A DNA stretch of 64,000 bases from Cenococcum geophilum 1.58 (Eukaryota > Ascomycota > Dothideomycetes > Gloniales > Gloniaceae), in assembly GCA_001692895.1 (NCBI GenBank), contig KV748181.1:2547640-2611639 (forward strand), in the 5' to 3' direction. Of this stretch, positions 1 through 64,000 are shown piece after piece (the stretch's first letter is position 1; each line of letters begins with the position of its first letter). The position numbers and the translations under genes were made by a program. The notes beneath the pieces are model-generated. The model was not told the origin of the DNA and made no database searches. It saw nothing but the letters and a program-made list of their open reading frames with translations.

Positions 1-3000
1 ACCGCAGGGGCCTCTATAGGAGAGCCCCGTGCTCTTATATATACCTTGCGTATAGCTTATATTAGCTACGCGTAGGTATATAACCTCCTTACGCCCTTAA
101 CCCTTACGATTAATCGCGTAACGTCTTGTAGACTCCTTGAATATATACACTCTATAGCCACTGCCCACGTTCTATAACACTGCCCTATTAAAGGAAAACC
201 AAAAGAGCGTAAGTGCCCTATAGGCTAGAAGTAATAGGCGCGCCGCGAACTTAAATATAAAGATAACCCCGTTAGGTAATTTAGGGAAAGTAGATTTTAA
301 AACCACCGCTAGCAATATAACGGTAGGGCGAAGTAATACCGTTAGGGGTTTAACCTAACCTAAGGGAAACTGCAAAAATTATTATAAGCTAGGATATTAG
401 TGGCAACAGTACCCAGAGCAGTAATAGTAATAGTAACTACCTCCTAATAATATAAGCGCCATCTCTATACTAGGAAAAGGTAGGCGCCCTTAAAGCCTTT
501 TATACCTATAGGGCGTAAGCTACTACTAGATTATAAAAAAGCTATTACTGTTTTAGAAGAAGTTCTATCTAAGTAAACCTAGAAGAAGACCTTAGTAATG
601 CTTAATCTTAGCACTAAAGTAAATATAATTAATTAGCGATTCGCGATAGAGTATAACTTTAAAACACTAGACGTAGAATTGCCTACCTACTCCTAGTTAA
701 ATTAAACTTAGGCATATTGCTATAAAGCCTATAAGGTATTACTAAGAATAAAAAATAGCTAGGGTAGGATTAGGGAAGTAACTCTTATCTACTATAGAAT
801 GGCTAATATACCCCCTACTGTTACCCTAGGTATACTAGGGTTAAAAAAGGCCTAACTTCTTATTAACTATAAGGCGAAGGCGTAGCGATAAAAGCTAGAC
901 GGCTTATCCCTATTACTATAAATCCTTAAAGGTTTTATAGAGTCTCTCTAAATAAAATTTAGGGTCTTCGCCCTAGTAATTACTGGATTAATACCTAGTA
1001 AGTAAGATAATAGTAGCTTACTGGTCCTTCCCCTATAGTTAAAAAAAGTTAGCAATATCTTTTTATATAAGGAAGTAGGGAAGCTACCCTAATACTGCTA
1101 GGGCGACTATATTATTAACCTAGAAGAGGATAAAAGGTTCCGTATAGGCCGCTCTATAACCTCTTAGTTAAAGAGCTAGAGGTACTAAGGGAGTACTTAG
1201 CTAACGCCTTAGCTAAAGGCTAGATTTAACTAAGTACTAATTTTATAGGGGTACCTATCCTATTTATACTTAAAAAGGATAAGAAGTTATAGCTCTATAT
1301 AGACTATAGAGGCCTTAATAAGGTAATAATTAAGAATTATTTCGCACTATTATTAATTAGTGTTAGACGCTGAGTATGCTGATAGAATAATATATATAAT
1401 ACTCTATAAGGAAGAATCTTAAGGGCTTAAAGGCCCTAAGAAGGTATCTATAAGATAGCCCGCGCGCTATTACGTGATATATCGCTAAGCTTAAAGAGAC
1501 TGCCCAAGTACCCCTACTAACAATTAGTAAAACCTTAGACCGTTTAGCAAGTTTTAAAATCTTTACTAAGTTAGACCTAATAAATGCGTACTACCACCTT
1601 TGTATCCGTTAGGGCAATAAGTAGAAAATAGCATTCCGTACGCGTTACGGTTACTTTAAATATTTAGTTTTATCTTTTAAGCTAACTAATAGACTAGTAA
1701 CCTTTTAGGGCTATATTAATTAAGCTTTATTAAAACTAGTAGATGTCTTTTATATAGTCTACCTTAATAATATTCTAATTTTTTAAAAAAAAATTAGAAT
1801 ACTAGCGCTATATACTTAAAGTGCTATATAGGTTATAGCAATATTAACGGTATATAAACCTTAAGAAATGCAGGTTTAGCGTATAAGAGGTTAAGTTCTT
1901 AGGATATATTATTAGTCCTAAAGGCGTAGCAATAGATCTTAGCTAGGTAGAAGCTATTACTAAGTAAAAGAGCCCTTAATCCTATAGGAATGTCTAGGTC
2001 TTTCTAGGTTTTGCTAACTTTTATTACCGGTTTATCTATAAGTACTTTATTATTATAAAGCCTATTACTAATCTCCTAAAGGGAGTAAAGAACGGCCGTA
2101 AAGCTAGGCCTTTTAGTTAGCTAGAAGAGGTGGGGTAGGCAATATACTAGCTCTATAACGCCTTTGCAACGGCGCCGCTTCTATAATATTATACGCTAGG
2201 CTTACTAACCTAGTTAGAGACTAATGCCTTAATATAAGGCCTAGCAGTAATTATATTATAGCTATTTAAGGACAGCCCTTAGTATTTAATAGCCTTTTAG
2301 TTTAAGAAGCTTTCGCTAGTAGAGCGTAATTATAAGACCTATAATTAAGAGCTACTAGCTATTATAAAGGCTTTTAAGCATTAGAGACACCATATTAAGG
2401 GGCTATTAAGCCGCCTAGAAGTGCTTATAAATTATAATAATCTAAAGGGTTTTATAAAAGTAAAAGACCTTTATAGACAGTAAGCTAAATAGGCTATAGC
2501 ATTAGCTGCCTATAACTTTATAATTAAGCATAGGGCGAGAAAAACGAACCCTGTAGACGCGCTATTAGGGTAACCCCTAGGCGTAGGGGGTCCGCCAAAA
2601 AAAGATACTATACTACTATTACTTTAAAGGACTTTATAAATATAAGGCCACTAACCTAAAGTAAAAGTCCTATTAAGTATATAAGAAAGTAAGCCTTCTA
2701 TAAAGGTATTATTTTTATAGCTATAAGCTAGCGACCTAATAGTAGTATACCTAGGTAATATAGTATTACGGTTTAACTAGACAACCTATATATATACCGT
2801 TAAGTAGCATATAATAAGGCCCTAAGTTAAAGAAATAAATACTTAAGAGAGTACTTATAAGTTTAGTACGGAAACAGTTATTAAGCTTATTAAAGGACTT
2901 TAGACTAAAGATAACCTTATACTATAAAAGCGCAGTAACAGCATAAATATAGCGAGATGCTATTAACGCGCCCGCTTAAAGCTAATATAGCAGTTTAATT

Positions 3001-4365
3001 CCACTAGACTACTTTATTACCGCGGGAGGTTATATATACCCCTAGACCCAGCAGTTTATATAAAACTCCTATAGATCTACCACAATAATACCCTAGCTAG
3101 GCACTTTAGTAAGAAAAAAACCCTAGATTTACTCTTATATAAGTACTACTAGCCTAGTATAAATATGGACGTTATAAACTATATTTCTACTTATAATATA
3201 TGCCAATATATATATACGCCTTAATATTGTCCTTATAGCGAGCTCTAAGCGCTATCTTACCCAAAATAGCTGTAGTAGGAGATTATAATAGACTTTATTA
3301 TAGGCCTATCGCCTAGTAGATAAGGTAATAGGGTATATAACGCAATATGCGTAGTAGTTGACCGCTATACTAAGATGGCCTTATATCTGCTAATAGTAAA
3401 AACTATTACTATAACCGAACTTGCGGATTTCTTCCTTAATAAAATAGTACGCCATTTCGGAATCTCTAGAGGGATTATATATAATTATAGTAGTATCTTT
3501 ACTAATAAGTTTTAGTTAAAGCTATACTTTACTATAAAGATAAAATATAGGCTAACTATAGCCTTTTATTTATAAATAGACGGGTAAATAGAACGCTAGA
3601 ACTAAACCCTAGAGTATTATTTCCGTATATTCTATAATAAAAAGCAGAGTAACTAGGTAGGCCTCTTATTACTAGCCAAATTTACCTGTAATAATGCTAA
3701 ATATAGTATAATAGGTGTAAGCCCGTTTTATACCTATTATAGATTTTACCCGCGTCTAAAATACAAGGTTAAAGTAGACAATAGTAGTTCTATCCTAGCC
3801 GCCTCTAAGAGGATTAAAAAATATCCCTTAAACGCGAAGCGTTGGCGAAACGCTAAAAAAGCGCCACTAAGGCGCAAGCAAAATACTATTATTATTATTA
3901 TTAACTATAGATATATAATATAGGGGATCTAGTTCTACTATTAACTAAGAACCTTAAATAGAAAAGGTTAAATAAGAAGCTTATAGCACGCTTTATTGGA
4001 CCTTTTAATATAGCTAAACTAGTTAGAAAGTAAGCATACCAGCTATATCTACCTACGTTTTACTATATTTACTCTATATTCTATATTAGCTTACTAGGGC
4101 TATATAAATAATATAAGGGCGCTACTAGAGACCTATTACTAGGGCCTATTAAGCTAAACAATTAAAAGGACTAAAAGGACTAGTATAAGGTAGAAGAAAT
4201 ATATATTAAAAATGGATATAACTAGACCCTATAGTACCTAATTAAGCAAAAAGGCTAGCTAAAAGAGTATAACTAATAGGTCCTAGTAGAGGACATTAAT
4301 AAGGACGTAAAGAAGATATATAATAGTTACTTTACCCTAAAAAGTAAATAAAAAAGAAAGTAAAG
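1..4365 (+). pseudogene. gypsy pol polyprotein, RIP-inactivated
   Basis: Pol of the gypsy element, which would copy element RNA into DNA and integrate it. Reverse transcriptase runs from about 1249 to 1790: a stretch reading FKIFTKLDLINAYYHL is followed by YLNNILIF where the family has YLDD, so both catalytic Asp codons now read Asn. RNase H follows at about 2090-2560, with KTNPVDALL near its end. The integrase core is at about 3270-3770; its first Asp survives in IIDFI, the second (about 3480) reads Asn, and the C-terminal part keeps NNAKYSIIGVSPFY. A chromodomain is readable at about 4185-4310. Stops are almost all TAG or TAA at expected Gln positions. The reverse transcriptase is also interrupted by a 149-bp insertion. 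Domain identities are secure; exact edges are not. Confidence 0.85.
1344..1528. repeat. 149-bp insertion in the RT domain with probable target duplication
   Basis: The RT motif normally read as YPLPLIS occurs twice, once before 1361 and again at 1511-1528. About 149 bp between them fit no RT frame. The two 18-base copies match at 13 positions; two differences are C/T and could be RIP, the others are not. A long target duplication around a short insert resembles a SINE or other LINE-mobilised sequence, but no poly-A tail or pol III boxes are clear. A local rearrangement remains possible. Confidence 0.45.
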
Positions 4366-4483
4366 GGGAGAGCTAGGACAATTAAATTATAATTAGGATT
4401 ATACTCTACTAATAGGGCAATAACGGAATAATAGTAGAGTAATAGTAGTACGCTAATAGAAATATAAATACTCTGCAGCTCCA

Positions 4484-4593
4484 TTAAATCCTCCCTTTCC
4501 TCCTCTTCTTTCTCCTCTTCCTCTTCTTTTCCCTTCTTATCCTCCTCCTTTCCCTCCTTCTTATCCTCCTTACCCTTATCCTCCTTCTTATCC
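4484..4593. repeat. CT-rich low-complexity tract
   Basis: Imperfect microsatellite of CTCCTTCTTATC and CCTCTTC units. On the minus strand it would encode a Lys/Glu-rich run, so it may belong to a minus-strand coding remnant just to its right. Confidence 0.7.
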
Positions 4594-4599
4594 TTTATA

Positions 4600-5390
4600 A
4601 TAGGAGGTATATTAGCCTATAAGTACTATTAGCATACGCTACGCTAGTGAAACACCTGCGTTATAATACGTATTAAAGTATATATTATATTAAGAATCCC
4701 TTTAAGGGTATAACGGATAGCCTATAATTCCTATATTTAAAGTAAGGGAAAGTCTTTACCCTTTAGGCGCTAGCGGAGACTATACTTAGCGCCGGTGCGC
4801 ACTAAGGCCTTAACATCCTTTATAAAGGACTTTTAGGCGGTAGTAATACAAGCATTAAGGTTAGCTATGTCCCCGCTAGCAACTTAATAGCGCTTAGCCC
4901 TATTAATAAGGGCGAGTAGCTTATTTAGGCGGCTATAGAAGGCCTTAGGGACCTAGTCTTATTAGCTATTAGAACCTAAACTAACGTATATAAACTTACT
5001 ACTTAGCACAACTTATTTAGTTATTAGTAGTAATCGCAATTGTAGTTAGCCTGCTTGCTATAGGCGGCCTATTTAGTAGTGGCTACGCGCTTAGTATAGC
5101 GGAGGTAAATTAGTTTAAGTAAGGCTGGGGGAGCACCTTATAAGCGGCGTAGAAGTTTAGACGGCGTTTAGTAGGGTTAGCGATCGCTATAAGCTAGTGT
5201 GGAGACTATTTACGGAAGGTCTACTAGCAGGCAAACTAGTAGCTTAACGCTTGCGATCTATAATTAATTAGAAGTTATAGAGACCGTAAAGCGCAGGCTA
5301 AAGGAATAGAAGAAGGTATAGTAAGGGAAATCTAGTATCCTACCTTATGGGGACTCTTACCTTTATAGGTCTTTATAGGGCCCTAGCGTT
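4600..5390. other. unassigned degraded coding-like DNA between gypsy chromodomain and LTR
   Basis: No domain was recognised. The minus strand reads through long stretches in which stops are mainly TAG/TAA, followed by the Lys/Glu-rich run encoded by the CT tract. This could be a gag-like or accessory frame of another element. I cannot name it. Confidence 0.4.
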
Positions 5391-5486
5391 CTATTATCCT
5401 ATTATCCTATTATCCTATTATCCCATCATCCTATTATCCTATTATCCTATTATCCTATTATCTAATTATCCTATTATCTAATTATC
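5391..5486. repeat. 8-bp tandem repeat (CTATTATC) x 12
   Basis: Twelve consecutive octamers: nine exact CTATTATC, one CCATCATC and two TAATTATC. CCATCATC may be the pre-RIP form. The array lies about 100 bp upstream of the gypsy LTR. Confidence 0.85.
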
Positions 5487-5588
5487 TTATATTATACTAC
5501 ACATTTCTTATTTAGCGAAGGATAATAACAACACTCCTATTATATAATAGCGTTAGCTAAGGACAGCCGCTTAAAAAGGGGGGGCAAT

Positions 5589-5737
5589 TATTAGGCTATA
5601 AAGACGCACTTACTATAACCGGCTTAGCGCAGGTAAGGCGCAGGCAAGGCGCCTATAAAACGTAGTCGCCCCTTCCCTAAAAATAGTAGAATTTAGTTCT
5701 ATAGTTCTACTTTATTAAGAACTAAATACCTATTACA
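5589..5737 (+). repeat. 3' LTR of the gypsy element
   Basis: A run of A then seven G (polypurine tract) is followed by CAAT and then a unit opening TATTAGGC and closing CCTATTACA. Inverted ends TRTTAGG/CCTATTACA and the upstream polypurine tract support a 3' LTR of 149 bp. The partner LTR is outside the window, so the edges are inferred from these signals alone. Confidence 0.55.
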
Positions 5738-6276
5738 TTCCGCTACTATTATTACGTTATTATATACCCTTAGGGCCTTAGCGTCCTAATATTATACCTT
5801 AATAAGCTAAATAGGTAGAAGAGCTTATATAATTTAATTTTAAGATTAAATATAAGCTATAGGGAAATAACCCTATTAATAGACCGTTATAATAGCTAGA
5901 CTATACTAAAGGCTTTAAAACGGGAGAAGGGAAATAGATAATAAATATCTTACTCCCTATATTATAGAATAAGCTCTAGGTATAGAATTTTTAAGTACCT
6001 ATAGCTTTATATATTAAGTCTTAGGTAGTATAAACTCTATTAGCTTTTACTAACGTTCTAGCTAGTACCTAGTCCATTATTATTAAGGGTCTAAATATAC
6101 CTAGATAGGATGTCTCTAATATAAGTTTAAAACCTAGTAATATATTACCTCTAATTACTAAGCTATTCCCTTAAACTAATAGCGAAGCTATAAAGTAATT
6201 AGAACTTAGAGCCCTATAATAACTAAAGGACTTTATCTTTAATATATTCTATAAGCGAGTTATTAAAACCAATTCC
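5738..6276. other. unassigned RIP-degraded DNA
   Basis: AT-rich sequence with no recognisable domain on either strand. Its right end (about 6243-6276) carries a motif containing TATAAGCGAGTTAT that recurs on the opposite strand near 47907-47955, so this part is itself repeat-derived. Confidence 0.5.
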
Positions 6277-6501
6277 TATAAGGTAAGGATATGGATAAGG
6301 AGTCCAATAATAGAACAATAGGTATATTTTATAAACAGAGACAAATCCTTAAGGGAAAAGGAGGAGTCTGTGTGCAAGGTAGGAAGGGTTTTCCCTAGGT
6401 ATGTATAGCGCATATACCTTATAGGCAAGTTACCCCTAGGTTGCCTTAGGGTCGCCTATACCTTATAGCTATATAACTATCTACTTAGGTTTTACCTAAT
6501 A
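6277..6501 (-). repeat. LTR of the 225-bp family (3' LTR, minus orientation)
   Basis: Reverse complement of the LTR at 53697-53922 along nearly its whole length; shared blocks include GGTAAAACCTAAGTAGATAG and CCTAGGGAAAACCCTTCCTA. Read on the minus strand it opens TATTAGGTAAAA, closes TTACCTTATA, and is preceded by a polypurine tract (the C-run at 6505-6515 on the plus strand). That makes it a 3' LTR whose internal region lay to the right. No matching target duplication is visible. Confidence 0.75.
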
Positions 6502-6515
6502 ATGCCCCCCCCCCC

Positions 6516-7158
6516 TTTAAAAAGGGTTGTCCCTAATCCTTTATATACTTAACCTTAATAAAACCCTATAAAAAACCTTAGTAAGGAAAAAATTTAGAAG
6601 GGAAAGAGTGTTTTAATTTTGTATATAGAGAGACGGGTAGTATATATACGCGGCGCGAAGATATTAAGGAACTTTAACCGGCGGTTAAAGTTATCTAATT
6701 AGTTAAATTTGCCTTGCTAAGACTTCCCTATATTTAATTAAGCTAGTAGTAATTTTATATACCCAGTATAAAAAATCCTAATTAGTCCATTTAATAGATA
6801 GAGCTAGTAGAGCTTAATACTATTACCTAAATTTAGTAGACTAGAAATATTCCAAAAGCTTACTTATATAGGTAGGTCGCTAGTACCTTGTGAGTTAGTT
6901 ATAGGTTATTTATATATAGCCAGATTTATAAATAGTACGGCTATATACCTATTAAACCTACCGCTAACCCTACTTTAGCCTTACGCTATACTAGCGTAGC
7001 ACTATATATACGTCGTAGGTAGGTTATAGGTTACTTATATATAGCTAAGTTTAAAACAGTAAGGTTATATACCTATTAAATCCGCTATTAACTTATGCTT
7101 TAGCCTTATACGTTACCTATATAGTATATATATAGAATAATATAAGTTATTAGTATAG
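6516..7158. other. degraded internal region with a short palindrome and a ~130-bp tandem duplication
   Basis: A 23-bp palindrome at 6670-6692 (arms AACTTTAACC and GGTTAAAGTT) sits in about 60 bp that recur in the 3' region of copia A at 62226-62290. Two imperfect direct repeats of about 100 bp start near 6896 and 7024; both contain GGTTATAGGTTA and ATACCTATTAAA. No coding region is recognised. Confidence 0.6.
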
Positions 7159-7163
7159 GTTAC

Positions 7164-7345
7164 TGTTGGTAATATAAGGTGATATTACGTATCTACAAGT
7201 TATAGGTAGTATAATAGTTGTTATTTTATTTTCCCTCTTGCTTAAAGAAGGGCGAGAAGCTTAGGGCTCCTCGCCACACTAGTGCCGCGGCGACACGTGA
7301 CAGCAACTTGCCTTATGTGACGGTAACTTGCCTATATTCCTAATA
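7164..7345 (-). repeat. 3' LTR of copia BC
   Basis: Same length as, and closely similar to, the LTR at 46663-46844. It contains ACTTGCCTTATGTGACGG and GTGCCGCGGCGACACGTGAC. It opens TGTTGG on the plus strand and closes TAATA, a RIP form of TAACA. GTTAC directly precedes it at 7159-7163. Confidence 0.9.
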
Positions 7346-7561
7346 CTAGCAACTCTTCTTTTATAGTTGCTATCTATATATATATACCGCTCGACTAGCG
7401 TAATAAATATTAATCCTCCTTACTTACTATTACCATTATAATATAAGTCTTGCTATCTTAAAATTTGCCTCTTAGCACGTGGTGCTTTCTTACTTAGGAG
7501 TCGCAGGTAGATATCTTATTAGGAGGGCTACTAAGGCGCTAGTAGTAAGCGAGCTAATAGC

Positions 7562-7588
7562 AATTTTCTATCCCAGGGATAGAAAATT
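7562..7588. repeat. conserved 27-bp palindrome in copia 3' region
   Basis: Arms AATTTTCTATCCC and GGGATAGAAAATT are perfectly complementary around a single A. The intact copia has the equivalent palindrome at 62336-62362 with CCATCCC arms. The differences between copies are symmetric C/T and G/A pairs on the two arms, so pairing is preserved. It may be a structured RNA element near the 3' LTR. Confidence 0.75.
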
Positions 7589-7639
7589 CTAATTAGCTAG
7601 TTTAAGTTAGGGTTTATAAAATATTATACTCCTACTCCC

Positions 7640-10600
7640 TTTTAACCTAACCTTTAACTTATATATATAGAGTATTTATATTAACAAACATCTCTAGTAC
7701 CTTATTTAGGTTCGCCTTTATTATTACATCTACTAGGTTATCTTAGCCATTAATCTATTAAATCTTAAAGAGTTCTTAACGCTTATAGGATTACTAAAGT
7801 GCTATAATATCGATTATAAGGCGCTTCTTTTTTATAGTACTAAGCTTAACTAAACACTTATAGAGGGAATATAAGTCGGTGCATATAATTATAGGGATAG
7901 CGGGAAATTTAAGTTAATCTATAATTATCTTTAGGGTAGTTCTAATTGTAATTACTATATTAACTCCGCTAACTATTCTATATATCTCTAATACTAGAAC
8001 GCTTTAAGTAATATACTTACTCTTAGTTAAGCTCTAATAGATAAAATTATTATAGATTATAAAGTCGTTTTCTCTAGTAGATTTATTTATTATAATAATC
8101 TTATATCCTAACTAGGAGCTAAAATCTTTATTATTTATAAACGATCTATTAACAAATATAAAGAGCTTAGCGGTAGGAAGATTAATAGGCATATATAATA
8201 GTCCCTAATTAAGATAGTTTATTTACTAAAAAAACGTTTATTTAGGGTAAGAATATTATCCTTAGTTAGTTCCTAGTGTTAGGCGGCAATAAAGAGATTA
8301 AATAAAGTCTTAAGTTAATAGATAAAAGCAATATATACTCCACGAGCGCGTTACTCCACATATCTTTACTTTAAAGAATTAATATTAATAACGTTAATCT
8401 TCTTACTTTAACCCTTCTAGCGTAAAGTAATAGAATCCTTATTTAGGGCGAGGATATATTTATTAAAGAGTAATAGTGTTATTAAATTAAGCTTTTCCTT
8501 TAGCTTTACTATAAGATTTACCTTTACTAGCTTGTTTTCTTTAAGAGCTAAGAACTAGTTATCTCCTAAAATAATTATATTATTAGTTTATATGCTAACA
8601 ATTCTAAATAGAGTTCCTGTAGTTATAATAAGGAAGTAGGAATTAAATATAAAAGTAGTTATTAAAAGCTTCTCTTTATAGTGCTTACTATAGGTAGCCT
8701 ACTAGTGGGTTCCTACCTCTGTAATTTTATATAATGGCTTAAGCACAACCATAATTATATCTTTAGGATACTAGTAGCGAATTTGCTCTAGAAGGTATGC
8801 TAATATTAAGCGCTAAAGGTGCGTCTCTAATTAGGTATAGGCTTAAGTAATATCTTATAAATAAACCGCTATTCTATTCTTTATTAAGGAGGGAGCTAAC
8901 GTAATAATAACTTACTAACTAGCTTATTAAATTATAGGAGATTGTATAAGAATTACCTCCTTACTATTATTATTATAACCTTAGATAATAAGCCTTAATT
9001 TCTTAAATAGGGCGTTAGTAGCTTTACCTTTAATCTTATTAACTATTCTTAACTTAAAAATACGAACTTTATTAAACTTAGTAGGGTTATACTTCTTAAA
9101 TTTAAAGACTCCTCTTATAATAAGACTATTAATCTCCTACTTATTGGATGCTTAGAAAGGAGCTCTAGGAGTTATAATATAACCTTCCTTTTAGAGCTAT
9201 TTTGTAAGCTTAAAGTTAGCCTTCTCCTTAGCTGTTATAAAGGCTATTAATAACTTAACTCTATTCTTAATAGCGGCAATAAATTGCTCTTTAAAATTAA
9301 TAAGATATTAGCGATTTTATAATCCCTTTAGGCGACCTCTACTGCGTTATAGTTATAGCGCATTTACTATAATTATATTAGGATTATAGTTGCCTTTTAG
9401 AGCACGTTAATTATAGTTCTCCTTTAGGGTATCTTTTAGGGTATCCTATAAAGGCTTAGAATTGTTATTTTTATAGTAAAGCTTAATAATAGTTAAACGG
9501 AATTAAGTAGGTCTATAAGGTATCTAAATAGTATAAGTTTAACTATTAATTATAATAAGTTAATATAGGCCTAACTACCCTCCTTTTTTACGCTATATGC
9601 GTACCTTAGACTAGAGTAGCAGATTAAGCGTAGTTAAGGTATTTAGGCTATTTCTTATTCCTAATACGTTGTTAACCTAGCGTATAGCGTAGAGACGTTA
9701 TACCTCCTTTATTGCCTTATAAATAGCTTTAGCTTATTATATAATAAAGGGAGATAGTAAAGAATTATTAGTTATTTAAGGGTAGGCGCTAAAGACTAGT
9801 AACATAGGTATAAGTCTATTTAGGCTAGCGGAATTATTAATAGCTTTAACAGCTATTTATAAGGTAAGTTTTTTACTAGCGTCCTNTAGTTCTAANNAGA
9901 TAATCTTATATANNNNGCGTAATAGCGNNTAATATNGNTNTACTTTTNTAATACTATTATATGCCTTAATAGGGACTTCCTTAACCTCGATTGCTATTGC
10001 CTTTATTTATTATTAAAACTCTATAGATAAGAAGTTCTTTCCTATATTATAAACGATTTAATTAGAGGGTCTTAGGTAGATATTAATCTAGTATAATTAA
10101 AGGGTATCCTATATATTCCTAGCTAATATATCCTTTAAGAAACGTGCGGCTTAGAAGGAGGTTAAGAAGTTAATAACTTAGAGTACTGGCTTACCGCTAA
10201 GATATATAACGTCGACGATAATATAGAAGTTAAAGTTATAGTTATTTTTAAGGGTAAACTTAAATTGGCTAGGGGACTTCTAGTTTATTTAGTAGTAATA
10301 GCAGTATTTTATAAGATGCTTAATTGCCTTAACTTTAACTTTATAGCCTACTTGCTAAAGAACCCTAAGCAATTAATAAACGGATAGGTGGCTAAAACAA
10401 TGGTATAGTTAGCGTAATTCTAACTTAGTTAAGTGGCTTTAAGTAATACTCTTTTCTAGTTAATAAAGGAGTAACTAGGGGTAACCCTATTTGGGTATAA
10501 TAGGCACCCAATTATCTCCTTAAATAAGTATATTCTTAAGGTTATTAAGCTTAACGCCTAATTTATCTATATTTTTAATGCAAAATAAAAACAGGGTATT

Positions 10601-11850
10601 TATAAAAACAACGTAAAAAGTAATATACCTTAAGGGGGTTTAAACCCTAATTATACTAAGAGAGATTATAGTACCCTTACTAAAACAAATTGTATATTGG
10701 CCTGCCGTTAAATAGTTAATCTAAATAGAGCTATTAAGCTGCTAAAGGGCTTAAACTTAAGGTTCTCCTATTATAGATACTCCTACGGCTCTAGTGTCTG
10801 GTATAATACTATAAAAGATGTTCGCTAAGTATCTGTTATTAAAGGAGAATATAAAACTCTCCCTTAGCTTATTAAAGATATCTAACTTTATAATAGAGTA
10901 GAGCGTAGATTAGTTATTAAGAATAGCGACAGTTTATATGCTATTTACCTTACTATACTTAGTAAAGTACTAATTAGGTAAGTAGTCCTCAATTTCTATA
11001 TCTATAAGGAGCTATTTAACCTTATTAACCTTACCCTTAAAATCTTCTATGCCTTTATATTAAACTAGGAAGCTTTAAAAGTAGGCTATAGTAACCTTAT
11101 AATTTCTAACATTTTTTATACTTTAGCAAAACTTATTATATGCCTCCTTTTGTTTATTAAGAGAATGCCTAGTTAACTAGCAATTTAGTTTCTTATAAAC
11201 ATAGCACTTTTTTTTAGTAATTACTTTGGAATAAACCTCTATAAGGACCTCCATAATTGCCTTATAGTTAACGTTAATTATACCCTTTACCGTATTTTCT
11301 ACCACGGCCACTATATATTTAGTTAGTTTAGTTATAATTATATTAGTTAGGAATACTTAGTTAGGTAGGGTTTTTAGTATAGAACTGTTAAGATTCTTAT
11401 ATTTATATCGTAGTACCTATAGTAAAGCGTAGCTTGGTATATACTCCTTTAAACGTATTTATAGGTTTATATAGCGCTAAATTATACTTAGGAATGCTAT
11501 AGCAGGCTAAGATAACCTAGTCCCTTAGGCTGGATTTATTTTAGTAAGTTTTAGTAAGGCTATATTAGATTTTCTAGAGTTTATTAAAGAGTGGTTAAAG
11601 GCACTCTAAATAAGTCTTTATTAAGTTAGAAGCGATAACTCTTTAAAATATAATCTTTTACTATTTGGATATATAAAGCTAGCGATTTTTATTAATCTTA
11701 AAGTGGGCTCTAGTAAGCTAAAGTATTATATTAAAGCTATAGTTTCTACCCGTAATATAGTTGTAATAAAATATTGCTGCCCGTCCCTTTAATATAATAG
11801 AGAAAGCGTAATAATACTGGTGGCCTTAAATTCTAACTTTATTACAATAG
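7640..11850 (-). pseudogene. copia gag (3' part)-pol, RIP-inactivated
   Basis: Minus-strand polyprotein remnant of copia BC, running from the gag break at about 11850 down through protease, integrase (about 10420-9560), reverse transcriptase (about 9350-8700) and RNase H (about 8170-8040). Every block aligns to the plus-strand copia at 57970-62150; for example, the RNase H end reads as the complement of the segment containing TTATAATCGATATTATAG there. In-frame stops are dense and mainly TAA/TAG. Clusters of N occur at about 9886-9948. The 5' end of gag is missing here because it lies 34 kb away at 45716-46395. Confidence 0.85.
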
Positions 11851-11855
11851 GTATA
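11848..11855. other. left target-site duplication of the Starship-like element
   Basis: TAGGTATA, matching TAGTTATA at 45708-45715 at seven of eight positions. The intact copia has CAGTTATA here, so the first T is a RIP change. The GG/GT mismatch is not RIP-like, so the true duplication may be shorter. Confidence 0.55.
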
Positions 11856-12340
11856 TCTATAAGAGTAGGGCTGCATTAGGAAATGGAGGTTTCCTTTGCG
11901 GGCAACGCGCCCTCGCTTACTGGCCCGCCGCTTTATCCTGGCCTATGCTTTAACCTCTTTACATAAAAGCGTCCTCCACTCGCCGTTTTACTCTCCCTCC
12001 TCTATCTTCTCTTTCCTCCCTAACGCCGCGCACCCCCCTTATTAGATATCATCGCCCCAGCCAAGCTTCCTCGCTCCGCCCCTAAGCCATTTTACTCCCC
12101 CATTAGCGTCCGCGCACATGCAAACCCTACTACTTCCCTTAATTTCCGTGTCTTAGACTAATAGTAGCGTAGCGCCTCTCGGGCTCTCTGACGACTTCCT
12201 CCCTTATACTCTCTTTATAGTAACAGATGAAACGGCTCTTTCTATTCTCGCCGCTGGAGTAGCAATGGCCATTCGTTCTTTCGTAGCCCAACCTTAAGAG
12301 ACTTGTCCCACTTACGCGTGCGGGCATTTACGATATTTAA
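11856..12340. other. left terminal region of the giant element
   Basis: Less AT-rich than the flanking copia. It begins with the imperfect terminal inverted repeat, then a GC-rich stretch with an inverted pair GCGGGC/GCCCGC (about 11898-11934) and CT-rich DNA. A 62-codon minus-strand open stretch (12139-12327) is present but has no recognisable homology and may be fortuitous. Confidence 0.5.
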
Positions 12341-12369
12341 AGCTTTCCCCCCTTCTATTTAGGTTATTC

Positions 12370-13990
12370 CTTCGCCTCTAGGGAGCTACTACCTACAGCT
12401 GCCGATTAACGGGATTTGTAGGAATTACTACGTTAGCAATGCTGCCTGCTTTATTTTTCTAGGAGAGTCCTTCCCAGAGCAATAGCGCCTGGTCCCTCGC
12501 CGCTGTAAGCTCCCTTGTATTACTAGACGGCTCCTAGTTACCTTATATCTTATTTTATTTCAGCTGGCGACCCTGCTTAATTATGCGGACATCCTCTCCC
12601 CAAAATGGGCTGTATGCTATTGGCCCTAAGTACCTTAAGTTATAGAATTTGTAATTTAATCCCTGTCGGCACAGCTATAAATAGCTATAGGACTGTACTA
12701 AGAACCGCCTAGCTATAGATTATACGGGTTACAGCTGCTGTAAGCTGCGGATATATTAGGCAGTATTACATTATAGCGTCACAATAAAGGCAAAGCTGGA
12801 CGCTAAAGTGGGTCCTTAGTAAAACAACTATAGGTTAATGCTAATTACTTAGCTTGGTTAAAGCTGCGCCGCCAGAAGCTAGAAGCCTTTACCCTCCTTA
12901 GCGCCTTCTCCACTTAGACTTGGATCTTACTTTTGCCTAATAATTAGAGGATTAAATTGCAATCAGATAAGCCGCTAGGCTTTAGTCTAATTTAGTCCCC
13001 TATTTAGCTAAGGAGGTACAGGTTATACGGAAACATTCCTTACATGGACCTAAGACTTATAAGGCGGAATCTAGAGGTAAACGGCCTATCCAGTAGCACA
13101 GCCTGGCGTTTAATAGAGTTGGCGTTATAATCTTGCTCTTGGCTAACAAATACTAGAGGAAAATTTGCGTATTTAATCTCCTAACGGAGACGGACTTTAT
13201 GCGGTGGCTGCATTAGCTAAAAGGGCGTAGTAAGATGGATACGGGTGTAATTACTTGATCTACTCGCGCTATCTACCCCCTTATGTTATTTATAACATCC
13301 AGTTATAGGAAAAGGTGAAAGCGAGGCTTTTACGCATATTTGGGAGGTTAAGGAGCGGCTATAAGCTCCGCACTGTAACTAAGGATCCTGGGGAGAGATC
13401 CAAGGATGCCCTTATTACTCGGAGTGTCTTTTAATACTTATAACAAAATCGCGGCATGCCCCCCACCTATTCAACCCTAGGAACCATAGTCTCGCAGAGG
13501 ATCTAGTACGGAAGATCTAGTTTGCCGGTATAATCGGGTTAGAAAACGGATATATTAGCACTAGCCCTAACTCTAAGGAATAAGGGCAGAGGAGGTACTT
13601 TGCCACCAACCTCCTTGATAAGGAGGCTTGGTGCGATACCCCTATTAGAGGCTGAATGTGCTAGCTTAGTTAGTTGGGTCTTAATTATAGTTTCCTAATA
13701 GGCGTTAATCTTATAATAGAGTTTAAGCCCGTATAAACCTTTATGTGTTATGAACGGTAATTGCTAACGGAGCGTAGATTACACGTTTTGATTCGCTATT
13801 AAGCTAGTGGGGTTATTTTAGTATAGATGCTGCGGATATAAGCTGGTGGTAAAGAGGGGACTAGCTTAGACTTAAAAGCCTAGCGTAACCCGTTCTTTAG
13901 AGCTATTAAAAAGGTATAAGGCAATGACAACTCTAATAATAATGGCGGCAGCAACTATGGCATCTTCTTAACCCCTTTATTTTTATTTAG
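12370..13990 (+). pseudogene. unrecognised protein, possibly F-box-like with Cys pairs
   Basis: A single plus-strand frame stays protein-like for about 530 codons. Its interruptions are almost all TAA/TAG where Gln is expected, plus one TGA where Arg (CGA) is likely, typical of one gene hit by RIP. Near 12550-12640 it reads LFQLATLLNYADILSPKWAV, which loosely fits an F-box helix pattern. Later it has LCGGCIS (about 13210) and Leu/Arg-rich helices, and ends in a Ser/Asn/Gly-rich tail near 13930. It is the first cargo gene from the left end and reads toward the element's interior. The F-box idea is weak; treat it as a conserved-looking cargo gene of unknown role. Confidence 0.5.
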
Positions 13991-14014
13991 AAATTTTACT
14001 TAATAATATTAATT

Positions 14015-15596
14015 TTTATACTGCACCCCCTAAAAAACTAAAGGCTTCTTAGTATTATGCGATTATAGCTTTTGAGGCAAATATAAGCAATATACCTAAA
14101 AAGAGGAGGATGAAAAAGGGGAGAGTACCTCGCTTCCCTCTAAGAGATAATCCTGTGAAATATTTAGGCTGGTTGCGCTTAGGTAAGTTATTCCACATTA
14201 CCTTTTTTAAATAATCTACCTAATAAGGCACCCGCAGATCCTAAAGCTTTTAATAAGTATAAAGATATTTACGAGAATGAAAGTAATAGCTAAGACGCTA
14301 GAGGAAGCAATTAAGGTAATTTAGTAATTATTCCCTCCCTCTTTTCCCAACAACTATAAATATATCTAACGGCCAGTAGCGAATCTAATATTTATTAAAG
14401 ATAATACAGCCGACCTAGACTTAGAACCCGAAGCCAAAGGTAATAGAGCTGGCAACACTAGCAATAAAGCTGATAAAGCCAGCGATTAACTAGCATCTTA
14501 TAAGTTAGGTATGCACTTCCCCCCTATACAACGGCCTTACTTAATAATTATTAGGTAACGGAAATGACCGTAGCGATAAGGACGGCGAGGATAAGGAGCT
14601 ACCTTCTTTAGAGGAGCTGGAAGATCTCTTTAGCGCATCTACGTATAACCATCTCAATCCTATAGTAGAAGACGTCAATGAAATGGATAGCCTAGCTAAG
14701 GGAATTGATGTTGCGGCTGTCCCCCAGGCTATATAGAAGTTAGAGACCTATGTGGTGACTAACTAACACTTAATAGCTAATAATGCGGATGATATTGGTA
14801 AGTTACGGATATTAAAAATATCATTACTATAACCTAATAACCATAATATATAGACAATCCGCTTATTAGAAAGGAGGGCAATTATAAGAAAGAAAGCACG
14901 GGAGGCGAATTATCCTTAATACTAAGGAAGCGGAAGCTTAATCAGCTTAAGCGGGACGGCGTTATTAATTATAATTCTAATAACTCTGCTAAAGACAGTA
15001 GCGGGGGTAGTAAGGGCGGTAAGGGTAGTAATAGTCCACGTCCCTAGAAGTAATAAAGGCCACCTACCTCTTGCGAAGACTTGCCTTCTAGTCCTCCTAT
15101 CCCTGTTCTTAACCTTAACTCTTAATGCCTGTAAGTTAACTAGCAAGTAGTATCTACTCCACAGCCTGCCAGCCCTTCGCTTTAGGAGTCTACCCTTCTT
15201 TATAGCATTAAACCACCGCACAATAAGGCTAGTAGTTATATTCATAATGAGGACAAGGATAGTAATAGTGATGGCGTCGCCGACAACTAGAGTAACGTTT
15301 TAAACCTAGAGCCTACTATAAAGCGCCATACCCGGGCTAAAAAAGACAAAATTAATAAAATAAACTTGGGTGATAAATGGGAGATTGACGATATTCTAGG
15401 GGAAAGAATAACTAAGTTAGGGCGCGAATATAAGGTGGCTTGGAAGCCTACCTAGGTTTATAAGGGCGGGCTTTTAAATTCCAAAGATGCCCTTAAGTCT
15501 TACCAAAGACGCGTCCGGCATGCTAAGGTTGGATTACTACAGGTGCACTTTATGAAAGTGAAGGGCAGAGCTGCCGTGCGTAAGGGATGGAGGTAA
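14015..15596 (+). pseudogene. chromodomain protein
   Basis: Plus-strand gene whose C-terminus (about 15370-15530) reads WEIDDILGERITKLGREYKV followed by a Trp and LLNSKDALKSYQRR. This matches a chromodomain, the fold that binds methylated histone tails. The N-terminal part includes a Lys-rich basic segment near 14090-14130 (KKRRMKKGR); the middle is Ser/Asn/Gly/Asp-rich and probably disordered. A candidate ATG lies at 14277, but readable protein begins earlier, so the true start is unclear. The stop is TAA at 15594-15596. Unlike the gypsy chromodomain, it is not preceded by integrase and so looks like a stand-alone cargo gene. Several stops and frame breaks show it is dead. Confidence 0.6.
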
Positions 15597-16180
15597 TAGT
15601 TTAGGATATCCTCGTTCTTAGATAGTGGTGCTCTTTTTAGCTTAAAGGTCTATTTCTAGTTCAGTATTTTTATCCTTAGCGCATTTAGCAGGAGCATCTT
15701 ATAATTTCTAGTCTAATAGATTTAAATTCTTTATACGCTCCACATGATATATAGCGGTGAAACTCTAATTACCGCCCCGCGCAAGCCACATTCTTGCTTA
15801 GCTAGTTACATTATACCACGTTTCTACAGTCTTAATGCCGCTCTAATTAAGAACACTTCGGTATCCCGGCTTATCTCCCCTAGCGGCTTATACGGATTAC
15901 TTTGCATTCTACCTTTTACTTATCCCACATCACTAGTGTGCTAAAAAACGACTGCTGTAAGCCCTACTAAAGGACTAATAAAATGTACCTCTTAGCCTAA
16001 GAGAATTCCAACTAATTTCCAACCAATTTCCACTTAAATCCTCCCTTAAATCCTCCACTTAAATCCCTCCTTTACTATCCAACTTAGAATCTTTTCGGGA
16101 TAACCTCCTTCTCTCCTTAATAAACCTAACACTATAGCATTAATCCAGGTATCGCAACAAAATTAGCACCAACCATTACT
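15597..16180. other. intergenic, no gene seen
   Basis: Contains short CCT/AAATCC-rich tandem-like DNA at about 16025-16075 (repeated TTAAATCCTCC units) and no recognisable coding region on either strand. A 66-codon open stretch at 15744-15944 shows no domain and is probably fortuitous. Confidence 0.45.
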
Positions 16181-16189
16181 AATTGATAG

Positions 16190-18210
16190 CGCTATAACTA
16201 AACTCCTTATAACCACCAAGACAATTAAACTTTGGGAAGGCGTAAAGCCTTATAAGCGTAAACGTATCCAAGAAGCCTTTAACATACTTATAAAGCTAGT
16301 AGAGCCTCCTAGCTTAAAAACAGGCAAGAGGCGGGAGAGCTACCGGCATTTCCTAAGGAGGATTAACAATGACTGTGGTCCTTAAATGGTAATAATTAGT
16401 GCTATTGGGCTCGGGCAATTAACTATTATAAGTATAAGGGAGTATGATAGACTCCGCCTCCCTTTAGAGATTAAGGAAAATAAAAAAGCCTTAGAATCCC
16501 CAATTCTTTAAATGTTAGCAGAGGAATATACCATAAAAGGTTAAAAAGTCCCGCTTTAATAATACCCAATAGCTAACCGAACTAGTCCCATTAAGTATAT
16601 ACGGTACTACAGAAAACTAAACAGCTATTGCTATGCGGGCGTCTTAACAGACCGCGGATACTCCACTGCCACAGCCTACGAAATTGGATCAGTCAGCTGC
16701 GCTAAAGCTAAGCTCTCCAGACACACGCAAGCAACCTTACACTAAGCATTTAGAGGCCTTTAATCCTATACCTCTATCAGGCGTTACTAAATCTAAGGAA
16801 GGATATAAAGAACAATAGCTTTAGGGCGAGCAGTTAAGTATATAAGATGTTCCTTGTTAGGCAAATATTTACTGCTAACTAATATTTGCCTTAAACTCAT
16901 TTTCTGGGCGGGTCTTCCAGCTAACATTATAAGACGTTTAAGCTATTATTATGTCTAACTAAGTCTGGGGTAAAGTACGGTTAACAGAACTATACCAAAA
17001 CCACTCATTTCCATTTATGATGATAGCTATCTTAAAGGCAATATGCGACTACTTTAGTGAACAACATTACCGTCTTATGTAAGGTATCCATATGCAAATA
17101 TAAAATTAGCCTATTTCTTTACGGCATATTTAATTTTAATGGCCCTAAGGGAACGGTAGTACTATCCGGCTTCCTATAACAATATTACTAATCTGTTACC
17201 ATTCTTACTGTCTTCCATCTTAACTATGCTAATAAAAATATTTCCCCATTTGTTATCCGATTTCTAATAGATATTAAGAGAGCCACCAACGCTGGAGATA
17301 TTAATAACGACGGCTATAGTGTTTTTAGGTGGGGAGGTCTAATATATAGTTTTAGTGGAGGGGCCAGACTCGATTTGGCACTCATCGCAATTTAGCTACT
17401 TAAAAATTAGTTTATAACACGATTATTTTTGACCAGACTATAAAGAGAAACCTACCTTTGTCTTATATATTTCTATAAGTTCGCTATTTATTAAAGACTT
17501 CGATGCCTTAATTATACGCACTATATCCTAGTCGGTAATGCGCTCTACGCTTCCTAGTTAGCCAAAAGTAATCGAGTGCCCCTAGGGATATTACAGCGCG
17601 GGAGTTAGAGATATGGCCGAATATCCAAAATACAAAAGGTGAGGATATTTAAGGAGTTTGGATCTTGCGCGAGAATAAGAGCTCTATAGATGTAAGTATG
17701 TAAAATGTCGTAAATTTTCTATAGCCCTAATATGCTCCGAATTCGCTAGATGGTATATAGCTACGTCTATAACTACGCCTAGATTTACTAGCCCTCGGTA
17801 CCATCCTATAAAGGGATATATATATTATGTTAGTGAAAATTATAGCAGTGCTGCCTAATAACTGGTAAGATTGCCTTACGCCTGTCTGATTGCGGCATAG
17901 TGGGGCATTAGCTCATGCATATATAATATAGAAAGTTGCCTACCTAAACTAAGCATGGTTACTAAGCCACACTTTAGGCACATGAGACTCCGCCTATTAG
18001 TTAGGCACTTATTGGAAGAGAAAGTGCGATTTAAATACGCATATATAAGCAAAAAAGAGGATTAACCGCTTTGCTCTCCTTAAGAAATAGTTTTCTAGAT
18101 ATAGTCACTTGTAAAACTAGCTTCACCTCTAACCGCGTAGCTGAGATTTTAGCCCGCCTCGCTTGGGAGTCACTTTACCTAACTAAGTTAAGTAAATGCT
18201 CTTACCCTTA
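16190..18210 (+). pseudogene. large cargo protein of unknown family (~660 codons)
   Basis: One plus-strand frame reads as protein for about 2 kb, with interruptions nearly all TAA/TAG/TGA at plausible Gln, Arg or Trp codons. It starts LITTKTIKLWEGVKPYKRKR, has a Tyr-rich segment YRKLNSYCYAGVLTDRGYS near 16610, several hydrophobic stretches (around 16860-16920 and 17110-17230), and a late segment EEKVRFKYAYISKKED near 18040. I do not recognise the family. The length and lack of frame breaks suggest a genuine single-exon gene. The hydrophobic stretches could be membrane segments or buried helices. Confidence 0.55.
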
Positions 18211-18309
18211 TATAATTACTCTGTCAGTTATAGGGCCCGCTATTAGCACTAATAGTTAAGGGCCAGTCTTGGCACCTAGGCGTTTCGCCCACTAAAATAG
18301 AATGCCTAA

Positions 18310-18880
18310 ATTAGTAAGGGGCAGGTTTTAGTCGCTCTTCAAAGGAGGGTTTTCCGGCTACAAAAAACAAGCATTTAAAGTAATAATGTTACGGCATACC
18401 TGGCGATAATGCCCCTTTAAATGAATTGAACAAAAGTCATATTGCGCATTTAGCTGTAACGGGGGGGATAATCTATTAAGCACCGCTGTGCCATTACTAA
18501 GTCACATCTAGGAGCTTCTTAAGGCCTGTAGTATATCCAAATTCCATGTCTTAATGTCTCCTATCCTTCCTATAATATTTTCTTGGTAAATATCTCTTAG
18601 TAGGTCTTACCCTAATTAAGGTTAAGTAGCATCTCCTTTAAACATCGAACTTTCTCCAGATTGTTATAAGCGTTATAGTGATTAATAAGGTTTTGGAGAG
18701 CCTTATCTTCTTTATTATCCATTATTAACCTATGGTCTTTAAAATGAGAGTAAATAATATCGCGTTATCTTTTAAATTCCTTCTTCTAGTCGTCGCTAAT
18801 TTCACTCTATTTTAGCGTTAGAAGCTAAATTAGTTGCAATATATAAAGCTATAAAAACTTATATATAAAGGCTGGTAATC
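18310..18880 (-). pseudogene. unrecognised protein fragment, minus strand
   Basis: A minus-strand frame of about 180 codons reads through with stops only at likely Gln positions. Segments include HYNAYNNLEKVRCLKEMLLN, then QGKTYQEIF, HGIWIYY and CDLVMAQRCLIDYPPV. The charged, helical N-terminal half suggests a coiled or DNA-binding protein. It converges on the large plus-strand gene ending near 18210. Family unknown. Confidence 0.45.
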
Positions 18881-19800
18881 GTTTTATATATTATATATAG
18901 AACATATTACTAGGGATACGATTTTATAGATGTTAGAAACGCTAGGGGAGTGTTCTTAGAGCCAAGTGTATGACTGTCTTTAATTAACCGTATGCTATAT
19001 CCTCGACCTTAACTCGGACAAATTAAAAGACTAAAAATATTAAAGAGCGAAGAGATTCGTGCGAAAGTATGCGTAGGTCTAAAATCGGAGGCTTTAAATA
19101 ACCTAGAAAACGAGAATGGAACGCTAATTGCCTGCAAAAAAATTTATTAGCGGGCTATTGCAGGCATAGAGGCGTTCGGATAGCTGAGCTAGTAAGTACT
19201 AGAGTGCTAGGGAGACAAATCAGCCGCTTGTTTAATGCTTTTCTAGCAGGGATCCAGCTAGAGGTATAGAGAGGCGGTAATTGCATTGTATATACACATG
19301 CACGGCCATCTATTGTGCTCCGCCTCACCTTTGGCATTTGGGAATCGTTAGAGAACCATTGGAAAACCATTAGAAAACCACCGGAATAATACTAAAATCG
19401 AGTTGGGAGGCCATTAGTAGTTAAAGCGACTACTTAAACCCGTCTCCTTGCAACGGCGCCTTGCATTAATTATGCCTTCTATAATTAGATTAGGCGATGT
19501 CTTTTTTTTAAGCTTACTCTAGTGCTGGAGCTGAGATCCCATATGCAAGCCAATAAGTATGTACACTATAGCTTTATTCACCACAACGGAGACGATATTA
19601 ACGTGTATCAATTAAAGCCTACTAGGATTAATTAGGGAAGGTAGCCTATTACTAGAAGAGAGGTGCAGACATACCTATAGCACAGCTTATATTGTATAAG
19701 AAAATGGCGGATCTGGCCCAAAAAACAATACTATTTAGCTCCTCTTTCCACTTAGCTCTTTCTTCAGATTAGTATTACATTACTAAAGCTTTATAGAGCA
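18881..19800. other. intergenic region with short direct repeats
   Basis: No domain recognised. At about 19348-19382 a unit of about 13 bp (AGAACCATTGGAA / AAACCATTAG / AAACCACCGG) repeats three times. A 71-codon minus-strand open stretch over 19155-19370 has no recognisable homology and spans these repeats. Confidence 0.4.
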
Positions 19801-19803
19801 ATA

Positions 19804-22333
19804 ATGCCAGTTGTATCTAAGCCCGTTACGCCAGCGCCTTTACTGCCTTGCAATAGCATAAACACCCCCCCCAATAGCCTAAGCCGAACGCATCTGTATT
19901 ATGAGCAGTTAGCGCAGTATATAATTGAAATGTTTGCGGCTGTGTTAAAGATAGTCTAAGCGACTCAACCTTCTCCACTTCCTCCACCTCCTCTACCTCC
20001 TCTACCTCCTCTACCTCCTCCACCTCCTCTACCTTCCCCTACGAGTTTAGGGGTTAAAGAGATACCTAAAGTAAGGGGTTCCAAGGTTGAAGTTAAGGTG
20101 TTAAATGAGATATATGCTTACGAAATCCTTAAAATATACTTAGAAATACACTAATGTAGCGTTTGCTACAGCTGGGACAAATAAAGCTGCTAGTATAAGA
20201 CTATAGAGACTTCGCCGGATACGTTAAGTGAGCGTGATATGTATAATTAGTATATTTATGTCCTTTAGAAGAAATTTGGTCTGTTTCTTAGGTGCCTTTA
20301 AATATGTTAACTTAGATACTGACTTTAAGCTAGATAAGAACAAGAAAGACTATAATACGTACCTGGGCATAAATTTAGGAGAAGTGAGAGACGCCTTATA
20401 GGTGGTGCTAAACGGCGTATAAGCTATCTCCCTTTGGGAAGACAAGCCTATAGTAAGTGGACCTTTTTATAGATATAGCTTATTCTAATTTAACTTCTAG
20501 ATTCCTACAAACCTTATATTTAATTTCCTACCCTAGTTGAAAACATATTAGGAGAGCCTTTCTCTTAACTTAATTGGCGTCAGGCACCTTTAGGGGTTAC
20601 TAAGATTCCTTAAAGACTATTTCGCGTCTACAACCAATAGTGTCCTACCGCTTCTAGACTATGGCGAAATTAATTTCGATCTCCTTTGGGCCTTGTTCAA
20701 ACCAAATACGCACGTCCTTACAATTTGCGAAGGCTTGGATTAACCAAGATGCCTTATATATGATTTAGGTAACTTTAAAACCTCACTTTATAGCGAAAAG
20801 AGCTTTAAACTTGACTGTTACTATTTCGGCTACAATAGGAAGGCGTTTGGCGAGGTAAAAACTACCCTCTCTATTCCGGAATTCCGTTTAACTATAAAAA
20901 TTACGTCTCTTAAGGTATTTCCGCTGGAGCGTCATGAGAGACAAGCTGAGATAAAGCAGGATCTTATCAGCAATGGCCGGAAGTTCATGTCTTTAAGAGG
21001 CATTAACCACCGTAAATATAAAGGGATCGCCTTTTTCTGGACCAAAGATAGCCCGTTAAGATTTTCTACAAGCGGTTGCATTATAGTGGACGCGATAGTA
21101 TTTTATTGTTAAAATCCTAACTATGGTAAGCAGCTAATTGTTATAGATGTGTACGGAATCGGCGTGTACGATTAAGGGACCAATTAGCAAGGTGACGTAA
21201 AGAATTAGGGTTTAGTTTCTAAGGAGATAGGAGATAATAAGTACCTAATCTGTCTACTAACAGCCCTGGCCTTTAGTTTAGCGGACAAAAAATAGGGTTA
21301 GGCTTTCTACGCACTCTTTTCTTAGAGCTAGCGAATTATATGTACTAATACAAGCACTAATAGGTGAATTTGCTGTCGTTAATATTAAGGACATTAAATG
21401 GAATCCCTTGGCATTCAAGTCACTCGTAATTAAGGAGGATAAGAAAATGGTGCTTTAAGGACTTGTAAAGAGCTACTAGTCTAGGTCCGGGAAATCAAAG
21501 TTTAATGATATAATTAAAGGGAAGGGGAAAGGCCTAGTCTTCTTACTACAGTAAGTTTTCTGGCAAGGTACTGGCTATTTTAAAGGCTAACCGTTTCAGT
21601 GGCCTACCTAGGGTGGGAAAGATATTAATAGCTAAAGCGCTTGCTGAATCTTAGAGGAGACCCCTTTATATAGTTTGTTCCCTTTTATAAGTGTATTTAT
21701 ATACTAGTCTGACTATAAGAAGGCTTGTGCGGGAGACCTTAATACGGATCCAGCCCGTTTAGAACAAAACCTGGCCCTAATAGTTAAAAACGTTCACTAC
21801 TAGAACGCTGTCCTTCTTATAGATGAGGCTAATGTCTTTCTTGCTAAAAGAACTTTAAATGATGTTTAACGTAATAGCCTAGTATCCGTCTTCCTACGAT
21901 AGATGGAGTATTCCTAAGGCATTATGTTTCTTATAATAAACAGGATTACCGTATTTAATGCAGCTATATAGAGTAGAATACATCTTGCACTTAGATATGA
22001 CGAGCTAAAGAAACCGGTAAGAGAGTAGGTGTAGAAGACTTTCCTAGAGCGAGCTAATGCTCCTAATATCTCTAGAAAAGATATAGAGCGGCTTTTAGAC
22101 TATAAATTAAACGGAAGATAGGTAAGGCAATGTTCGAGCGAAAGTTATAAGCCTAGCGCTAATATATACTGTGTTAGATTAAGAACGCCATATAGACTGG
22201 TTACGGCTTGGCTGAAAGTAAGGAAGAGAAACTTATATATAAGCATTTGAGAATAGCTCTTACGTTAAACCAGGATTTTGAGAGTGACTTTAAAGGCGTA
22301 GGATTAGTTGAGAATTTGAACTCGTATACATAG
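19804..22333 (+). pseudogene. AAA-type ATPase with fungal N-terminal domain (DUF7025-like)
   Basis: Fungal AAA ATPase, a remodelling enzyme driven by ATP hydrolysis whose cellular target is unknown. The ATG at 19804 opens MPVVSKPVTPAPLLPC, followed by a Pro/Leu run (PPPLPPLPPLPP) encoded by the 9-bp microsatellite at 19975-20034. A middle domain reads LLWALFKPNTHVLTICEG (about 20685) and later GINHRKYKGIAFFW and CIIVDA, matching the domain that precedes AAA modules in this fungal family. Walker A reads GLPRVGK at 21601-21621, with GPPGTGK-type expected. Walker B reads VLLIDEANVFL at about 21810 and is intact. The C-terminus ends DFESDFKGVGLVENLNSYT before TAG at 22331. The reading frame changes at least twice, so introns or indels are present. 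Many stops make it inactive. Confidence 0.82.
19975..20034. repeat. 9-bp microsatellite encoding Pro-Pro-Leu
   Basis: Repeats of CTCCTCTAC/CTCCTCCAC. In the plus frame of the AAA ATPase it encodes the Pro/Leu linker. The minus-strand Glu/Val frame over it is a shadow. Confidence 0.8.
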
Positions 22334-23060
22334 ATTTACTTATATATATACAGTATTAGTAAATACGTTTTATAGAACTTGTAGCTAGTAGCATTAGTAT
22401 TTATTGCTTTCTTGAAATTGCGATTGTAGATGGCTTCTATTCCTATAAGGACATAAGCCTATATACTTATTTGCTCCTATGACAATAAGGCCTATATAGT
22501 AGGCTGTGACGCGGGCGAATTACTTATGGATTTAGGAACGGGAGAACGGGAGCTGTAGGGGATTGGTTCCCGTAGGGGAGTAGCGGACGTGGCTAATGGC
22601 CCCCACAGGGGAGTAAAAGCTATACGGGAATGTAAGCCGCAGGGGATTGGTTCCCATAGGGCGGCGGAACACGTGGGTATTGGTACCTGTAGGGGATTTA
22701 TTGGAGTAAGGGATTTGTTAGAGTAGGGGGTTTATTAGTGTAGGGGATTTGTTAGCGCAGGGGATTTATTAGCGCAGGGGATTCGTTAGAGTAGGGGACT
22801 AGATCTTATAGGGGATTTATTAGAGTAGGGGACTAGTTTCTATAGGGCGGCGAAATACGTGGGCATTGGCTCCCATAGGGGATTTGTTTAAGTAGGGGAC
22901 TTGTTTAAGTAGGGGATTAGTTAGAGTAGGGGATTAATTCTCTTACGGCCTCTATTTAGGCGGCATAAGGCTGCTTCTAATAGGCTAGGGAGTGGATTGC
23001 GTGTTTTATGGAAATATAAAGCCTATATAGGATAGTAGGGTATGGGGACCTAATAATCTG
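22334..23060. repeat. minisatellite of ~17-bp units in intergenic DNA
   Basis: From about 22553 to 22945, units of the form GTTAGAGTAGGGGATTT recur more than ten times. Two longer direct repeats (TAGGGCGGCGGAACACGTGGG at about 22658 and its G-to-A variant at about 22845) are interspersed. The GTAGGGGA core is unusually G-rich for this window. No gene is seen between the ATPase and the FunK1 flank. Confidence 0.75.
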
Positions 23061-24270
23061 GCGGAAGATTAGGTTATCCGCTTTCCTAGGTTTATTTAGC
23101 CTAGGTAACTCGCCCTACGCTGTTTTACATGCGTTTTAACTAAGGCTGCTACCTAGCCTTAACCACCCGAATCTTTATAAAACTTTACTTATATAGTGGA
23201 AGAGCAATAAAATATTATTCTATCTACTCTACTAGCACCTTTAAATCCTTCCTTGCTTTTTAAAGCACCTCCTTTATTTAAAAAGGAAGTTTTTTATCCT
23301 TTCCCTTTCGCCTCCTACCGCCTAGAAAGACTACCTTCCGTAATCTATTAACCTAAGAGATTAGTGGCTAATAGTATAGTAAAAAGTTATCACCTACAGT
23401 CTTAAGAAAATCCTCTTTATTAGCCACTGCCCCTTTTTTTATTTTAGCTAGCTCTTCCGTATCTACAGAATTCCACTTATTAAACCTATTAACAACGTTA
23501 CCTTTCTTATTAGGTCTATTATAGTAAATATATATCTAGAATAGCACCTAAAAGAACGACTTAAAATTATGCCAAGCTAAGTATATCTCGCCTAGGAGCA
23601 CTCTAATCGCTATAAATACTCTTATGCCGGTCTTACCCCGCGCTCCTAAAGGCCCTTCTCGCTGCTCCTTAATCGCAAGATTAAAGTCAATTAAGAATGC
23701 CGGCTAAGAAGGATTATTATCTTCCTCGTTTATTATAAGGTTGCCTATTAAAATGTTATATTAGATAATACCAGCCCGCGTATATAAAGACTTATATCCT
23801 TTAATACTACCCTCTAGTATAGTAAGTATTACAGCCCAAGAGCTTACCTCGTAAAGAGGCTTTCTGTAGTCCCTAGTAATAATACATCAATACACTTAAT
23901 TTAGGGTTATAAGGCGCCTTCTACCTTTAGGCGGAGAGCCTAAATATATACGCTTACTAAGCGGTAATAGGGCGTTGGTATAGCTAGACGACCTCTTTCT
24001 GCTAGAACTTCGGCCTTGCCTTATACTAATTTTCGCTTTAGCCGGTCTTAGAGGCATTATTAAGTCTTCTGGCTTATAGTTTATCGCTCTTATAATATCT
24101 AGCCCCTTACAGACGTTATTGCAAATATTATCTTCTTTACCGCCTATATAAACTATCTTGTGGTGATAGTATCTAGCCACATTAACCACTTCTTTCTCCA
24201 TTACCTTACGCAGCAGTTTACCTTCTTCCTCGCGCTACGGGTACTGCTACGAGTCTTTAATGACAAGGGG
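23060..24270 (-). repeat. inverted-repeat partner of 40527-41880
   Basis: About 1.2 kb covering the FunK1 C-terminal half and its 3' flank, the reverse complement of the second copy near the captain. Shared flank sequence includes GGCTAAGGCTAGGTAG and GTAAAACAG. Copy B has a tandem duplication of this flank that is absent here. Confidence 0.8.
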
Positions 24271-25170
24271 TATCTTAGAGGTGTCCCCCTTACGGTATGC
24301 TTTCTAGTAAGTAGTTACTTAACCAGCGATATAGCGTGCTCGCTTTATAAGTTTGTTAAGGATAAGATACTTAGTCTAATTATTACGCACGACCTTAATA
24401 TATTGCTTGCCGTCTAATATTAGAATAGTAGGGTTAAACCCAAGCTGCTCCTCATTCATCTAGAGAAATCCCAACATCGCTAAGGTAAATTGTAGTCCGT
24501 CTTTATTAATATCAAATAGTGATAATGCGATGCCTCCTACCCAGTCATACTCCTATAGCCGTATAATAGATCTATAGAGGGTAAAGCCTAGGACAAAGTG
24601 ACGAGTGTCCTAAGCGGCAAAGACTTCTCTTATATATTTTCCTAAATCAAACCATGCCTGCGAAGCTATATTAGTGTTTAAATTACTCTTTAGCTTTTCT
24701 GGTATAAGTATATACAACCAATAGCATTAAGAGCTTTCGCTGGCTATTAGATTATCTACAAAACCGATATCTAGCTTTTGCTTTACTGTAGACCCTTATA
24801 AGGGCTGCTCGGTATATATAATAAGCGTTCGTCATATCTTTAGGGCGGACCTATACTCCTCTACAAAGCCTAAAAATAATTTAATTAGGTTATTAAACCA
24901 CTCTAGGACATCAATCTGCTCTGCGCTTTTAGGCTAGTCATACTAGCCGCCCTTGGCGTACAGTGGATTGTCCCCTTTCTTACATTTCTTAAAAACGGCG
25001 GCGCTTGCCTCTTTAAGACCTTTTACTTTCCTAAAGAATGCTTTATATAAGCTAGGAATCCCTACATAAAGAAAGCCTAGCTCCTCCTTTAGAATATAAT
25101 CTACGTATTTCCTATATTTAGACGAGTTGGTAAAGCTGCTTATATTACGTAGATGTGGGGTTTATTAAAT
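23205..25170 (-). pseudogene. FunK1-type fungal protein kinase, copy A
   Basis: Minus-strand kinase of the FunK1 group expanded in Pezizomycotina; roles are mostly unknown. Upstream blocks (about 24700-24250) read GFTLYRSIIRL, GGIALSLFDI and MLGFL*MNEEQLGF, typical of the family's N-terminal half. Next come EEEGKLL, EVVNVARYYHHK and a basic SRKRSSS linker (24201-23896). The catalytic loop near 23760 reads stop-YN where QRD or HRD is expected, followed by IGNLI; LIDFNLAIKEQREG retains the Asp of the DFG-equivalent motif. The C-terminus PLISQVNRLRKVVF is near 23300. Stops are mostly at Gln or Trp. Its 3' half and downstream flank recur inverted at 40527-41880. Confidence 0.82.
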
Positions 25171-26960
25171 ATAGAGTGGCAGCGGTTAGGGGGGAGGCGT
25201 GGACTCTATTATAGTAGTAATAGTATTACTCCAAACGTCCTTATCCAATTCGCGATTAATAACTGTTTTTAAGAAAGGGGTAAACCGTTTAATATTAAAG
25301 TCGTTAGAATTAACTAAAGGGAGGAGTTAGAGAAGGTCACTATAAAGAGTGCTGCGGCTAGCGCTAGACGGGAGTAGTTAAGTAGTAAGAAGGTTCTGTA
25401 ATGCTAGGATAAGGTTAACTATAAGATTTTTAAGCCCTATATGTGTTAGAGAGAACCTATAACAGATAAATTAATAATTACCTTTATAGCCTATCTGGCG
25501 CAATAAGTCCGGAGAGCTAGGGATACCTAGATCCTAATAAGTTAAATTAAATAAATTACAAAAGCCATTTAGTCCTTCCCTAATAGGATTTGTTTTAATT
25601 ATCTCTAATCTAGAGAGATTCGCTATTACGAGCGAACGCGCCAAGAGCTATATTAGGAGGGCCGGCGTGGTAGGCGGGTAGGTAGGTAAAAGGGGATTAA
25701 AGAGACCAGCATATAAGGATGGTATAATGGCAGAGAAGTAAATAAGTATAGGGAGGTTAAATATATATCAGGCGCGTCTTAAAATAAGGGAATAGCAAGA
25801 GAGGAAAGTATAAGGGAGGAAGCAAGGTGCGAGCGGAACGCGAGGAGGATTTGAAGGTTAGGCGCGGAAAAGTCAAGCTAATCCAATGTGGCTTAGACTG
25901 AGGCTTTACGGGGCTTAGTTAAATGCTAAGCCATAATAACCTAAAGTGTAGGAATATCGTTTGCAGTCCTGGTTGTATAGGTTAAAAATGTAGTGCGTAT
26001 ATAGGGTTCCGGTATTATTAGAAAGTTATAGGCAGCATTTATTAGTAATTATGGTTATTAGCTTTTAGTTTATTCCGTGACGCGTAAGGCTTAAATAGAG
26101 TAAGGCTCTAATATAGTGATGCTGAAAGGCGCTAGGTAAGGTACAGCTGGCAATAGCGGGTTAATTATTAGGTTGGTCGTATAAGCACCCACGATTAATT
26201 ACGTGGCTGGTCTTAAAACGAGCTAAACCTAATATGCCAAATACAGATATAGCCAACCCCATTTTATAGCGCTTAATTGACCTGTTTCCCGTAACCGGGA
26301 TCTAGTTCTTAGAACCGGATCCTTTTTCGGGATCACGCCCTTTTTACAGCAGTTAATTGGTCTACTTCGTGAACCCAAATTAGAATCTTAGTTTTAGAAT
26401 CAGATTCCGTTCCCGGAATCGTAACTTGAGCTACAACTAAAAATAGCTTCTCTCTTCCAAGACCGTTGAACCGCTTAGCTTAACGCTATACCTTTTTGGC
26501 TATGTTTAGTACGTTTGGCTTAGAATTGGGATAGGATAGAGTCTTTAGAATTAGATCTAGTTCTTAAAACAAGATCCTATTTTTAGAGTTACAACTTAGG
26601 CCAATATTAAGAGAGATATCCTATATTTATTCTTAACATTCCCACCTCATTAATATGAAATTCAGAGTTAACCCGCACCCTAGTTACCTATAAAAACGCT
26701 AGAGACTTTAACACCTTAACTTTAATTCTTTGCGGAGGACTAGCGAGTTACAAGGCGGCTAACTTATCGCTGCCAAGCATATAAAGGTGGAGGACTTTAC
26801 TGTAAGCGAGTTCTTAACTTTAATTCAATGTATATACAAACGACAACGAGATACTCTTAACATAGAAGCAACTAGATAGAAAAATAATACCAAGCTAAAG
26901 AAATCCTAATTGGCGCCTTAATTCTTAACGCCAGAAAACAAGAACGTGATTACGAAAATC
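25171..26960. other. intergenic region with three ~45-bp imperfect repeats
   Basis: No coding region recognised. A short stem GGCTTAG/CTAAGCC lies near 25913-25932. Three imperfect repeats containing GATCTAGTTCTTAGAACCGG or a RIP variant occur at about 26300, 26380 and 26545, each followed by a second GATCC or GATTCC motif; they contain an internal AGTTCTTAGAAC-like palindrome. They resemble repeated regulatory or terminal sequence of an unidentified element. Confidence 0.45.
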
Positions 26961-26967
26961 TTTTCTT

Positions 26968-27780
26968 ATAAGAAATTTCTCATTTCTTTAGCTTCTTGGA
27001 GGCTCTATCTATGGTGCAATCCACCTTTCTTTTGCGTGTTTCTCTCCTTAATGGATCTAAATAATCATCTAGCGCCTCTTCTAGTTGGTCTCTTTGCTTA
27101 TATAGTTTACCCTTCCAAGCTATCTCTATTATAACATCTTTAAGCGGTTTGTGTATTATAGTATAACAACAGAGGTAACGCGGGTTCTTAGTATAGTATA
27201 ATATAAGTTTCTTATGCGGTATACCCGCGGGTGAAACCTAGGTAGGATACTAGTATACTACTGCGATAGGACTATATATAGATACAACTGATCTATATCT
27301 AGGGTTTTGGAGACGCTTTAAGTCCTCTATTATATAGCAAGTTGGCAACCACAATAAGAGATACTTTAGTTATCCGTCTAAAATTGTAGCATCAGAAATT
27401 GTTAACACTTTAGTTAGGGGAGATATATCTCTAAGGAAGTTTGTACAATTGGCTAAACTATTCTCTGCTTAACTATTAGTATTGCTAAAAAATATATAGG
27501 TGTTTTATAAACATACCTAGAGGTACTGGCAAACCTTCAATATGGCCCTCTTTTAGTTGAGGTAAGTCTGTTTTAGCCTCGCCACGGCCCTCTATTAGCT
27601 TAGGTAAGACTATTTTAGTTTCGCTACGGCCTTCCAGGCTCTTAAGGTAATTGGTATATATTTCTATATCCTCTTATATATTACCCTCCGTATTATCGTT
27701 AATTTTATAAAAGTTGACCTTATTAGGTGTTTAAGTAGGTATATAAGGCATCTATTTCTATATAGGGTCGGAAAGCTGTA
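26968..27780 (-). pseudogene. unrecognised protein with 16-residue repeat and basic C-terminus
   Basis: Minus-strand frame of about 270 codons. The N-terminal part holds two 16-residue repeats (EGRSETKIVLPKLI and EGRGEAKTDLPQLK, about 27640-27550). A central hydrophobic part contains YLLLWLPTCYIIEDLKRLQ. The C-terminus reads QRDQLEEALDDYLDPLRRE followed by RKRKVDC and a Lys-rich end, then a stop at about 26968. The tail looks helical and could be nuclear. Family unknown. A 62-codon plus-strand open stretch over 26946-27134 is a shadow of this C-terminus. Confidence 0.45.
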
Positions 27781-27784
27781 ATTA

Positions 27785-28755
27785 TTTCTTCTCCCTGCTG
27801 GCAGATGCTATGTCTTTGTTATTAATGCGATTCTGGGATGATTTAAGGTTTCTAGCAAGTTAATAAACAGGTATATTATCTTCGGGGCGATAGTATATTG
27901 TAATGTTTTTATAAGTACCGATTGAGGACCTATAGGTTATATTAGCAACGTATCTAAGCTTAATTAAGGTAATATATATAATGTCTAGTATTCTTATAGG
28001 GATATTAAGGGATGTTAAGGGATGTATAGTCAAGAGGTTAAATTTAAAGGTAAGTCAAATTAATGGCATATAAAAACTAGGAGCACGATGTTTATATTCT
28101 ATTTCTCTCCCGGGGCGGAGTTAGGATAAAAGGTAGAAGGGAAAGGTAGAGTATACTAGCCGCCCTTTTCTACTTTATGTGGTGTCTATGGTACAATATT
28201 TAGTAGCTGTGATTACTCTTAGCTTACGTATCGTCTGCGCCTAAGACTATAGGTGCCTAAAGTAATCCACAAGTAAGGTATTATTGGGGGTAGCTATTGG
28301 CTAAGCTGCTGCTGAACTTAAATAGCTAATAATCCCCAACGGACGCCGTATGCCTTAGCAGGGTTCAGAAGCATTTGCATAAAGTTATAAACTAAAATTG
28401 GAAGTTAATAATAACCCCTAATAACGCCTCTCTTAGTAGGAATAGCATTATATAATCCACTTCTAACGCCCATCCTTCCTGGGGTAAGATACTGCCTAAG
28501 CAGTAGACTTATCCTAGCCAGTCAATCTCGTATATTAACCCCCCATCTATGGCAAAGGAGCTATTAGTGCCTCTAGGGTGGTTTAGTTGCCATTCTGGCT
28601 AAGCCCTTTATAAGCGCTCCGCCTTATATAGGCGGTAATTAACTCCTATTAATCTACCTTGCGTTAGGGGAGATCTTTTACTTAAGGTACTAAGCAGCCG
28701 GTACTTAGAGGTCTATAGATATATTTTATATCCCAACAACATTAACCACAATTTC
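27785..28755. other. unassigned region
   Basis: No domain recognised. It contains an imperfect inverted pair around 28285-28335 (GGGGGTAGCTATTGGC against AATAGCTAATAATCCCC) and AT-rich DNA. It may include the degraded start of the next gene. Confidence 0.35.
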
Positions 28756-29515
28756 TCCTTAAGTAGTATCTGCAACCCTAAGTACCTACAAGCGCAGCGT
28801 CCCTAAATTATTAGCTAGTAAGTAGGCGTTTATAGATAGAGAAACCGACTTTAGAGATAACGGCAACGTAGAGGTATTAGCTAGTTAGAAAAGTGACTTT
28901 AGTAATAAGGATTAAGAATGGGACGTAGAGACATTATATAATAGAGAAAATGGTTTTAGCACTAAAGATCAAGAAATAGGGGCAGATAGTAATAAAGAGA
29001 TGTCGAGCGACGAGGCTATATAGGCGACGGTTGGATACAGTGGCCTTGGCTTTATAGTCTTAAATCTATAAATACAGGATATAAATATAAAGAAGATTTC
29101 TAATAAAAGCTAGTAAAAGGGTTAAAACTTTAGCTACTTTTCGTTTAGCCTATCGCGAAATAAAATAATATTTTACTATTCCTACTAGAGTCTCTGCCCG
29201 CTTGACTTATAGCGAGCTATAAAGTATTTATAATAATCTATGCTTTTACTTAAATGAATTTATTCACTACCTTAAAAGCGATAATAGAAGGAAAATCTAT
29301 GCTAACGACCTAGGATTTTTTGAATTTCTTATGGACCTAGGACGCATGCTACCTTAGCAACTATTAGTTGTGTTTAAGACTACGGTACTTATAGATTTAT
29401 ATCTTAAGGATATAAACATGTTTTTTTATAGTATTTTTTTTTTATTTAAATTATTTCTCTACTTATAGTATATAGCGGTTATTTATCTATTCTGGTATAG
29501 TAGGGAGGGGTAGTT
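28756..29515 (+). pseudogene. unrecognised acidic protein with hydrophobic C-terminus
   Basis: Two overlapping plus-strand frames. The first (about 28760-29110) is acidic: DRETDFRDNGNVEVLAS, then EIGADSNKEMSSDEA. The second (about 29080-29515) reads TYSEL, YNNLCFYLNEFIHYLKS, YANDLGFFEFLMDLGRM and ends in a Phe/Leu/Tyr-rich stretch FFYSIFFLFKLFLYL that could be a membrane segment. A frameshift or intron separates them. Stops fall at likely Gln positions. Function unknown. Confidence 0.4.
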
Positions 29516-29693
29516 AGGTTACGCGAGAGGGCTTAGACTTATGGCTACGCTTATAGGGCTATTTATATAGGAACTTCTCTAAGTGTGTATAAGGGGTCTT
29601 TATATAGGAACTTCTTTAATATTTCTAGATCTAGGACTTATATATTTCTTTTTTTTGTAGTTTTGGTATTTTCCTAATATTTGCTTCCTATTC

Positions 29694-30260
29694 ACATGCT
29701 AGGCATTAATAGAGGGCGCTAGGTCAGATCACTCTGCTCGCACGATCACTCTGCTTGCACGATCACTTTACTTACATAATCGCCTAGCTCGCACGATTAC
29801 CTAGTTCGCACGATTACCTAGCTCGCACAATTACCCAGCTCGTATAATTACCTAGTTCGCACGATCGCCTAGCTCGCACGATTACCTAGCTCGTAGGATT
29901 GCCTAGCTCCTATAAGTATTATGCTCGCACGGTTACCTAGCTTGCACGATTACCTAGCTTATGGAATTAGCCAGCTCCTACAAGCATCCAGCTCGCACGA
30001 TTACCTAGTTCGCACGATTGCCTAGCTCGCACGATTACCTAGCTCGTAGGATCGGCTAGCCCCTACAAGTATCCAGCTCGCATGATTAAAGCCAAAGTTA
30101 TTAAACCCATTAATACCTTATTTACACGCTAGGAATTAATTAGAGGGCGCTAGGTTAGACTATTTTACTCGCACGATTACCTAGCTTGTAGGATCCCCTA
30201 GCTCCTATAAGCCCCTAGCTTTTACGACCTCCTAGCTTGTAGGACCGAAGCTATAGCCGC
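29694..30260. repeat. 17-bp minisatellite flanked by ~38-bp direct repeats
   Basis: About 20 units of CTAGCTCGCACGATTAC and variants fill 29732-30090, with a shorter second block at 30163-30250. Each block is preceded by a similar 38-bp sequence containing TAGAGGGCGCTAGGT (29693-29730 and 30122-30160), so a larger unit was duplicated. Units contain CG dinucleotides (CTCGCACGA) that persist among C-to-T variants. There are no spacers of constant unique sequence, so this is not a CRISPR array. Confidence 0.8.
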
Positions 30261-30329
30261 TAAATCCGTTAAGATCCTGGCTGTATATTTAGAGGACGCT
30301 ACACCCGACTACCTAGCTTGCTATTTTCA

Positions 30330-32790
30330 TAGAATTCCTTAATTAATCGACGGTGCCTATTCTAAAAATATCCCTCGATGACTTCCCATAACAGAAATTT
30401 CTTATTACGCAATTCTATAAGGAGATTTACTTCCTTAACTGTCTATGCCGGCTCTTTGGCGCGAAGGATATAGCTATGATGGCGCTAATATGCACCCAGT
30501 GTTCTCCCTAATAGGGCTTTTATAACATTATTCTATAATAAAACTGTAAGTGATACCTGGTGACCTAGCTCTATAAGGATTCGATCTTCGCGGGGTATTT
30601 AATTTTAAGACTGGGGCTTCTACAAGGCTTTATTTGCAATAATAATCTTTAAAATATTAGCAAAGCTATTAGAAGTTATATTTGAGAAAAGAAACTAACC
30701 GGCGATATACGCCAAAACTCTATATCTAGGTTATAGGGTTATAAGAGATCCTACGTATTACTTAACCTAGTAAACGTAAGTGATATATAGCCTTGGTAGG
30801 ATAAGGTATAAGACGTATAGGATTAGGTATATCTCTGAAATTTAAGCTGGCGAATGCGGTACCTATTTAGCAATATTTATAAACAGAAACCTGTCCTGCC
30901 TTAAAAAGTATATAATGGCTTTCTCTTTATTTGTCTATTTACTACTTACTCCGGCATTAAGAAAAAGGCTGTGATATTTCTGCTTATAACCTAGTGTTAG
31001 TCTATTAAGCTTAGACGAAATGCTGCCCTAACTATTACCATCCTTAAAGGTCGTGTTGATTAACTTAAATTGTTCCTTAACTAACTAAGACTTATATGCG
31101 GATGCTAAGGGCTTGTTATTTGTATAAGGGCTGGTCAAGTTATACTTTGTAAAGTGTTAGTGGAGTCTTATTAGGGAAAGGCTAATAGTATAAACTAACA
31201 GTTTGGGTGGTTTTTAGAGAGCTAAGTTAATTAATGTTAAGCGGGTAATCGGCGCTAGTAGCTCTGGATTAACTATTATTAGTAAAACCCTCGCTAGACG
31301 CTGGACTGGTCGCTCTTGACTTATTAGGAATATCTGTAAAGTAAACTTCGTTATCTAGATTAATAGATTTTATTAATGTTAAAAATAATAGTAATAGATT
31401 ATATTGCTAGAGTGATTAATTGAAGTGTATCTTGTATTAAAACTGCAAGAGGTATAGTAGGAGCGTTGGTAGTAATTGGGAGGACATTTGGCGGAATATA
31501 TCTATTTAATAATACTAGGCGGCTGATGAATGTAATAACGCCACCGACACAACTCCCCCTTAATGTACGAGCGCTGCAATTTTAAGAATTTCAGACGCAT
31601 GCACATAAATTTATATTATAGTGTAAGCGGATTTATTTAAAGACTAGAGGATCAATTTTAATTATATGCCGAAATCTCAACTCTAAGCTAGATACAAAAA
31701 ACTACTATTAAAGGTCCGTAATATTAACGAGTAGATGTGGCTTCTATAAGAGAGCACTATCTACACCTTTCTCTTTAATATAGTCCTGTAAGTCTTGGAG
31801 AATCGCCTAGATTATAGTCTCCAATTTAATTAGAATAGATACTATATAGGAGATATTAAATATACTTAGACTTATAATGCGTTAGAGCGATTATACATTA
31901 ACTTAGAGAAAGCAGATATATAGATGATATCCTATACTTTTCGCTCTCTAGTTCTTCTATAAAGAACACTAAGGAAATCCTATAAAGGCTTAGGGAACGA
32001 ATAAATTATTTTATAAGAGAGTATATCCGCAGTCCTCTTATAAGTCGGAGTCTTATCTATTGGAGTCTTATCTAGGCAAGTGCTGAGAATTTCACTTAAT
32101 ATTATATTATTAAGTGTTCGGGGTACTTGTCGGTATTATATATATATAAGATCTACCGGACCCCTAAATGCCCTTTACTGGTTACTTAGGCCCGCAGTAA
32201 TTTAATTAGACGATAGACCGGTGCCAAGACGCTTAGAATTGTCTAACTTAGAAGGTGTTATTTCCTCGCTTTGCGAGCTCTCTATAGGCCAACTAATCCT
32301 AGTAATAGAAGACGCCTTTTCTAGATCCACCTTAACAGATTGTGGGGTATTCGCTCGTTAATAAAGCTCGGTAATTAATGCACCGTATCTAGAATCTTGA
32401 TCCTAACCGTAAGCGGCTGTTGAAGTACTAATGATTAATATAAGAGGCAGCTAAATACAACGCTTTAAGAAACTAATGGTTGGCGTAATTTAGCGAGTTG
32501 CGGCTTTAATGAGCAAGCTAATAGTTAAATAAGCATCCATATTAAAGAGTAAAGAGCGGCTGTAAATAGTTAGCGGAAATAGGACAAGCTAGGGAATGGT
32601 TTAAAAGGAGCGGTAAAAATAGTAAAGTAGGGTAGTAACAAATAAAAGATATAAAAGATACGTTAAGGCAACCGGCAGAGCGGGTGATAAAGGTAATTAT
32701 ACATCCCTAGTGTAATAGGGCGGAAATCAGCTCTATATATTAGGTATTTCCGTGTCCTTTCCTTTAGATAGCATCCTTAGATCTATTAAG
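30330..32790 (+). pseudogene. large unrecognised cargo protein (one long frame plus shifted tail)
   Basis: From about 30332 to 32070 a single plus-strand frame reads as protein for about 580 codons, with stops mostly at Gln positions. Segments include VPILKISLDDFP, LCRLFGAKDIAMMALICTQC (with a CxxC), LRLGLLQGFI, RMRYLFSNIYKQKPVLP, YSGIKKKAVIFLLIT and GRVDQLKLFLNQLRLICGC-like text. At about 32060-32100 the good frame shifts and continues to about 32790 with Arg-rich text. The whole could be one gene of about 800 residues. The size and Cys pairs hint at a nucleic-acid-associated protein, but I cannot match it to a known family. Confidence 0.5.
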
Positions 32791-32799
32791 GCGTCTTAC

Positions 32800-33400
32800 T
32801 CTTTAGCTCCTTAAGGAAGAAATCATCACGAATTATGCATCCTACGCGTTAGTTAGAAAAGGAATCCTCTAATAGCATTAAGGCTTACAGCCTTCTGCGA
32901 CAGAACGAGCTATATTACTAAATATTTCACATTATACGCCCAATTAAGTTTACAACTTATATCGCCTCCTGTCTCAGCTAAAAGAGAGGTTTAATTTTTA
33001 ACTACGCATTATAAGTAAAAGCGAGGTTAATAATCGCTACTATATTAGCGTAGCTTTGATAAGGGCCTTACGCCAATTATATCGCTTTAATTAAGTACGC
33101 GATACTCGATTAAAGCGATATAATTGGCGTAAGGCTCTTCTAAGTTTTAGGGGCGCTAGCGACCTACCGGGGAATTAAGAGCGGAGGGGAACTATACTTG
33201 ACTACTCTTTTATCTTAACACAAATTATATAACTTATAACCCACTATTATAGACTTTAGCATTATAGTAGCCCTAGATCTTATCCGTAATGCTTCTAATA
33301 AGCAGCTTTAACCTTATCTCCCTAATATTATATATACTATTTAAAGGCTCCAGAAGCTTCCTATTAACACCTTTTAATATTTACCGCCTCTCTTAGAGAA
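32800..33400. other. intergenic with long perfect hairpin
   Basis: Apart from the hairpin at 33066-33134, nothing coding is recognised. The hairpin is described separately. Confidence 0.5.
33061..33139. repeat. long near-perfect hairpin (31-bp arms, 17-nt loop core)
   Basis: A 26-nt arm at 33066-33091 is exactly complementary to 33109-33134; including outer bases the arms reach 31 nt with one mismatch. Key arm sequence is TTACGCCAATTATATCGC. The loop is TAAGTACGCGATACTCG. Perfect arms are striking in RIP-mutated DNA, which suggests a recent fold-back duplication or gene conversion between the arms. It could transcribe a small-RNA-generating hairpin or be a tiny foldback element. Confidence 0.85.
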
Positions 33401-33424
33401 TAAACGCGGCCACTATAATTCGCT

Positions 33425-33675
33425 TCACGCTTTTTTAGGGAGTGAGGATATCTAGCCTTCTCTAGGGAATTAAGATATCGTCTAGCCTTTTCTAGGGAAT
33501 AAGGATAATGCTGTCTAGTCTTCTTCAGGGAGTGTCCAGCCTTCTCTAGGGAATGAGGATATTATTAAGCCTTCTCCAGAGAGTAAGGATGTTCAGCCTT
33601 TTCCAGGGAATAAGGATAATGTTATTTAGCCTTCTCTAGGGAGTGTCTAGCCTTCTTTAGGGAATAAGGTTGCTT
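33425..33675. repeat. in-frame minisatellite (AGCCTTCTCTAGGGAAT units)
   Basis: About nine variants of AGCCTTCTCTAGGGAATAAG with spacers of 0-9 bp that keep the reading frame. It encodes the N-terminal repeats of the surrounding gene. Confidence 0.8.
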
Positions 33676-34760
33676 CTCTACCTCCCTTTTTACCTAGATA
33701 TACGAACCTGCTTAACGCATTATTGGCAAACCTTTCTAAGATTAAGACATTTATTAATATATCTGTGGGGAAAGATCTAAAGGCCATTATTAGCAAATTA
33801 AAGTAGTTAAACGAACATCCCCTTGTTAAGGATCTTATTACTGCTAACAGCGATTTATTAAATAACGCTATTTTTTAAAAACTTCTTAGCTAATAGACGC
33901 TTGCGGATTCTTTTGAGAAATGGTAACTAAAGTCTATAGGTGCGTTAAGGATTAAAAGTTTAGTTAAAAGTTAAGCCGCTTCTGTAAAGGGAGTTAGCCA
34001 TATTATATTATTTATAAGAAGTATAGGATGTTACAACATTACTAAAGTGGCTTTAGCTATTAGATATAGAATTAAGCTTTATGTTATGCAAAGGCTTAAA
34101 GGGGTAGGGCTATTAGTTCTCTTAGCCTTTACCTATAACGCCTACTGGAGATTAAATTTACCTAATATTAACGATTTTCTTATAGCTTTACGGCACCGGT
34201 CTTATTTTATAATATTTAAAATTACGCAAAAATGTTTAGTTTGGATGGGATAGTATTAAGAGCTTTATTCTAGTTAGATGCTTTCTCTCAAACCAATATA
34301 TCTTAGCACTACTAACCCGCCCCAGCCAAGCCTAAAAAAGCGAATTTCCTCCCCTTACAAACGCCCCTATGTAGAAGTTGCTGAACCCGGGGATCCTATA
34401 TTAGCGTATAATTACTAACGCGCAGATTTAACAATATTGTACCCTCCTTAGCTACTAATAACGGCCTTAATAAATAGTATGCAGATATATAAGAGTAGTT
34501 ATACTTCCGAATAGTAGTATCTCTAATTTATTATAGGCCATAGAATATCTTCTCTGCGATTTATTAAATAATATCCTTAAGCCTTTAAGCCGGCGGGCGA
34601 ATCCCTTATACTACGCCTTGGTCAAGAACGCTTATTACAAGATTTCCCCACCCCTTTTAATACCCGCGGCAACCTTATGCAAAGATACCTAAATATAAAT
34701 AGCATAGCGTGTTTAAATGGAAACCCTAGCGGCTCTAGTTCTATAGACGTTAGTAGTAAC

Positions 34761-35060
34761 AGTGAATAGATAAGCTATAATGAGGCGTAATGGGTATATA
34801 GAGACTAAATCAACGGTAATACGCCACCGGCAATTAGAAACAGCGAATAGATAAGCTATAACAAGGCGTAATAGATATACGGAGACCAAATCGACGGTAA
34901 TACGCTACTAGGAATTGGCAACAGCGAACAAATAGGCTATAATAAGGCGTAATGGGTGTATAGAGACCAAATCGGTGGTAATACGCTACTGGCGATTAGC
35001 GACAGTAAATAGATAAGCTATGGCTCCGCGCAATAGGTATACAATAAGTCCCTTAACAGT
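34761..35060. repeat. 81-bp in-frame tandem repeat
   Basis: Units start at 34761, 34842, 34923 and 35004, a constant 81-bp period (27 codons); the fourth unit is partial. Unit differences are largely C/T and G/A, as RIP would produce, plus a few real substitutions. Confidence 0.88.
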
Positions 35061-35403
35061 GCGGTTGCTATGAGTTCTGCTTATAGGTATTAATGAATTT
35101 CTTCTAAAACTCTTATATTGTTATATACCCCGGTTTTAGGTTTTTAACGCGGTATAATAATGGTTTAATAATATCCCTTATTAAGTAGAACTAGCAGTTT
35201 AAGCTTGGCTAATAATCGGCACCGTAATCATTACACTAACGCCACCTCTACTTCTATTCTATTCTACCCATTATAAACTAGCCTAGTAATAGCCCCACCC
35301 GCTTTCTAAATGCGGGATAGTATAACTAAGCGGGATCTGGGAGTCCTGATAAGGGCTAAAAGCTAATATGCATACTACTAAATCGTTTAGATATTATATT
35401 AAA

Positions 35404-36005
35404 ATGCGTCGTCCCATAAAATAGACTATTAGGCCCATATATAAAGAGTTTATATTAACTGCTCCGACTCCTAACTTTAGTAGTATTTCTAGTATTTTTA
35501 ACTTAAATTCCTTGTTTGTGTTAGCCGCTAGAGTTACTATACTAAAGTAAACTATATTAAACATACTATTTTCGCAAGCTTACGCGCTTTATTACTTTTT
35601 ATAGTGTCCGTCAAGGCGATAGCAGGTGTAGTTTTGGTTAGCGTAGTCTTCTAGATCTTCTATATTGCCTCCTCTAGGCTAGATCGTGCGAGGTTTATAT
35701 ACGACTTGTTAATTACGGATACTATATATATCCTATTCCGGTAATCCTTCATTGGAGTTTTATGCTTACTTATTTTTTGCGTTACTGTATCCAATTTTGC
35801 GAGCTTACTGCGAGTAAAATTATCTAAGTGGTGGGGCAGTTTAGAGGGGTAGGCTTGTTAGCCTATTTGTATTTTGCGCGCTAGGTATGCTAATTCGCTA
35901 ATATACACGGATATTAAAATGCTTGGCATTTTAAACGAGCCTCAAACATTTAACACCCTAACGCTTAGGCTTTACCATTTTTATTGGCGAGGATTTAGTA
36001 GTAAT
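35404..36005 (+). pseudogene. unrecognised hydrophobic protein
   Basis: ATG at 35404 opens MRRPIK followed by IRPIYKEFILTAPTPNFSSI. The frame continues for about 200 codons with stops at likely Gln sites and many Leu/Phe/Tyr residues (FYAYLFFALLYPILRAYCE near 35760). It looks like a membrane or buried helical protein. The chance of a fortuitous frame is real. Confidence 0.3.
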
Positions 36006-36440
36006 GTTTTTAATGCCTTAAACACACCGCTAAAACAAGATTAATATGCATAATGGCCGCTGTGCGGGCCGCTATATGCATTAAACGCTCGGCATCTTAT
36101 CCCGCGTAGATGCATTTATAGTGCCCTTTTTGCCCTTTAATATATCTAGCGGCCCAGACTTCTCACTTAGCTGCAATAAGGCCTATAAATGGCATATGGC
36201 ACGCACCATAACCTCTTAACGATCTTCATTAATCACTACCTCTACTCCTATCCACAATTATATAGCTATGCTTTTGGAACTAATAAGTACCACATTTAAC
36301 GCTTTTTTCTTTCCAAGTTAGACTGTTTAAGCCCTTAGGAGTAAGGATAAAGTGCACCTTAATCCACTACCTGTTAAAACGTTTACTAACTAACCCAGAC
36401 CTCTTACATCACACTGCTACCGAGAAAATACCTATTCTTG
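36006..36440. other. intergenic, nothing recognised
   Basis: Contains near-repeats of GCATAATGGCCGCTGTGCGG and GCATTAAACGCTCGGCATC; no coding call. Confidence 0.35.
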
Positions 36441-36446
36441 TTAAAT

Positions 36447-37370
36447 ATGCCTAGAATAGAAGAGTATTATATGCTCTTTAAAACGTCTGAAACTGGCTAT
36501 AACAAAATAGCTAGAGTCTTTCCTAACGCTTGGGGAAAAGAACAGTTTAAATTTATTAAAGTAGGTTATAAATCTAGGTAATTTCTAATAAATCTTAAGC
36601 TTTATAGGTTTTAAAATAGATCGGTTTCCGCTATAATCTACCTACTAAACCTAAGTACGCTTAAGTCCTAATACATTTTCGCATTAGTAGGATTAAAAAG
36701 CAGTTATATACTCTATTAGAAGTAGTAGGGCTAATACAAGGTAGGGAGCAAATTGTAGAAGATATAAACGCGGCAAAATTAAAGGTTAAACAGTTAAAGT
36801 TGCTAGAGGGGTCTCCTAGTGACTTAGAAAAGAGTAACATAGAAGAGGGTTTATGTGCTCTAGGCTTTAAGATATAGTTTAACTGTATGGAATATCCGTA
36901 GTATATGTTATATATCTGGGAAAACCTGCTATTTAGCTACTAGATTATTAATTCTCGTTTTAAATAGCATTGATTTCTCCCATTTCACTTTCTTCTTACT
37001 CCCTATATTTTTAGAATTAAAGTCTACTATGCCCCCGCCTTGTTAGTGCTGCTAGCTGTCCACTATACTTTAGCCCGTTACTAATACCACGGTTAGAAAA
37101 CCTTCTTTAGGGAATTTATTTACTAAGGGAATTATTATAAAGTTCTTACATTTTTGGGTGTAGTTGAGAAGATAAATAGTAGAAAAGAAATCCTGTAATA
37201 GATAGAGCGTAAGATATAGGATAATAGAAATCATAATATAAGGTATAGTATAGAAGAGGACCGGGATAAAAATGGGGATATATATAAGGACGTATATAGG
37301 GAGGATATAGTCGCCGGGATTAAGGCTTTGGGGATTAATTTAAAGAAGAATGTGTCTCTCTGCTAGTAAC
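36447..37370 (+). pseudogene. small unrecognised cargo protein with coiled segment
   Basis: ATG at 36447 opens MPRIEEYYMLFKTSETGYNK and continues IARVFPNAWGKEQFKFIKVG. After about 36570 the good frame shifts by one. From about 36670 it reads RIKKQLYTLLEVVGLIQ, a Lys/Glu-rich helix with EDINAAKLKVKQLKLLEG, then LLTPYIFRIKVYYAPALLVL and an acidic end YSIEEDRDKNGDIYKDVYRE before TAG at about 37368. Combined size is about 300 residues. The helix pattern suggests a coiled coil. No family assignment. Confidence 0.45.
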
Positions 37371-37980
37371 TATTCCTTCCATAAATAGTATAGTGAAGGC
37401 TATTATATAACGTTTTCGCATTTCTATGTATAATTGTGGCGTACCAATTTATACCTCCCCCTATGCTACGCAATTACACTCGTGGCTGGCTAAGCTAGGC
37501 TTCTCTACTTATAATAGGTTAGCCTTCTATGTTCTGTAAGCACACTCGGTCTTACCCTTTACTGATCTTTTACTACCTATAGCAAGGCTGGAACAGGCGT
37601 CTTCTTATATTTATACCGTCTAGTAAGTCGTATTTAGGCCTGCCTTTATGTATTCTATGCCGTTTGTAGCCTAACTTAAATCTACGTACTTTCTCATTGC
37701 TCTAGTAAGAACTGCTACGTAATTTAACCTTGCTAATACGCATATACTGCCTCTGCTAGGGTTTTATTAATTAATATATAAATAGGCCTTTAAGACCTTT
37801 ATAGACCTCTAAAGGCCTCTAATGACCTTTAAAGACCGGCGATAACTTACCTACTAAGGCAAGCAGCATGTAACCTGCCCCTTCTATATCTTTAGTAATC
37901 TAATCGCTACTCTTAGGTACCTATCGTCGTGATAAATACGTTTAATAGAAGCTAAAAGTCAGCCTATTAGGTTCCAAAGT
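37371..37980. other. intergenic, minor repeats
   Basis: At about 37780-37840 a unit of about 15 bp around GACCTTTAAAGACC/GACCTCTAAAGGCC repeats four times. No gene recognised. Confidence 0.4.
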
Positions 37981-37984
37981 TAGG

Positions 37985-38511
37985 AGAAGAGATTTCTGAG
38001 GAGGATAAAAAACGAGATATTACCTTTATGGGATGGGAAGAAGGCGATTTACGTAAAGCAAAAGTAAGTAATTACCTATATTATAAGTAGCAGGTCCCTA
38101 ATATCTTAAAGATTTATAAGATTATTGGCATTCTGTATACTTAACCTAATATTTGCCGGGCTGTAGGTCCGATATATAATATAATTATTTAAATAACTTT
38201 GGTTGTGCCACATTACCGTAGTGGCAGATTAGTTATAGCGGAAATTAATTATAATGGAATATTAATGAGGTCTAATTGCTTTTTTGGCGATGTATAGTTT
38301 ATAGAAGGTGGAAAGAAAGCTTTAGAACAATTGGATGAAGAGGTAAAGGAACTTAATAATGCCAACTAGACTGCTGCGCCTTCCTTTTTAGTTAGATTGG
38401 CGTACTTTGCTACCCCAATACTTGCGATAGCTTTGGTACTTCTATATAGGGAATAGTTAAGTTTATATAGAGGAACTACGCTGCTTAAATTGCTTGATTT
38501 CGTTCGAAGAA
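37985..38511 (+). pseudogene. small protein with C-terminal membrane segment
   Basis: A continuous plus frame of about 175 codons ending at TAA 38509-38511. It reads GEEISEEDKKRDITFMGWEE, VPNILKIYKIIGILYT, YRSGRLVIAEINYNGILMRS and EGGKKALEQLDEEVKELNNA, then a hydrophobic stretch FLVRLAYFATPILAIALVLL that should span a membrane. Five or six stops sit at likely Gln positions. The start is unclear. Role unknown; probably a tail-anchored protein. Confidence 0.45.
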
Positions 38512-39290
38512 TATAAGATCTCATGCGGCTTACATAATGGTCTAGCGATTTGCTATTATTCTATAACTAAGCCTAAAGCCCTTATGCCTTTACGTTCGCC
38601 TATACTTATAACCCCCACTAAAATTAAACCCCCCTCTCTACGCTCTCTTCTCCCGGCCTTGCTAAAATACCTAGTGTAAATGTACTTCTTTCGTAATAAA
38701 GATAGAAAGGCTATATGGAAGTGGTCTTTTAAAACCCAATGCTTAATTTTTATAAACTGTATAAGTATAGCTAATCTTATAAGCTAGGTAATCGTGTGGG
38801 CTGTATTAGCATATAGTTAAGAAAAAAGTGGAATAGTGTAATTGGTGGGCCGGTATGTAGGAACATAATACTATTTAACTTTGCTTAATGTGGCTTAGAG
38901 GAGTGTAGAGCCTTAACCTAAGCCACAGGAACACGTCCTCTAACTAAGCCTCTATTATATAACCACTAACTACTTCTAGGCGCTGCGGCCGCCGCATACC
39001 CCGCCACTTACCCTTCCTGGAACTTTAGAAGTTATATTAGTCCTTAGTTAAGCGACTGACGTTTAAAGCTCTAACTAACTAGCTAAATCTGTCGCAGATT
39101 AGATAAAGCTAACGATGACTTCTTAATGTATATATAGAGGCTTTAGAGCCACGTTTAATAAAGCAGAGTTCTTATTCTTAATTGTCCTGTTTGATACCAA
39201 ATCACTCCCTTAAACATTGCTCGAGACGTAGTTGAAACTAGAGAAATATACTATCTAAGAGTGTTCCGTTCGGCTTAGTGTAGCTTATAA
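38512..39290. other. intergenic with a ~90-bp sequence repeated at 42049
   Basis: Bases 38683-38771 (with CTTCTTTCGTAATAAAGATA) recur in the same orientation at 42049-42134. At about 38893-38925 the inverted pair TGTGGCTTA/TAAGCCACA frames a short loop. A NotI-like GCGGCCGC at about 38986 marks a GC-rich patch. No gene recognised; the 61-codon open stretch at 38494-38679 is probably fortuitous. Confidence 0.45.
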
Positions 39291-39295
39291 ATAGC

Positions 39296-40250
39296 GAGAA
39301 ATATAGCGACTTAAAACTTGTATGCTAGGGGCTGGAGTTTAAAGTCTATAAAGCGATTATATGCACCTAATCTCCTGTACTTACAGCTGCCTGTAATAGA
39401 GGCTTTTAGGTAAAAGCTAACTAAATGTCTAGTGGAATTAACCCTAACTAACCAACTAACGGGTAGGAGGTGGTGACTAATATTATAAATATCAACGAGT
39501 TCGATTCCGGCACCGTTAAGAGGATAATCTAATTTATATATAAGAGGGACTATAAAAATGGCAAGGAGGAGCAAGGATCTAATATTGATGACGCCGATGC
39601 CTCATTACTATCTAAACTAGATAATAGCGGTGGCGATAATAAAGACATAACGATACGGCCGACGACGGCCTATATTATACTTTATCACGTCCATATTAAT
39701 ATAATTGCCGATTACTACGATATACTATAGCTAAAAGAGCTTATGAATATAAAAATCCAATACATTCTAGGAACCAGCTAGTCCGTAAACAGGTTTTCTA
39801 ATGTTGTTAAGGATGTCTTTAGCCTGATAGGCGACTTAGTATTATATAATATAATTACCTTAACAGCGGCCAAGCACATCAAAGAGCTTGTTAAACTTAG
39901 GGACTTTATAGAGCTGGACGTTATAAGTGATTTCGCCATCAGCATTATACGGACAGCGATTACCGTATCTAAGGATATAGAGGAAAATTTTATGCTAAAA
40001 CTTTAAGCTGTCTAATCTCAGCTATAATAAACAGAATTACTGCTTTAATCCGCCAAGGTGAGGTATGTCGCGGCTGAGCGTAAAAGCAAAAACATTAATA
40101 ACTGTCTTAATACCCTCTGCACGACCAGGACCTGTTATAATATTGGTTATAGAGCCGAGTTTACATATTACATTAAGGATAGTAGTTATCTATCCGACCC
40201 TAATCACCCTTATATACTTCGTTGCAAAAGGTATAAGCGTTATGTATAAG
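39296..40250 (+). pseudogene. BTB/POZ-domain protein
   Basis: Fungal BTB protein, a protein-interaction domain often found in E3 ligase adaptors or transcription regulators. It opens KYSDLKLVC; later FDSGTVKRII*FIYKRDY matches the BTB pattern that ends in YLYTGDY. After an Asp/Ser-rich insert, HVHINIIADYYDIL*LKEL gives the following helix and FSNVVKDVFSLIGD continues the C-terminal helical part. The tail has a Cys-rich segment (NTLCTTRTC, YILRCKRYKRY) seen in many fungal BTB proteins. Stops are CAG-to-TAG types. A short frame on the opposite strand (39311-39574) is a shadow. Confidence 0.75.
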
Positions 40251-40384
40251 TAAAGATACATAGCTTAGGAGATCGGCTTAGGTAGGAAGTCATTATATTG
40301 TTTAGGTTGATCTAAGAAATTCGAATGTATATCTCGTCTATAGTCGATCCGTCAGATATTGTATAGTAACTGTATTATCTATCT

Positions 40385-40505
40385 CCCATTAGCCTCCCTT
40401 TACCTTACCCCTTACCCTTTACCCCTTACCCCTTACCCCACCCTTTATCTTATCCTTTACCTCACCCTCACCTTTACCCTCACTTATTACCCCTTACCCC
40501 CTAGA
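40385..40505. repeat. C-rich tract of CCCCTTA/CCCTTTAC units
   Basis: Degenerate tandem units CCCCTTA, CCCTTTAC and CCTCACC. It resembles telomeric DNA only loosely (the usual fungal unit is CCCTAA). The truncated FunK1 copy begins just after it. Confidence 0.7.
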
Positions 40506-40526
40506 CGAATTACAAAATCCTAGTCA

Positions 40527-41500
40527 TTGCATTGTTATTAAAGACTTGTGGCAGTACCCGGAGCGTAAGGAAGAAGGCAAACTGCTATGTAAGATGTTGG
40601 AGGAGGAAGTGGTTAACGTGGCCAGGTACTATCACTATAAGACTGTTTGTATAAATAGACAAAATAATAATATCTATAATATCCGTAAGGGGCTAGATAT
40701 TATAAAAGCGATAAAATATAAGCTAGAAGGCTTAATAATGCCTTTAAAACCGGCTGGAGTATAAATCAGTATAAGAAAAGGCCAAAGTTTTAGCAGAAAG
40801 AGATCTTCTAGCTACACTAATATCCTATTGCCGCCTAGTAAGCGTACGTGTTTGGGTTCTCTACCTAAAGGCGGAAAGCGCCTTGTAACCCTAAATTAAG
40901 TATATTAACGCGTTATTAGGGACTATAGAAAGCCTCTTTATAAGGCAAGCTTTTAGGCTACAATACTTACTGTATTAGAGGGTGGCATTAAAGGATATAA
41001 GTCTTTATATATGCGGGCCGGCATTATCTAATATAACATTTTAATAGGCAACCTTATAATGAACAAGGAAGACAATAATCCTTTTTAGCTAGCATTCTTA
41101 ATTAACTTTAATCTTGCGATTAAGGAGCAGCGAGAAGGGCCTTTAGGAGCGCGGGGTAAGACTAGCATAAGAGCGTTTATGGCGATTAGAGTACTCCTAG
41201 GCGAGATATATTTAGCTTGGTATAATTTTAAGTCGTTTTTTTAGGTGCTATTTTAGATATGCATTTACTATAATAGACCTAATAGAAAAGGTAACGTTGT
41301 TAATAGGTTTAATAAGTGGAATTCTGTAGATATGGAAGAGTTAGCTAAGATAAAGAAAGGAGAAGTGGATAATAAAGGGGATTTTCTTAAGGGTGCAGGT
41401 AATAACTTTTCGCCGTACTATTAGCCACTAATCCCTTAGGTTAACAGATTACGGAAGGTGGTATTTCTAGGCGGTGGGAGGCGAAAGGGAAATAATAAAA
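40527..41500 (+). pseudogene. FunK1-type kinase, copy B, N-terminally truncated
   Basis: Homologous to copy A (23205-25170) but starting at the equivalent of LVIKD, so the N-terminal half is absent. It reads WQYPERKEEGKLL, EVVNVARYYHYK and KGLDIIKAIKYK, a basic linker SRKRSS, IGNLIMNKEDNNPF, LINFNLAIKEQREG (the metal-binding Asp now Asn) and LGARGKTS, then NRLRKVVF near 41450. Starting abruptly after the C-rich tract suggests it arose by duplication of part of copy A or a shared source. Like copy A, it cannot be active. Confidence 0.8.
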
Positions 41501-41589
41501 AACTTCCTTTTTAAATAAAGGAGGTGCTTTGGGAAGCAAGGAAGGATCTAAAGGTGCTAGCAGAGTAGATAGAATAATATTTTATTGCT

Positions 41590-41858
41590 CTTCCACTGTA
41601 TAAGTGAAGTTTTACAGAGATTTGGGCGGCTAAGGCTAGGTAGTAGCCTTAGTTAAAACGTATGTAAAACAGTATAGGGCGAGTCGCCTGGGCTAAATAA
41701 ACCTGGGAAAGAATAACATTTCATTTTCCTATGTTCTTCCACTACACGGGTTAAAGTTTTGCGGGGATTTAGGCGGCTAAGGCTAGGTAGTAGCCTTGGT
41801 TAAAACGCATGTAAAACAGCATAAGGCGAGTTGCCTAGGCTAAATAAACCTAGGAAAG
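41590..41858. repeat. tandem duplication of the FunK1 3' flank
   Basis: Two copies of about 122 bp (41590-41711 and 41736-41858), both with GGCGGCTAAGGCTAGGTAG and GTAAAACAG, spaced 146 bp start to start. Copy A has only one. The unit ends in a CCTGGGAAAG/CCTAGGAAAG motif. Confidence 0.8.
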
Positions 41859-42048
41859 CGGATAACCCAATTATTTATAAAGATTTAAAGAAGGACGAAG
41901 CGAATCTGCTATGGCCTTTATGTCTTTATAGCTAGAACTAAACTTATTAGCCTTCTTATTATAATAAAACGCTATTGTCCTTACTATAGATATGTAAAGC
42001 AGAACTAGAATGTGTAATAATAGGACGCCTTACGCTTTAAATAGAGTA

Positions 42049-42134
42049 TACTTCTTTCGTAATAAAGATAGAAATGCTACCTAAAATTAGTCTTTAAAAC
42101 TTAATGCTTAATTTTATAAACTGTTTGAGTATGG
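42049..42134. repeat. second copy of the 38683-38771 repeat
   Basis: Direct repeat of about 86 bp containing CTTCTTTCGTAATAAAGATA and AATGCTTAATTTT. The pair brackets the BTB gene and FunK1 copy B. Confidence 0.7.
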
Positions 42135-42149
42135 CTTTTAAAGTATAAA

Positions 42150-42665
42150 ACGCCATTTAATATTATATAGCTTTCCTTACACATTAAATAGCTGTAGGGA
42201 ATTTTTGTATCTAATAAGATAACGCCTAGCACAGCCCGCGATTTTATAATCTCTGCCCGCCTAAAGTTAATTATTATCGCCTGGCTAATCTTTATATTCT
42301 AAAGTATATTATAGGGTATTATATCTTAGTGTAACACTCCTAGCCAATATACGGCCTAAATTAAGTGCTTAACCTGTTTAGTTAGGTATTGCCTATTATC
42401 GCCGTTAATACGTTAAGAGATAAACTTGCCCCTAAAACTAAGGAACCTTATATAAATAATCTCTATAATACCGTTATAGAAATACGGACGGCCAAATTAA
42501 TATTTCCTAGATGTACCGGTATATAGATCCCTTGAATTGGACAGAGGCGCTTATAGATAGTAGCCTCCTGCTTTAGGTGGCTGGGTAAAAAGGGGTAAGC
42601 TAGGTAACATTTATAAACTTTAGGAATCTTATTAGGAACGTAATTAAGAATATTAGATGGACAGT
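42150..42665 (-). pseudogene. protein-kinase-like fragment, minus strand
   Basis: Minus-strand remnant of a fungal kinase-like family distinct from FunK1. It reads EATIYKRLCPIQGIYIPVHL, matching the lineage's ETxVYxxL...GxxxPVxLG segment. After a frame change come GVLH*DIIPYNIL, where the catalytic loop HxD is still visible, and QAIIINFRRAEII, where the DFG-equivalent Asp reads Asn. It ends near VILLDTKI. The N-lobe start is missing or unreadable. It lies just downstream of the captain gene and in the same orientation. Confidence 0.6.
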
Positions 42666-42709
42666 CTATAGGTATTAATGAGATACTCTATATACATTAT
42701 ATGTATATC

Positions 42710-45190
42710 TCTTAAAATGCATTATACCCTCTATTTACGTGGAACATTCGGGATAGCAACATTTAAACTCTTTTTAATAGTTGGGTAGTCGAAAGTAGGT
42801 ATCCACGTGCTTCTTTAGGACGTCTTTTCGCGGTATATAGCGCATCCGTTTTTTATATAAGAACTTATTATTGCCTATGTAAATAAGGCATACTAGGTAG
42901 GGAAGCTTTATAGGATATAACTAAATAGTCTTGGCTTTAGCGGCGTCTAAAGTGCCAAGCTCTTATTAAATAGTCCCATAATCTTTATTATCTGGTAACT
43001 CTTCCTTTAGGGACGCATGACCGGGAGTTTAGTAATTTAAGGTACTCTTAAGACTAATATCCTTTCGCTTTTATACATAAGATGTCTTCTCGCCTTTAAA
43101 GACAACAAAGTCTATTTTCTTCCGTTTTAAAGGTTTGCGTCAAGCCGTTTCTTATTAATAACGTAGTCGAGCTAGGTTTTTGATGAACTTAACTTAGGCT
43201 TTTTTATTTTTAAAAGGTGTAAAGAGCATTCTAGTAATAGTAGCCCGCTCCCGAAGTTTAAATTCCACCCTTAGCAGTGTTAATACCTTAGTTAGGCCCT
43301 TCCCACTAAGCTGCCTAGCTATCTTGATCGTGTTAATTAAGTCGTAGAATTCGCGAATAGTGGTCATTAATTGTTTCCTCTGCAATCTTTAATATGTTAT
43401 ACCAATCTTCCGCTTGGTCTCTTTATATTGCTAGTATAATTTAGTGCCTTTGGCCTTAGTAACGGGGTAGAGGCCTTCACCGTAGATATGGTTCTTATAT
43501 TCTTCTCATTTATTACAAAGTGCTTTAAGCTTAGGGTTGTTGCGGACTTCTTCTAGCTGGTCGTTATTAAGCTCTATAGGCGCTCGTTAATCTCGTAATA
43601 GCCCCATTCTCGCGATAGATTTAATGAGGAGATTTTATAAAGGACTTCCAAAATAGATACTCTGGTAATCGCGTGCAATATGCGTTGGTATATAATACCT
43701 CTTGTATATACTACTAAGATGGCCCATGGTCTGGTTCCGCTCTTCCGGAGTAATAGTGTCTATCTATATAATTAATATATAACTAAGTCTAGAGGTAATT
43801 ATTAAGCGGACCTACCGTTAATGTTTTTACCTAAAGCCTGTCGTAGCTGGTACAGCTCTAGTGCCTCCTTAAACCTAGCAATAAGCCCTAGGCGTACGAA
43901 TATGTCACGGTATTTGGCGTATGGAAAGGCCTTTTCTTTTATAATATTGCCATCCCTAGTTATATGGCTGACGTCGTAGAAGAATGGCTGATCTAGTACT
44001 TTGTTCTTCCATTTAACATATAGCACGTTGCGGTGCGCCGGTACCTTAAGGTTAAAGATGTCTTAAACACTCGTAAAGTTATCTAGGAATGCGTCTTAAC
44101 TAACGCTGACGGCTAAGATATGCGAAATAATACAGAACGCAGGAAGGTCTTTAAAACGGAAGGTAAATTTCTTTCTATAGATTTACAGTTAGTAGGATAT
44201 ATTATTTACACACAGCATAAAGCTTACGGTTTACTATTCTTTTCTTTATTCTTAATATGTTCCAGATTCACATTCACTATAATTGTGCTCTTATTAGAGC
44301 GTTTCTCGCTGCGAATAACTATAACGTTAATATTCTTAAACCAGACGGCTTTATTGCTGCCTTTAGCACTAGCGCTTTCCACCAGAGCGCCTGGTCTTGT
44401 AGCTATAGCTACGCTAAGTAGAAGAAGAAGCAAAATTTGGACTCTAATAAAGCTATAGAGTGGCTTAGTATCGTTAATCTAGAGAGCGTAAAGGATAGTA
44501 TAAAGGTCTTAGACGAACATAGCGTACTTTTCCTTTACCGACTTGTTAAGCCCAAGGCTTAGGATCCACTTCCACAGCTATTAGTCTGCCTTAAAGGAGG
44601 GGTGGGAACTTACATTATAAATATCATTAAGGATATTACCGTCCATCTTATGGCGTGTAAGGTCTATATAGCACATACTAATTCGTTTCCAATAGCTCCA
44701 CATTACGCTCTCCTTCTTAATTTAAAAATGTTTCTTCCGCCAGCGGAGATATACTTTAAATACCTTTAGGGCGCATTCACGCAGCTAGTCGTCTAGGGTT
44801 TTTTAGGTTTTCTTTTTAATCTTTAGGTAGTACCTAGTTTGCAGTAATTAGAGGGTATAATAACAAGTTAGCGGGAATTTTATAATTTACCTCTCCCAGA
44901 TTTCGCCTTCCCTCTTTTATAGTTTCTTGGTATAAGGAGTATGGTTCGGTTTTACAGGTCCCTCCTCTTCTAATTCAGCAATGTCTTTTAGTATTTCCTC
45001 AGCTTTAGAGTCCAATTCCACGTCTAATCCCGTATCTAACTCCGCATCTAATTCCGCATCTAATTCCGCATTTAATTCCGTGTCTGGTTCCGTATCTAGT
45101 CCTCTAGAATCTAAATCTATACTATCTTCTAAACGAATATATGTATCTAGATCGGTGTCTATGTTCGAGTCTAGACTTTAGAGTTGTAAA
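42710..45190 (-). pseudogene. DUF3435 tyrosine recombinase (Starship captain)
   Basis: Captain-type tyrosine recombinase that would cut and paste the whole element. On the minus strand the N-terminus (about 45180-44990) is an acidic repeat TELNAELDAELDAELD. An LRWRKKHF-like helix lies near 44740. Box I reads AIATRPGALVESASAKGSN with its Arg codon at 44395-44397. Then come MLYVKWKNKVLDQPFFYDV and FKEALELYQLRQALGKNIN (second Arg at 43841-43843). After a 56-nt intron, ITPEERNQTMGHLSSIYKRY supplies the His (43719-43721) and candidate Tyr codons (43692-43697). The C-terminus carries a zinc-finger-like segment with CCYPECST and KKHVDTYFRL near 42760. Stops and frame breaks show RIP death. It lies about 0.5 kb inside the right end and points inward, the standard captain position. 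Confidence 0.88.
43760..43815 (-). other. 56-nt spliceosomal intron in the captain gene
   Basis: Minus strand: starts GTAGGT directly after AACG and ends ATAG before ACACTATTAC. Removing it joins GKNIN to DTITPEERNQTMGH in frame across the recombinase box II, exactly as the family requires. Length and splice sites are typical of ascomycete introns. Confidence 0.75.
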
Positions 45191-45707
45191 TTTAAGTTTC
45201 AATAAACGGCGGCGGCGTAGGGCGCTCCTCTCCTCTCTGTCCTATGGGCCGGAGCAGCTACTTTAATAGGTGTACTACCATTTTGGCAACGGCGAGTTTG
45301 CCGAATAGGTAAGGTAAGTATTACAAATAAGGATTAAATTGCCAGAGAGAAAGTGGACTAAGGATGGTAAAGGGAGAGAGAGAGGAAGTAGAACAAGGGT
45401 AGTAAAGGGAGATAGTGCGGGGATAGGGCGAGCAGGCCATTTCTTTAAGTAGACGCTGGCCTTTCCACCTAGGCTGTGCCGTTGTTAAATTAACGTAAGC
45501 GCCGACGAGCTTTATTAAAGCTTGTGTCCCGTTTCTAACCCTCTAGAATAATAGGGCGGGATATAATAGGGATGGGAAGTGCTTAAGCGAATAGAGCTTC
45601 TTTAAAGCGGTAATGTGATAGGGTTTAAGCGAGGTGAGAACGCCGCCAAAAGCGGCGGCTAACAACCTCTAAAAACAGATGCAATCCCACCACTATATGT
45701 ATTTAAC
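45191..45707. other. right terminal region of the giant element (captain upstream)
   Basis: About 0.5 kb between the captain start and the element end, expected to hold the captain promoter and recombinase binding sites. It contains a purine-rich patch (about 45350-45420) and a GC hairpin GCCGCC/GGCGGC at 45642-45659. The end itself carries the imperfect terminal inverted repeat GATGCAATCCCACC. No promoter motif can be assigned with confidence. Confidence 0.5.
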
Positions 45708-45715
45708 TAGTTATA
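45708..45715. other. right target-site duplication of the Starship-like element
   Basis: TAGTTATA, followed directly by copia gag sequence TAAAAGACC as in the intact copia. It pairs with 11848-11855. Confidence 0.55.
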
Positions 45716-46395
45716 AAAGACCTATAGTTTTATTCTAAGTATATCGTATAGTTTTTTTTAAACTTTTTTTCTTCGTTTAAATATACCTTTATTAGATTCG
45801 TAACTTCTTATAATAGAGGCTCGCTAGTTAGCTAGGATAGAGAAGTTAGAGGCAGTAGAGGAGGTAAAGAAAGAGTACCTCTAGGTAAGAGGGTACCTCC
45901 TAGTAAGAGAGCACCTTTAGGTAGGGGATTAGCGTTCTAGGGGTTTTAATATAAATTAAAGTTGCCTTTTAAAGAATATGGGTTAGTTTTAGGTTTTCGT
46001 AGTTAACGTATAATCTTAGCTTCCGTCTATACTGGTTTTTCTATACTAATAATAACGGCCTAAATATTACTAGTAATTAGGTTACCGTTCTTAGTAATAT
46101 ATACCCTATTTCTATAAAGGAAGTCTTAAAAATTCCAAATAATATTAACGTTGCTTAGTGCCTAGGTATTAGCAGTCCATCCTATGAAATCCTTTTTAAA
46201 ATACTCCTATAGTTGTAAATCGGCGTAATATTTATTTTAGTAGAATACAATATAGTATAGGAGAAAGCCGTTAACCTGTTTTGCAGTATAAGTTATTATA
46301 TTAAAGGCGAATTCGTCCTAATCTTCATTAATAAGTTTCGCGTACTTAGCTACCCCTAGTAGTAAGGAGTTTTTCCAGTTATTTAGAGTAGCTAT
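45716..46395 (-). pseudogene. copia BC gag, N-terminal part
   Basis: Aligns on the minus strand to the gag of copia A (57309-57970). The start codon reads ATA (46393-46395) where copia A has ATG. Shared stretches include the complements of AAAACTAACCTATATTCTTT and CTACCTAAAGGTACTC. It stops at 45716 where the giant element inserted. Confidence 0.85.
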
Positions 46396-46662
46396 ATTTT
46401 TAGAAAAAGGGATATATTATTAGTATAGGGATTATCGTTTAGTACGCGTTTATAATAAGAATCTGTAATTATAGGGCTTAGGACTAGTTCTAGCCTTTAA
46501 ATCCTTAGATTTATAGAAGAGTTCTATTTAAGGTTTAGGACTAGTTCTAACCTTAAAAGACAGCTTTCTTTAGCATGAGTAGCACTAGTATAGTAGCTTA
46601 TCTCTTCTTAGTGGAATACCTAGCTATTCTATAGTATAATAGTAAAGTTAACTACTAATCAG

Positions 46663-46844
46663 TGTTGGTAATATAAGGTAATATTATATATTTACAAGTT
46701 GTAAGTAGTATAATGGTTATTATTCTGTTTTTCCTCTTACTTAAAAAAGGGCGAGGAGCTTAGGGCTCCTTACTACGCTAATGCCGCGGCAATACGTGAC
46801 GGCAACTTGCCTTACGTAACGGCAACTTGCCTATATTTCTAACA
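46663..46844 (-). repeat. 5' LTR of copia BC
   Basis: 182 bp, opening TGTTGG and closing CTAACA on the plus strand. It is flanked on the right by GTTAC (46845-46849), identical to the base quintet left of the 7164 LTR. Next to it (minus orientation) is ACTGATTAGT, equivalent to the post-LTR sequence of copia A. Confidence 0.9.
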
Positions 46845-46849
46845 GTTAC

Positions 46850-47816
46850 TATTAACGGGTTACTAGTAGGTTATAGATCCTAGTTAAATAGACCCTAATT
46901 ATAAATAGGCCTATTCTTTAATATATAAGTAATCTGCTTAGCTAATATAGAGTAATAAATTAGGTCTAGAAAGGGTACTTTTTAAATTAAGCTTTATTAC
47001 TAGTATACGTCTTCCCTTTAAGAATAAGAAGCGGTGGTTGAACATCACCGTCTGCTGATATACACTCTCCAAGCGTACAGGATTCACGGTTTGTCGTTAT
47101 GCCTAACTTAATGCGTCCTCTTGTTGCTTTAACAATAACCTTCTCCTTCTTTCCTATGCCCAGCCGTATACCTGTCTTATCGTAGTTATATGTATCGCGC
47201 ACCTCGATGTCATAGATACCTACAGTACGATTCAGCTCTTTAAACCATGTCGTAAGAGCAACACGGTCTTCTGCAGCCTCTTAAGCAAGCTCCTTTAGAT
47301 TGTCTACTCGTACAATATATTGTGGGTGCGCTTTTAAGAACCGTAAAGCCCAGTATTCGCCGCATGTACGTAGGTCGTCAATGGATTCGTTGTGGACGCG
47401 TTAAGAAAGGATGTAATTGCCCTTGTTAATAATCATCTGCTTAGTTACTCGTAGTTAAATTACAAGGCTACGATCAAGCCAGAGTACAATACCTGCCTCC
47501 TCTTCTGGTGTTAGGAGCTTGCCAGCACCTGGTCGCTCCATCTTTAACTATTGGCCATTTAATCGACCTCGAACGCGTGATGGCTTTGCGTCACAACCAA
47601 GCGCTGCAGCTTTTATAGACGTGTAAAAACCGGCTCGGTACGCGCGCATTGCATTCTGGACCTTAACCTCTTCTTTTGCATAGTGGGAGAGCATAATTGT
47701 GGTTAATAATAATAGAATTATAAGTTGTGTAGAGTGTTGGTGCGCTTGAGCATGTGGTGCGTTTGAGGTGGCGGCCCCCCTCCTGCGGAGGGGGGTTGAA
47801 AGCGCCGGGTAAGGTA
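46850..47816 (-). mobile_element. Fot1/pogo-type DNA transposon, 3' end degraded or lost
   Basis: Transposase frame plus a likely 5' terminus at about 47815: read on the minus strand it begins TACCTTACCCGGCGCTTTC, with TA as the expected target duplication. A GC hairpin of 9-bp arms (CCCCCCTCC/GGAGGGGGG, 47775-47795) lies just inside. The 3' end is lost in degraded DNA next to the copia LTR; the copia inserted at GTTAC close to or inside it. Confidence 0.6.
46987..47694 (-). pseudogene. pogo/Fot1-like transposase (N-terminal ~236 codons)
   Basis: A DDE-superfamily transposase that would excise and insert its element at TA sites. ATG at 47694 opens MLSHYAKEEVKVQNAMRAYR; IKAAALGCDAKPSRVRGRLN is the first helix-turn-helix. 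PGAGKLLTPEEEAGIVLWLD starts the CENP-B-like DNA-binding half, and WALRFLKAHPQYIVR follows. The catalytic region begins YNYDKTGIRLGIGKKEKVIV, with D1 kept but the next residue Lys instead of Glu, then ISADGDVQPPLLILKGK. The frame is unbroken from ATG to 46987 apart from four stops, all explicable as CAA/CAG-to-TAA/TAG. It is much less RIP-damaged than its neighbours. The remaining catalytic residues are missing. Confidence 0.82.
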
Positions 47817-48240
47817 TATATAAAAGCTTAACTTTTAAAATTTAGAGTTTTTATTCAGTCGTTATTGAGATATTTCATTGTAAATTTTTTAGATTTTAGT
47901 GAGGAATTGGTTTCGATAACTCGCTTATATTGATAATTCGCTTATAGAATACGTTATGGCAGCCTTCCTAATATATACATACTAAGAGGTTATAAGATCT
48001 ATAGTACTATCTAGTCTTATACTTAAGGTAGTATATAATAAAATAGCTTTCGCCTAAAAACTATCTAAAAGGTTAACGGATTTTATTTATAAGTGTTTAT
48101 ATTAATTTAATAATATAAGTGAGTTGTATCTAGAGGCACGAAATACACATAGTATCGTATACTCTTTTGGATAGTAGTAACTGTCGATTCTATTAAGGTA
48201 GACTACGTAGTCTATATACTAACGCCCCCCCCCCNNNANT
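47817..48240. other. degraded repeat DNA, probable LTR region of copia D
   Basis: Holds a perfect 16-bp palindrome TAGACTACGTAGTCTA (48199-48214), a C-run at 48225-48234 (a G-rich polypurine tract on the minus strand) and Ns at 48235-48239. Minus-strand sequence after the G-run begins CGTTAGTATATAG and could be the 3' LTR of copia D. Near 47907-47955 a motif (CGATAACTCGCTTATA) occurs twice in tandem and again inverted at 6243-6276. Confidence 0.45.
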
Positions 48241-48549
48241 TAGTTAGTACTTTATAAATAAGTAGTTAGTACACTAAACGCGTAAATATACGTTTGGTAC
48301 ACCAGGTACTGTAATTATACACTAGCGGCACTTAAAGATAGACCCACTTATATATAGCCTCCGTAATTGCTTTAATAGAACTATAAAATATATAGGAAAT
48401 CCCTTCTAAGGTGCTTTCTAGGCTGCCTTCCAAACGGTGCTTTAAGCTAGCCGTAAGTCCTGCTTACGGCCCGTAAAATAAACCATAAGGTCTTCTAACG
48501 GGCCGTAGATGGTCTATAAGTATTCCGTTAGTCTTATTCCACCCATTTT

Positions 48550-51500
48550 ATAACCTTTAGATTGAGCTTATTTATATTAATTAGGGTTTTAAGAGCTTAG
48601 CACGGCTTTACCTTAGTTATAGCGTCTGCTAGGTTGTCTTTACCGCTAATCTATTTAACCTCTATAATCTTACGTCGTTCGTAGGCCTAATATAAGCACA
48701 TTAGGTTAACTATAAGCCTCTTCTCTTATATTATGCCTAGTTTAACTAGGTAGTCGTAGAGGGACTTTAAATTAGTATATAAAACTAGGGGTAACTACTC
48801 TAATTGTAGAATCTTCTAGATTATTAATTTAATTACGGCTGCTATATTAAAGCTATAAGCTAGTATATATAGTTTAGAAGCTAGTACATTACGGGTTACT
48901 TATTTGTATTTAATTAAAAACTAATATAGTATATTTACGTCCTAATTATAGTCTATAAGTACAATTATAAAGCCAATTTGTAATAATAGGTCTCTATTAT
49001 TAGCGAAGGAGGTATTTATAAATACTAGTATGCTAAGGGAATTTAGGTCTAATAGTATAAAAGTAAGTCCTCTTATTATATTATTAATTTGCTACTAAAT
49101 ACGCTTATTAAACTGCTTAATATTTTCCTATTATAGGTCTGTTGCCTAGGCTATAAAGGATAAATTATAGGCAAATTTAGGTTAATAAACTATAGCAATA
49201 TAGGCGCCTCTTGCACGCTATGCAACATATTAGTTCTTTATATTTATAGTCTTACGGGTCTCTCCGCGGGAACTAGTAAGGTCTATAGGTTTTACTATAA
49301 CGAGCCTTAGGTTTTAAGCTTAGTGTTCCTAAGTTAGCTAGACTAGGTTACCCTTTTATATAATTAAACCTCTATTTAACTTAATTAGAGTCTACTTAGT
49401 TAACTGCTCTTACGGCTTTACTAGGAACTTAGCTTTTTATAGTTTAATCTCTTTAGCGTTTATAAAAGTCTGGTTTACTAAGAAGAGGGTATTATCTATT
49501 TAGAGTCTAATAATACTAAGGCCGTTTAATGGGGTATATAGGAGGTAGGGGTTATATATTAACTGCTCTATCTTAAGCTTATAGACGTAATACTGGTAAT
49601 ATATCTTAAACTAGTGGTTTTTAGCTTCCGGCACTCCGTAAAGGGGTTTTATAACCTATAAAATTATTCTTAGTTATAAATTAAGCTTAAGGGGTAGTCG
49701 TATAAAGACGTCTCTACTTAGGTAGGTATTAGACTGTATATAGGCTTACGAGATATCCCATAAGTAGAGGGCTATAGGTTTAGTTTGCTATAGTCTAGGT
49801 ATAAGTATAAGTATAATTTATTAACTAACTCGTTAAATTATAGGCGATTGTGTAAGGACTAAGTCCTTTACCTAGTCGTTATAAGCTTATATAATAAGCC
49901 TTAATTTTTTAAAGGCTTTATTAGTACTAGGGTGCTTAATCTTGTTAATAAAGCGTAAGTTAAATATACGGACGCCTTGCGGAATGTCTGTCTCCGTTAT
50001 AACCGTAAAGGCGCCCTTTTTAAGTAGTCCATTAATCTCTTTACGCCGTAAGTCCGTAAAAGAGGTTTCCTATACTAAAACTAATATATCTATAGGTAGG
50101 GGTTATCTTATAGGTATACCTGCGGAGGTTAAGTAATTTTCTATTATAGGGTTTTTAGTTATAGGGTGCTTTTAAGGGCGTCCTTAGCTACGCTTTATAG
50201 CAGGTTTAGTGGGTTTAGTAGGTTTATGGGGGACTTTTAGGGTAGGTAAGGGTACTTCCAGTTTATCTAGTTTAATATTATAAGTATTTTTAGACCGAAA
50301 ATAGGGTTTTATAGACGTGCTTCTAGGCACGTTTCGTCTTCTATAGCTAGTAAACAATAAGGTCTAGTCTAATTGCCGCTTTTACGCTATATAAGGACTT
50401 TAGAATTAAGCGGGAGGTTATATACTAAGGTTGTGTTAGGTCCGTTACAGTAATACAGAGCGCTATTAACAGTTTATTTAGCCCGTAACTTAACTATTTT
50501 AGCTATTGCCTTCCGTATTATAGCTGCTTAATCTATAATAAATAGGGTAGGAGGGTCTAGTTTACCTATTCTTAGGTAGGCTCTATAAACCAAAAGAGTA
50601 AGTACTAGTTTATTAGGGCTAGCGGTATTATTAACAGCTTTTATAGCTATCTATAAAGCCAGTTCCTTTTAGATATCCTTATACTTATTTATAATAATTT
50701 AGTAAGCTCTCTATAGAGCTAGGTAAGCTTACTTAATAAGCCTAATAAACTAGTACGCCTTAACTAGAATGGCTTTTATTGAAATAGCTATGGCTATAGC
50801 GTACTATTAAAATTCCTTGCTAATAAAGTTCTTACTAGCGTCGTGGGTAATATACTTAGGGGGTCTAACGTATATATTAATCTAGTAGGTTTATAAAATA
50901 TCTTAAGTATATTTTGCGGATATATTTTATAACTAACAGGCGGCTTAATAGCGGGTTGCCTTATTAATTATGTGTAATACTAGGCTGCCGTTAATATATA
51001 TAATATCTACGTATATTAAGTGGTTAAAATTAAGATCCTTATAAAGGGTAAACTTAAATTGGTTTAGAGAACGTTTGTATTTCTAATAAAAGAAACAGTA
51101 TTTAGTTACGTAGTTAATTGCCTTTTTATTAACGTCGTTATATCTAGAGCGTTTAAGGACTCTATATAGCTTTTCAGCTAATAGGTAGCTAAAACGGCGG
51201 TATAGGCGGTAGATTTTAGTATTGGTAAGGGAGTACGGGTTATAGTTAAAAGATTCCTAAATGTAGGTCTATAAAGTCTCTCCCTATATAAGGAACAGGT
51301 ATCTAAATCGTCGTGTAATTAGTAGGGTAATATACTTACTTCCTAGGGCAGTTATAGGGCTAATTAGGGTATCTGTAACATTATCGTAGTAAATCTATAA
51401 CTTATCTATATCCGTATGGCAGAGTAGGAAAGGGGTATCCGCTTTTACTACGTGGAAATTAACTAGACTAATTAGAGTCTTAACTATAACTAATCCAATT

Positions 51501-53640
51501 AATGCGGTTAAGCTGATGCCAAATTAGATGTTTATAGCCCCAGTTTACATAGTATCAATATTTATATTATTATTTATAGTGGTCTTATATGTAAGGTATT
51601 ATCCATAACCTATAGTAGACTTCTTAGAGGTACCTATATCGATTATAACCCTATAGAATTCTTTAGGGGTATCCCTTAACCCGCCAACGTCCACAAATCA
51701 AGTAGTCAGTGCGGAACGCCAGGATCAGAACAACGCGTATAGGCTGTATAGGTTTTGATCAATACGAACTATTAACTATACCTTCCGATTGTACTTCCAA
51801 TGATATAGGCCTTATTCAGCCGACTTAGTATAATGGTTAACTAAGTCGTGTCTCAAAAAAGCCTCCCCTGGGGTCTTGGCTGTTGCCCGATTTCAAACCT
51901 CTTAACATTAGCTGTATATTCCTGGGCACGGCGATTTTAATACATTGATTTGATTGGTAAATCCTTATCGATAACGTGTGGACGAATTTTGGCGGGTTAA
52001 GGGATAGCGTTCTATAGTAATATATGCAAATAGGTCCTATTTATAGTCTATAACGTCTATAATAGGTCTAACGAATATACTTATAGGTTAGTTTTTAGGT
52101 GCGATTAAGTGTATAAAAGAGCGGTTGGCTAATACGGTCGTAATATTAAAGGCTTAGCCGTCCGTAAAAGGTCTAAAAGTAGTTAGGAATATCTCTAAGG
52201 TCTCCTTTTCTTAAGTATCTAAGTTAAAGTTAATTATAAGGGCTTCTATTAACTTATTAAGAGACTCCTCTACTTCCTCTCCTTCGTAGTCTAAGATAAA
52301 CTAGTTAATCCAACTATTAAATCTCTTTTTAGACTTGTTATGTTCTTCCTAGGTATACCTTATAAACTAATATCCTTCTTTACCGCATATAAAGCACTTC
52401 TGGCTGGTTTATCTATAGGGGTTGCTGCGGGGGTTATAAGTGGGACTTAGTCGGTACGGGTACTGCTAGCGGTAGCGGTGGTCCGTAAAGTAGGTATCTA
52501 AGTTAGTTTATAAGTTTTATAGGTCTATAATAAAGGCTTAAGTACTACCTAGCGGGTTTAAAACTTTGTATATTATAATAGAGGACCATAAATTGTTAAT
52601 AAGACCAGTTAAGGTATCTATAGGCTTATAATAGGCGTACTTATAGGGTTCCAGTTCCTGGCAAGCTATAATAAGTTTATTATATAGGAAGTCATCTATT
52701 TAAAGCTTAGTATTAAGGCCGTGCTATAAGTATTAAAGGTCTTTAATAAGGATTTATAGGCACTCTATAGTCGATTTTTCGGTATTCTTATTAATTACGG
52801 TCCGTAACTTAATCGAATTCCATTATATAAAGATATTACGCTTATATTCTAGCCCTTTAAAGTAGTTATATATAGCTTTATATAGCTTATTAAAGGGAAT
52901 ACTAAAGGGGTTACTCTTAAGGTTAGTGTAATAGTAGTTAAGGGCTAGGCCGCGCAGTATAGTAGAATAGGCTTGGCTAAATTTCTATTTAGGAATATTA
53001 GCCTTCTAATAAAGGTCCGTAAAGATAGTTAGTTTAAAGTTAAAGTTATTGTTTTTACCGTTATACTTAGATTTGTTGGTATAGAGCTTAGCTAGGTTAG
53101 CTAGCTCCTTACTATAGGTCTTTACTTAGGTAGTTTATGGATTTATAACTTAGATAATAAAGGGTTTTAGTCTATATTTTAGTTTGCGGGAGTATTACGG
53201 TCTATAACTTAAGTACTAGGTATACTTTAGCCTGTAAGATTAATTCTAAGATCTCTTTAGTCTATAGTGCGAATTTAGTTAAATAGGTTATCTATAAGAC
53301 TAGAAATCCTATTAAGTTTAAAAAAGGTAAAGAGTCCGCTAGTTTTAATATAATCTAAGATCTACTCTTTAGTCTATTTTATTTAGTCCTTCTTATATAG
53401 GGTGTTATATAGAGACCATGTAATAGTAACTCGCTTATCCTTTTTAACCTATACACCTTAGTTACGTAAGAGGGTTTATAGGTTATAGGTAGTTATAAGG
53501 TTATAAGCCTTAAAAATAGCTTCTATAAAGCCCGCAAAGTCTTCCTTATATTATTCCTATAGATCGTTATTTAGAAGCTTAAAGTGTCCGTATTTAAGGA
53601 TTTTAAAATTAATATAGTCGTTAACGCCGTTTATAGACAT
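48550..53640 (-). pseudogene. copia D gag-pol, RIP-inactivated
   Basis: ATG at 53640-53638 opens MSINGVNDYINFKILKYGHF. A zinc knuckle reads CFICGKEG near 52400. Integrase-like DNA spans about 51500-50700 (51060-50930 aligns with the integrase linker of copia BC at about 10250). RT lies about 50300-49150. RNase H reads INTSFANNRDLLLQIGFIIV near 49030 and LYDYLVKLGII*EKRLIVNL near 48720, ending about 48550. Stops are dense. The MITE interrupts the region between gag and integrase. Confidence 0.78.
51670..52006. mobile_element. 337-bp MITE with 18-bp terminal inverted repeats
   Basis: Left end TATCCCTTAACCCGCCAA (51670-51687) and right end TTGGCGGGTTAAGGGATA (51989-52006) are perfect inverted repeats, and a subterminal CGTCCACA also recurs inverted. 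TA at each end fits a TA target duplication, as for pogo/Tc1 elements. GC content and intact CpA sites contrast with the RIP-mutated copia around it. Inside is an 8-bp stem GACTTAGT/ACTAAGTC (51822-51847). The terminus resembles that of the pogo element at 47816 (CCTTACCCGGCG against CCCTTAACCCGCC), a possible source of transposase. Confidence 0.85.
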
Positions 53641-53696
53641 AAGGTCAACTCCCTAACTCTACTTCTTTTAACCTTTATTAATTTGCTTGCTTATAT

Positions 53697-53922
53697 TATT
53701 AGGTAAAACCTAAGTAGATAGTTATATAGCCGCAAGGTATAGGCAACCCTAGGGCAACCTAGGGGTGACTCGCCTATAAGGTACGTGCTCTATATATACC
53801 TAGGGAAAACCCTTCCTACATTATATACAGACTCCTCCTTTTTCCCTTAAGGATTTGTCTCTGTCTATACAATATACCTATTGTTTTATTATTAGACTCC
53901 CTATCCACATTTTTACCTTATA
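53697..53922 (+). repeat. 226-bp LTR, probably 5' LTR of element F
   Basis: Opens TATTAGGTAAAACC and closes TTTTTACCTTATA, inverted ends consistent with TG...CA after RIP. A second copy lies inverted at 6277-6501. The polypurine tract beside that copy fixes orientation, making this the 5' LTR of the plus-strand element to its right. It also directly abuts the gag start of copia D on the other strand. Confidence 0.7.
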
Positions 53923-53974
53923 TTTAAATCCTTACCAATCCCCTTAAGAGGATAGCCGGTTTAATTTTTCTATA

Positions 53975-55220
53975 ATGCCTTTAAAAAGAAAACTAACGCC
54001 TATACCTAACGGTAATATACTAGTAAGGCGACTATAGAACGCCTTAAGATCTAGTATAGATAAAACTGTTAAAAGTATACTAGTAGAATTTAAGCTACCT
54101 TCTAAACCTTAAAATAATTAGATATCTATAAATATTAAAGACTAGTTTAACTTATATACCTAGGCTTAATAAAAGCTTAGTAAGGTTACTAGCGTTTTAC
54201 CTAATACCGTTAATATAAAGGAGCTAGATAAGCTAGCTAAGAAAATAGCTAACTTACGGAGTATTATTAATTTAATAAAGAGTATAAGTTACGTAGCGAA
54301 CGTATACGCTAAAATAAATCTTAACGCCCTAGTTAAGAAGTCACCACCTAATATTAGCGGTACTACTTAACAGCATTTTAACTAGTAGATTGCCGCAGTT
54401 AAGAACCGATTTAAGGTTAATAACGCTAACTATAACTATAAGTAATGCACGCGCTAGGCCATTAAAGGTTTTATAAAAGAGAAGATAATTACCTAACTCA
54501 TTTATTACCGGTTAGGTACTAAGGATAAAGGTCCTTTACTATAGGATAAATTTAAGACTATAGTCTAAGACTAGATTGGGAATCCTATAGTAAGACGCTT
54601 TAATAATACTATAATATACTATATAGCTGTTATAAAGGAGAACTAGAGGTTTAACGTCTTCCTAGCCTATATATATAGCTTAGAGGACCTCTTTTTATAT
54701 ACCCCTTTTATTAATCCTAAATAATAGGTAGACTTTTAGTTCTTATATCTCCTAGCCTACCTATAAGTAGAGCTCTTCCGCTAGAACTTTACCTAATGGG
54801 TAAGAACTACTAAAGACCTCTTTAATAAAATCCGCTATATAGAGTAATTGCTTAATACTATAAAGCTTATAGAAGATCGCGTAAGTAGTAGCGGCAAATT
54901 ATCGCGTATAAAGCGTGGTCGCAGTATAGGCTCTATAGAGTTAGGCTTAGAGAATAGAACCTAAAAAGGGTAACGCTTTTTTAAGTAAACTTCTAGGGAG
55001 ATTACTTAAAAGCTAGATGGCTTAGGGGACCTCCTAGACGCTAGTACTATATAGGTAAGTTAAAGGACCGTAGGCGGCTACTATAAGGAATACTAGAAGT
55101 AGGCTAATAAAGAGAAGTTAGCTTAGGCTTTAGAAAACCTAAAGCCTTAATAGTGTATCTCTTTTAATTATAACTAGGGCCTAATATAAAGGGAGAGAAG
55201 AAATGTATTATAGTATATAT
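53975..55220 (+). pseudogene. gag-like protein of LTR element F
   Basis: ATG at 53975, about 52 bp after the LTR, opens MPLKRKLTPIPNGNILVRRL. The frame continues for about 410 codons broken mainly by TAG/TAA at Gln sites. It has helical, basic segments (INIKELDKLAKKIANLRSII-like near 54210; RAIKGFIKEKI near 54460; SSSGKLSRIKRGRS near 54890) and an aromatic-rich middle. The position just after a 5' LTR and the size suggest a capsid (gag) protein, but no zinc knuckle or capsid motif is clear. It is cut at 55220 by the gypsy LTR. Confidence 0.5.
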
Positions 55221-55532
55221 TGTAACGGAACCTTATAACAAGAACTACAGTAGGTCCTATTATTGGGCTAGGTGTGTAGGAAATGCAAATAATAATAGTC
55301 GACAAGTAATAACAACTGGTAGAGTGGTTGCCTAACAGATTAACTCTAATTGTATTCTGAGAATTACTATAAGAAAGGAACTATCTAGGTAGGGACTAAG
55401 GGTCCTTAAATACACAACCGTACTCCTATAAAATCCTCCTTATACGTAATATATATGTGCTCTATCTACTCTATTATAGATTATATAGATCCTATAGATT
55501 ATACAGATTATGTTATATAACCTTAGTTACCA
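55221..55532 (-). repeat. 3' LTR of gypsy G
   Basis: Plus strand opens TGTAACGGAACC and closes TTAGTTACCA. On the minus strand it is preceded by purine-rich AACGAGGAA. It is 312 bp; the partner LTR is outside the window. The left edge truncates the gag-like frame of element F. Confidence 0.65.
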
Positions 55533-56742
55533 TTCCTCGTTATATAGCTCTATTGGCTCTATTCTAGACCGTGCCTAAATTAACCAACTAGCTTCTTTTA
55601 TCTCTTCTCTAAGTAGTTATAATATCGTACTTAAAGCGTCCGTAATACTATCTCCCTCCTCTTTATCTTTATCCTTAAAGATTTAAAATATCTCTAAGTC
55701 GTTTACTAGAGGTATAATATCCGTTTAATTAATTTAGTTAATATTATTACTTATTATACCTAAAGCAATTTCTTCTTCTTTAACTGTCCGTCGTGCTCGC
55801 ACCATTACTGCAATACTGTCTCTTAGTGAAATTATACTGTCTCCGTATTCTCGCTGTTTAAAAGAGGGGTTAGTCTATATTATATTAGCGAACCCATCTT
55901 TATAACAACCGTTTTCTTACTTAGAGTATACTAAAGCGAATATTTGTTCGTCCTATAACGTTTGCTCTATCTTTAATACTAAATATACGCGACCTATTAT
56001 TCTTAATAGTCGTCTAGTTCCTTAATTGATTTGTCTTAGGGTCTTATATTTAATTTACTGCTACGCGGCTAGATAATAAACTATCTATTACTTTAGCGGA
56101 GTTACGCCGTTCCTATAACGTAGAACGGGAGGCTGCCGATGCTTAGCAACGGGCCCTTAAGTCTTATCTTATAGCGTCCGCTCGGTTAATCCATCTTAAG
56201 AAAGTTCGTAAAAAGGTTTGTTTTAAGGAGTGGAAACTTATAGAATAAGATTTATAGGAACTTAGTAATAAAAGAATAGGTTCTCTTTTAATAGAGAAGG
56301 AAATAGATCTAAGTAGTTTGGTAACTACTCTTCTTAGGTCCCCCTTAGGTGACTTATTTTTTAGTAATCCTTTTTTATTAATACTGCCTAACCTAATTTC
56401 TTCTAATACTCCTATACCTTTCTTATAGCATTCTTTAAATTCTTTAGTAGCTCCTAGGTAGTTTTAGTGTAGCCTATCTACTTAACCTTATACTATATTT
56501 TATTGTCAACATCCTTATAACTAACGATCCTTAAAACTTACTATTTATCTTCCTCTTATTCTCTATACGTGTCTGCTTTATAAGCCAGTGGCTTAATATT
56601 CCCGTATACTAGCTCTAGCATTGCAATATGCTTATAGGGTAGATCTTTATTTTAGCTAGTAGGTTTAACTTAAACGTAACCGGTAAAATCCTCTGCGTAA
56701 TTTTAAAAGGTCCTAGTCTAACGTAGTCTAACTTCTTGCTTA
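55533..56742 (-). pseudogene. gypsy G pol C-terminus with chromodomain
   Basis: Minus strand reads HIAMLELVYGNIKPLAY near 56610, the linker after integrase, then VDNKIQYKVKQID near 56500, a chromodomain start. A long charged tail follows (KRIGSLLIEKEIDLSSLVTT when read on the plus strand near 56280, so strand use in the tail is uncertain). RIP stops throughout. Confidence 0.6.
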
Positions 56743-56747
56743 GTTAT

Positions 56748-56948
56748 TGTTGGGAATAGGGCAAATTGCCGCCATATAAGGCAAATTGCCGTCACGTAAG
56801 GCAAGTTGCCGTCACGTGTCGCCGCGGCACTACCGTAGCGAGGAACCTTAAGTTCCTCGACCCTTACCCCTATCTATAAAAATAAGAACAATAACCATTA
56901 TACTATCTACGAACCGTAGCTACGTGATATCCCCTTATGAGTCCAACA
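56748..56948 (+). repeat. 5' LTR of copia A
   Basis: 201 bp, TGTTGGGAATA to GAGTCCAACA, with repeated CAAATTGCCG motifs (GCAAATTGCCGCCAT- and GCAAATTGCCGTCAC-type) and GTGTCGCCGCGGCAC. It is followed by CTAATCAGTGGTTAAC, the expected primer-binding region, although no tRNA match could be assigned. Confidence 0.92.
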
Positions 56949-57308
56949 CTAATCAGTGGTTAACTTTATAGTTATGCCATAGAACAGCTAGGTATTTACT
57001 AAGAAGAGACGAGCCACTATACCAGTGCTACTCGTGCTAAGGGAAGCTGTCTTTTAAGGTCAGAACTGGTCCTAAACCTTAAATAGAACTCTTCCACAAA
57101 TCTAAGGATTTAAAGGCCAGAACTAGTCCTAAGCCTTCCCTAGATTACAGATTCTTGCGTCCATTACGCAGAATAACACGCTTTATAAGTCTTCGCAATT
57201 TAAGGCTAGAACTAGTCCTAAGCCCTATAATCGCAAATATACGTCATAAACGCGTACTAAACAACAATCCCTATACCACTAATATTCCCTTCCTCTAAAG
57301 ACATAACT

Positions 57309-60300
57309 ATGGCCACTCCAAACGACTGGAGAGACTTCTTACCACTAGGGGTAGCTATATACGCGAAACTTATTAATAAAGATTGGGACGCATTTACCTT
57401 TAATATAACAACCTATACTATAAAACAAGTTAACAGCTTTCTCCTATACTATATTCTATTCTACCAAGATAGCCACTACGCCGATTTACAGTTATGGGAA
57501 TACTTTAGGGAGGATTTTATAGGATGGACCGCCGACACCTAGGCACTTAGTAATATTAATATTATTNNGGATTTTTAAGACTCCCTCTAAAGGAATAGGG
57601 TATATNTTNCTAAGGANAGTAACCTAATTNCTAGTAATATTTACGCCGTTCTTACTAGTATAGAAGAACTAGTATAAACGAAAGCTAAGATTATACATTA
57701 ACTACGGAAACCCAAAACTAACCTATATTCTTTAGAAGGCAACTTTAATTTAGAACGAAACCCCTAGAACACTACTCTCCTACCTAAAGGTACTCTACCA
57801 CCTAGAGATGCTCTTCCTCTACCTCCACTACCTTTAATTCCTCTATCCCAGCCAACTAATAAGCCTTTATCTTAAGAAGTTACAAATCTAATAAAGGTAT
57901 ATTTAGACAAAGAGAAGAAGTTTAAAGGAGAATTATACAATATGCTTAGAGCAAAACTACAGGTCTTTTATAACTGCTGCAATAAGGTTAAAATTTAACG
58001 CCACTAGTTCTATTATGCTTTCTCTATTATATTAAAGGGACAGGCGGCAACGTTCTATTACAACCATATTATAGATAAAAACTATAGCTTTAATGTAATG
58101 CTTTAGCTTACTAGAGCCCACTTTAAAACCAATAAGAACTGCTAACTCTATATATCTAAATAGCGGGAGACTACATTCTAGAGAGTTATCGCTTCTAACC
58201 CAATAATAACTCGCCTAGAGTGCCTTTAACTACTCTTTAATAAACTCTAGAAAATCTAATATAGACTTACCAAAACTTACTAAAACGAGAACAGCCTAAG
58301 GGACTAGGTTATCTTAGCATGCCGTAGCGTTCCTAAGTATAACTTGGCGCTATATAAACCTATAAACATATTTAAAGGAGTATATGCCGAGCTATGCTCC
58401 GCCGTAGGTACTGCAATACAAATATAAGAATCTCAACAGCTCTATACTAAAAGCCTTACCCAACTAAGCGTTCCTAACTAATATAATTATAACTAGACTA
58501 ATCGAACATATAGCGGCCGTGGTAGGGAATACGGTAAAGGGTACAATCAACGTTGACTATAAGGTAATTATAGAGGTCCTTATAGAGGTTTATTTTAAAG
58601 TAATCGCTAGAAGAAGTGCTATATTTATAAGAAGCCAAATTGCTAGTTAACTAGACACTCCCTTAATAAGCAAAAAGAGGCATATAATAAGTTCCGTTAG
58701 AGTATAAGAAATGTTAGAAATTATAAGGTTACTATAGCCTACTTCTAAAGCTTCCTAATTTAATACGAAGGCGTAGAAGACCTTAAGGGTAAGGTTAATG
58801 AGACCAAACAGCTCCTTATAGATATGGAAATTAAGGACTACTTACCTAACCAATACTTTACTAAGTATGGTAAGGTAAATAGTATATAAACTGTCGCTAT
58901 TCTTAATAACCAATCTACGCTCTATTTTATCACGAAGTCAGATATCTTTAATAAGCTAAAGAAGAGCTCCGCGTTTTCCTTTAACAATAAATACTCGGCG
59001 AACGTCTTCTATAGTATTATACCAGATACTAGAGCCGTAGGAGTATCTATAGTAGGAGAACCTTAAGTTCGAGCCCTTTAGCAGCTTAATAGCTCTATTT
59101 AGATTAACTATTTAACGGCAGGCTAATACACGATTCGTTTTAGTAAAGGTACTATAATCTCTCTTGGCATAATTAGGGTTTAAACCCCCTTAGGGTATAT
59201 TACTTTTTACGTTATTCCTATAAATACCCCATTTCTATTTTACATTAGAGATATAGATAAACTAGGTGTTAAGCTTAATAACCTTAAGAATATACTTATA
59301 TAGGGAGATAATCGGGTGCCTATTATATGTAAGTAGGGTCACCCTTAGCTGCTCCTTTAATAACTAGAAAAGAGTATTGCTTAGAGCCATTTAACTAAGT
59401 TAGAGTTACGCTAACTACACCATCGTTTTAGTCACCTATTAGTTCACCAATTGCTTAGGGTTCTTTAGTAAGTAGGCTACGAAGTCAAGGTTAAGGCAAT
59501 TAAGCATCTTATAAAATACTGCTACCACTACCAAATAAACTAGAGGTCCCCTGGCCGATTTAAGTTCACCCTTAAAAATAACTACAACTTTAACTTCTAT
59601 ATCATCGTCGACGTTATATACCTTAGCGGCAAGCCAGTACTTTAAGTTGTTAACTTCTTAACCTCCTTTTAAGCCGCACGATTCTTAAAGGATATATCAG
59701 CTAGGAACGTATGGGATACCCTTTAGTTATACTAGATTAATATCTACCTAGGACCCCCTAATTAAATCGTCCATAATATAGAAAAGAACTTCTTATCTAT
59801 AGAGTTCCAATAATAAATAAAGGCAATGGCAATTAAGGTTAAGGAAGTCCCTATTAAGGCATATAATAGTATTAAAAAAGTGGAGCAATATTACGCGCCA
59901 TTACGCCGCGTATATAAGATTATCTCTTTAGAACTAAAGAACGCTAGCAAAGAACTTACCTTATAAATAGCTATTAAAGCTATTAATAATTCCGCTGGCC
60001 TAAATAGACTTATACCTATGTTACTAGTCTTTAGCGCCTACCCATAAATGACTAACAATTCTCTACTATCTCCCTCTATTGTATAATAAGCTAAGGCGAT
60101 TCGCAAGGTAACAAAGGAGGTATAACGCCTCTATGCTACACGCTAGGTCAATAACGCACTAGGAATAAAAAATGGCCTAAATACCTTAACTACGCTTAAT
60201 CTGCTACTCCAGTCTAAAGTACGCATATGGCGTGAAAGGGGAGGATAGTTAGGCCTATATTAACTTATTGTAATTAATGGTTAAACTTATACTATTTAGA

Positions 60301-62160
60301 TGCCTTATAAACCCACCCAATTCCGTTTAACTGTTATTAAGCCTTACTATAAAGATAACAATTCTGAGCCTTTACAGGATACCCTAAAAGATGCCCTAGA
60401 AGAGAACCATAACCAATATACTCCAGAAGGCGACTACAATCCCAATACAATTGTAGTAGATACGCCATAACTACGACGCGGTAGAGGTCGCCTAAAGGGA
60501 TTACGAAATCGCCAACACCTTATTAATTTTAAAGAATAATTTATTGCCGCTATTAAGAATAAAGTTAAGTTATTAATGGCCTTTATAACAGCTAAAGAGA
60601 AGGCTAACTTTAAGCTTGCAAAATAGCTCTAAAAGGAAGGTCGTATTATAACCCCAGGAGCTCCTTTCCAAGTATCCAACAAGCAGGAGATCGACGGTCT
60701 TATCGCAAGAGGAGTCTTTAAATTTAAGAAGTATAACCCTACCAAGTTTAATAGAATTTATATCTTTAAGTTAAGAATAGTCAACGAGATTAAGGGTAAA
60801 GCTATTAACGCCCTATTTAAGAAATTAAGGCTTGTTATCTAAGGTTATAACAATAATAGTAAGGAGGTAATTCTTACGCAATCTCCTATGATATAACGAG
60901 CTAGTTAGTAAGTCATTGTTGCACTAGCTCCCTCCTTAATAAAGAATAGAATAGCAGTTTATTTGTAAGATATTACTTAGGCCTATACCTAATTAGAGAC
61001 GCGCCTTTAGCGCTTAATACTGGCATACCTTCTAGAGAAAATTCGCCACCAATATCCCGAAGATACAATTATGGTTGTGCTTAAGCCACTATATGGAATT
61101 GCAGAAGCAGGAACTTATTAGTAGGCTACCTATAGCAAGCACTATAAAGAGAAGCTTTTAATAACTACTTTTATATTTAATCCCTACTTCCTCATTATAA
61201 CTACAGGAACTCTATTTAGAATTATCGGCATATAAACTAATAATACAATTATCTTAGGAGACGACTAATTCTTAGCTCTTAAAGAAGATAAGCTAGTAAA
61301 GGCAAATCTTATAGTAAAGCTAAAGGAAAAGCTTAGTTTAATAATATTATTACTCTTTAACGGATGCATCCTCTCCCTAAACGAGGATTCTATTACTCTG
61401 CGCTAGAAGGGTTAAGGTAAGAAGATTAATGTTATTAACGCTAATTCTCTAAAGTAAGAATACGTAGAGTAACGCGCTTGTGGAGCTTATATTACTTTTA
61501 TCTATTAACCCAAGGCTTTATTTAATCTCTCTATTGCCACCCAATACCAGGAACTAACTAAGGATAATATCCTTACCCTAAATAAGCGTCTTTTTTAGTA
61601 AATAAACCATCTTAATCGGGGACTACTCTATATGCCTATTAATCTTCCTACTACTAAGCTCTTTATATTTATTAATAGATCGTTTATAAATAACAAAGAT
61701 TTTAGCTCCTAGTTAGGATATAAGATTATTATCGCGAATAAATTTACTAGAGAGAATAACTTTACAATCTATAGTAATCTTATCTATTAGAGCTTAACTA
61801 AGAGCAAGCGCGTTACCCGAAGTGTTTTAGCGTTAGAGATATATAAAATAGTTAGCGGAGTCAATATAGTAATTGCAATTGGAACTACCCTAAAGATAAT
61901 TATAGATTAACTTAAACTTTTCATTATCCCTATAATTGTATGCACCGACTTATATTCCCTCTATAAGTGTTTAGTTAAGCTCGGTACTATAAAAGAGAAG
62001 CGCCTTATAATCGATATTATAGTACTTTAGTAATCCTATAAGCGTTAAAAACTCTTTAAGATTTAATAAATTAATGGCCAAGATAACCCGGTAGATGTAA
62101 TAATAAAGGCGAACCCAAATAAGGCACTAAAGACGTTTATTAATATAAATACTCTACGTG
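57309..62160 (+). pseudogene. copia A gag-pol polyprotein
   Basis: ATG at 57309 opens MATPNDWRDFLPLGVAIYAK, an uninterrupted stretch to 57542. A zinc knuckle near 58618 reads CYIYKKPNC, its second Cys now Tyr. The protease near 59020 reads IIPDTRAVG (DTGA expected). Integrase starts LHHRF near 59410, with the zinc-binding second half near 59515 and the first catalytic Asp in FYIIVDVIYL near 59600. RT near 60780-61300 includes NGCILSLNEDSITL after a TNNTIILGDD motif (YVDD equivalent, about 61235). RNase H near 61665 reads FINRSFINNKDFSS. Stops are fewer than in copia BC and mostly TAG/TAA at Gln, so this is the younger copy, yet still inactive. Confidence 0.85.
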
Positions 62161-62225
62161 TACAAGTTAAAGGTTAGGTTAAAAGGGAATCCCTAGAAAT
62201 TTCTTAGTTATATAAGGTCTTAAGA

Positions 62226-62330
62226 TGTCTAGGAACTTTAACCGGCGGTTAAAGTTATCTAATTAGTTAGATTCTCTTACTAAGACTTTTTAGAGCATAA
62301 TATTCTGTAGACCCTAACTTAATCTAGCTA
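62226..62330. repeat. ~105-bp extra segment with palindrome, absent from copia BC
   Basis: The segment lies between copia sequences that are contiguous in copia BC. It contains the palindrome AACTTTAACC/GGTTAAAGTT (62234-62256). About 60 bp of it recur at 6664-6722. It looks like a small mobile foldback sequence; its exact edges are uncertain. Confidence 0.6.
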
Positions 62331-62335
62331 ATCAG

Positions 62336-62362
62336 GATTTTCCATCCCCGGGATGGAAAATC
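62336..62362. repeat. 27-bp palindrome in copia A 3' region
   Basis: Arms GATTTTCCATCCC and GGGATGGAAAATC around one C. It is the counterpart of 7562-7588 in copia BC. Confidence 0.8.
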
Positions 62363-62523
62363 GCTATTGGCTCGCTTACTGCTAGCGCCTTAGCGGCCTA
62401 CCCGTCTTCGCCAACTACTATATTATCGCATAGTGTTTGGTCTTGTCGTACACTATCTAGTATCGTTATATCCTGTCTGTTTATATATATATAAATAGCA
62501 ACCACAAAAAGAAGAGTTGCCAG

Positions 62524-62724
62524 TATTAGGAATAGGGCAAATTGCCGCCATGTAAGGCAAATTGCCGTCACNTAAGGCAAGTTGCCGTCACGTGTCGCCG
62601 CGGCACTACCGTAGCGAGGAACCTTAAGTTCCTCGACCCTTACCCCTATCTATGAAAATAAGAACAACAACTATCATACTATCTACGAACCGTAGCTACG
62701 TGATATCCCCTTGTGAGTCCAACA
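62524..62724 (+). repeat. 3' LTR of copia A
   Basis: 201 bp, starting TATTAGG (a RIP form of TGTTAGG) after the purine-rich CACAAAAAGAAGAGTTG tract and ending GAGTCCAACA. It is nearly identical to the 5' LTR. Confidence 0.92.
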
Positions 62725-62729
62725 GTTAT

Positions 62730-64000
62730 TAACTCTTAAAATTTTTGTATAGTAGCTACACTTTATCTCCCTCCTTAAGATCTAGTCCCTTAGATCTCTT
62801 AGCATTATAGTACTTTTTTATTCTCTCTTATACTCCCTTTACTAATTCTATAAGGTCTATATAAAGATTTATTAGCGTCTTTATTCTTTTTTTAGCTATA
62901 CTACTTATTTTCCTTACTTACTATAGTGATAACGATATTCTTAGCTTATATCTGTAATTCGCTTTAAATAGTAATATGCCTATTTCTTCTTAAGGTATTG
63001 TATTATATATAAACTATATAACTAGTAATAGTAATACCTAATTATTCTGTATATAATTAATATAATGCCTTAGATACTNNTNTAGTNTCTAATTTANTCT
63101 TTCCNTTTAACNNTCTATCTNTNGATAATATANNGTNNAAGTTNCTNCTTAAACTCCTTACTNTGCTAAGAATACTTCCTAGAATACTGCTATAAATCTT
63201 AAATCTCTATCCGATATAATCTTGCTTAGTGCTCTATATCTTATAAATACTTCTTTAATATAGATTTTAGCGATATCTTCCGCTGATATTTCTTTTGTAT
63301 ATGCTATAAAGTATCCCTACTTTGTAAGCTTGTCTACTATTACTAAGATCGCGTTATAGTCTTATCCGGTAATAGAATCTCTTAATTTTAGTAATTTTAT
63401 AATAAAGTCCTATAATATAACCTCCTATAGTCTCTCTAGTATTTTAATAGGTTATAGCCCTCTATATAGCTTATACCTTATTAGTTTATTCCTTTAATAA
63501 TCTAGATATTCTTTTATTACTTTTCTTGCGATATTCTAGATTTTATTAATAATGTACTCTTTCTAGAGTCTTAATACTAAGCCCGTGGCTCTATTATATC
63601 CCTAAGTTATTCCCTTATAGAATTCTTTTATAAATTATTCTGCTATACTTTTTAGGATATACTTTGCTTCTTGGTTTTTGTATATATCCGCCTATAGATC
63701 TTCTAGCTATACTTTTAGAATTCTTTATACCTAAAAGCTTTCTAGTGTCTTATAGACTTTCTCTAGTTCGTTACTCTCTTAAGTTGCTATAATTTTTAGA
63801 TAATTATACCTAATTAATCCGTCTATATCTTTTCGTAGTAAAGCCCCTAATGGCTTTTTATTATTTTATAGTTCAGCCTTCTAACTTAGAGCATCTACTC
63901 GCGTATTGTCTATACCCTTAGTATACTAAATCTTAAAATAGTATTTTATAAGTATCTCTGCCCATCTAACCTATCTTTAGTTAAGTTCCTTTATTATTAG
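62730..64000 (-). pseudogene. gypsy G RNase H and integrase
   Basis: Minus strand reads YTKGIDNTRVDALS near 63920, the RNase H end. NAILVIVDKLTK*GYFIAYT near 63350 is the start of the integrase core with its first catalytic Asp, and SKIISDRDLRFIAVF near 63200 is the second-Asp motif, intact. Ns cluster at 63079-63165. N-terminal pol lies beyond the window. Stops are mostly TAA/TAG. It continues at 56742 after the copia A insertion. Confidence 0.82.

What the first reader, a model, noticed from the sequence alone, without database searches (positions are those of the whole stretch)
11848..45715. A RIP-degraded ~34-kb Starship-like giant transposon with its captain recombinase
The sequence directly shows a 33.9-kb foreign block splitting a copia element, an inward-facing tyrosine recombinase of the DUF3435 family about 0.5 kb from one end, a near-perfect 8-bp flanking duplication and weak terminal inverted repeats. 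Established knowledge: DUF3435 captains sit at the 5' end of Starships and mobilise large cargo in Pezizomycotina. Inference: this is a fossil Starship in the 5'-right orientation.
Basis: partly seen in the sequence, partly recalled or inferred. Interest (0 to 1): 0.95.

Follow-up and report, generated by a model that had tools for sequence, protein, structure and literature searches.

The report
Chimeric, multi-copy, RIP-killed Starship giant transposon
This 34-kb block is a dead copy of a giant fungal "Starship" transposon that carries cargo matching that of a differently driven Starship, occurs at several places in the same genome, and was mutated by the fungus's repeat defence.

Summary
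It aligns end to end with a second copy on another contig (33,871 bp, 91% identity), has a DUF3435 captain at its right (5') end facing inward, and splits an LTR retrotransposon that keeps its own GTTAC duplication. Of 3,034 substitutions between the two copies, 3,032 are transitions, so they were almost identical before RIP.

The 8-bp repeat is not a decayed duplication. In 4 of 4 empty sites found, the captain-side copy is the target's sequence and the far copy the element's AGGTATA, as reported for the Starship Sanctuary. Terminal inverted repeats are not supported.

The element is chimeric. Cargo 31.4-40.5 kb differs from a D-captain Starship by 4 transversions in 9,051 bp, while captains A and D share 72 of 167 residues. 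The junction at 40532/40534 is intact in 3 of 40 scored places, so the hybrid probably moved. Three captain lineages match 19, at least 40 and at least 40 places. Cargo swapping is known; the readable junction in a multi-locus hybrid is the addition.

The parts
11849..45715 (-). Starship, subfamily A1 (element plus the target-derived core at its right end); 5'/captain end on the right
   Evidence: end-to-end match to G000:C47, 33,871 bp, 91%; family ends at 19 right and 19 left places
11848..11855 (.). captain-distal (3') direct repeat TAGGTATA; the AGGTATA core belongs to the element
   Evidence: AGGTATA exact in 17 of 19 left ends; differs from the empty-site core in 4 of 4 sites
45708..45715 (.). 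captain-side (5') direct repeat TAGTTATA; the AGTTATA core comes from the target
   Evidence: equals the core of the empty LTR-element site; variable in other copies, exact AGGTATA in only 4 of 19
43197..45174 (-). captain: DUF3435 tyrosine recombinase in three reading-frame pieces (45174-44227, 44176-43805, 43790-43197), 18 stops; true start codon and introns not determined
   Evidence: PF11917 positions 3-83 (below cut-off), 94-210, 214-394; coordinates and stops
41872..45715 (-). captain cassette (3.84 kb); the part from 41872 to about 44.8 kb was compared in C50 and C83 and is shared although their neighbouring cargo differs
   Evidence: matches begin at window 41871/41873 in C50 and C83, 3.3 and 4.2 transversions per kb
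40534..41871 (.). arm 2: inverted extra copy of the FunK1-kinase segment between cargo and captain cassette
   Evidence: IR I2/I6/I9; 0 transversions in 557 bp to the arm of a D-type element (C13), 15 in 1,175 bp to arm 1
40532..40534 (.). chimeric junction: cargo on the left, arm 2 on the right; in D elements the D captain lies right of this point
   Evidence: read through intact in 3 of 40 scored places (window, C7, C47; 331 candidates); C45, C97, C22 diverge at 40528-40532
18429..40532 (.). cargo block largely shared with other-captain lineages (D and B); 19.2-22.6 kb was not compared with them as DNA
   Evidence: 31445-40528 vs C45: 4 transversions in 9,051 bp; 22940-24300 in 40 of 40 scored places (190 candidates); 18429-19210, 27.8-30.1 and 39.0-40.5 kb in two B elements, 23.1-25.9 kb in a third
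11849..18235 (.). A-type captain-distal module
   Evidence: 16000-18235 found in A1 copies and a few further places; sharing widens beyond 18235
20648..20938 (+). cargo gene with DUF7025 (PF22942), one TAA inside
   Evidence: E 3.0e-23; stop-free piece 20744-21109 E 1.2e-12
23899..24234 (-). arm 1, FunK1-type fungal protein kinase fragment
   Evidence: PF17667 E 1.7e-9
40528..40710 (+). arm 2, FunK1-type fungal protein kinase fragment
   Evidence: PF17667 E 2.5e-13 in window:40393-40761, residues 46-106
15291..15452 (+). possible chromodomain fragment near the 3' end (weak)
   Evidence: PF00385 E 0.0038, 17.6 bits against a cut-off of 25.1; longer piece E 0.011, 16.1 bits
7164..11848 (.). left half of the LTR retrotransposon that the Starship split (duplication GTTAC at 7159-7163)
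45716..46844 (.). right half of the same LTR retrotransposon (duplication GTTAC at 46845-46849)
56748..62724 (.). uninterrupted relative of the split retrotransposon, used as the empty site (core at 57969-57975)
63024..63030 (.). empty site of another family copy (C93): core AGTAATA

Best explanation
It is a RIP-inactivated Starship in a large fungal genome, and a chimera. Shown: the element has fixed ends, a DUF3435 captain at its 5' end, and inserts at AG-N-T-A-T-A-like sites (ATWHCT read from the captain side). In the four empty sites found the captain-side repeat is the target's own sequence and the distal repeat AGGTATA is the element's. Also shown: its interior (31.4-40.5 kb) is nearly the same, RIP aside, as the cargo of a Starship driven by another captain (lineage D), joined at 40532/40534 to an inverted kinase segment and then to the lineage-A captain cassette; that junction is found at three loci. 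Inferred: captain A excised the element as a circle or equivalent by recombination at the core and inserted it by exchange at the captain-side edge of the core. An exchange between an A and a D element, by end-joining or template switching at breaks with little homology, gave the hybrid. Captain A then moved the hybrid to at least three places, and RIP mutated the copies.
For: Same ends at independent loci. PF11917 over three captain pieces. Four empty sites with one polarity: window copy, C93, C63, C7, although C63 needs two transitions in the core; a fifth, C3, has only its right flank and agrees after one transition. Window vs C47: 3,032 of 3,034 substitutions are transitions, CA the commonest context (1,803 of 3,032), and one of the two transversions lies beside the attachment core at 45705. 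Cargo vs C45: 4 transversions in 9,051 bp, none of them in 39.0-40.5 kb, whereas same-captain C83 has 8 in 1,197 bp at 39.0-40.2 kb and C50 and C83 differ by 35 and 48 per kb in the 23.3-25.9 kb module. The D captain (read in C97; C45 is 91% identical there) lies where the hybrid has arm 2 and captain A: 72 of 167 residues identical to captain A, no blastn match to the window. Of 40 scored D captains, 19 have an arm-1 match on the same strand at 17.5-64 kb. The junction is intact in 3 of 40 scored places: window, C7 and C47.
Against: No allelic empty site was available; the empty sites are paralogous repeats in the same genome. Captain family was not placed on a reference tree. The first captain piece scores below the curated cut-off. 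The accessory genes named for Starships (NLR, patatin-like, ferric reductase, DUF3723) were not seen among the 89 block pieces scanned (of 96 of 52 or more residues), which may be RIP or small size. Most of the window-C45 comparison (31.4-39.0 kb) covers cargo absent from C50 and C83, so only 39.0-40.2 kb compares like with like. Not all cargo modules are far from C50 and C83: 18.5-22.6 kb has 6.0 and 26.7-29.3 kb 4.7 transversions per kb to C83. The direction D to A, and recombination instead of old nesting plus deletion, are inferred. C7 was checked by ends and three internal stretches, not read whole. Left core deviates in 2 of 19 ends (C70, C1).
Confidence: 0.85

Rival explanations
1. Nesting instead of exchange: a D (or B) Starship inserted inside an A Starship, and a later deletion or inversion removed the D captain end and left arm 2 as a scar. 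The element is a Starship either way, but no captain/cargo exchange between separate elements is needed.
For: Nested Starships are reported (passages of PMC12289983). The cargo edges at 40532 and about 18.4 kb are sharp. Arms 1 and 2 form an inverted repeat that could promote rearrangement.
Against: No captain remnant of D or B was found in the window with the sequences held; the D ends were not read. Cargo modules have mixed affinities (window vs other elements 0.44 to 48 transversions per kb), which a single nesting does not readily give. Arm 2 matches a D-type arm better than arm 1.
Confidence: 0.35
2. The three hybrid copies arose by segmental duplication of one locus, not by transposition.
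For: Copies were almost identical before RIP.
Against: Similarity ends at the cores. Among the held flanks only a few repeat matches were seen, and C70 with C28 is the one pair sharing a left flank up to the core. C7 and the window copy have empty sites in different repeat families.
Confidence: 0.03
3. It is a Crypton-like or other tyrosine-recombinase element, not a Starship.
For: DUF3435 genes also occur outside Starships (Hill et al., passages), and the usual accessory genes were not seen.
Against: 33.9 kb with cargo, captain first and inward, repeats that match the published Sanctuary Starship: ATWHCT in 17 of 19 and ATACCT in 17 of 19.
Confidence: 0.05

Closest known systems
Sanctuary Starship of Bipolaris sorokiniana (PMC12506042; passages and section 9 read)
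   Same: 5' repeat is target sequence with consensus ATWHCT and 3' repeat is constant ATACCT. In canonical orientation ours are ATWHCT in 17 of 19 and ATACCT in 17 of 19. DUF3435 captain about 350 bp from the edge there, about 0.54 kb here. Conserved first 3.8 kb with captain there, 3.84-kb captain cassette here. Little similarity between short haplotypes in the middle. A chromodomain gene in the conserved 3' end there, only a weak hit here.
   Different: Here 19 near-full-length right ends in one genome, differing mostly by transitions, with cargo of another lineage. No sequence comparison with Sanctuary's captain was possible. None of the Pfam hits obtained here names a toxin or effector gene.
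Inter-Starship cargo swapping (Urquhart et al. 2024, PMC11623301; passages read)
   Same: near-identical cargo under unrelated captains, inferred to come from recombination between elements
   Different: There seen between species, for a formaldehyde-resistance cluster. Here within one genome, with the junction read and found at three loci.
Starships with the same cargo but different captain families (Gluck-Thaler and Vogan 2024, not read, as cited in Hill et al. 2025, PMC12134995; outline and passages read)
   Same: the pattern that led Hill et al. to ask whether captains can be swapped
   Different: In Hill et al.'s own cases the boundaries were uncertain. Here both A ends, four empty sites and the internal junction are defined.
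RIP-degraded multi-copy Starships (mentioned in PMC12153272, passages and section 6 read, and PMC11623301, passages)
   Same: RIP on duplicated Starships
   Different: Here RIP-blind distances separate subfamilies and show 2 transversions in 33.9 kb between two copies.

Membership tests
Starship | DUF3435 tyrosine recombinase (captain) | tested here: met
   PF11917 over three pieces, two above the curated cut-off;
[quoted passage not shown]
   captain frame starts about 0.54 kb inside the right end, minus strand
Starship | short direct repeats from target-site recombination | tested here: met
   core AG-N-T-A-T-A-like at both ends; 19 left and 19 right ends
Starship | empty insertion site | tested here: met
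   4 empty sites, all in paralogous repeats, none allelic
Starship | same element with exact ends at two or more loci | tested here: met
   window vs C47 end to end; other ends
Starship | large size with cargo genes (17-625 kb in Verticillium; about 20-700 kb) | tested here: met
   33.9 kb; DUF7025 and FunK1 kinase fragments
Starship | accessory genes DUF3723, NLR, patatin-like, ferric reductase (common, not obligatory) | tested here: inconclusive
   none among 89 of 96 stop-free block pieces; RIP could hide them; family-specific searches not run
Starship | terminal inverted repeats (in 18 of 20 A. fumigatus Starships; not obligatory) | tested here: not met
   24 of 500 shuffles reach the best score, match not terminal
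Sanctuary-like Starship (same captain family) | 5' repeat ATWHCT from target, 3' repeat ATACCT constant | tested here: met
   17 of 19 and 17 of 19
Sanctuary-like Starship (same captain family) | captain protein clusters with Sanctuary captains | not testable with these tools
   no reference captain sequences at hand; no PDB chain matched one captain piece
Sanctuary-like Starship (same captain family) | chromodomain gene in the conserved 3' end | tested here: inconclusive
   PF00385 E 0.0038 and 0.011, below the curated cut-off

The most novel reading that the evidence does not exclude
In this genome Starships trade captains and cargo routinely. The captain cassette (about 3.8 kb) and cargo modules behave as separate parts, hybrids stay mobile under the new captain, and RIP freezes the intermediate forms so that transversion counts give the order of exchanges. 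The captain-side end also carries 2-3 hypervariable bases between element and core that do not simply copy the target in any of 4 sites, as if the element brought a short coupling sequence from its last home, like the conjugative transposon Tn916 (recalled comparison).
Probability: 0.35. Interest if true: 0.8.

Novelty: new variant of a known kind. Interest (0 to 1): 0.66.

Why it matters
Whether Starships can change captains is posed as an open question by Hill et al. 2025 (passage read). One genome with 19, at least 40 and at least 40 places of three captain lineages, shared cargo, readable junctions and a RIP-blind clock makes that question testable by computation alone. It also gives 19 left and 19 right ends for one captain, enough to describe its target and the polarity of strand exchange. 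And it suggests that RIP did not keep a 34-kb element from spreading, but disabled the copies afterwards (inference).

Tried and rejected
Weak terminal inverted repeats: tested and rejected. A separate TIR transposon of 18.8 kb inside the block (from the 1.2-kb inverted repeat): considered and dropped, because the arms carry a kinase fragment, arm 2 and arm 1 are of different origin, and the shared block ends at 40532, before arm 2. A second captain inside the window: none found with the captain loci held. Copia domain in the retroelement: 65 of 70 pieces scanned, none. Solved structure of a captain relative: none for one piece. Long DNA queries gave little, because only 2 and 4 of 735 and 956 candidates were scored. 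Organism: not identified. Genome size 177.2 Mb resembles the recalled size of Cenococcum geophilum, but nothing was tested, and one paper search for Cenococcum with Starship gave a single paper, whose passages make no such link. FunK1 with Starship and captain: no paper in the library. Rows dropped before counts: of 20 left-end loci the C15 one is truncated and was left out; fragmentary matches were not counted as ends. C44 (left end) is in the core count but not in the distance table. In one search, 7 of 96 block pieces and 3 of 21 retroelement pieces were left out, 5 of 70. Pairing of ends for elements of 80-196 kb is by nearest same-orientation end and was not verified by reading the interior.
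Full report
What was checked first. The window is G000:C6:2547640-2611639 of a 177.19-Mb, 162-contig genome; PF11917 (DUF3435) matches 165 times there, with 100 of 346 candidates scored. The match in this window lies at 43218-43754 on the minus strand (E 2.9e-26). Read as three pieces with X at stops, the captain covers profile positions 3-83 (20 bits, below the cut-off of 25.8), 94-210 and 214-394. It has 18 stops in 638 codons: 12 TAA, 5 TAG, 1 TGA.

Boundaries. The window aligns to contig C47 from 11848 to 45715 in one piece: 33,871 bp, 91.0% identity, 13 gap columns. The right-end query found 43 matches, 19 of them near full length, and the left-end query 42, 20 of them covering most of the query (each with 40 candidates scored, of 40 and 82). 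The matches stop at the same few bases on each side. Nineteen left and nineteen right ends were aligned; one further left locus, C15, is truncated and was dropped. Thirteen left/right pairs can be drawn by nearest same-orientation end, the window included. Four others span 33.9 (C47), 33.9 (C7), 35.2 (C50) and 42.6 kb (C83). The remaining eight span 80-196 kb and were not read inside, so those pairings are tentative.

Host element and age order. The split retroelement has LTRs from 7164 and to 46844 and its own GTTAC duplication on both outer sides. An uninterrupted relative at 56748-62724, with GTTAT duplications, reads across the insertion point. So the LTR element inserted first and the Starship later. 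The retroelement halves show stronger RIP indices (1.37 and 1.57) than the block (0.66-0.91), which fits that order but does not prove it. A copia domain was not found in 65 of the relative's 70 stop-free pieces, so the superfamily name stays open.

RIP and a RIP-blind clock. Between the window copy and C47, 3,032 of 3,034 substitutions are transitions; the C context is CA 1,803, CG 780, CT 307, CC 142, against a background in which CT is commonest. The two transversions are at 29078 and 45705, the latter beside the attachment core. The copies were therefore practically identical when they parted. On left ends, the window, C47, C7, C50 and C83 differ by 0 transversions over 851-853 bp, while the other 13 left ends compared differ from the window by 7-17; on right ends, which include the variable core, the same five differ by 0-3 among themselves and the other 14 by 5-9 from the window.

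How it inserts. The flanking repeat is TAGGTATA/TAGTTATA. The captain-distal core is AGGTATA in 17 of 19 ends; the captain-side core is AGGTATA in 4 of 19 and otherwise varies. Four empty sites were found as paralogous repeats: the LTR element for the window copy, window 63024 for C93, a repeat upstream of a B element for C63, and a repeat family with 3,030 candidate places (40 scored, all 40 spanning the join) for C7. Three of those 40 were read: two have an ungapped AGGGATA, the third a 2-base gap in the core. In all four sites the captain-side core is the target's and the distal core is the element's; C63 needs two transitions. A fifth copy, C3, has only its right flank in a held sequence (inside the A1 element near window 14345) and agrees after one transition. 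Hence the mismatch in the repeat is original, not decay. In canonical orientation the captain-side repeat fits ATWHCT in 17 of 19 (not in C7 and C9) and the distal one is ATACCT in 17 of 19 (not in C70 and C1). These are the 5' and 3' repeats reported for Sanctuary (section 9 of PMC12506042), whose authors suggest that the 3' repeat may travel with the element. The polarity is thus a confirmation with more sites, not a discovery. Two to three bases just outside the captain-side core vary among copies that are otherwise the same and do not simply copy the target in any of the four sites; I read this, weakly, as a possible coupling sequence.

Cargo. Recognisable pieces are a DUF7025 gene (20648-20938, E 3.0e-23), two FunK1-type kinase fragments in inverted arms and a doubtful chromodomain near the 3' end, below its curated cut-off. 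The 107 stop-free pieces scanned (89 of 96 from the block, 18 of 21 from the retroelement) gave nothing else convincing; a Desmo_N match at E 0.004 lies in the captain region and is taken as chance. Tandem arrays with 17-bp and 81-bp spacing occur at 22673-22956, 29698-30244 and 34714-35037.

The chimera. Interior pieces recur far from A ends. Elements with a different captain, lineage D (C45, C97, C22), carry the cargo up to window 40528-40532 and then a different captain. Cargo 31445-40528 differs from C45 by 828 transitions and 4 transversions in 9,051 aligned bases. Yet the D captain, read in C97, shares 72 of 167 residues with captain A, and the DNA beyond the junction in C45, C97 and C22 gives no blastn match to the window. 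Of 40 scored D captains (122 candidates), 19 have an arm-1 match (40 scored of 190 candidates) on the same contig and strand at 17.5-64 kb, four of them at 17.5-17.8 kb, the spacing seen here. By contrast the same-captain copies C50 and C83 differ from the window by 3.3 and 4.2 transversions per kb in the captain cassette but 35 and 48 per kb at 23.3-25.9 kb; other shared modules give 4.7-8.9, and 22 per kb for C50 at 26.7-29.6 kb. Where the comparison is like for like, at 39.0-40.2 kb, C83 has 8 transversions in 1,197 bp and C45 none. Two B elements differ from the window by 2.6-3.8 per kb (L071) and 7.1 per kb (L066) in the modules they share. The junction at 40532/40534 is read through intact by 3 of 40 scored places (331 candidates): the window, C7 and C47. 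Arm 2, between that junction and the captain cassette at 41872, has 0 transversions in 557 bp to a D-type arm and 15 in 1,175 bp to arm 1. The cassette edge at 41871/41873 is shared by C50 and C83, which have other cargo beside it. The simplest reading is that the hybrid formed once and moved to at least three loci under captain A. That the cargo came from D to A is inferred from its frequency among D captains.

Scale. Captain D DNA matches 40 places (40 of 122 candidates scored) and captain B 40 (40 of 114); both are lower bounds. The 5' ends of three B copies begin in TTTAC, reminiscent of the TTAC(N7)A target of Hephaestus (the target is quoted); this was not followed up.

Known and new. 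Multi-copy Starships, RIP on them, nesting, and cargo swapping are in print (passages or sections of PMC12153272, PMC11623301, PMC12289983, PMC12134995). Hill et al. ask in print whether captains can be swapped. My paper searches cover one open-access library only, so absence there means little. I file the element as a Starship and, by its repeats, as Sanctuary-like in target choice, with captain family untested.

Noticed in passing
G000:C65:401694, C12:3048955, C5:283487 (L071, L072, L066): A second captain lineage (B), 40 places scored, whose 5' ends in three copies begin in TTTACTCTATTAA and fit the published Hephaestus target TTAC(N7)A; its elements carry shuffled pieces of the same cargo.
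   Followed up: partly
G000:C40:476553-477458 (L041): The left end of an A copy abuts an inverted 70-bp copy of its own left end, as if the element had inserted at the end of another copy.
   Followed up: partly
G000:C3:5469175 (L053) vs window 13975-14345: The right flank of one A copy matches the inside of the A1 element at 81%, which suggests one Starship inserted in another.
   Followed up: partly
L036 and L059 (C70 and C28): Two A copies share about 570 bp of left flank at 86%: two insertions at the same spot of a repeat, or a duplicated insertion.
   Followed up: no
L056 (C1:3209159): A left end that is 7 transversions from subfamily A1 and 3-5 from A2, while A1 and A2 differ by 12-13: looks recombinant.
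   Followed up: no
G000:C49:752543-753905 (L001, L005): One of the least RIP-damaged DUF3435 genes listed, one stop in the first part and none in the second.
   Followed up: no
window 22673-22956 and 29698-30244: Arrays of 17-bp tandem repeats in the cargo; similar arrays appear in the B elements L071 and L072.
   Followed up: no
genome-wide, PF22942: DUF7025 has 129 matches; 20 have no stop, some of them in frames of 600-970 residues that may be host genes, and several broken ones lie beside Starship cargo.
   Followed up: partly
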